Source of the DNA: Crossaster papposus
Lineage: Eukaryota > Echinodermata > Asteroidea > Velatida > Solasteridae
DNA length: 64,000 nucleotides
Direction: 5' to 3'
Assembly (NCBI GenBank): GCA_037893245.1
Contig: JBAIAA010000519.1
Location: 186,001-250,000 of the forward strand
Shown here: one piece after another, positions 1-64,000 of the stretch
Numbering within the stretch: position 1 is the first letter of the stretch
How the letters are laid out: each line of letters opens with the position of its first letter
The notes under the pieces: model-generated
Database searches by the model: none
Seen by the model: the letters and a program-made list of their open reading frames with translations, nothing else
What the model was told of the DNA's origin: nothing
Position numbers and translations under genes: made by a program

Positions 1-355
1 TGTGCCATGGCTCTCCATATATTTGTCAAGAAACTTTCCAAAAATGTTGAGGACTTGTTTTGCTTTAAATGACAATAATTCACAACTGACAAATACACTA
101 TACCTTCTAAGTATAACATGTGCCATGGCTCTCCATATATTTGTCAAGAAACTTTCCAAAAATGTTGAGGACTTGTTTTGCTTTAAATGACAATAATTCA
201 CAACTGACAAATACACTATACCTTCAAAGTATAACATGTGCCATGGCTCTCCATATATTTGTCAAGAAACTTTCCAAAAATGTTGAGGACTTGTTTTGCT
301 TTAAATGACAATAATTCACAACTGACAAATACACTATACCTTCTAAGTATAACAT

Positions 356-463
356 GTGCCATGGCTCTCCATATATTTGTCAAGAAACTTTCCAAAAATG
401 TTGAGGACTTGTTTTGCTTTAATTCACAACTGACAAATACACTATACCTTCTAAGTATAACAT
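356..463 (+). repeat. 108-bp deletion monomer (first of 27)
   Basis: This monomer lacks 10 bp after CTTTAA, giving CTTTAATTCACAAC. The missing segment is bounded by TAA on both sides in the full monomer, so one TAA was lost with it. The same deletion recurs at, for example, 1868, 2,326, 3606, 6190, 12526, 16742, 26845, 36707, 40923 and 48792. It marks related blocks within the array. Confidence 0.93.
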
Positions 464-1035
464 GTGCCATGGCTCTCCATATATTTGTTAAGAAACTTTC
501 CAAAAATGTTGAGGACTTGTTTTGCTTTAAATGACAATGATTCACAACTGACAAATACACTATACCTTCTAAGTATAACATGTGCCATGGCTCTCCATAT
601 ATTTGTCAAGAAACTTTCCAAAAATGTTGAGGACTTGTTTTGCTTTAAATGACAATAATTCACAACTGACAAATACACTATACCTTCTAAGTATAACATG
701 TGCCATGGCTCTCCATATATTTGTCAAGAAACTTTTCAAAAATGTTGAGGACTTGTTTTGCTTTAAATGACAATAATTCACAACTGACAAATACACTATA
801 CCTTCTAAGTATAACATGTGCCATGGCTCTCCATATATTTGTCAAGAAACTTTCCAAAAATGTTGAGGACTTGTTTTGCTTTAAATGACAATAATTCACA
901 ACTGACAAATACACTATACCTTCTAAGTATAACATGTGCCATGGCTCTCCATATATTTGTCAAGAAACTTTCCAAAAATGTTGAGGACTTGTTTTGCTTT
1001 AAATGACAATAATTCACAACTGACAAATACACTAT

Positions 1036-3351
1036 ACCTTCTAAGTATAACATGTGCCATGGCTCTCCATATATTTGTCAAGAAACTTTCCAAAAATGTT
1101 GAGGACTTGTTTTGCTTTAAATGACAATAATTCACAACTGACAAATACACTACCTTCTAAGTATAACATGTGCCATGGCTCTCCATATATTTGTCAAGAA
1201 ACTTTCCAAAAATGTTGAGGACTTGTTTTGCTTTAATTCACAACTGACAAATACACTATACCTTCTAAGTATAACATGTGCCATGGCTCTCCATATATTT
1301 GTTAAGAAACTTTCCAAAAATGTTGAGGACTTGTTTTGCTTTAAATGACAATGATTCACAACTGACAAATACACTATACCTTCTAAGTATAACATGTGCC
1401 ATGGCTCTCCATATATTTGTCAAGAAACTTTTCAAAAATGTTGAGGACTTGTTTTGCTTTAAATGACAATGATTCACAACTGACAAATACACTATACCTT
1501 CTAAGTATAACATGTGCCATGGCTCTCCATATATTTGTCAAGAAACTTTCCAAAAATGTTGAGGACTTGTTTTGCTTTAAATGACAATAATTCACAACTG
1601 ACAAATACACTATACCTTCTAAGTATAACATGTGCCATGGCTCTCCATATATTTGTCAAGAAACTTTCCAAAAATGTTGAGGACTTGTTTTGCTTTAAAT
1701 GACAATAATTCACAACTGACAAATACACTATACCTTCTAAGTATAACATGTGCCATGGCTCTCCATATATTTGTCAAGAAACTTTCCAAAAATGTTGAGG
1801 ACTTGTTTTGCTTTAAATGACAATAATTCACAACTGACAAATACACTATACCTTCTAAGTATAACATGTGCCATGGCTCTCCATATATTTGTCAAGAAAC
1901 TTTCCAAAGATGTTGAGGACTTGTTTTGCTTTAATTCACAACTGACAAATACACTATACCTTCTAAGTATAACATGTGCCATGGCTCTCCATATATTTGT
2001 CAAGAAACTTTCCAAAAATGTTGAGGACTTGTTTTGCTTTAAATGACAATAATTCACAACTGACAAATACACTATACCTTCTAAGTATAACATGTGCCAT
2101 GGCTCTCCATATATTTGTCAAGAAACTTTCCAAAAATGTTGAGGACTTGTTTTGCTTTAAATGACAATAATTCACAACTGACAAATACACTATACCTTCT
2201 AAGTATAACATGTGCCATGGCTCTCCATATATTTGTCAAGAAACTTTCCAAAAATGTTGAGGACTTGTTTTGCTTTAAATGACAATAATTCACAACTGAC
2301 AAATACACTACCTTCTAAGTATAACATGTGCCATGGCTCTCCATATATTTGTCAAGAAACTTTCCAAAAATGTTGAGGACTTGTTTTGCTTTAATTCACA
2401 ACTGACAAATACACTATACCTTCTAAGTATAACATGTGCCATGGCTCTCCATATATTTGTTAAGAAACTTTCCAAAAATGTTGAGGACTTGTTTTGCTTT
2501 AAATGACAATGATTCACAACTGACAAATACACTATACCTTCTAAGTATAACATGTGCCATGGCTCTCCATATATTTGTCAAGAAACTTTTCAAAAATGTT
2601 GAGGACTTGTTTTGCTTTAAATGACAATGATTCACAACTGACAAATACACTATACCTTCTAAGTATAACATGTGCCATGGCTCTCCATATATTTGTCAAG
2701 AAACTTTCCAAAAATGTTGAGGACTTGTTTTGCTTTAAATGACAATAATTCACAACTGACAAATACACTATACCTTCTAAGTATAACATGTGCCATGGCT
2801 CTCCATATATTTGTCAAGAAACTTTCCAAAAATGTTGAGGACTTGTTTTGCTTTAAATGACAATAATTCACAACTGACAAATACACTATACCTTCTAAGT
2901 ATAACATGTGCCATGGCTCTCCATATATTTGTCAAGAAACTTTCCAAAAATGTTGAGGACTTGTTTTGCTTTAAATGACAATAATTCACAACTGACAAAT
3001 ACACTATACCTTCTAAGTATAACATGTGCCATGGCTCTCCATATATTTGTCAAGAAACTTTCCAAAGATGTTGAGGACTTGTTTTGCTTTAATTCACAAC
3101 TGACAAATACACTATACCTTCTAAGTATAACATGTGCCATGGCTCTCCATATATTTGTCAAGAAACTTTCCAAAAATGTTGAGGACTTGTTTTGCTTTAA
3201 ATGACAATAATTCACAACTGACAAATACACTATACCTTCTAAGTATAACATGTGCCATGGCTCTCCATATATTTGTCAAGAAACTTTCCAAAAATGTTGA
3301 GGACTTGTTTTGCTTTAAATGACAATAATTCACAACTGACAAATACACTAT
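1036..3351 (+). repeat. 1,158-bp higher-order unit, two tandem copies
   Basis: Two consecutive copies of a 10-monomer block (7 x 118, 2 x 108, 1 x 116 = 1,158 bp) share their marker variants at an offset of 1,158 bp. The CACTACC 2-bp deletion recurs at about 1148 and 2306, GTTAAG at about 1300 and 2458, the TTTTC variant at about 1430 and 2588, and CCAAAGATG at about 1905 and 3063. The outer boundaries are approximate because flanking monomers are near-identical. Confidence 0.85.
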
Positions 3352-6300
3352 ACCTTCTAAGTATAACATGTGCCATGGCTCTCCATATATTTGTCAAGAA
3401 ACTTTCCAAAAATGTTGAGGACTTGTTTTGCTTTAAATGACAATAATTCACAACTGACAAATACACTATACCTTCAAAGTATAACATGTGCCATGGCTCT
3501 CCATATATTTGTCAAGAAACTTTCCAAAAATGTTGAGGACTTGTTTTGCTTTAAATGACAATAATTCACAACTGACAAATACACTATACCTTCTAAGTAT
3601 AACATGTGCCATGGCTCTCCATATATTTGTCAAGAAACTTTCCAAAAATGTTGAGGACTTGTTTTGCTTTAATTCACAACTGACAAATACACTATACCTT
3701 CTAAGTATAACATGTGCCATGGCTCTCCATATATTTGTTAAGAAACTTTCCAAAAATGTTGAGGACTTGTTTTGCTTTAAATGACAATGATTCACAACTG
3801 ACAAATACACTATACCTTCTAAGTATAACATGTGCCATGGCTCTCCATATATTTGTCAAGAAACTTTCCAAAAATGTTGAGGACTTGTTTTGCTTTAAAT
3901 GACAATAATTCACAACTGACAAATACACTATACCTTCTAAGTATAACATGTGCCATGGCTCTCCATATATTTGTCAAGAAACTTTTCAAAAATGTTGAGG
4001 ACTTGTTTTGCTTTAAATGACAATAATTCACAACTGACAAATACACTATACCTTCTAAGTATAACATGTGCCATGGCTCTCCATATATTTGTCAAGAAAC
4101 TTTCCAAAAATGTTGAGGACTTGTTTTGCTTTAAATGACAATAATTCACAACTGACAAATACACTATACCTTCTAAGTATAACATGTGCCATGGCTCTCC
4201 ATATATTTGTCAAGATAATTTCCAAAAAATGTAAGGACTTGTTTTGCTTTAAATGACAATAATTCATAACTGACAAATACACTATACCTTCTAAGTATAA
4301 CAAGTGCCATGGCTCTCCATATATTTGTCAAGAAACTTTCCAAAAATGTTAAGGACTTGTTTTGCTTTAAATGACAATAATTCATAACTGACAAATACAC
4401 TATACCTTCTAAGTATAACATGTGCCATGGCTCTCCATATATTTGTCAAGAAACTTTCCAAAAATGTTGAGGACTTGTTTTGCTTTAAATGACAATAATT
4501 CACAACTGACAAATACACTATACCTTCTAAGTATAACATGTGCCATGGCTCTCCATATATTTGTCAAGAAACTTTCCAAAAATGTTGAGGACTTGTTTTG
4601 CTTTAAATGACAATAATTCACAACTGACAAATACACTATACCTTCTAAGTATAACATGTGCCATGGCTCTCCATATATTTGTCAAGAAACTTTCCAAAAA
4701 TGTTGAGGACTTGTTTTGCTTTAAATGACAATAATTCACAACTGACAAATACACTATACCTTTTAAGTATAACATGTGCCATGGCTCTCCATATATTTGT
4801 CAAGAAACTTTCCAAAAATGTTGAGGACTTGTTTTGCTTTAAATGACAATAATTCACAACTGACAAATACACTACCTTCTAAGTATAACATGTGCCATGG
4901 CTCTCCATATATTTGTCAAGAAACTTTCCAAAAATGTTGAGGACTTGTTTTGCTTTAAATGACAATAATTCACAACTGACAAATACACTATACCTTCTAA
5001 GTATAACATGTGCCATGGCTCTCCATATATTTGTCAAGAAACTTTCCAAAAATGTTGAGGACTTGTTTTGCTTTAAATGACAATGATTCACAACTGACAA
5101 ATACACTATACCTTCTAAGTATAACATGTGCCATGGCTTTCCATATATTTGTCAAGATAATTTCCAAAAATGTTAAGGACTTGTTTTGCTTTAAATGACA
5201 ATAATTCATAACTGACAAATACACTATACCTTCTAAGTATAACATGTGCCATGGCTCTCCATATATTTGTCAAGAAACTTTCCAAAAATGTTAAGGACTT
5301 GTTTTGCTTTAAATGACAATAATTCACAACTGACAAATACACTATACCTTCTAAGTATAACATGTGCCATGGCTCTCCATATATTTGTCAAGAAACTTTC
5401 CAAAAATGTTGAGGACTTGTTTTGCTTTAAATGACAATAATTCACAACTGACAAATACACTATACCTTCTAAGTATAACATGTGCCATGGCTCTCCATAT
5501 ATTTGTCAAGATAATTTCCAAAACATTTAAGGACTTGTTTTGCTTTAAATGACAATAATTCATAACTGACAAATACACTATACCTTCTAAGTATAACATG
5601 TGCCATGGCTCTCCATATATTTGTCAAGAAACTTTCCAAAAATGTTGAGGACTTGTTTTGCTTTAAATGACAATAATTCACAACTGACAAATACACTATA
5701 CCTTCTAAGTATAACATGTGCCATGGCTCTCCATATATTTGTCAAGAAACTTTCCAAAAATGTTGAGGACTTGTTTTGCTTTAAATGACAATAATTCACA
5801 ACTGACAAATACACTATACCTTCTAAGTATAACATGTGCCATGGCTCTCCATATATTTGTCAAGAAACTTTCCAAAAATGTTGAGGACTTGTTTTGCTTT
5901 AAATGACAATAATTCACAACTGACAAATACACTATACCTTCTAAGTATAACATGTGCCATGGCTCTCCATATATTTGTCAAGAAACTTTCCAAAAATGTT
6001 GAGGACTTGTTTTGCTTTAAATGACAATAATTCACAACTGACAAATACACTATACCTTCTAAGTATAACATGTGCCATGGCTCTCCATATATTTGTCAAG
6101 AAACTTTCCAAAAATGTTGAGGACTTGTTTTCCTTTAAATGACAATAATTCACAACTGACAAATACACTATACCTTCTAAGTATAACATGTGCCATGGCT
6201 CTCCATATATTTGTCAAGAAACTTTCCAAAGATGTTGAGGACTTGTTTTGCTTTAATTCACAACTGACAAATACACTATACCTTCTAAGTATAACATGTG

Positions 6301-9300
6301 CCATGGCTCTCCATATATTTGTCAAGAAACTTTCCAAAAATGTTGAGGACTTGTTTTGCTTTAAATGACAATAATTCACAACTGACAAATACACTATACC
6401 TTCTAAGTATAACATGTGCCATGGCTCTCCATATATTTGTCAAGAAACTTTCCAAAAATGTTGAGGACTTGTTTTGCTATAAATGACAATAATTCACAAC
6501 TGACAAATACACTATACCTTCTAAGTATAACATGTGCCATGGCTCTCCATATATTTGTCAAGAAACTTTCCAAAAATGTTGAGGACTTGTTTTGCTTTAA
6601 ATGACAATAATTCACAACTGACAAATACACTATACCTTCAAAGTATAACATGTGCCATGGCTCTCCATATATTTGTCAAGAAACTTTCCAAAAATGTTGA
6701 GGACTTGTTTTGCTTTAAATGACAATAATTCACAACTGACAAATACACTATACCTTCTAAGTATAACATGTGCCATGGCTCTCCATATATTTGTCAAGAA
6801 ACTTTCCAAAAATGTTGAGGACTTGTTTTGCTTTAATTCACAACTGACAAATACACTATACCTTCTAAGTATAACATGTGCCATGGCTCTCCATATATTT
6901 GTTAAGAAACTTTCCAAAAATGTTGAGGACTTGTTTTGCTTTAAATGACAATGATTCACAACTGACAAATACACTATACCTTCTAAGTATAACATGTGCC
7001 ATGGCTCTCCATATATTTGTCAAGAAACTTTCCAAAAATGTTGAGGACTTGTTTTGCTTTAAATGACAATAATTCACAACTGACAAATACACTATACCTT
7101 CTAAGTATAACATGTGCCATGGCTCTCCATATATTTGTCAAGAAACTTTTCAAAAATGTTGAGGACTTGTTTTGCTTTAAATGACAATAATTCACAACTG
7201 ACAAATACACTATACCTTCTAAGTATAACATGTGCCATGGCTCTCCATATATTTGTCAAGAAACTTTCCAAAAATGTTGAGGACTTGTTTTGCTTTAAAT
7301 GACAATAATTCACAACTGACAAATACACTATACCTTCTAAGTATAACATGTGCCATGGCTCTCCATATATTTGTCAAGATAATTTCCAAAAAATGTAAGG
7401 ACTTGTTTTGCTTTAAATGACAATAATTCATAACTGACAAATACACTATACCTTCTAAGTATAACAAGTGCCATGGCTCTCCATATATTTGTCAAGAAAC
7501 TTTCCAAAAATGTTAAGGACTTGTTTTGCTTTAAATGACAATAATTCATAACTGACAAATACACTATACCTTCTAAGTATAACATGTGCCATGGCTCTCC
7601 ATATATTTGTCAAGAAACTTTCCAAAAATGTTGAGGACTTGTTTTGCTTTAAATGACAATAATTCACAACTGACAAATACACTATACCTTCTAAGTATAA
7701 CATGTGCCATGGCTCTCCATATATTTGTCAAGAAACTTTCCAAAAATGTTGAGGACTTGTTTTGCTTTAAATGACAATAATTCACAACTGACAAATACAC
7801 TATACCTTCTAAGTATAACATGTGCCATGGCTCTCCATATATTTGTCAAGAAACTTTCCAAAAATGTTGAGGACTTGTTTTGCTTTAAATGACAATAATT
7901 CACAACTGACAAATACACTATACCTTTTAAGTATAACATGTGCCATGGCTCTCCATATATTTGTCAAGAAACTTTCCAAAAATGTTGAGGACTTGTTTTG
8001 CTTTAAATGACAATAATTCACAACTGACAAATACACTACCTTCTAAGTATAACATGTGCCATGGCTCTCCATATATTTGTCAAGAAACTTTCCAAAAATG
8101 TTGAGGACTTGTTTTGCTTTAAATGACAATAATTCACAACTGACAAATACACTATACCTTCTAAGTATAACATGTGCCATGGCTCTCCATATATTTGTCA
8201 AGAAACTTTCCAAAAATGTTGAGGACTTGTTTTGCTTTAAATGACAATGATTCACAACTGACAAATACACTATACCTTCTAAGTATAACATGTGCCATGG
8301 CTTTCCATATATTTGTCAAGATAATTTCCAAAAATGTTAAGGACTTGTTTTGCTTTAAATGACAATAATTCATAACTGACAAATACACTATACCTTCTAA
8401 GTATAACATGTGCCATGGCTCTCCATATATTTGTCAAGAAACTTTCCAAAAATGTTAAGGACTTGTTTTGCTTTAAATGACAATAATTCACAACTGACAA
8501 ATACACTATACCTTCTAAGTATAACATGTGCCATGGCTCTCCATATATTTGTCAAGAAACTTTCCAAAAATGTTGAGGACTTGTTTTGCTTTAAATGACA
8601 ATAATTCACAACTGACAAATACACTATACCTTCTAAGTATAACATGTGCCATGGCTCTCCATATATTTGTCAAGATAATTTCCAAAACATTTAAGGACTT
8701 GTTTTGCTTTAAATGACAATAATTCATAACTGACAAATACACTATACCTTCTAAGTATAACATGTGCCATGGCTCTCCATATATTTGTCAAGAAACTTTC
8801 CAAAAATGTTGAGGACTTGTTTTGCTTTAAATGACAATAATTCACAACTGACAAATACACTATACCTTCTAAGTATAACATGTGCCATGGCTCTCCATAT
8901 ATTTGTCAAGAAACTTTCCAAAAATGTTGAGGACTTGTTTTGCTTTAAATGACAATAATTCACAACTGACAAATACACTATACCTTCTAAGTATAACATG
9001 TGCCATGGCTCTCCATATATTTGTCAAGAAACTTTCCAAAAATGTTGAGGACTTGTTTTGCTTTAAATGACAATAATTCACAACTGACAAATACACTATA
9101 CCTTCTAAGTATAACATGTGCCATGGCTCTCCATATATTTGTCAAGAAACTTTCCAAAAATGTTGAGGACTTGTTTTGCTTTAAATGACAATAATTCACA
9201 ACTGACAAATACACTATACCTTCTAAGTATAACATGTGCCATGGCTCTCCATATATTTGTCAAGAAACTTTCCAAAAATGTTGAGGACTTGTTTTCCTTT

Positions 9301-9395
9301 AAATGACAATAATTCACAACTGACAAATACACTATACCTTCTAAGTATAACATGTGCCATGGCTCTCCATATATTTGTCAAGAAACTTTCCAAAA
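3000..9395 (+). repeat. 3,164-bp higher-order unit, two tandem copies
   Basis: Markers in the first copy recur exactly 3,164 bp later: CTTCAAAG (3474/6638), AAAAAATGTAAGG (about 4221/7385), AACAAGTGCC (about 4300/7464), CCTTTTAAG (about 4760/7924), ATGGCTTTCC (about 5133/8297), CAAAACATTTAAGG (about 5519/8683) and TTTTCCTTT (about 6129/9293). The second copy has a private change TTGCTATAAA near 6479. The right edge of the second copy lies in a hybrid monomer at about 9387-9395. Confidence 0.85.
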
Positions 9396-11807
9396 CATTT
9401 AAGGACTTGTTTTGCTTTAAATGACAATAATTCATAACTGACAAATACACTATACCTTCTAAGTATAACATGTGCCATGGCTCTCCATATATTTGTCAAG
9501 AAACTTTCCATAAATGTTGAGGACTTGTTTTGCTTTAAATGACAATAATTCACAACTGACAAATACACTATACCTTCTAAGTATAACATGTGCCATGGCT
9601 CTCCATATATTTGTCAAGAAACTTTCCAAAAATGTTGAGGACTTGTTTTGCTTTAAATGACAATAATTCACAACTGACAAATACACTATACCTTCTAAGT
9701 ATAACATGTGCCATGGCTCTCCATATATTTGTCAAGAAACTTTCCAAAAATGTTGAGGACTTGTTTTGCTTTAAATGACAATAATTCACAACTGACAAAT
9801 ACACTATACCTTCTAAGTATAACATGTGCCATGGCTCTCCATATATTTGTCAAGAAACTTTCCAAAAATGTTGAGGACTTGTTTTGCTTTAAATGACAAT
9901 AATTCACAACTGACAAATACACTATACCTTCTAAGTATAACATGTGCCATGGCTCTCCATATATTTGTCAAGAAACTTTCCAAAAATGTTGAGGACTTGT
10001 TTTGCTTTAAATGACAATAATTCACAACTGACAAATACACTATACCTTCTAAGTATAACATGTGCCATGGCTCTCCATATATTTGTCAAGAAACTTTCCA
10101 AAACTGTTGAGGACTTGTTTTGCTTTAAATGACAATAATTCACAACTGACAAATACACTATACCTTCAAAGTATAACATGTGCCATGGCTCTCCATATAT
10201 TTGTCAAGAAACTTTCCAAAAATGTTGAGGACTTGTTTTGCTTTAAATGACAATAATTCAAAACTGACAAATACACTACACCTTCTAAGTATAACATGTG
10301 CCATGGCTCTCCATATATTTGTCAAGAAACTTTCCAAAAATGTTGAGGACTTGTTTTGCTTTAAATGACAATAATTCACAACTGACAAATACACTATACC
10401 TTCTAAGTATAACATGTGCCATGGCTCTCCATATATTTGTCAAGAAACTTTCCAAAAATGTTGAGGACTTGTTTTGCTTTAAATGACAATAATTCACAAC
10501 TGACAAATACACTATACCTTCTAAGTATAACATGTGCCCTGGCTCTCCATATATTTGTCAAGAAACTTTCCAAAAATGTTGAGGACTTGTTTTGCTTTAA
10601 ATGACAATAATTCACAACTGACAAATACACTATTCCTTCTAAGTATAACATGTGCCATGGCTCTCCATATATTTGTCAAGAAACTTTCCAAAAATGTTGA
10701 GGACTTGTTTTGATTTAAATGACAATAATTCACAACTGACAATACACTATACCTTCTAAGTATAACATGTGCCATGGCTCTCCATATATTTGTCAAGAAA
10801 CTTTCCAAAAATGTTGAGGACTTGTTTTGCTTTAAATGACAATAATTCACAACTGACAAATACACTATACCTTCTAAGTATAACATGTGCCATGGCTCTC
10901 CATATATTTGTCAAGAAACTTTCCAAAAATGTTGAGGACTTGTTTTGCTTTAAATGACAATAATTCACAACTGACAAATACACTATACCTTCTAAGTATA
11001 ACATGTGCCATAGCTCTCCATATATTTGTCAAGATAATTTCCAAAACATTTAAGGACTTGTTTTGCTTTAAATGACAATAATTCATAACTGACAAATACA
11101 CTATACCTTCTAAGTATAACATGTGCCATGGCTCTCCATATATTTGTCAAGAAACTTTCCAAAAATGTTAAGGACTTGTTTTGCTTTAAATGACAATAAT
11201 TCACAACTGACAAATACACTATACCTTCTAAGTATAACATGTGCCATGGCTCTCCATATATTTGTCAAGAAACTTTCCAAAAATGTTGAGACTTGTTTTG
11301 CTTTAAATGACAATAATTCATAACTGACAAATACACTATACCTTCTAAGTATAACATGTGCCATGGCTCTCCATATTTTTGTCAAGAAACTTTCCAAAAA
11401 TGTTAAGGACTTGTTTTGCTTTAAATGACAATAATTCACAACTGACAAATACACTATACCTTCTAAGTATAACATGTGCCATGGCTCTCCATATATTTGT
11501 CAAGAAACTTTCCAAAAATGTTGAGGACTTGTTTTGCTTTAAATGACAATAATTCACAACTGACAAATACACTATACCTTCTAAGTATAACATGTGCCAT
11601 GGCTCTCCATATATTTGTCAAGAAACTTTCCAAAAATGTTGAGGACTTGTTTTGCTTTAAATGACAATAATTCACAACTGACAAATACACTATACCTTCT
11701 AAGTATAACATGTGCCATGGCTCTCCATATATTTGTCAAGAAACTTTCCAAAAATGTTGAGGACTTGTTTTGCTTTAAATGACAATAATTCACAACTGAC
11801 AAATACA

Positions 11808-14800
11808 CTACCTTCTAAGTATAACATGTGCCATGGCTCTCCATATATTTGTCAAGAAACTTTCCAAAAATGTTGAGGACTTGTTTTGCTTTAATTCACA
11901 ACTGACAAATACACTATACCTTCTAAGTATAACATGTGCCATGGCTCTCCATATATTTGTTAAGAAACTTTCCAAAAATGTTGAGGACTTGTTTTGCTTT
12001 AAATGACAATGATTCACAACTGACAAATACACTATACCTTCTAAGTATAACATGTGCCATGGCTCTCCATATATTTGTCAAGAAACTTTTCAAAAATGTT
12101 GAGGACTTGTTTTGCTTTAAATGACAATGATTCACAACTGACAAATACACTATACCTTCTAATAATAACATGTGCCATGGCTCTCCATATATTTGTCAAG
12201 AAACTTTCCAAAAATGTTGAGGACTTGTTTTGCTTTAAATGACAATAATTCACAACTGACAAATACACTATACCTTCTAAGTATAACATGTGCCATGGCT
12301 CTCCATATATTTGTCAAGAAACTTTCCAAAAATGTTGAGGACTTGTTTTGCTTTAAATGACAATAATTCACAACTGACAAATACACTATACCTTCTAAGT
12401 ATAACATGTGCCATGGCTCTCCATATATTTGTCAAGAAACTTTCCAAAAATGTTGAGGACTTGTTTTCCTTTAAATGACAATAATTCACAACTGACAAAT
12501 ACACTATACCTTCTAAGTATAACATGTGCCATGGCTCTCCATATATTTGTCAAGAAACTTTCCAAAGATGTTGAGGACTTGTTTTGCTTTAATTCACAAC
12601 TGACAAATACACTATACCTTCTAAGTATAACGTGTGCCATGGCTCTCCATATATTTGTCAAGAAACTTTCCAAAAATGTTGAGGACTTGTTTTGCTTTAA
12701 ATGACAATAATTCACAACTGACAAATACACTATACCTTCTAAGTATAACATGTGCCATGGCTCTCCATATATTTGTCAAGAAACTTTCAAAAAATGTTGA
12801 GGACTTGTTTTGCTTTAATTCACAACTGACAAATACACTATACCTTCTAAGTATAACATGTGCCATGGCTCTCCATATATTTGTTAAGAAACTTTCCAAA
12901 AATGTTGAGGACTTGTTTTGCTTTAAATGACAATGATTCACAACTGACAAATACACTATACCTTCTAAGTATAACATGTGCCATGGCTCTCCATATATTT
13001 GTCAAGAAACTTTCCAAAAATGTTGAGGACTTGTTTTGCTTTAAATGACAATGATTCACAACTGACAAATACACTATACCTTCTAAGTATAACATGTGCC
13101 ATGGCTCTCCATATATTTGTCAAGAAACTTTCCAAAAATGTTGAGGACTTGTTTTGCTTTAAATGACAATAATTCACAACTGACAAATACACTATACCTT
13201 CTAAGTATAACATGTGCCATGGCTCTCCATATATTTGTCAAGAAACTTTCCAAAAATGTTGAGGACTTGTTTTGCTTTAAATGACAATAATTCACAACTG
13301 ACAAATACACTATACCTTCTAAGTATAACATGTGCCATGGCTCTCCATATATTTGTCAAGAAACTTTCCAAAAATGTTGAGGACTTGTTTTGCTTTAAAT
13401 GACAATAATTCACAACTGACAAATACACTATACCTTCTAAGTATAACATGTGCCATGGCTCTCCATATATTTGTCAAGAAACTTTCCAAAAATGTTGAGG
13501 ACTTGTTTTGCTTTAAATGACAATGATTCACAACTGACAAATACACTATACCTTCTAAGTATAACATGTGCCATGGCTCTCCATATATTTGTCAAGAAAC
13601 TTTCCAAAAATATTAAGGACTTGTTTTGCTTTAAATGACAATAATTCACAACTGACAAATACACTATACCTTCTAAGTATAACATGTGCCATGGCTCTCC
13701 ATATATTTGTCAAGAAACTTTCCAAAAATGTTAAGGACTTGTTTTGCTTTAAATGACAATAATTCACAACTGACAAATACACTATACCTTCTAAGTATAA
13801 CATGTGCCATGGCTCTCCATATATTTGTCAAGAAACTTTCCAAAAATGTGGAGGACTTGTTTTGCTTTAAATGACAATAATTCACAACTGACAAATACAC
13901 TATACCTTCTAAGTATAACATGTGCCATGGCTCTCCATATATTTGTCAAGAAACTTTCCAAAAATGTTGAGGACTTGTTTTGCTTTAAATGACAATAATT
14001 CACAACTGACAAATACACTATACCTTCTAAGTATAACATGTGCCATGGCTCTCCATATATTTGTCAAGAAACTTTCCAAAAATGTTAAGGACTTGTTTTG
14101 GTTTAAATGACAATAATTCACAACTGACAAATACACTATACCTTCTAAGTATAACATGTGCCACGGCTCTCCATATATTTGTCAAGAAACTTTCCAAAAA
14201 TGTTGAGGACTTGTTTTGCTTTAAATGACAATAATTCACAACTGACAAATACACTATACCTTCTAAGTATAACATGTGCCATGGCTCTCCATATATTTGT
14301 CAAGAAACTTTCCAAAAATGTTAAGGACTTGTTTTGCTTTAAATGACAATAATTCACAACTGACAAATACACTATACCTTCTAAGTATAACATGTGCCAT
14401 GGCTCTCCATATATTTGTCAAGAAACTTTCCAAAAATGTTGAGGACTTGTTTTGCTTTAAATGACAATAATTCATAACTGACAAATACACTATACCTTCT
14501 AAGTATAACATGTGCCATGGCTCTCCATATTTTTGTCAAGAAACTTTCCAAAAATGTTAAGGACTTGTTTTGCTTTAAATGACAATAATTCACAACTGAC
14601 AAATACACTATACCTTCTAAGTATAACATGTGCCATGGCTCTCCATATATTTGTCAAGAAACTTTCCAAAAATGTTGAGGACTTGTTTTGCTTTAAATGA
14701 CAATAATTCACAACTGACAAATACACTATACCTTCTAAGTATAACATGTGCCATGGCTCTCCATATATTTGTCAAGAAACTTTCCAAAAATGTTGAGGAC

Positions 14801-17800
14801 TTGTTTTGCTTTAAATGACAATAATTCACAACTGACAAATACACTATACCTTCTAAGTATAACATGTGCCATGGCTCTCCATATATTTGTCAAGAAACTT
14901 TCCAAAAATGTTGAGGACTTGTTTTGCTTTAAATGACAATAATTCACAACTGACAAATACACTATACCTTCTAAGTATAACATGTGCCATGGCTCTCCAT
15001 ATATTTGTCAAGAAACTTTCCAAAAATGTTAAGGACTTGTTTTGCTTTAAATGACAATAATTTATAACTGACAAATACACTATACCTTCTAAGTATAACA
15101 TGTGCCATGGCTCTCCATATATTTGTCAAGAAACTTTCCAAAAATGTTGAGGACTTGTTTTGCTTTAAATGACAATAATTTATAACTGACAAATACACTA
15201 TACCTTCTAAGTATAACATGTGCCATGGCTCTCCATATATTTGTCAAGAAACTTTTCAAAAATGTTGAGGACTTGTTTTGCTTTAAATGACAATGATTCA
15301 CAACTGACAAATACACTATACCTTCTAAGTATAACATGTGCCATGGCTCTCCATATATTTGTCAAGAAACTTTCCAAAAATGTTGAGGACTTGTTTTGCT
15401 TTAAATGACAATAATTCACAACTGACAAATACACTATACCTTCTAAGTATAACATGTGCCATGGCTCTCCATATATTTGTCAAGAAACTTTCCAAAAATG
15501 TTGAGGACTTGTTTTGCTTTAAATGACAATAATTCACAACTGACAAATACACTATACCTTCTAAGTATAACATGTGCCATGGCTCTCCATATATTTGTCA
15601 AGAAACTTTCCAAAAATGTTGAGGACTTGTTTTCCTTTAAATGACAATAATTCACAACTGACAAATACACTATACCTTCTAAGTATAACATGTGCCATGG
15701 CTCTCCATATATTTGTCAAGAAACTTTCCAAAAATGTTAAGGACTTGTTTTGCTTTAAATGACAATAATTTATAACTGACAAATACACTATACCTTCTAA
15801 GTATAACATGTGCCATGGCTCTCCATATATTTGTCAAGAAACTTTCCAAAAATGTTGAGGACTTGTTTTGCTTTAAATGACAATAATTTATAACTGACAA
15901 ATACACTATACCTTCTAAGTATAACATGTGCCATGGCTCTCCATATATTTGTCAAGAAACTTTCCAAAAATGTTGAGGACTTGTTTTGCTTTAAATGACA
16001 ATAATTCACAACTGACAAATACACTACCTTCTAAGTATAACATGTGCCATGGCTCTCCATATATTTGTCAAGAAACTTTCCAAAAATGTTGAGGACTTGT
16101 TTTGCTTTAATTCACAACTGACAAATACACTATACCTTCTAAGTATAACATGTGCCATGGCTCTCCATATATTTGTTAAGAAACTTTCCAAAAATGTTGA
16201 GGACTTGTTTTGCTTTAAATGACAATGATTCACAACTGACAAATACACTATACCTTCTAAGTATAACATGTGCCATGGCTCTCCATATATTTGTCAAGAA
16301 ACTTTTCAAAAATGTTGAGGACTTGTTTTGCTTTAAATGACAATGATTCACAACTGACAAATACACTATACCTTCTAAGTATAACATGTGCCATGGCTCT
16401 CCATATATTTGTCAAGAAACTTTCCAAAAATGTTGAGGACTTGTTTTGCTTTAAATGACAATAATTCACAACTGACAAATACACTATACCTTCTAAGTAT
16501 AACATGTGCCATGGCTCTCCATATATTTGTCAAGAAACTTTCCAAAAATGTTGAGGACTTGTTTTGCTTTAAATGACAATAATTCACAACTGACAAATAC
16601 ACTATACCTTCTAAGTATAACATGTGCCATGGCTCTCCATATATTTGTCAAGAAACTTTCCAAAAATGTTGAGGACTTGTTTTCCTTTAAATGACAATAA
16701 TTCACAACTGACAAATACACTATACCTTCTAAGTATAACATGTGCCATGGCTCTCCATATATTTGTCAAGAAACTTTCCAAAGATGTTGAGGACTTGTTT
16801 TGCTTTAATTCACAACTGACAAATACACTATACCTTCTAAGTATAACGTGTGCCATGGCTCTCCATATATTTGTCAAGAAACTTTCCAAAAATGTTGAGG
16901 ACTTGTTTTGCTTTAAATGACAATAATTCACAACTGACAAATACACTATACCTTCTAAGTATAACATGTGCCATGGCTCTCCATATATTTGTCAAGAAAC
17001 TTTCAAAAAATGTTGAGGACTTGTTTTGCTTTAATTCACAACTGACAAATACACTATACCTTCTAAGTATAACATGTGCCATGGCTCTCCATATATTTGT
17101 TAAGAAACTTTCCAAAAATGTTGAGGACTTGTTTTGCTTTAAATGACAATGATTCACAACTGACAAATACACTATACCTTCTAAGTATAACATGTGCCAT
17201 GGCTCTCCATATATTTGTCAAGAAACTTTCCAAAAATGTTGAGGACTTGTTTTGCTTTAAATGACAATGATTCACAACTGACAAATACACTATACCTTCT
17301 AAGTATAACATGTGCCATGGCTCTCCATATATTTGTCAAGAAACTTTCCAAAAATGTTGAGGACTTGTTTTGCTTTAAATGACAATAATTCACAACTGAC
17401 AAATACACTATACCTTCTAAGTATAACATGTGCCATGGCTCTCCATATATTTGTCAAGAAACTTTCCAAAAATGTTGAGGACTTGTTTTGCTTTAAATGA
17501 CAATAATTCACAACTGACAAATACACTATACCTTCTAAGTATAACATGTGCCATGGCTCTCCATATATTTGTCAAGAAACTTTCCAAAAATGTTGAGGAC
17601 TTGTTTTGCTTTAAATGACAATAATTCACAACTGACAAATACACTATACCTTCTAAGTATAACATGTGCCATGGCTCTCCATATATTTGTCAAGAAACTT
17701 TCCAAAAATGTTGAGGACTTGTTTTGCTTTAAATGACAATGATTCACAACTGACAAATACACTATACCTTCTAAGTATAACATGTGCCATGGCTCTCCAT

Positions 17801-19900
17801 ATATTTGTCAAGAAACTTTCCAAAAATATTAAGGACTTGTTTTGCTTTAAATGACAATAATTCACAACTGACAAATACACTATACCTTCTAAGTATAACA
17901 TGTGCCATGGCTCTCCATATATTTGTCAAGAAACTTTCCAAAAATGTTAAGGACTTGTTTTGCTTTAAATGACAATAATTCACAACTGACAAATACACTA
18001 TACCTTCTAAGTATAACATGTGCCATGGCTCTCCATATATTTGTCAAGAAACTTTCCAAAAATGTGGAGGACTTGTTTTGCTTTAAATGACAATAATTCA
18101 CAACTGACAAATACACTATACCTTCTAAGTATAACATGTGCCATGGCTCTCCATATATTTGTCAAGAAACTTTCCAAAAATGTTGAGGACTTGTTTTGCT
18201 TTAAATGACAATAATTCACAACTGACAAATACACTATACCTTCTAAGTATAACATGTGCCATGGCTCTCCATATATTTGTCAAGAAACTTTCCAAAAATG
18301 TTAAGGACTTGTTTTGCTTTAAATGACAATAATTCACAACTGACAAATACACTATACCTTCTAAGTATAACATGTGCCATGGCTCTCCATATATTTGTCA
18401 AGAAACTTTCCAAAAATGTTGAGGACTTGTTTTGCTTTAAATGACAATAATTCACAACTGACAAATACACTATACCTTCTAAGTATAACATGTGCCATGG
18501 CTCTCCATATATTTGTCAAGAAACTTTCCAAAAATGTTAAGGACTTGTTTTGCTTTAAATGACAATAATTCACAACTGACAAATACACTATACCTTCTAA
18601 GTATAACATGTGCCATGGCTCTCCATATATTTGTCAAGAAACTTTCCAAAAATGTTGAGGACTTGTTTTGCTTTAAATGACAATAATTCATAACTGACAA
18701 ATACACTATACCTTCTAAGTATAACATGTGCCATGGCTCTCCATATTTTTGTCAAGAAACTTTCCAAAAATGTTAAGGACTTGTTTTGCTTTAAATGACA
18801 ATAATTCACAACTGACAAATACACTATACCTTCTAAGTATAACATGTGCCATGGCTCTCCATATATTTGTCAAGAAACTTTCCAAAAATGTTGAGGACTT
18901 GTTTTGCTTTAAATGACAATAATTCACAACTGACAAATACACTATACCTTCTAAGTATAACATGTGCCATGGCTCTCCATATATTTGTCAAGAAACTTTC
19001 CAAAAATGTTGAGGACTTGTTTTGCTTTAAATGACAATAATTCACAACTGACAAATACACTATACCTTCTAAGTATAACATGTGCCATGGCTCTCCATAT
19101 ATTTGTCAAGAAACTTTCCAAAAATGTTGAGGACTTGTTTTGCTTTAAATGACAATAATTCACAACTGACAAATACACTATACCTTCTAAGTATAACATG
19201 TGCCATGGCTCTCCATATATTTGTCAAGAAACTTTCCAAAAATGTTAAGGACTTGTTTTGCTTTAAATGACAATAATTTATAACTGACAAATACACTATA
19301 CCTTCTAAGTATAACATGTGCCATGGCTCTCCATATATTTGTCAAGAAACTTTCCAAAAATGTTGAGGACTTGTTTTGCTTTAAATGACAATAATTTATA
19401 ACTGACAAATACACTATACCTTCTAAGTATAACATGTGCCATGGCTCTCCATATATTTGTCAAGAAACTTTTCAAAAATGTTGAGGACTTGTTTTGCTTT
19501 AAATGACAATGATTCACAACTGACAAATACACTATACCTTCTAAGTATAACATGTGCCATGGCTCTCCATATATTTGTCAAGAAACTTTCCAAAAATGTT
19601 GAGGACTTGTTTTGCTTTAAATGACAATAATTCACAACTGACAAATACACTATACCTTCTAAGTATAACATGTGCCATGGCTCTCCATATATTTGTCAAG
19701 AAACTTTCCAAAAATGTTGAGGACTTGTTTTGCTTTAAATGACAATAATTCACAACTGACAAATACACTATACCTTCTAAGTATAACATGTGCCATGGCT
19801 CTCCATATATTTGTCAAGAAACTTTCCAAAAATGTTGAGGACTTGTTTTCCTTTAAATGACAATAATTCACAACTGACAAATACACTATACCTTCTAAGT
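11808..19900 (+). repeat. 4,216-bp higher-order unit, two tandem copies
   Basis: The block beginning at about 11.8 kb recurs with an offset of 4,216 bp. Shared markers are AACGTGTGCC (about 12631/16847), CTTTCAAAAAATG (about 12785/17001), AAATATTAAGG (about 13609/17825), AAATGTGGAGG (about 13846/18062) and TTTTCCTTT (about 15631/19847). The same pair recurs in superunit 2 at about 35.99 and 40.2 kb. AACGTGTGCC is one of the very few variants that introduce a CpG into the array. Confidence 0.82.
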
Positions 19901-21560
19901 ATAACATGTGCCATGGCTCTCCATATATTTGTCAAGAAACTTTCCAAAAATGTTAAGGACTTGTTTTGCTTTAAATGACAATAATTTACAACTGACAAAT
20001 ACACTATACCTTCTAAGTATAACATGTGCCATGGCTCTCCATATATTTGTCAAGAAACTTTCCAAAAATGTTGAGGACTTGTTTTGCTTTAAATGACAAT
20101 AATTCACAACTGACAAATACACTATACCTTCTAAGTATAACATGTGCCATGGCTCTCCATATATTTGTCAAGAAACTTTCCAAAAATGTTAAGGACTTGT
20201 TTTGCTTTAAATGACAATAATTCACAACTGACAAATACACTATACCTTCTAAGTATAACATGTGCCATGGCTCTCCATATATTTGTCAAGAAACTTTCCA
20301 AAAATGTTGAGGACTTGTTTTGCTTTAAATGACAATAATTCATAACTGACAAATACACTATACCTTCTAAGTATAACATGTGCCATGGCTCTCCATATTT
20401 TTGTCAAGAAACTTTCCAAAAATGTTAAGGACTTGTTTTGCTTTAAATGACAATAATTCACAACTGACAAATACACTATACCTTCTAAGTATAACATGTG
20501 CCATGGCTCTCCATATATTTGTCAAGAAACTTTCCAAAAATGTTGAGGACTTGTTTTGCTTTAAATGACAATAATTCACAACTGACAAATACACTATACC
20601 TTCTAAGTATAACATGTGCCATGGCTCTCCATATATTTGTCAAGAAACTTTCCAAAAATGTTGAGGACTTGTTTTGCTTTAAATGACAATAATTCACAAC
20701 TGACAAATACACTATACCTTCTAAGTATAACATGTGCCATGGCTCTCCATATATTTGTCAAGAAACTTTCCAAAAATGTTGAGGACTTGTTTTGCTTTAA
20801 ATGACAATAATTCACAACTGACAAATACACTATACCTTCTAAGTATAACATGTGCCATGGCTCTCCATATATTTGTCAAGAAACTTTCCAAAAATGTTAA
20901 GGACTTGTTTTGCTTTAAATGACAATAATTTATAACTGACAAATACACTATACCTTCTAAGTATAACATGTGCCATGGCTCTCCATATATTTGTCAAGAA
21001 ACTTTCCAAAAATGTTGAGGACTTGTTTTGCTTTAAATGACAATAATTTATAACTGACAAATACACTATACCTTCTAAGTATAACATGTGCCATGGCTCT
21101 CCATATATTTGTCAAGAAACTTTTCAAAAATGTTGAGGACTTGTTTTGCTTTAAATGACAATGATTCACAACTGACAAATACACTATACCTTCTAAGTAT
21201 AACATGTGCCATGGCTCTCCATATATTTGTCAAGAAACTTTCCAAAAATGTTGAGGACTTGTTTTGCTTTAAATGACAATAATTCACAACTGACAAATAC
21301 ACTATACCTTCTAAGTATAACATGTGCCATGGCTCTCCATATATTTGTCAAGAAACTTTCCAAAAATGTTGAGGACTTGTTTTGCTTTAAATGACAATAA
21401 TTCACAACTGACAAATACACTATACCTTCTAAGTATAACATGTGCCATGGCTCTCCATATATTTGTCAAGAAACTTTCCAAAAATGTTGAGGACTTGTTT
21501 TCCTTTAAATGACAATAATTCACAACTGACAAATACACTATACCTTCTAAGTATAACATG
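18240..21560 (+). repeat. 1,652-bp tandem duplication, superunit 1 only
   Basis: Fourteen monomers (14 x 118 = 1,652 bp) are present twice in tandem: the CATATTTTTGTC variant is at about 18745 and 20397, paired TTTATAACTG variants are at about 19278/19393 and 20930/21048, and TTTTCCTTT is at about 19847 and 21499. Superunit 2 has one copy, and the inter-superunit offset drops by exactly 1,652 bp across this point. Confidence 0.8.
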
Positions 21561-24500
21561 TGCCATGGCTCTCCATATATTTGTCAAGAAACTTTCCAAA
21601 AATGTTAAGGACTTGTTTTGCTTTAAATGACAATAATTTATAACTGACAAATACACTATACCTTCTAAGTATAACATGTGCCATGGCTCTCCATATATTT
21701 GTCAAGAAACTTTCCAAAAATGTTGAGGACTTGTTTTGCTTTAAATGACAATAATTTATAACTGACAAATACACTATACCTTCTAAGTATAACATGTGCC
21801 ATGGCTCTCCATATATTTGTCAAGAAACTTTCCAAAAATGTTGAGGACTTGTTTTGCTTTAAATGACAATAATTCACAACTGACAAATACACTACCTTCT
21901 AAGTATAACATGTGCCATGGCTCTCCATATATTTGTCAAGAAACTTTCCAAAAATGTTGAGGACTTGTTTTGCTTTAATTCACAACTGACAAATACACTA
22001 TACCTTCTAAGTATAACATGTGCCATGGCTCTCCATATATTTGTCAAGAAACTTTCCAAAAATGTTGAGGACTTGTTTTGCTTTAAATGACAATGATTCA
22101 CAACTGACAAATACACTATACCTTCTAAGTATAACATGTGCCATGGCTCTCCATATATTTGTCAAGAAACTTTCCAAAAATGTTGAGGACTTGTTTTGCT
22201 TTAAATGACAATAATTCACAACTGACAAATACACTATACCTTCTAAGTATAACATGTGCCATGGCTCTCCATATATTTGTCAAGAAACTTTCCAAAAATG
22301 TTGAGGACTTGTTTTGCTTTAAATTACAATAATTCACAACTGACAAATACACTATACCTTCTAAGTATAACATGTGCCATGGCTCTCCATATATTTGTCA
22401 AGAAACTTTCCAAAAATGTTGAGGACTTGTTTTGCTTTAAATGACAATAATTCACAACTGACAAATACACTATACCTTCTAAGTATAACATGTGCCATGG
22501 CTCTCCATATATTTGTCAAGAAACTTTCCAAAAATGTTGAGGACTTGTTTTGCTTTAAATGACAATGATTCACAACTGACAAATACACTATACCTTCTAA
22601 GTATAACATGTGCCATGGCTCTCCATATATTTGTCAAGAAACTTTCCAAAAATATTAAGGACTTGTTTTGCTTTAAATGACAATAATTCACAACTGACAA
22701 ATACACTATACCTTCTAAGTATAACATGTGCCATGGCTCTCCATATATTTGTCAAGAAACTTTCCAAAAATGTTAAGGACTTGTTTTGCTTTAAATGACA
22801 ATAATTCACAACTGACAAATACACTATACCTTCTAAGTATAACATGTGCCATGACTCTCCATATATTTGTCAAGAAACTTTCCAAAAATGTGGAGGACTT
22901 GTTTTGCTTTAAATGACAATAATTCATAACTGACAAATACACTATACCTTCTAAGTATAACATGTGCCATGGCTCTCCATATTTTTGTCAAGAAACTTTC
23001 CAAAAATGTTGAGGACTTGTTTTGCTTTAAATGACAATAATTCACAACTGACAAATACACTATACCTTCTAAGTATAACATGTGCCATGGCTCTCCATAT
23101 ATTTGTCAAGAAACTTTCCAAAAATGTTGAGGACTTGTTTTGCTTTAAATGACAATAATTCACAACTGACAAATACACTATACCTTCTAAGTATAACATG
23201 TGCCATAGCTCTCCATATATTTGTCAAGATAATTTCCAAAACATTTAAGGACTTGTTTTGCTTTAAATGACAATAATTCATAACTGACAAATACACTATA
23301 CCTTCTAAGTATAACATGTGCCATGGCTCTCCATATATTTGTCAAGAAACTTTCCAAAAATGTTAAGGACTTGTTTTGCTTTAAATGACAATAATTCACA
23401 ACTGACAAATACACTATACCTTCTAAGTATAACATGTGCCATGGCTCTCCATATATTTGTCAAGAAACTTTCCAAAAATGTTGAGACTTGTTTTGCTTTA
23501 AATGACAATAATTCATAACTGACAAATACACTATACCTTCTAAGTATAACATGTGCCATGGCTCTCCATATTTTTGTCAAGAAACTTTCCAAAAATGTTA
23601 AGGACTTGTTTTGCTTTAAATGACAATAATTCACAACTGACAAATACACTATACCTTCTAAGTATAACATGTGCCATGGCTCTCCATATATTTGTCAAGA
23701 AACTTTCCAAAAATGTTGAGGACTTGTTTTGCTTTAAATGACAATAATTCACAACTGACAAATACACTATACCTTCTAAGTATAACATGTGCCATGGCTC
23801 TCCATATATTTGTCAAGAAACTTTCCAAAAATGTTAAGGACTTGTTTTGCTTTAAATGACAATAATTCACAACTGACAAATACACTATACCTTCTAAGTA
23901 TAACATGTGCCATGACTCTCCATATATTTGTCAAGAAACTTTCCAAAAATGTGGAGGACTTGTTTTGCTTTAAATGACAATAATTCACAACTGACAAATA
24001 CACTATACCTTCTAAGTATAACATGTGCCATGGCTCTCCATATATTTGTCAAGAAACTTTCCAAAAATGTTAAGGATTTGTTTTGCTTTAAATGACAATA
24101 ATTCACAACTGACAAATACACTATACCTTCTAAGTATAACATGTGCCATGGCTCTCCATATATTTGTCAAGAAACTTTCCAAAAATGTTGAGGACTTGTT
24201 TTGCTTTAAATGACAATAATTCACAACTGACAAATACACTATACCTTCTAAGTATAACATGTGCCATGGCTCTCCATATATTTGTCAAGAAACTTTCCAA
24301 AAATGTTAAGGACTTGTTTTGCTTTAAATGACAATAATTCACAACTGACAAATACACTATACCTTCTAAGTATAACATGTGCCATGGCTCTCCATATATT
24401 TGTCAAGAAACTTTCCAAAAATGTTGAGGACTTGTTTTGCTTTAAATGACAATAATTCATAACTGACAAATACACTATACCTTCTAAGTATAACATGTGC

Positions 24501-26599
24501 CATGGCTCTCCATATTTTTGTCAAGAAACTTTCCAAAAATGTTAAGGACTTGTTTTGCTTTAAATGACAATAATTCACAACTGACAAATACACTATACCT
24601 TCTAAGTATAACATGTGCCATGGCTCTCCATATATTTGTCAAGAAACTTTCCAAAAATGTTGAGGACTTGTTTTGCTTTAAATGACAATAATTCACAACT
24701 GACAAATACACTATACCTTCTAAGTATAACATGTGCCATGGCTCTCCATATATTTGTCAAGAAACTTTCCAAAAATGTTAAGGACTTGTTTTGCTTTAAA
24801 TGACAATAATTCACAACTGACAAATACACTATACCTTCTAAGTATAACATGTGCCATGGCTCTCCATATATTTGTCAAGAAACTTTCCAAAAATGTTGAG
24901 GACTTGTTTTGCTTTAAATGACAATAATTCACAACTGACAAATACACTATACCTTCTAAGTATAACATGTGCCATGGCTCTCCATATATTTGTCAAGAAA
25001 CTTTCCAAAAATGTTAAGGACTTGTTTTGCTTTAAATGACAATAATTCACAACTGACAAATACACTATACCTTCTAAGTATAACATGTGCCATGACTCTC
25101 CATATATTTGTCAAGAAACTTTCCAAAAATGTGGAGGACTTGTTTTGCTTTAAATGACAATAATTCACAACTGACAAATACACTATACCTTCTAAGTATA
25201 ACATGTGCCATGGCTCTCCATATATTTGTCAAGAAACTTTCCAAAAATGTTAAGGATTTGTTTTGCTTTAAATGACAATAATTCACAACTGACAAATACA
25301 CTATACCTTCTAAGTATAACATGTGCCATGGCTCTCCATATATTTGTCAAGAAACTTTCCAAAAATGTTGAGGACTTGTTTTGCTTTAAATGACAATAAT
25401 TCACAACTGACAAATACACTATACCTTCTAAGTATAACATGTGCCATGGCTCTCCATATATTTGTCAAGAAACTTTCCAAAAATGTTAAGGACTTGTTTT
25501 GCTTTAAATGACAATAATTCACAACTGACAAATACACTATACCTTCTAAGTATAACATGTGCCATGGCTCTCCATATATTTGTCAAGAAACCTTCCAAAA
25601 ATGTTGAGGACTTGTTTTGCTTTAAATGACAATAATTCATAACTGACAAATACACTATACCTTCTAAGTATAACATGTGCCATGGCTCTCCATATTTTTG
25701 TCAAGAAACTTTTCAAAAATGTTGAGGACTTGTTTTGCTTTAAATGACAATGATTCACAACTGACAAATACACTATACCTTCTAAGTATAACATGTGCCA
25801 TGGCTCTCCATATATTTGTCAAGAAACTTTCCAAAAATGTTGAGGACTTGTTTTGCTTTAAATGACAATAATTCACAACTGACAAATACACTATACCTTC
25901 TAAGTATAACATGTGCCATGGCTCTCCATATATTTGTCAAGAAACTTTCCAAAAATGTTGAGGACTTGTTTTGCTTTAAATGACAATAATTCACAACTGA
26001 CAAATACACTATACCTTCTAAGTATAACATGTGCCATGGCTCTCCATATATTTGTCAAGAAACTTTCCAAAAATGTTGAGGACTTGTTTTGCTTTAAATG
26101 ACAATAATTCACAACTGACAAATACACTACCTTCTAAGTATAACATGTGCCATGGCTCTCCATATATTTGTCAAGAAACTTTCCAAAAATGTTGAGGACT
26201 TGTTTTGCTTTAATTCACAACTGACAAATACACTATACCTTCTAAGTATAACATGTGCCATGGCTCTCCATATATTTGTTAAGAAACTTTCCAAAAATGT
26301 TGAGGACTTGTTTTGCTTTAAATGACAATGATTCACAACTGACAAATACACTATACCTTCTAAGTATAACATGTGCCATGGCTCTCCATATATTTGTCAA
26401 GAAACTTTTCAAAAATGTTGAGGACTTGTTTTGCTTTAAATGACAATGATTCACAACTGACAAATACACTATACCTTCTAAGTATAACATGTGCCATGGC
26501 TCTCCATATATTTGTCAAGAAACTTTCCAAAAATGTTGAGGACTTGTTTTGCTTTAAATGACAATAATTCACAACTGACAAATACACTATACCTTCTAA

Positions 26600-29500
26600 G
26601 TATAACATGTGCCATGGCTCTCCATATATTTGTCAAGAAACTTTCCAAAAATGTTGAGGACTTGTTTTGCTTTAAATGACAATAATTCACAACTGACAAA
26701 TACACTATACCTTCTAAGTATAACATGTGCCATGGCTCTCCATATATTTGTCAAGAAACTTTCCAAAAATGTTGAGGACTTGTTTTCCTTTAAATGACAA
26801 TAATTCACAACTGACAAATACACTATACCTTCTAAGTATAACATGTGCCATGGCTCTCCATATATTTGTCAAGAAACTTTCCAAAGATGTTGAGGACTTG
26901 TTTTGCTTTAATTCACAACTGACAAATACACTATACCTTCTAAGTATAACATGTGCCATGGCTCTCCATATATTTGTCAAGAAACTTTCCAAAAATGTTG
27001 AGGACTTGTTTTGCTTTAAATGACAATAATTCACAACTGACAAATACACTATACCTTCTAAGTATAACATGTGCCATGGCTCTCCATATATTTGTCAAGA
27101 AACTTTCCAAAAATGTTGAGGACTTGTTTTGCTTTAAATGACAATAATTCACAACTGACAAATACACTATACCTTCTAAGTATAACATGTGCCATGGCTC
27201 TCCATATATTTGTCAAGAAACTTTCCAAAAATGTTGAGGACTTGTTTTGCTTTAAATGACAATAATTCACAACTGACAAATACACTATACCTTCAAAGTA
27301 TAACATGTGCCATGGCTCTCCATATATTTGTCAAGAAACTTTCCAAAAATGTTGAGGACTTGTTTTGCTTTAAATGACAATAATTCACAACTGACAAATA
27401 CACTATACCTTCTAAGTATAACATGTGCCATGGCTCTCCATATATTTGTCAAGAAACTTTCCAAAAATGTTGAGGACTTGTTTTGCTTTAATTCACAACT
27501 GACAAATACACTATACCTTCTAAGTATAACATGTGCCATGGCTCTCCATATATTTGTTAAGAAACTTTCCAAAAATGTTGAGGACTTGTTTTGCTTTAAA
27601 TGACAATGATTCACAACTGACAAATACACTATACCTTCTAAGTATAACATGTGCCATGGCTCTCCATATATTTGTCAAGAAACTTTCCAAAAATGTTGAG
27701 GACTTGTTTTGCTTTAAATGACAATAATTCACAACTGACAAATACACTATACCTTCTAAGTATAACATGTGCCATGGCTCTCCATATATTTGTCAAGAAA
27801 CTTTTCAAAAATGTTGAGGACTTGTTTTGCTTTAAATGACAATAATTCACAACTGACAAATACACTATACCTTCTAAGTATAACATGTGCCATGGCTCTC
27901 CATATATTTGTCAAGAAACTTTCCAAAAATGTTGAGGACTTGTTTTGCTTTAAATGACAATAATTCACAACTGACAAATACACTATACCTTCTAAGTATA
28001 ACATGTGCCATGGCTCTCCATATATTTGTCAAGATAATTTCCAAAAAATGTAAGGACTTGTTTTGCTTTAAATGACAATAATTCATAACTGACAAATACA
28101 CTATACCTTCTAAGTATAACAAGTGCCATGGCTCTCCATATATTTGTCAAGAAACTTTCCAAAAATGTTAAGGACTTGTTTTGCTTTAAATGACAATAAT
28201 TCATAACTGACAAATACACTATACCTTCTAAGTATAACATGTGCCATGGCTCTCCATATATTTGTCAAGAAACTTTCCAAAAATGTTGAGGACTTGTTTT
28301 GCTTTAAATGACAATAATTCACAACTGACAAATACACTATACCTTCTAAGTATAACATGTGCCATGGCTCTCCATATATTTGTCAAGAAACTTTCCAAAA
28401 ATGTTGAGGACTTGTTTTGCTTTAAATGACAATAATTCACAACTGACAAATACACTATACCTTCTAAGTATAACATGTGCCATGGCTCTCCATATATTTG
28501 TCAAGAAACTTTCCAAAAATGTTGAGGACTTGTTTTGCTTTAAATGACAATAATTCACAACTGACAAATACACTATACCTTTTAAGTATAACATGTGCCA
28601 TGGCTCTCCATATATTTGTCAAGAAACTTTCCAAAAATGTTGAGGACTTGTTTTGCTTTAAATGACAATAATTCACAACTGACAAATACACTACCTTCTA
28701 AGTATAACATGTGCCATGGCTCTCCATATATTTGTCAAGAAACTTTCCAAAAATGTTGAGGACTTGTTTTGCTTTAAATGACAATAATTCACAACTGACA
28801 AATACACTATACCTTCTAAGTATAACATGTGCCATGGCTCTCCATATATTTGTCAAGAAACTTTCCAAAAATGTTGAGGACTTGTTTTGCTTTAAATGAC
28901 AATGATTCACAACTGACAAATACACTATACCTTCTAAGTATAACATGTGCCATGGCTTTCCATATATTTGTCAAGATAATTTCCAAAAATGTTAAGGACT
29001 TGTTTTGCTTTAAATGACAATAATTCATAACTGACAAATACACTATACCTTCTAAGTATAACATGTGCCATGGCTCTCCATATATTTGTCAAGAAACTTT
29101 CCAAAAATGTTAAGGACTTGTTTTGCTTTAAATGACAATAATTCACAACTGACAAATACACTATACCTTCTAAGTATAACATGTGCCATGGCTCTCCATA
29201 TATTTGTCAAGAAACTTTCCAAAAATGTTGAGGACTTGTTTTGCTTTAAATGACAATAATTCACAACTGACAAATACACTATACCTTCTAAGTATAACAT
29301 GTGCCATGGCTCTCCATATATTTGTCAAGATAATTTCCAAAACATTTAAGGACTTGTTTTGCTTTAAATGACAATAATTCATAACTGACAAATACACTAT
29401 ACCTTCTAAGTATAACATGTGCCATGGCTCTCCATATATTTGTCAAGAAACTTTCCAAAAATGTTGAGGACTTGTTTTGCTTTAAATGACAATAATTCAC

Positions 29501-32500
29501 AACTGACAAATACACTATACCTTCTAAGTATAACATGTGCCATGGCTCTCCATATATTTGTCAAGAAACTTTCCAAAAATGTTGAGGACTTGTTTTGCTT
29601 TAAATGACAATAATTCACAACTGACAAATACACTATACCTTCTAAGTATAACATGTGCCATGGCTCTCCATATATTTGTCAAGAAACTTTCCAAAAATGT
29701 TGAGGACTTGTTTTGCTTTAAATGACAATAATTCACAACTGACAAATACACTATACCTTCTAAGTATAACATGTGCCATGGCTCTCCATATATTTGTCAA
29801 GAAACTTTCCAAAACTGTTGAGGACTTGTTTTGCTTTAAATGACAATAATTCACAACTGACAAATACACTATACCTTCTAAGTATAACATGTGCCATGGC
29901 TCTCCATATATTTGTCAAGAAACTTTCCAAAAATGTTGAGGACTTGTTTTGCTTTAAATGACAATAATTCACAACTGACAAATACACTATACCTTCTAAG
30001 TATAACATGTGCCATGGCTCTCCATATATTTGTCAAGATAATTTCCAAAACATTTAAGGACTTGTTTTGCTTTAAATGACAATAATTCATAACTGACAAA
30101 TACACTATACCTTCTAAGTATAACATGTGCCATGGCTCTCCATATATTTGTCAAGAAACTTTCCATAAATGTTGAGGACTTGTTTTGCTTTAAATGACAA
30201 TAATTCACAACTGACAAATACACTATACCTTCTAAGTATAACATGTGCCATGGCTCTCCATATATTTGTCAAGAAACTTTCCAAAAATGTTGAGGACTTG
30301 TTTTGCTTTAAATGACAATAATTCACAACTGACAAATACACTATACCTTCTAAGTATAACATGTGCCATGGCTCTCCATATATTTGTCAAGAAACTTTCC
30401 AAAAATGTTGAGGACTTGTTTTGCTTTAAATGACAATAATTCACAACTGACAAATACACTATACCTTCTAAGTATAACATGTGCCATGGCTCTCCATATA
30501 TTTGTCAAGAAACTTTCCAAAAATGTTGAGGACTTGTTTTGCTTTAAATGACAATAATTCACAACTGACAAATACACTATACCTTCTAAGTATAACATGT
30601 GCCATGGCTCTCCATATATTTGTCAAGAAACTTTCCAAAAATGTTGAGGACTTGTTTTGCTTTAAATGACAATAATTCACAACTGACAAATACACTATAC
30701 CTTCTAAGTATAACATGTGCCATGGCTCTCCATATATTTGTCAAGAAACTTTCCAAAACTGTTGAGGACTTGTTTTGCTTTAAATGACAATAATTCACAA
30801 CTGACAAATACACTATACCTTCAAAGTATAACATGTGCCATGGCTCTCCATATATTTGTCAAGAAACTTTCCAAAAATGTTGAGGACTTGTTTTGCTTTA
30901 AATGACAATAATTCAAAACTGACAAATACACTACACCTTCTAAGTATAACATGTGCCATGGCTCTCCATATATTTGTCAAGAAACTTTCCAAAAATGTTG
31001 AGGACTTGTTTTGCTTTAAATGACAATAATTCACAACTGACAAATACACTATACCTTCTAAGTATAACATGTGCCATGGCTCTCCATATATTTGTCAAGA
31101 AACTTTCCAAAAATGTTGAGGACTTGTTTTGCTTTAAATGACAATAATTCACAACTGACAAATACACTATACCTTCTAAGTATAACATGTGCCCTGGCTC
31201 TCCATATATTTGTCAAGAAACTTTCCAAAAATGTTGAGGACTTGTTTTGCTTTAAATGACAATAATTCACAACTGACAAATACACTATTCCTTCTAAGTA
31301 TAACATGTGCCATGGCTCTCCATATATTTGTCAAGAAACTTTCCAAAAATGTTGAGGACTTGTTTTGATTTAAATGACAATAATTCACAACTGACAATAC
31401 ACTATACCTTCTAAGTATAACATGTGCCATGGCTCTCCATATATTTGTCAAGAAACTTTCCAAAAATGTTGAGGACTTGTTTTGCTTTAAATGACAATAA
31501 TTCACAACTGACAAATACACTATACCTTCTAAGTATAACATGTGCCATGGCTCTCCATATATTTGTCAAGAAACTTTCCAAAAATGTTGAGGACTTGTTT
31601 TGCTTTAAATGACAATAATTCACAACTGACAAATACACTATACCTTCTAAGTATAACATGTGCCATAGCTCTCCATATATTTGTCAAGATAATTTCCAAA
31701 ACATTTAAGGACTTGTTTTGCTTTAAATGACAATAATTCATAACTGACAAATACACTATACCTTCTAAGTATAACATGTGCCATGGCTCTCCATATATTT
31801 GTCAAGAAACTTTCCAAAAATGTTAAGGACTTGTTTTGCTTTAAATGACAATAATTCACAACTGACAAATACACTATACCTTCTAAGTATAACATGTGCC
31901 ATGGCTCTCCATATATTTGTCAAGAAACTTTCCAAAAATGTTGAGACTTGTTTTGCTTTAAATGACAATAATTCATAACTGACAAATACACTATACCTTC
32001 TAAGTATAACATGTGCCATGGCTCTCCATATTTTTGTCAAGAAACTTTCCAAAAATGTTAAGGACTTGTTTTGCTTTAAATGACAATAATTCACAACTGA
32101 CAAATACACTATACCTTCTAAGTATAACATGTGCCATGGCTCTCCATATATTTGTCAAGAAACTTTCCAAAAATGTTGAGGACTTGTTTTGCTTTAAATG
32201 ACAATAATTCACAACTGACAAATACACTATACCTTCTAAGTATAACATGTGCCATGGCTCTCCATATATTTGTCAAGAAACTTTCCAAAAATGTTGAGGA
32301 CTTGTTTTGCTTTAAATGACAATAATTCACAACTGACAAATACACTATACCTTCTAAGTATAACATGTGCCATGGCTCTCCATATATTTGTCAAGAAACT
32401 TTCCAAAAATGTTGAGGACTTGTTTTGCTTTAAATGACAATAATTCACAACTGACAAATACACTACCTTCTAAGTATAACATGTGCCATGGCTCTCCATA

Positions 32501-35500
32501 TATTTGTCAAGAAACTTTCCAAAAATGTTGAGGACTTGTTTTGCTTTAATTCACAACTGACAAATACACTATACCTTCTAAGTATAACATGTGCCATGGC
32601 TCTCCATATATTTGTTAAGAAACTTTCCAAAAATGTTGAGGACTTGTTTTGCTTTAAATGACAATGATTCACAACTGACAAATACACTATACCTTCTAAG
32701 TATAACATGTGCCATGGCTCTCCATATATTTGTCAAGAAACTTTCCAAAAATGTTGAGGACTTGTTTTGCTTTAAATGACAATAATTCACAACTGACAAA
32801 TACACTATACCTTCTAAGTATAACATGTGCCATGGCTCTCCATATATTTGTCAAGATAATTTCCAAAACATTTAAGGACTTGTTTTGCTTTAAATGACAA
32901 TAATTCATAACTGACAAATACACTATACCTTCTAAGTATAACATGTGCCATGGCTCTCCATATATTTGTCAAGAAACTTTCCAAAAATGTTGAGGACTTG
33001 TTTTGCTTTAAATGACAATAATTCACAACTGACAAATACACTATACCTTCTAAGTATAACATGTGCCATGGCTCTCCATATATTTGTCAAGAAACTTTCC
33101 AAAAATGTTGAGGACTTGTTTTGCTTTAAATGACAATAATTCACAACTGACAAATACACTATACCTTCTAAGTATAACATGTGCCATGGCTCTCCATATA
33201 TTTGTCAAGAAACTTTCCAAAAATGTTGAGGACTTGTTTTGCTTTAAATGACAATAATTCACAACTGACAAATACACTATACCTTCTAAGTATAACATGT
33301 GCCATGGCTCTCCATATATTTGTCAAGAAACTTTCCAAAACTGTTGAGGACTTGTTTTGCTTTAAATGACAATAATTCACAACTGACAAATACACTATAC
33401 CTTCTAAGTATAACATGTGCCATGGCTCTCCATATATTTGTCAAGAAACTTTCCAAAAATGTTGAGGACTTGTTTTGCTTTAAATGACAATAATTCACAA
33501 CTGACAAATACACTATACCTTCTAAGTATAACATGTGCCATGGCTCTCCATATATTTGTCAAGATAATTTCCAAAACATTTAAGGACTTGTTTTGCTTTA
33601 AATGACAATAATTCATAACTGACAAATACACTATACCTTCTAAGTATAACATGTGCCATGGCTCTCCATATATTTGTCAAGAAACTTTCCATAAATGTTG
33701 AGGACTTGTTTTGCTTTAAATGACAATAATTCACAACTGACAAATACACTATACCTTCTAAGTATAACATGTGCCATGGCTCTCCATATATTTGTCAAGA
33801 AACTTTCCAAAAATGTTGAGGACTTGTTTTGCTTTAAATGACAATAATTCACAACTGACAAATACACTATACCTTCTAAGTATAACATGTGCCATGGCTC
33901 TCCATATATTTGTCAAGAAACTTTCCAAAAATGTTGAGGACTTGTTTTGCTTTAAATGACAATAATTCACAACTGACAAATACACTATACCTTCTAAGTA
34001 TAACATGTGCCATGGCTCTCCATATATTTGTCAAGAAACTTTCCAAAAATGTTGAGGACTTGTTTTGCTTTAAATGACAATAATTCACAACTGACAAATA
34101 CACTATACCTTCTAAGTATAACATGTGCCATGGCTCTCCATATATTTGTCAAGAAACTTTCCAAAAATGTTGAGGACTTGTTTTGCTTTAAATGACAATA
34201 ATTCACAACTGACAAATACACTATACCTTCTAAGTATAACATGTGCCATGGCTCTCCATATATTTGTCAAGAAACTTTCCAAAACTGTTGAGGACTTGTT
34301 TTGCTTTAAATGACAATAATTCACAACTGACAAATACACTATACCTTCAAAGTATAACATGTGCCATGGCTCTCCATATATTTGTCAAGAAACTTTCCAA
34401 AAATGTTGAGGACTTGTTTTGCTTTAAATGACAATAATTCAAAACTGACAAATACACTACACCTTCTAAGTATAACATGTGCCATGGCTCTCCATATATT
34501 TGTCAAGAAACTTTCCAAAAATGTTGAGGACTTGTTTTGCTTTAAATGACAATAATTCACAACTGACAAATACACTATACCTTCTAAGTATAACATGTGC
34601 CATGGCTCTCCATATATTTGTCAAGAAACTTTCCAAAAATGTTGAGGACTTGTTTTGCTTTAAATGACAATAATTCACAACTGACAAATACACTATACCT
34701 TCTAAGTATAACATGTGCCCTGGCTCTCCATATATTTGTCAAGAAACTTTCCAAAAATGTTGAGGACTTGTTTTGCTTTAAATGACAATAATTCACAACT
34801 GACAAATACACTATTCCTTCTAAGTATAACATGTGCCATGGCTCTCCATATATTTGTCAAGAAACTTTCCAAAAATGTTGAGGACTTGTTTTGATTTAAA
34901 TGACAATAATTCACAACTGACAATACACTATACCTTCTAAGTATAACATGTGCCATGGCTCTCCATATATTTGTCAAGAAACTTTCCAAAAATGTTGAGG
35001 ACTTGTTTTGCTTTAAATGACAATAATTCACAACTGACAAATACACTATACCTTCTAAGTATAACATGTGCCATGGCTCTCCATATATTTGTCAAGAAAC
35101 TTTCCAAAAATGTTGAGGACTTGTTTTGCTTTAAATGACAATAATTCACAACTGACAAATACACTATACCTTCTAAGTATAACATGTGCCATAGCTCTCC
35201 ATATATTTGTCAAGATAATTTCCAAAACATTTAAGGACTTGTTTTGCTTTAAATGACAATAATTCATAACTGACAAATACACTATACCTTCTAAGTATAA
35301 CATGTGCCATGGCTCTCCATATATTTGTCAAGAAACTTTCCAAAAATGTTAAGGACTTGTTTTGCTTTAAATGACAATAATTCACAACTGACAAATACAC
35401 TATACCTTCTAAGTATAACATGTGCCATGGCTCTCCATATATTTGTCAAGAAACTTTCCAAAAATGTTGAGACTTGTTTTGCTTTAAATGACAATAATTC

Positions 35501-38500
35501 ATAACTGACAAATACACTATACCTTCTAAGTATAACATGTGCCATGGCTCTCCATATTTTTGTCAAGAAACTTTCCAAAAATGTTAAGGACTTGTTTTGC
35601 TTTAAATGACAATAATTCACAACTGACAAATACACTATACCTTCTAAGTATAACATGTGCCATGGCTCTCCATATATTTGTCAAGAAACTTTCCAAAAAT
35701 GTTGAGGACTTGTTTTGCTTTAAATGACAATAATTCACAACTGACAAATACACTATACCTTCTAAGTATAACATGTGCCATGGCTCTCCATATATTTGTC
35801 AAGAAACTTTCCAAAAATGTTGAGGACTTGTTTTGCTTTAAATGACAATAATTCACAACTGACAAATACACTATACCTTCTAAGTATAACATGTGCCATG
35901 GCTCTCCATATATTTGTCAAGAAACTTTCCAAAAATGTTGAGGACTTGTTTTGCTTTAAATGACAATAATTCACAACTGACAAATACACTACCTTCTAAG
36001 TATAACATGTGCCATGGCTCTCCATATATTTGTCAAGAAACTTTCCAAAAATGTTGAGGACTTGTTTTGCTTTAATTCACAACTGACAAATACACTATAC
36101 CTTCTAAGTATAACATGTGCCATGGCTCTCCATATATTTGTTAAGAAACTTTCCAAAAATGTTGAGGACTTGTTTTGCTTTAAATGACAATGATTCACAA
36201 CTGACAAATACACTATACCTTCTAAGTATAACATGTGCCATGGCTCTCCATATATTTGTCAAGAAACTTTTCAAAAATGTTGAGGACTTGTTTTGCTTTA
36301 AATGACAATGATTCACAACTGACAAATACACTATACCTTCTAATAATAACATGTGCCATGGCTCTCCATATATTTGTCAAGAAACTTTCCAAAAATGTTG
36401 AGGACTTGTTTTGCTTTAAATGACAATAATTCACAACTGACAAATACACTATACCTTCTAAGTATAACATGTGCCATGGCTCTCCATATATTTGTCAAGA
36501 AACTTTCCAAAAATGTTGAGGACTTGTTTTGCTTTAAATGACAATAATTCACAACTGACAAATACACTATACCTTCTAAGTATAACATGTGCCATGGCTC
36601 TCCATATATTTGTCAAGAAACTTTCCAAAAATGTTGAGGACTTGTTTTCCTTTAAATGACAATAATTCACAACTGACAAATACACTATACCTTCTAAGTA
36701 TAACATGTGCCATGGCTCTCCATATATTTGTCAAGAAACTTTCCAAAGATGTTGAGGACTTGTTTTGCTTTAATTCACAACTGACAAATACACTATACCT
36801 TCTAAGTATAACGTGTGCCATGGCTCTCCATATATTTGTCAAGAAACTTTCCAAAAATGTTGAGGACTTGTTTTGCTTTAAATGACAATAATTCACAACT
36901 GACAAATACACTATACCTTCTAAGTATAACATGTGCCATGGCTCTCCATATATTTGTCAAGAAACTTTCAAAAAATGTTGAGGACTTGTTTTGCTTTAAT
37001 TCACAACTGACAAATACACTATACCTTCTAAGTATAACATGTGCCATGGCTCTCCATATATTTGTTAAGAAACTTTCCAAAAATGTTGAGGACTTGTTTT
37101 GCTTTAAATGACAATGATTCACAACTGACAAATACACTATACCTTCTAAGTATAACATGTGCCATGGCTCTCCATATATTTGTCAAGAAACTTTCCAAAA
37201 ATGTTGAGGACTTGTTTTGCTTTAAATGACAATGATTCACAACTGACAAATACACTATACCTTCTAAGTATAACATGTGCCATGGCTCTCCATATATTTG
37301 TCAAGAAACTTTCCAAAAATGTTGAGGACTTGTTTTGCTTTAAATGACAATAATTCACAACTGACAAATACACTATACCTTCTAAGTATAACATGTGCCA
37401 TGGCTCTCCATATATTTGTCAAGAAACTTTCCAAAAATGTTGAGGACTTGTTTTGCTTTAAATGACAATAATTCACAACTGACAAATACACTATACCTTC
37501 TAAGTATAACATGTGCCATGGCTCTCCATATATTTGTCAAGAAACTTTCCAAAAATGTTGAGGACTTGTTTTGCTTTAAATGACAATAATTCACAACTGA
37601 CAAATACACTATACCTTCTAAGTATAACATGTGCCATGGCTCTCCATATATTTGTCAAGAAACTTTCCAAAAATGTTGAGGACTTGTTTTGCTTTAAATG
37701 ACAATGATTCACAACTGACAAATACACTATACCTTCTAAGTATAACATGTGCCATGGCTCTCCATATATTTGTCAAGAAACTTTCCAAAAATATTAAGGA
37801 CTTGTTTTGCTTTAAATGACAATAATTCACAACTGACAAATACACTATACCTTCTAAGTATAACATGTGCCATGGCTCTCCATATATTTGTCAAGAAACT
37901 TTCCAAAAATGTTAAGGACTTGTTTTGCTTTAAATGACAATAATTCACAACTGACAAATACACTATACCTTCTAAGTATAACATGTGCCATGGCTCTCCA
38001 TATATTTGTCAAGAAACTTTCCAAAAATGTGGAGGACTTGTTTTGCTTTAAATGACAATAATTCACAACTGACAAATACACTATACCTTCTAAGTATAAC
38101 ATGTGCCATGGCTCTCCATATATTTGTCAAGAAACTTTCCAAAAATGTTGAGGACTTGTTTTGCTTTAAATGACAATAATTCACAACTGACAAATACACT
38201 ATACCTTCTAAGTATAACATGTGCCATGGCTCTCCATATATTTGTCAAGAAACTTTCCAAAAATGTTAAGGACTTGTTTTGCTTTAAATGACAATAATTC
38301 ACAACTGACAAATACACTATACCTTCTAAGTATAACATGTGCCATGGCTCTCCATATATTTGTCAAGAAACTTTCCAAAAATGTTGAGGACTTGTTTTGC
38401 TTTAAATGACAATAATTCACAACTGACAAATACACTATACCTTCTAAGTATAACATGTGCCATGGCTCTCCATATATTTGTCAAGAAACTTTCCAAAAAT

Positions 38501-41500
38501 GTTAAGGACTTGTTTTGCTTTAAATGACAATAATTCACAACTGACAAATACACTATACCTTCTAAGTATAACATGTGCCATGGCTCTCCATATATTTGTC
38601 AAGAAACTTTCCAAAAATGTTGAGGACTTGTTTTGCTTTAAATGACAATAATTCATAACTGACAAATACACTATACCTTCTAAGTATAACATGTGCCATG
38701 GCTCTCCATATTTTTGTCAAGAAACTTTCCAAAAATGTTAAGGACTTGTTTTGCTTTAAATGACAATAATTCACAACTGACAAATACACTATACCTTCTA
38801 AGTATAACATGTGCCATGGCTCTCCATATATTTGTCAAGAAACTTTCCAAAAATGTTGAGGACTTGTTTTGCTTTAAATGACAATAATTCACAACTGACA
38901 AATACACTATACCTTCTAAGTATAACATGTGCCATGGCTCTCCATATATTTGTCAAGAAACTTTCCAAAAATGTTGAGGACTTGTTTTGCTTTAAATGAC
39001 AATAATTCACAACTGACAAATACACTATACCTTCTAAGTATAACATGTGCCATGGCTCTCCATATATTTGTCAAGAAACTTTCCAAAAATGTTGAGGACT
39101 TGTTTTGCTTTAAATGACAATAATTCACAACTGACAAATACACTATACCTTCTAAGTATAACATGTGCCATGGCTCTCCATATATTTGTCAAGAAACTTT
39201 CCAAAAATGTTAAGGACTTGTTTTGCTTTAAATGACAATAATTTATAACTGACAAATACACTATACCTTCTAAGTATAACATGTGCCATGGCTCTCCATA
39301 TATTTGTCAAGAAACTTTCCAAAAATGTTGAGGACTTGTTTTGCTTTAAATGACAATAATTTATAACTGACAAATACACTATACCTTCTAAGTATAACAT
39401 GTGCCATGGCTCTCCATATATTTGTCAAGAAACTTTTCAAAAATGTTGAGGACTTGTTTTGCTTTAAATGACAATGATTCACAACTGACAAATACACTAT
39501 ACCTTCTAAGTATAACATGTGCCATGGCTCTCCATATATTTGTCAAGAAACTTTCCAAAAATGTTGAGGACTTGTTTTGCTTTAAATGACAATAATTCAC
39601 AACTGACAAATACACTATACCTTCTAAGTATAACATGTGCCATGGCTCTCCATATATTTGTCAAGAAACTTTCCAAAAATGTTGAGGACTTGTTTTGCTT
39701 TAAATGACAATAATTCACAACTGACAAATACACTATACCTTCTAAGTATAACATGTGCCATGGCTCTCCATATATTTGTCAAGAAACTTTCCAAAAATGT
39801 TGAGGACTTGTTTTCCTTTAAATGACAATAATTCACAACTGACAAATACACTATACCTTCTAAGTATAACATGTGCCATGGCTCTCCATATATTTGTCAA
39901 GAAACTTTCCAAAAATGTTAAGGACTTGTTTTGCTTTAAATGACAATAATTTATAACTGACAAATACACTATACCTTCTAAGTATAACATGTGCCATGGC
40001 TCTCCATATATTTGTCAAGAAACTTTCCAAAAATGTTGAGGACTTGTTTTGCTTTAAATGACAATAATTTATAACTGACAAATACACTATACCTTCTAAG
40101 TATAACATGTGCCATGGCTCTCCATATATTTGTCAAGAAACTTTCCAAAAATGTTGAGGACTTGTTTTGCTTTAAATGACAATAATTCACAACTGACAAA
40201 TACACTACCTTCTAAGTATAACATGTGCCATGGCTCTCCATATATTTGTCAAGAAACTTTCCAAAAATGTTGAGGACTTGTTTTGCTTTAATTCACAACT
40301 GACAAATACACTATACCTTCTAAGTATAACATGTGCCATGGCTCTCCATATATTTGTTAAGAAACTTTCCAAAAATGTTGAGGACTTGTTTTGCTTTAAA
40401 TGACAATGATTCACAACTGACAAATACACTATACCTTCTAAGTATAACATGTGCCATGGCTCTCCATATATTTGTCAAGAAACTTTTCAAAAATGTTGAG
40501 GACTTGTTTTGCTTTAAATGACAATGATTCACAACTGACAAATACACTATACCTTCTAAGTATAACATGTGCCATGGCTCTCCATATATTTGTCAAGAAA
40601 CTTTCCAAAAATGTTGAGGACTTGTTTTGCTTTAAATGACAATAATTCACAACTGACAAATACACTATACCTTCTAAGTATAACATGTGCCATGGCTCTC
40701 CATATATTTGTCAAGAAACTTTCCAAAAATGTTGAGGACTTGTTTTGCTTTAAATGACAATAATTCACAACTGACAAATACACTATACCTTCTAAGTATA
40801 ACATGTGCCATGGCTCTCCATATATTTGTCAAGAAACTTTCCAAAAATGTTGAGGACTTGTTTTCCTTTAAATGACAATAATTCACAACTGACAAATACA
40901 CTATACCTTCTAAGTATAACATGTGCCATGGCTCTCCATATATTTGTCAAGAAACTTTCCAAAGATGTTGAGGACTTGTTTTGCTTTAATTCACAACTGA
41001 CAAATACACTATACCTTCTAAGTATAACGTGTGCCATGGCTCTCCATATATTTGTCAAGAAACTTTCCAAAAATGTTGAGGACTTGTTTTGCTTTAAATG
41101 ACAATAATTCACAACTGACAAATACACTATACCTTCTAAGTATAACATGTGCCATGGCTCTCCATATATTTGTCAAGAAACTTTCAAAAAATGTTGAGGA
41201 CTTGTTTTGCTTTAATTCACAACTGACAAATACACTATACCTTCTAAGTATAACATGTGCCATGGCTCTCCATATATTTGTTAAGAAACTTTCCAAAAAT
41301 GTTGAGGACTTGTTTTGCTTTAAATGACAATGATTCACAACTGACAAATACACTATACCTTCTAAGTATAACATGTGCCATGGCTCTCCATATATTTGTC
41401 AAGAAACTTTCCAAAAATGTTGAGGACTTGTTTTGCTTTAAATGACAATGATTCACAACTGACAAATACACTATACCTTCTAAGTATAACATGTGCCATG

Positions 41501-44500
41501 GCTCTCCATATATTTGTCAAGAAACTTTCCAAAAATGTTGAGGACTTGTTTTGCTTTAAATGACAATAATTCACAACTGACAAATACACTATACCTTCTA
41601 AGTATAACATGTGCCATGGCTCTCCATATATTTGTCAAGAAACTTTCCAAAAATGTTGAGGACTTGTTTTGCTTTAAATGACAATAATTCACAACTGACA
41701 AATACACTATACCTTCTAAGTATAACATGTGCCATGGCTCTCCATATATTTGTCAAGAAACTTTCCAAAAATGTTGAGGACTTGTTTTGCTTTAAATGAC
41801 AATAATTCACAACTGACAAATACACTATACCTTCTAAGTATAACATGTGCCATGGCTCTCCATATATTTGTCAAGAAACTTTCCAAAAATATTAAGGACT
41901 TGTTTTGCTTTAAATGACAATAATTCACAACTGACAAATACACTATACCTTCTAAGTATAACATGTGCCATGGCTCTCCATATATTTGTCAAGAAACTTT
42001 CCAAAAATGTTAAGGACTTGTTTTGCTTTAAATGACAATAATTCACAACTGACAAATACACTATACCTTCTAAGTATAACATGTGCCATGGCTCTCCATA
42101 TATTTGTCAAGAAACTTTCCAAAAATGTGGAGGACTTGTTTTGCTTTAAATGACAATAATTCACAACTGACAAATACACTATACCTTCTAAGTATAACAT
42201 GTGCCATGGCTCTCCATATATTTGTCAAGAAACTTTCCAAAAATGTTGAGGACTTGTTTTGCTTTAAATGACAATAATTCACAACTGACAAATACACTAT
42301 ACCTTCTAAGTATAACATGTGCCATGGCTCTCCATATATTTGTCAAGAAACTTTCCAAAAATGTTAAGGACTTGTTTTGCTTTAAATGACAATAATTCAC
42401 AACTGACAAATACACTATACCTTCTAAGTATAACATGTGCCATGGCTCTCCATATATTTGTCAAGAAACTTTCCAAAAATGTTGAGGACTTGTTTTGCTT
42501 TAAATGACAATAATTCACAACTGACAAATACACTATACCTTCTAAGTATAACATGTGCCATGGCTCTCCATATATTTGTCAAGAAACTTTCCAAAAATGT
42601 TAAGGACTTGTTTTGCTTTAAATGACAATAATTCACAACTGACAAATACACTATACCTTCTAAGTATAACATGTGCCATGGCTCTCCATATATTTGTCAA
42701 GAAACTTTCCAAAAATGTTGAGGACTTGTTTTGCTTTAAATGACAATAATTCATAACTGACAAATACACTATACCTTCTAAGTATAACATGTGCCATGGC
42801 TCTCCATATTTTTGTCAAGAAACTTTCCAAAAATGTTAAGGACTTGTTTTGCTTTAAATGACAATAATTCACAACTGACAAATACACTATACCTTCTAAG
42901 TATAACATGTGCCATGGCTCTCCATATATTTGTCAAGAAACTTTCCAAAAATGTTGAGGACTTGTTTTGCTTTAAATGACAATAATTCACAACTGACAAA
43001 TACACTATACCTTCTAAGTATAACATGTGCCATGGCTCTCCATATATTTGTCAAGAAACTTTCCAAAAATGTTGAGGACTTGTTTTGCTTTAAATGACAA
43101 TAATTCACAACTGACAAATACACTATACCTTCTAAGTATAACATGTGCCATGGCTCTCCATATATTTGTCAAGAAACTTTCCAAAAATGTTGAGGACTTG
43201 TTTTGCTTTAAATGACAATAATTCACAACTGACAAATACACTATACCTTCTAAGTATAACATGTGCCATGGCTCTCCATATATTTGTCAAGAAACTTTCC
43301 AAAAATGTTAAGGACTTGTTTTGCTTTAAATGACAATAATTTATAACTGACAAATACACTATACCTTCTAAGTATAACATGTGCCATGGCTCTCCATATA
43401 TTTGTCAAGAAACTTTCCAAAAATGTTGAGGACTTGTTTTGCTTTAAATGACAATAATTTATAACTGACAAATACACTATACCTTCTAAGTATAACATGT
43501 GCCATGGCTCTCCATATATTTGTCAAGAAACTTTTCAAAAATGTTGAGGACTTGTTTTGCTTTAAATGACAATGATTCACAACTGACAAATACACTATAC
43601 CTTCTAAGTATAACATGTGCCATGGCTCTCCATATATTTGTCAAGAAACTTTCCAAAAATGTTGAGGACTTGTTTTGCTTTAAATGACAATAATTCACAA
43701 CTGACAAATACACTATACCTTCTAAGTATAACATGTGCCATGGCTCTCCATATATTTGTCAAGAAACTTTCCAAAAATGTTGAGGACTTGTTTTGCTTTA
43801 AATGACAATAATTCACAACTGACAAATACACTATACCTTCTAAGTATAACATGTGCCATGGCTCTCCATATATTTGTCAAGAAACTTTCCAAAAATGTTG
43901 AGGACTTGTTTTCCTTTAAATGACAATAATTCACAACTGACAAATACACTATACCTTCTAAGTATAACATGTGCCATGGCTCTCCATATATTTGTCAAGA
44001 AACTTTCCAAAAATGTTAAGGACTTGTTTTGCTTTAAATGACAATAATTTATAACTGACAAATACACTATACCTTCTAAGTATAACATGTGCCATGGCTC
44101 TCCATATATTTGTCAAGAAACTTTCCAAAAATGTTGAGGACTTGTTTTGCTTTAAATGACAATAATTTATAACTGACAAATACACTATACCTTCTAAGTA
44201 TAACATGTGCCATGGCTCTCCATATATTTGTCAAGAAACTTTCCAAAAATGTTGAGGACTTGTTTTGCTTTAAATGACAATAATTCACAACTGACAAATA
44301 CACTACCTTCTAAGTATAACATGTGCCATGGCTCTCCATATATTTGTCAAGAAACTTTCCAAAAATGTTGAGGACTTGTTTTGCTTTAATTCACAACTGA
44401 CAAATACACTATACCTTCTAAGTATAACATGTGCCATGGCTCTCCATATATTTGTCAAGAAACTTTCCAAAAATGTTGAGGACTTGTTTTGCTTTAAATG

Positions 44501-47500
44501 ACAATGATTCACAACTGACAAATACACTATACCTTCTAAGTATAACATGTGCCATGGCTCTCCATATATTTGTCAAGAAACTTTCCAAAAATGTTGAGGA
44601 CTTGTTTTGCTTTAAATGACAATAATTCACAACTGACAAATACACTATACCTTCTAAGTATAACATGTGCCATGGCTCTCCATATATTTGTCAAGAAACT
44701 TTCCAAAAATGTTGAGGACTTGTTTTGCTTTAAATTACAATAATTCACAACTGACAAATACACTATACCTTCTAAGTATAACATGTGCCATGGCTCTCCA
44801 TATATTTGTCAAGAAACTTTCCAAAAATGTTGAGGACTTGTTTTGCTTTAAATGACAATAATTCACAACTGACAAATACACTATACCTTCTAAGTATAAC
44901 ATGTGCCATGGCTCTCCATATATTTGTCAAGAAACTTTCCAAAAATGTTGAGGACTTGTTTTGCTTTAAATGACAATGATTCACAACTGACAAATACACT
45001 ATACCTTCTAAGTATAACATGTGCCATGGCTCTCCATATATTTGTCAAGAAACTTTCCAAAAATATTAAGGACTTGTTTTGCTTTAAATGACAATAATTC
45101 ACAACTGACAAATACACTATACCTTCTAAGTATAACATGTGCCATGGCTCTCCATATATTTGTCAAGAAACTTTCCAAAAATGTTAAGGACTTGTTTTGC
45201 TTTAAATGACAATAATTCACAACTGACAAATACACTATACCTTCTAAGTATAACATGTGCCATGACTCTCCATATATTTGTCAAGAAACTTTCCAAAAAT
45301 GTGGAGGACTTGTTTTGCTTTAAATGACAATAATTCATAACTGACAAATACACTATACCTTCTAAGTATAACATGTGCCATGGCTCTCCATATTTTTGTC
45401 AAGAAACTTTCCAAAAATGTTGAGGACTTGTTTTGCTTTAAATGACAATAATTCACAACTGACAAATACACTATACCTTCTAAGTATAACATGTGCCATG
45501 GCTCTCCATATATTTGTCAAGAAACTTTCCAAAAATGTTGAGGACTTGTTTTGCTTTAAATGACAATAATTCACAACTGACAAATACACTATACCTTCTA
45601 AGTATAACATGTGCCATAGCTCTCCATATATTTGTCAAGATAATTTCCAAAACATTTAAGGACTTGTTTTGCTTTAAATGACAATAATTCATAACTGACA
45701 AATACACTATACCTTCTAAGTATAACATGTGCCATGGCTCTCCATATATTTGTCAAGAAACTTTCCAAAAATGTTAAGGACTTGTTTTGCTTTAAATGAC
45801 AATAATTCACAACTGACAAATACACTATACCTTCTAAGTATAACATGTGCCATGGCTCTCCATATATTTGTCAAGAAACTTTCCAAAAATGTTGAGACTT
45901 GTTTTGCTTTAAATGACAATAATTCATAACTGACAAATACACTATACCTTCTAAGTATAACATGTGCCATGGCTCTCCATATTTTTGTCAAGAAACTTTC
46001 CAAAAATGTTAAGGACTTGTTTTGCTTTAAATGACAATAATTCACAACTGACAAATACACTATACCTTCTAAGTATAACATGTGCCATGGCTCTCCATAT
46101 ATTTGTCAAGAAACTTTCCAAAAATGTTGAGGACTTGTTTTGCTTTAAATGACAATAATTCACAACTGACAAATACACTATACCTTCTAAGTATAACATG
46201 TGCCATGGCTCTCCATATATTTGTCAAGAAACTTTCCAAAAATGTTAAGGACTTGTTTTGCTTTAAATGACAATAATTCACAACTGACAAATACACTATA
46301 CCTTCTAAGTATAACATGTGCCATGACTCTCCATATATTTGTCAAGAAACTTTCCAAAAATGTGGAGGACTTGTTTTGCTTTAAATGACAATAATTCACA
46401 ACTGACAAATACACTATACCTTCTAAGTATAACATGTGCCATGGCTCTCCATATATTTGTCAAGAAACTTTCCAAAAATGTTAAGGATTTGTTTTGCTTT
46501 AAATGACAATAATTCACAACTGACAAATACACTATACCTTCTAAGTATAACATGTGCCATGGCTCTCCATATATTTGTCAAGAAACTTTCCAAAAATGTT
46601 GAGGACTTGTTTTGCTTTAAATGACAATAATTCACAACTGACAAATACACTATACCTTCTAAGTATAACATGTGCCATGGCTCTCCATATATTTGTCAAG
46701 AAACTTTCCAAAAATGTTAAGGACTTGTTTTGCTTTAAATGACAATAATTCACAACTGACAAATACACTATACCTTCTAAGTATAACATGTGCCATGGCT
46801 CTCCATATATTTGTCAAGAAACTTTCCAAAAATGTTGAGGACTTGTTTTGCTTTAAATGACAATAATTCATAACTGACAAATACACTATACCTTCTAAGT
46901 ATAACATGTGCCATGGCTCTCCATATTTTTGTCAAGAAACTTTCCAAAAATGTTAAGGACTTGTTTTGCTTTAAATGACAATAATTCACAACTGACAAAT
47001 ACACTATACCTTCTAAGTATAACATGTGCCATGGCTCTCCATATATTTGTCAAGAAACTTTCCAAAAATGTTGAGGACTTGTTTTGCTTTAAATGACAAT
47101 AATTCACAACTGACAAATACACTATACCTTCTAAGTATAACATGTGCCATGGCTCTCCATATATTTGTCAAGAAACTTTCCAAAAATGTTAAGGACTTGT
47201 TTTGCTTTAAATGACAATAATTCACAACTGACAAATACACTATACCTTCTAAGTATAACATGTGCCATGGCTCTCCATATATTTGTCAAGAAACTTTCCA
47301 AAAATGTTGAGGACTTGTTTTGCTTTAAATGACAATAATTCACAACTGACAAATACACTATACCTTCTAAGTATAACATGTGCCATGGCTCTCCATATAT
47401 TTGTCAAGAAACTTTCCAAAAATGTTAAGGACTTGTTTTGCTTTAAATGACAATAATTCACAACTGACAAATACACTATACCTTCTAAGTATAACATGTG

Positions 47501-48200
47501 CCATGACTCTCCATATATTTGTCAAGAAACTTTCCAAAAATGTGGAGGACTTGTTTTGCTTTAAATGACAATAATTCACAACTGACAAATACACTATACC
47601 TTCTAAGTATAACATGTGCCATGGCTCTCCATATATTTGTCAAGAAACTTTCCAAAAATGTTGAGGACTTGTTTTGCTTTAAATGACAATAATTCACAAC
47701 TGACAAATACACTATACCTTCTAAGTATAACATGTGCCATGGCTCTCCATATATTTGTCAAGAAACTTTCCAAAAATGTTAAGGACTTGTTTTGCTTTAA
47801 ATGACAATAATTCACAACTGACAAATACACTATACCTTCTAAGTATAACATGTGCCATGGCTCTCCATATATTTGTCAAGAAACCTTCCAAAAATGTTGA
47901 GGACTTGTTTTGCTTTAAATGACAATAATTCATAACTGACAAATACACTATACCTTCTAAGTATAACATGTGCCATGGCTCTCCATATTTTTGTCAAGAA
48001 ACTTTTCAAAAATGTTGAGGACTTGTTTTGCTTTAAATGACAATGATTCACAACTGACAAATACACTATACCTTCTAAGTATAACATGTGCCATGGCTCT
48101 CCATATATTTGTCAAGAAACTTTCCAAAAATGTTGAGGACTTGTTTTGCTTTAAATGACAATAATTCACAACTGACAAATACACTATACCTTCTAAGTAT
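26600..48200 (+). repeat. superunit copy 2 (about 21.6 kb)
   Basis: This is the second copy of the block at about 5.94-25.95 kb. It differs by having an extra 3,526-bp tandem copy, by lacking one monomer near 41.7 kb, by having one instead of two copies of a 1,652-bp block, and by lacking one monomer near 47.5 kb. Several single-base changes are private to one copy, for example GCCACGGC at 14160-14167 only in copy 1, which argues against a simple assembly duplicate. Confidence 0.82.
29170..36220 (+). repeat. 3,526-bp tandem duplication, superunit 2 only
   Basis: Markers recur at an offset of 3,526 bp: CAAAACATTTAAGG (about 29337/32863), CCAAAACTGTTG (about 29813/33339), CCATAAATG (about 30163/33689), GCCCTGGC (31192/34718), TTTTGATTT (about 31371/34897) and the 1-bp-short GTTGAGACTTG (31940/35466). 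Superunit 1 has one copy of this block, at about 8.5-12.0 kb. Confidence 0.82.
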
Positions 48201-51200
48201 AACATGTGCCATGGCTCTCCATATATTTGTCAAGAAACTTTCCAAAAATGTTGAGGACTTGTTTTGCTTTAAATGACAATAATTCACAACTGACAAATAC
48301 ACTATACCTTCTAAGTATAACATGTGCCATGGCTCTCCATATATTTGTCAAGAAACTTTCCAAAAATGTTGAGGACTTGTTTTCCTTTAAATGACAATAA
48401 TTCACAACTGACAAATACACTATACCTTCTAAGTATAACATGTGCCATGGCTCTCCATATATTTGTCAAGAAACTTTCCAAAAATGTTAAGGACTTGTTT
48501 TGCTTTAAATGACAATAATTTATAACTGACAAATACACTATACCTTCTAAGTATAACATGTGCCATGGCTCTCCATTTATTTGTCAAGAAACTTTCCAAA
48601 AATGTTGAGGACTTGTTTTGCTTTAAATGACAATAATTTATAACTGACAAATACACTATACCTTCTAAGTATAACATGTGCCATGGCTCTCCATATATTT
48701 GTCAAGAAACTTTCCAAAAATGTTGAGGACTTGTTTTGCTTTAAATGACAATAATTCACAACTGACAAATACACTACCTTCTAAGTATAACATGTGCCAT
48801 GGCTCTCCATATATTTGTCAAGAAACTTTCCAAAAATGTTGAGGACTTGTTTTGCTTTAATTCACAACTGACAAATACACTATACCTTCTAAGTATAACA
48901 TGTGCCATGGCTCTCCATATATTTGTCAAGAAACTTTCCAAAAATGTTGAGGACTTGTTTTGCTTTAAATGACAATGATTCACAACTGACAAATACACTA
49001 TACCTTCTAAGTATAACATGTGCCATGGCTCTCCATATATTTGTCAAGAAACTTTCCAAAAATGTTGAGGACTTGTTTTGCTTTAAATGACAATAATTCA
49101 CAACTGACAAATACACTATACCTTCTAAGTATAACATGTGCCATGGCTCTCCATATATTTGTCAAGAAACTTTCCAAAAATGTTGAGGACTTGTTTTGCT
49201 TTAAATGACAATAATTCACAACTGACAAATACACTATACCTTCTAAGTATAACATGTGCCATGGCTCTCCATATATTTGTCAAGAAACTTTCCAAAAATG
49301 TTGAGGACTTGTTTTGCTTTAAATGACAATAATTCACAACTGACAAATACACTATACCTTCTAAGTATAACATGTGCCATGGCTCTCCATATATTTGTCA
49401 AGAAACTTTCCAAAAATGTTGAGGACTTGTTTTGCTTTAAATGACAATGATTCACAACTGACAAATACACTATACCTTCTAAGTATAACATGTGCCATGG
49501 CTCTCCATATATTTGTCAAGAAACTTTCCAAAAATATTAAGGACTTGTTTTGCTTTAAATGACAATAATTCACAACTGACAAATACACTATACCTTCTAA
49601 GTATAACATGTGCCATGGCTCTCCATATATTTGTCAAGAAACTTTCCAAAAATGTTAAGGACTTGTTTTGCTTTAAATGACAATAATTCACAACTGACAA
49701 ATACACTATACCTTCTAAGTATAACATGTGCCATGACTCTCCATATATTTGTCAAGAAACTTTCCAAAAATGTGGAGGACTTGTTTTGCTTTAAATGACA
49801 ATAATTCACAACTGACAAATACACTATACCTTCTAAGTATAACATGTGCCATGGCTCTCCATATATTTGTCAAGAAACTTTCCAAAAATGTTGAGGACTT
49901 GTTTTGCTTTAAATGACAATAATTCACAACTGACAAATACACTATACCTTCTAAGTATAACATGTGCCATGGCTCTCCATATATTTGTCAAGAAACTTTC
50001 CAAAAATGTTAAGGATTTGTTTTGCTTTAAATGACAATAATTCACAACTGACAAATACACTATACCTTCTAAGTATAACATGTGCCATGGCTCTCCATAT
50101 ATTTGTCAAGAAACTTTCCAAAAATGTTGAGGACTTGTTTTGCTTTAAATGACAATAATTCACAACTGACAAATACACTATACCTTCTAAGTATAACATG
50201 TGCCATGGCTCTCCATATATTTGTCAAGAAACTTTCCAAAAATGTTAAGGACTTGTTTTGCTTTAAATGACAATAATTCACAACTGACAAATACACTATA
50301 CCTTCTAAGTATAACATGTGCCATGGCTCTCCATATATTTGTCAAGAAACTTTCCAAAAATGTTGAGGACTTGTTTTGCTTTAAATGACAATAATTCATA
50401 ACTGACAAATACACTATACCTTCTAAGTATAACATGTGCCATGGCTCTCCATATTTTTGTCAAGAAACTTTCCAAAAATGTTGAGGACTTGTTTTGCTTT
50501 AAATGACAATAATTCACAACTGACAAATACACTATACCTTCTAAGTATAACATGTGCCATGGCTCTCCATATATTTGTCAAGAAACTTTCCAAAAATGTT
50601 GAGGACTTGTTTTGCTTTAAATGACAATAATTCACAACTGACAAATACACTATACCTTCTAAGTATAACATGTGCCATAGCTCTCCATATATTTGTCAAG
50701 ATAATTTCCAAAACATTTAAGGACTTGTTTTGCTTTAAATGACAATAATTCATAACTGACAAATACACTATACCTTCTAAGTATAACATGTGCCATGGCT
50801 CTCCATATATTTGTCAAGAAACTTTCCAAAAATGTTAAGGACTTGTTTTGCTTTAAATGACAATAATTCACAACTGACAAATACACTATACCTTCTAAGT
50901 ATAACATGTGCCATGGCTCTCCATATATTTGTCAAGAAACTTTCCAAAAATGTTGAGACTTGTTTTGCTTTAAATGACAATAATTCATAACTGACAAATA
51001 CACTATACCTTCTAAGTATAACATGTGCCATGGCTCTCCATATTTTTGTCAAGAAACTTTCCAAAAATGTTAAGGACTTGTTTTGCTTTAAATGACAATA
51101 ATTCACAACTGACAAATACACTATACCTTCTAAGTATAACATGTGCCATGGCTCTCCATATATTTGTCAAGAAACTTTCCAAAAATGTTGAGGACTTGTT

Positions 51201-52100
51201 TTGCTTTAAATGACAATAATTCACAACTGACAAATACACTATACCTTCTAAGTATAACATGTGCCATGGCTCTCCATATATTTGTCAAGAAACTTTCCAA
51301 AAATGTTAAGGACTTGTTTTGCTTTAAATGACAATAATTCACAACTGACAAATACACTATACCTTCTAAGTATAACATGTGCCATGACTCTCCATATATT
51401 TGTCAAGAAACTTTCCAAAAATGTGGAGGACTTGTTTTGCTTTAAATGACAATAATTCACAACTGACAAATACACTATACCTTCTAAGTATAACATGTGC
51501 CATGGCTCTCCATATATTTGTCAAGAAACTTTCCAAAAATGTTAAGGATTTGTTTTGCTTTAAATGACAATAATTCACAACTGACAAATACACTATACCT
51601 TCTAAGTATAACATGTGCCATGGCTCTCCATATATTTGTCAAGAAACTTTCCAAAAATGTTGAGGACTTGTTTTGCTTTAAATGACAATAATTCACAACT
51701 GACAAATACACTATACCTTCTAAGTATAACATGTGCCATGGCTCTCCATATATTTGTCAAGAAACTTTCCAAAAATGTTAAGGACTTGTTTTGCTTTAAA
51801 TGACAATAATTCACAACTGACAAATACACTATACCTTCTAAGTATAACATGTGCCATGGCTCTCCATATATTTGTCAAGAAACTTTCCAAAAATGTTGAG
51901 GACTTGTTTTGCTTTAAATGACAATAATTCATAACTGACAAATACACTATACCTTCTAAGTATAACATGTGCCATGGCTCTCCATATTTTTGTCAAGAAA
52001 CTTTCCAAAAATGTTAAGGACTTGTTTTGCTTTAAATGACAATAATTCACAACTGACAAATACACTATACCTTCTAAGTATAACATGTGCCATGGCTCTC
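48100..52100 (+). repeat. third, partial copy of the superunit end
   Basis: Markers of about 43.6-47.0 kb recur here, first at an offset of 4,471 bp (TTTTCCTTT 43911/48382, CACTACC 44301/48772, AAATATTAAGG 45061/49532) and then at 5,061 bp (CATAGCTCTC 45614/50675, GTTGAGACTTG 45891/50952, AAGGATTTG 46482/51543). The change of 590 bp equals five monomers. The array then continues with ordinary monomers to 52783. Confidence 0.75.
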
Positions 52101-52783
52101 CATATATTTGTCAAGAAACTTTCCAAAAATGTTGAGGACTTGTTTTGCTTTAAATGACAATAATTCACAACTGACAAATACACTATACCTTCTAAGTATA
52201 ACATGTGCCATGGCTCTCCATATATTTGTCAAGAAACTTTCCAAAAATGTTGAGGACTTGTTTTGCTTTAAATGACAATAATTCATAACTGACAAATACA
52301 CTATACCTTCTAAGTATAACATGTGCCATGGCTCTCCATATATTTGTCAAGAAACTTTCCAAAAATGTTAAGGACTTGTTTTGCTTTAAATGACAATAAT
52401 TCACAACTGACAAATACACTATACCTTCTAAGTATAACATGTGCCATGGCTCTACATATATTTGTCAAGAAACTTTCCAAAAATGTTGAGGACTTGTTTT
52501 GCTTTAAATGACAATAATTCACAACTGACAAATACACTATACCTTCTAAGTATAACATGTGCCATGGCTCTCCATATATTTGTCAAGAAACTTTCCAAAA
52601 ATGTTGAGGACTTGTTTTGCTTTAAATGACAATGATTCACAACTGACAAATACACTATACCTTCTAAGTATAACATGTGCCATGGCTCTCCATATATTTG
52701 TCAAGAAACTTTCCAAAAATGTTGAGGACTTGTTTTGCTTTAAATGACAATGATTCACAACTGACAAATACACTATACCTTCT

Positions 52784-53739
52784 GGCCCGTATGCATGAAA
52801 GAGGTATAACTTATACTGAAAGTAAGCCTATTCAGAGAATAGTTATTCCTGTCATTGTGGTATAATGAAATCGGTATGCACGAAACGTATGTTAACAATT
52901 CCAGGCATAACTATCATGCGAATAAGCTATTCCATGGTATTATAGGGTTATGCAATGGTTTATTGATTTGTGATTCCAAAGAAATCTATTAATAGGACTG
53001 TCTTCGCGCTACTATTCTGAATCACAATATGGGTTACACGTAGATCTGGCCACATGGCGTCAAAGGGAGATCTGCCAAGCACTGGGAATATCGTAGCGCC
53101 GTTGATATGTAAGCCTAAAGACCAACGGAAACGGGCAAAAAAACTGGGAAAGTACTGAAAAGGAATACATGTTGGACTGTTTAACGGACCACGTTTTTAT
53201 AAAATATAAAATATAAAGGTATCTAACAAATAATGAATATACTATACATGCTATCAGAAACCTACAAGACCATATTTTGGATGATCCTATATATTTCGGA
53301 TGCTAAAAAGTACGAACAAAATAGAACAACTTAACAAACATATCACTTTAATGCAGGGCACTATCCCTCTTTGACAAAGAACTCCAGTATAATTGACGAA
53401 AACAAAGGCATTGCAGAGTAATTGGAATATCATTTTACGCCAGTATCCTCCAAACAGAAGGCAAAGTTATGAGACATCCACTGGAGTCGAACTCCAAATT
53501 GTCTTAATCCACTCCTTAAACATACCCCCTGGTTGGTGTAAGTTACACCAGGAAATCTGCCGTATTTACACCACATAATAAGCTATTCCACCTTTGTGCA
53601 TACGACTCCCTATTCGAGGTTAAAAGTTAGGCCACAGTTTAACTTATACCCCGTTCATGCATACCAACAGTGGTAAAACCATTCATTTATACCTGGTATA
53701 AGCTATTCTGCCGCTATTCCGCTTTCATGCATACGGGCC
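52784..53739. mobile_element. 956-bp non-autonomous TIR element inside the satellite
   Basis: The left end GGCCCGTATGCATGAAAG is matched in inverted orientation at the right end; over 27 bp the ends agree at 24 positions. Satellite sequence continues on both sides and TCT is present at both junctions (52781-52783 and 53740-53742) where one monomer has it once, so a 3-bp target duplication is likely. The TIR core GTATGCATGAA recurs with small changes inside (52874-52884, and inverted at about 53594-53603 and 53654-53664), as in subterminal transposase-binding motifs. No open frame resembling a transposase is present. A 3-bp duplication and this architecture suggest a PIF/Harbinger-like MITE, but the family assignment is inference. 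Confidence 0.88.
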
Positions 53740-53897
53740 TCTAAGTATAACATGTGCCATGGCTCTCCATATATTTGTCAAGAAAATTTCCAAAAATGTT
53801 AAGGACTTGTTTTGCTTTAAATGACAATAATTCATAACTGACAAATACACTATACCTTCTAAGTATAACATGTGCCATGGCTCTCCATTTATTTGTC
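53740..53897 (+). repeat. terminal satellite fragment, 1.2 diverged monomers
   Basis: After the inserted element the satellite resumes in register with TCTAAGTATAAC, one full monomer and a 26-base start of another ending CCATTTATTTGTC. It carries variants such as AAGAAAATTTCC and TTCATAACTG that are rare or absent in the homogenised array, as expected at an array edge. The match stops at 53897. Confidence 0.92.
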
Positions 53898-53908
53898 TTC
53901 GTTTACAG
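53898..53908 (+). other. 3' splice site abutting the satellite
   Basis: TTCGTTTACAG separates the last satellite base from the exon that starts at 53909. The usual position of a branch point (about 18-40 nt upstream of AG) therefore falls inside satellite sequence. The monomer itself supplies candidate branch motifs, CTTCTAAG at about 53857-53864 and AACTGAC further upstream. Confidence 0.8.
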
Positions 53909-63200
<9,292 letters not shown>

Positions 63201-63209
63201 GTGAGTCCA

Positions 63210-63806
63210 GGGGCCAATTTCATAGAGCTGCTAAGCACAACGATTTGCTCAGCATAAAAATTCTTCCTTGGCAAAAAAAGAGTTACAAGCCAAACGGTTC
63301 AGGTGATGTCTATTGTTTGTGACTGGCAATCAGCTTGTTTTTTTTAGCTTAGCATAAAAAAAGCACATGGCAGGGTTCCCATGGGTCATGGAAAGTCGTG
63401 GAAAGAAAAGTTGTTTTGGAAAGTCCTGGGAAAAAGTCATGGAAATCAAGATAATCAAGGGTTGTTAAAGTTGTTTTTTTATTAAAGTGGGTGGATCGGA
63501 TGCCTGTAAGGAAAGGAGGCCATTATTAATTAACTTATTTTCAAAAGCTAACAAATGATTAGCCCAACATAGCGGTTCATCAGTATCATAATTGCAAAAA
63601 AAATTCTCTGCAAAGTGGCGTTAAATGTCTTGGAAATTGTCATATTTTAGTCCTAGAAAGGTCATGGAATTTGCTTTTCAGATTTCTGTGGGAACTCTGA
63701 AATGTTTTTTTGGCTAGTAACCCGACTAAGCAAGATCTTTCTTGTGCTAAGCAATTTGTTGTGCTAAGCAATTTGTTGTGCTTAGCAGCTTCATAAAATT
63801 GACCCC
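63210..63806. mobile_element. outer TIR element of about 597 bp
   Basis: The left end GGGGCCAATTTCATAGAGC followed by TGCTAAGCACAAC is matched in inverted orientation at the right end (GTTGTGCTTAGCAGC then TTCATAAAATTGACCCC). The sub-terminal block around TTGCTTAGCA is repeated twice on the right. A clean target duplication is not seen. The element starts 10 bp after the EGF2 exon ends. It hosts the nested element listed next. Confidence 0.75.
63371..63699. mobile_element. nested 329-bp hAT-like MITE
   Basis: The left end CAGGGTTCCCATGGGTCATG faces an inverted right end TGGGAACTCTG, giving a CAGxGTTCCCA terminal repeat. CATGGAAAGTC and CATGGAATTTG-type motifs occur near the ends. CAGGG-type ends and this ATGGAAA-rich body are typical of non-autonomous hAT elements. 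No 8-bp target duplication is intact. The insertion splits the outer element. Confidence 0.65.
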
Positions 63807-64000
63807 TAATGAAATAATGATTCAAAAAAACTAAAATGGTTCGTGTCACAGTATTTTACAGTACATTGGAGTTAACACTGCGAATAAGAATCGGAAATTG
63901 TGTAGAAGGATTTGGGAAAATGTGTAAATAATTTTTCACTTTTGAGAAAAAGTGTAAATTTTTGGGGGGACTTGAGAAATGTGTGAATTTGTTTTGTTCT
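63807..64000 (+). other. intron sequence to the window end
   Basis: Continuation of the intron that begins at 63201. It is AT-rich with repeated TGTGTAAAT/TTGAGAAA motifs. No exon is recognised before the edge. Confidence 0.5.

Follow-up and report, generated by a model that had tools for sequence, protein, structure and literature searches.

An intron of a CNTNAP/neurexin IV-type gene holds a 118-bp satellite of about 475 copies, which was most probably born in place at this locus and then enlarged by the copying of large blocks. We analysed it in a window of 64,000 nucleotides and on the parent contig (C519). The origins of satellites are usually hidden, as arrays are old, numerous and poorly assembled. 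Here a single contig shows the two edges of the array, its source family and the record of its duplications, within a gene that has an open frame.

Extent and organization of the satellite array

TRF analysis of the window identifies a single 118-bp array, at 1–52783 on the + strand, with 449.9 copies and 97% matches. An anchor scan yields 450 complete monomers of 48 types, the commonest being represented by 174 identical copies, in agreement with the approximately 450 monomers of the preliminary description. The left limit of the array lies 2,883 bp outside the window (C519:183118), and the whole contig contains 474 complete monomers, again of 48 types. The array occupies C519:183118–239897, or 56,780 bp counting a 956-bp element. 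It is thus even longer than the more than 52 kb of satellite first described, with the correction that 52784–53739 is transposon-like rather than satellite. This non-coding element is inserted within a satellite monomer; it has perfect 18-bp TIRs, is flanked on both sides by a TCT duplication, and its longest stop-free stretch is 80 codons. The satellite restarts at 53740, and its final copies (53740–53897, + strand) close the right edge with TTTGTC.

The array consists of one homogenised unit arranged head to tail, with no opposite-strand copies of the monomer within it. The orientation that it shares with the exons is without special meaning for a non-coding repeat. Rfam gave no matches over the window at gathering scores, the RNA structure of the dimer showed no signal on the two strands (z of −1.20 and −0.93), and exact monomer words found no matches in viral and prokaryote contig collections, as expected for animal DNA.

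Host gene and the split LamG2 domain

The domains of the gene, all on one strand, follow the order F5/8C, LamG, LamG, EGF, fibrinogen-like, LamG, EGF, which is that of CNTNAP/neurexin IV. This order and the exons on both sides support the proposed location of the array within an intron of a CNTNAP-type gene. F5/8C is represented by two Pfam pieces, one above and one below the cut-off, and LamG1 by a further two; LamG2, EGF, LamG3 and the second EGF are also Pfam matches. The five N-terminal domain pieces detected all lie upstream of the array, in order and on the same strand.

The first third of LamG2 is encoded by an exon at C519:182672–182829, on the same strand as the array, with a GT donor and a fitting phase. 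It ends 288 bp before the array, and both array flanks are non-satellite sequence in one contig. The domain continues in the exon at 53909–54058, where the match begins at position 48 of the 126-position profile, and in that at 54692–54857. Upstream and downstream exons join in phase and complete LamG2 (positions 1–124 of the 126 in the Pfam profile), raising its score from 48 to 73.9 bits. The array therefore splits a LamG domain, as had been suggested, and the upstream exon is on the same molecule as the rest, by strand and contig, at the level of the assembly. At that level the gene thus withstands the refutation that the preliminary description had set out. The intron that carries the array is observed directly in the assembly, with its donor after C519:182829 and its acceptor before C519:239909. 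It measures 57,079 bp, while the nine neighbouring introns range from 448 to 1667 bp.

The remaining exons, also on the + strand, encode EGF (55595–55701), the fibrinogen-like region (57369–57467, 58639–58842, 59800–59882 and 60424–60625), LamG3 (61436–61662 and 62353–62518), and the end of LamG3 with the second EGF (62967–63200). For the fibrinogen-like part, the best Pfam match (DUF4859) is below the cut-off and the PDB gave no significant match. The fibrinogen-like, LamG3 and EGF portion aligns with a stretch of CNTNAP2 at 36% over 395 amino acids, which is a lead only. Residues 61–139 and 339–544 align to neurexin-1-alpha, and the approximately 200 residues between them are unmatched among the matches listed. 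A classical neurexin was considered and rejected: there, EGF would be followed closely by LamG, whereas here an insert of about 200 residues separates the two.

A 57-kb intron among short introns is abnormal for this gene, and might mean that the array splits or silences it, leaving the downstream part as a pseudogene or under its own promoter. We consider this very unlikely, given that the ten delimited downstream exons form one open frame of 545 residues and that the N-terminal domain pieces are all found upstream in their proper order and strand. Furthermore, the acceptor adjoining the array scores 8.1 bits, inside the span of 3.4–11.1 for the ten acceptors. The same open frame leaves the earlier suggestion of a locally broken allele without support, although the expansion seems so recent that an intact frame cannot prove that the gene tolerates the array. 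A second haplotype was also considered and rejected. With 80 of 517 candidates scored, ten of the 34 matches listed fall in exons of the gene itself. The other 24 are at different sites and would, at 28.5–60 bits and 30–48% identity, be paralogues rather than alleles.

Array edges and the dispersed source repeat

The right edge of the array lies 11 nt upstream of the exon at 53909, and this gap (53898–53908, + strand) includes the AG acceptor. In monomer coordinates, the array opens at position 23 on the left and closes at position 27 on the right, giving an overlap of five bases, TTGTC. By itself, such a coincidence of edge phases would arise by chance in about 6 of 118 cases.

A search of the 1.02-Gb genome with the monomer scored 22 places, one in the array and 21 elsewhere; the search skips very common words, so that a further array of the monomer could be missed. 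Among the matches scored, the dispersed copies are located on 20 contigs (C3 carries two) and show 75–82% identity, beginning at monomer positions 17–47 and finishing at 91–107. Another lone diverged copy of the source repeat is found in the host gene itself (59470–59541, + strand), in the intron between the exons at 58639–58842 and 59800–59882. Across these 22 diverged copies, that is, the 21 dispersed matches and the copy at 59470, the monomer has the majority base of the family at 62 of the 83 positions within 20–102 and at 7 of 35 outside; agreement in the middle of the monomer is partly selection, since the dispersed copies were chosen by similarity to it, and several of the 21 are near-identical to each other and so are not 21 independent witnesses. 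In addition, the family runs on past the left array edge: its consensus is matched as well as by the left flank in only 3 of 3000 random 45-mers from the same contig.

To the right of position 23, the leftmost copy departs from the monomer at four sites. Most of the family agrees with this copy at position 33 and with the monomer at positions 37, 38 and 83, so that this copy cannot be read simply as the most ancestral one, a point against birth in place.

Probable birth of the satellite in the intron

The preliminary description contrasted the array with satellites of heterochromatin. As stated, this contrast lacks support, as the edges and relatives point to a birth in the intron from a dispersed repeat. 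A satellite family existing elsewhere might instead have been transferred into the intron, for example as a circle or on a mobile carrier, before spreading. Satellites are known to move, repeat-carried satellites are described in oyster (in the account of PMC7492417), and other arrays could have escaped the word-based search. Nevertheless, we judge a transfer improbable, since one array and single diverged copies were found among the matches scored, the source repeat extends beyond the left edge, and both edges are in one phase. The right side is also too tight for the end of a carrier: with the exon 11 nt away, there is no room on this side for a terminal Helitron/Helentron module. In eight family copies, a search for right-end motifs (an inverted right end, TTAAAGG-type ends) in inverted position found none.

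Birth in place would have started from an old interspersed repeat near the 3′ end of an intron of roughly 0.4 kb. Two copies of TTGTC, one within the repeat and the other 118 bp downstream, just before the acceptor, would have provided the microhomology for a first tandem duplication; we infer both this cause and the order of events. The duplicated stretch, the last ~120 bp of the intron, would have become the founding monomer, and the tandem unit would then have reached about 475 copies and 56.8 kb. With growth wholly upstream of the last 11 nt, the acceptor and exon would have stayed undisrupted. Most of the pyrimidine tract would now come from the terminal copy, as probably would the branch point, an A predicted at −41. 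The array would probably be transcribed and spliced out like any other intron, which would cost time during transcription.

We give about even chances to a more specific reading, in which the birth is readable at this single locus, the monomer being the intron end, in which part of an eroded dispersed repeat is joined to the sequence leading up to the splice site, the acceptor capping one end of the array, and the terminal copy acting as a working branch point and pyrimidine tract. If this is true, array growth would be physically coupled to splicing, and the length of the intron could shift by tens of kilobases between alleles while the protein is untouched.

Proposed growth by large blocks

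A segment of 7,770 bp recurs with two mismatches at a lag of 24,181, and another of 4,067 bp recurs exactly at a lag of 22,411. Exact repeats of at least 1,500 bp cover 48% of the array within the window. The longest ordered block of monomers that is repeated comprises 44 monomers, compared with at most 9 in 40 shuffles. Identical neighbouring pairs number 71 against 74.2 ± 5.8 in shuffled order, and runs of identical monomers reach a maximum of 4. Large pieces recur at five spacings, from 19,965 to 24,181. Blocks are inserted or deleted between these pieces, and local repeats of smaller blocks are also present. The region 3113–9026 was tried as one long repeat at a lag of 23,819 and rejected, as the match breaks down some 2.9 kb in, with 2,012 mismatches over the 5,914 bp. 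Instead of being one clean copy of the first half, the rest of the array in the window consists of pieces at several lags.

In later stages, large blocks would thus have undergone unequal exchange or re-replication, at spacings of 3–5 kb and 20–24 kb, and slippage of single monomers would not have been the growth mode. The long near-perfect blocks could contain assembly duplication, which is a point against this explanation. Part of the length might then be an artefact, if chained haplotypes or repeated traversal of the graph had inflated a shorter array, as the 7,770-bp and 4,067-bp repeats could suggest. We regard this as doubtful: the five different spacings, the block indels and the local repeats of small blocks are what stepwise growth predicts, and the edges and the intron are independent of copy number.

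Relation to known systems

With one homogenised unit repeated head to tail over a long stretch between two exons of one gene, the array resembles known large intronic tandem repeats. TRACT is described as an intronic 30-bp VNTR of 3–30+ kb in human CACNA1C, a working gene (PMC13131567, a preprint). It is likewise a long tandem array in which variant units record growth, which that account attributes to runs of identical units. Here, such runs do not exceed 4 and large mixed blocks prevail, in an array of 56.8 kb with a 118-bp unit that adjoins a splice acceptor. The Drosophila Y-loop genes kl-3 and kl-5, as presented in PMC6508621, also have satellite DNA between exons of one gene, in introns that are transcribed. 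Those satellites are simple, megabases long and on the Y chromosome, whereas here a complex unit fills a single 57-kb intron that is probably transcribed. The central repeats of oyster Helentrons are repeat-carried satellites in the account of PMC7492417 (PMC9659126 is a review in this area). They resemble the present array in that the tandem unit is related to an interspersed repeat; here, however, no mobile element encloses the array on its right side, and the unit includes other intron sequence and ends at a splice site. A literature search, mostly of titles and the beginnings of abstracts, turned up neither a satellite in a CNTNAP intron nor the 118-bp monomer.

The locus permits direct tests of how an array starts (by microhomology duplication) and how it grows (by blocks rather than single units), as well as of the effect of an approximately 135-fold jump in intron length on the expression of an adhesion gene.

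RNA-processing signals and CpG content

The array within the window contains few splice-like sites of at least 2 bits in the sense orientation (7 donors and 23 acceptors, compared with 450 and 1315 in antisense), and neither AATAAA nor ATTAAA occurs on its sense strand. Together with the scarcity of CpG, these features could suggest a monomer selected for invisibility to RNA processing or DNA methylation, which we consider extremely unlikely. Selection for an RNA-inert monomer is not significant against shuffled monomers, 5.6% of which are equally poor in splice sites and 4.0% of which also lack poly-A signals. The antisense strand is equally poor for its own composition (5.7%), the CpG loss is accounted for by the founder, and all copies amount to one observation.

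The absence of CpG from the consensus, noted previously, is real, with 5 CpG in 52,783 bp of array against 1355 expected (o/e 0.004). It mostly reflects a single founder monomer counted some 475 times over, and we rejected it as a special property because CpG decay in that founder suffices. Among 20,000 shuffles of the circular monomer at constant composition, 558 are also without CpG. At monomer position 70, where the satellite has T, 11 of the 22 diverged copies have C (10 of these in CpG), ten have T and one has A. In agreement with this decay, the TpG o/e is raised to 1.97 in the array, compared with 1.16 in the flank.

Extent of the array and its host intron

The analyzed stretch (positions 186,001–250,000 of C519, the parent contig) comes from a 1.02-Gb assembly of 1841 contigs, and a 118-bp tandem repeat fills its first 52,783 bases with 97% matches. 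Including the part further left on the contig, the array comprises 474 complete monomers of 48 types, a count that leaves out an insertion-split monomer and the partial end copies. The commonest type is represented by 185 identical copies, and monomer lengths are 118 (417 monomers), 108 (31), 116 (16), and 117 bp (10). No reverse-orientation copies are found inside the array. The final satellite copies reach 53897, and after 11 nt the exon at 53909 begins.

Of the 57,079 bp of the array-bearing intron, the array and an inserted element together take up 56,780 bp; 288 bp of non-satellite sequence and these 11 nt make up the rest. The next nine introns span 448 to 1667 bp. With exons on both sides, the satellite array of more than 52 kb placed by the preliminary description inside a CNTNAP-type intron is borne out.

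The inserted element (52784–53739, 956 bp) interrupts a satellite monomer and has an 18-bp perfect terminal inverted repeat. TCT flanks it on both sides; we call this a target duplication, and take its 3-bp length to be reminiscent of PIF/Harbinger elements. The longest stop-free stretch is 80 codons. Repeated subterminal TTCATGCATAC-like motifs are also present.

Host gene and splicing

Ten exons right of the array, set by eye, splice into a single open frame of 545 residues. GT-AG borders were chosen when the exons were delimited and are therefore no independent test of the model; the continuous frame and the domains are. Pfam identifies LamG, EGF, LamG, and EGF in the product, and a genome search with it returns ten exon matches on C519. 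The first of these exons enters the 126-position LamG profile at position 48. The missing part is filled by an upstream exon with the start of LamG2, the second LamG domain, seen in fetched upstream DNA at C519:182672–182829. Joined across the array, the exons cover profile positions 1–124 of 126 and score 73.9 bits versus 48 bits, confirming the expectation that the domain begun before the array continues after it.

LamG1 lies in two pieces still further upstream on the same strand. Upstream on this strand are also two F5/8C pieces, at C519:174617–174790 (58.9 bits) and C519:176488–176619 (24.7 bits, alone under the 28.2 cut-off). The domain order is that of CNTNAP/neurexin-IV. For the fibrinogen-like middle part, no Pfam match reaches the cut-off and no significant PDB match is found; its only alignment, a tentative one, is to a CNTNAP2 stretch.

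Most likely, judging from sequence, the array is transcribed and then spliced out as intron. The acceptor next to it scores 8.1 bits, with the ten acceptors spanning 3.4–11.1. No AG occurs between −47 and the acceptor, and the last satellite copy contains TATAAC with its A at −41; both the branch point and the greater part of the pyrimidine tract thus seem to come from satellite. Other branch-point candidates lie further upstream, also in satellite. The sense strand of the array is poor in splice-like sites, as are 5.6% of shuffled monomers, so we claim no selection for a splice-site-poor monomer.

Source and origin of the satellite

When the genome was searched with the monomer, 22 places received a score. 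One of them is in the array; the other 21 are single diverged copies with 75–82% identity confined to the monomer middle. These 21 copies, all collected through their similarity to the monomer, were aligned with a copy at 59470–59541 in another intron of the same gene, whose alignment score of 76.5 exceeds all 500 shuffles (maximum 68). The monomer agrees with the majority of this dispersed family at 62 of 83 positions within 20–102 and at 7 of 35 outside. Several pairs among eight dispersed copies compared are similar over at least 100 bp. Near-identical copies (L028/L031, L032/L034/L035, and L024/L033) mean that the 21 are not all independent. In these sets the near-identity at different genome places includes the flanks, so they lie within larger duplications or retained haplotypes.

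The sequence directly left of the array resembles the leftward part of the family (3 of 3000 random C519 45-mers score equally high). Since the family similarity carries on past it, the sequence at the left edge looks like the original repeat insertion, and the monomer like the right part of this insertion together with some 35 bp of intron sequence from outside it.

The array starts with TTGTC at monomer position 23 and ends with TTGTC at position 27. The first duplication could have occurred by 5-bp microhomology between TTGTC copies bounding one unit, a process that requires one unit with TTGTC at both sides. An edge overlap of 0–5 is expected for random edges about 5% of the time, and the shared edges support microhomology duplication without proving it. 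The leftmost copy differs from the monomer by one family-like and three private states, and so alone gives no polarity. A one-copy intron is computed at about 422 bp, similar to the neighboring introns.

Growth and CpG content

With monomers in the window coded by type, the longest series repeated in the same order is 44, whereas the 40 shuffles never gave more than 9. Runs of a single type do not exceed 4, and identical neighbors (71) show no excess over shuffled order (74.2 ± 5.8). The 7,770-bp segment 9805–17574 recurs at 33986–41755 with 2 mismatches, and 21185–25251 recurs exactly at 43596–47662. Local block recurrences have spacings of 3,164 to 5,061. The long repeat consists of pieces at lags of 23,819, 20,655, 24,181, 19,965, and 22,411, not a single clean diagonal. 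We read the repeated blocks as block duplication, in which the latest step would have involved about half of the array, with smaller gains and losses coming after it. The long repeats may include some assembly duplication.

The array contains 5 CpG in 55,666 bp versus 1355 expected, a deficit that is striking only when copies are treated as independent. At monomer position 70 the satellite has TpG, and the 22 diverged copies have C in 11 and T in 10, with CpG in ten. Founder effect and ordinary CpG decay are the likely causes. The array, described as CpG-free and invisible to CpG methylation, indeed has almost no methylatable CpG, but five are present and the deficit probably reflects its founder.

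Known systems and nearby repeats

Earlier papers describe a long intronic tandem repeat, the CACNA1C TRACT (PMC13131567), and satellite-filled introns in Drosophila kl-3 and kl-5 (PMC6508621). Kinship between satellites and interspersed repeats is also on record (PMC7492417). The Crossaster locus combines all three features, with readable edges.

Several other repeats lie nearby. Nested imperfect inverted repeats within one intron (54976–55458; arms of 70, 49, 39, and 33 nt, 82–90% complementary) are probably a foldback or MITE-like element. Another intron holds a 67-nt inverted repeat with arms 5 nt apart (56689–56827, 94% complementary) and inverted 37-nt arms separated by 376 nt (55954–56403, 92%). 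Inverted 52-nt arms at 63209–63807 (83% complementary, separated by 495 nt) are likely a mobile-element pair. A 13-bp minisatellite of 17.7 copies (60694–60923) occupies the intron directly after exon 60424–60625.
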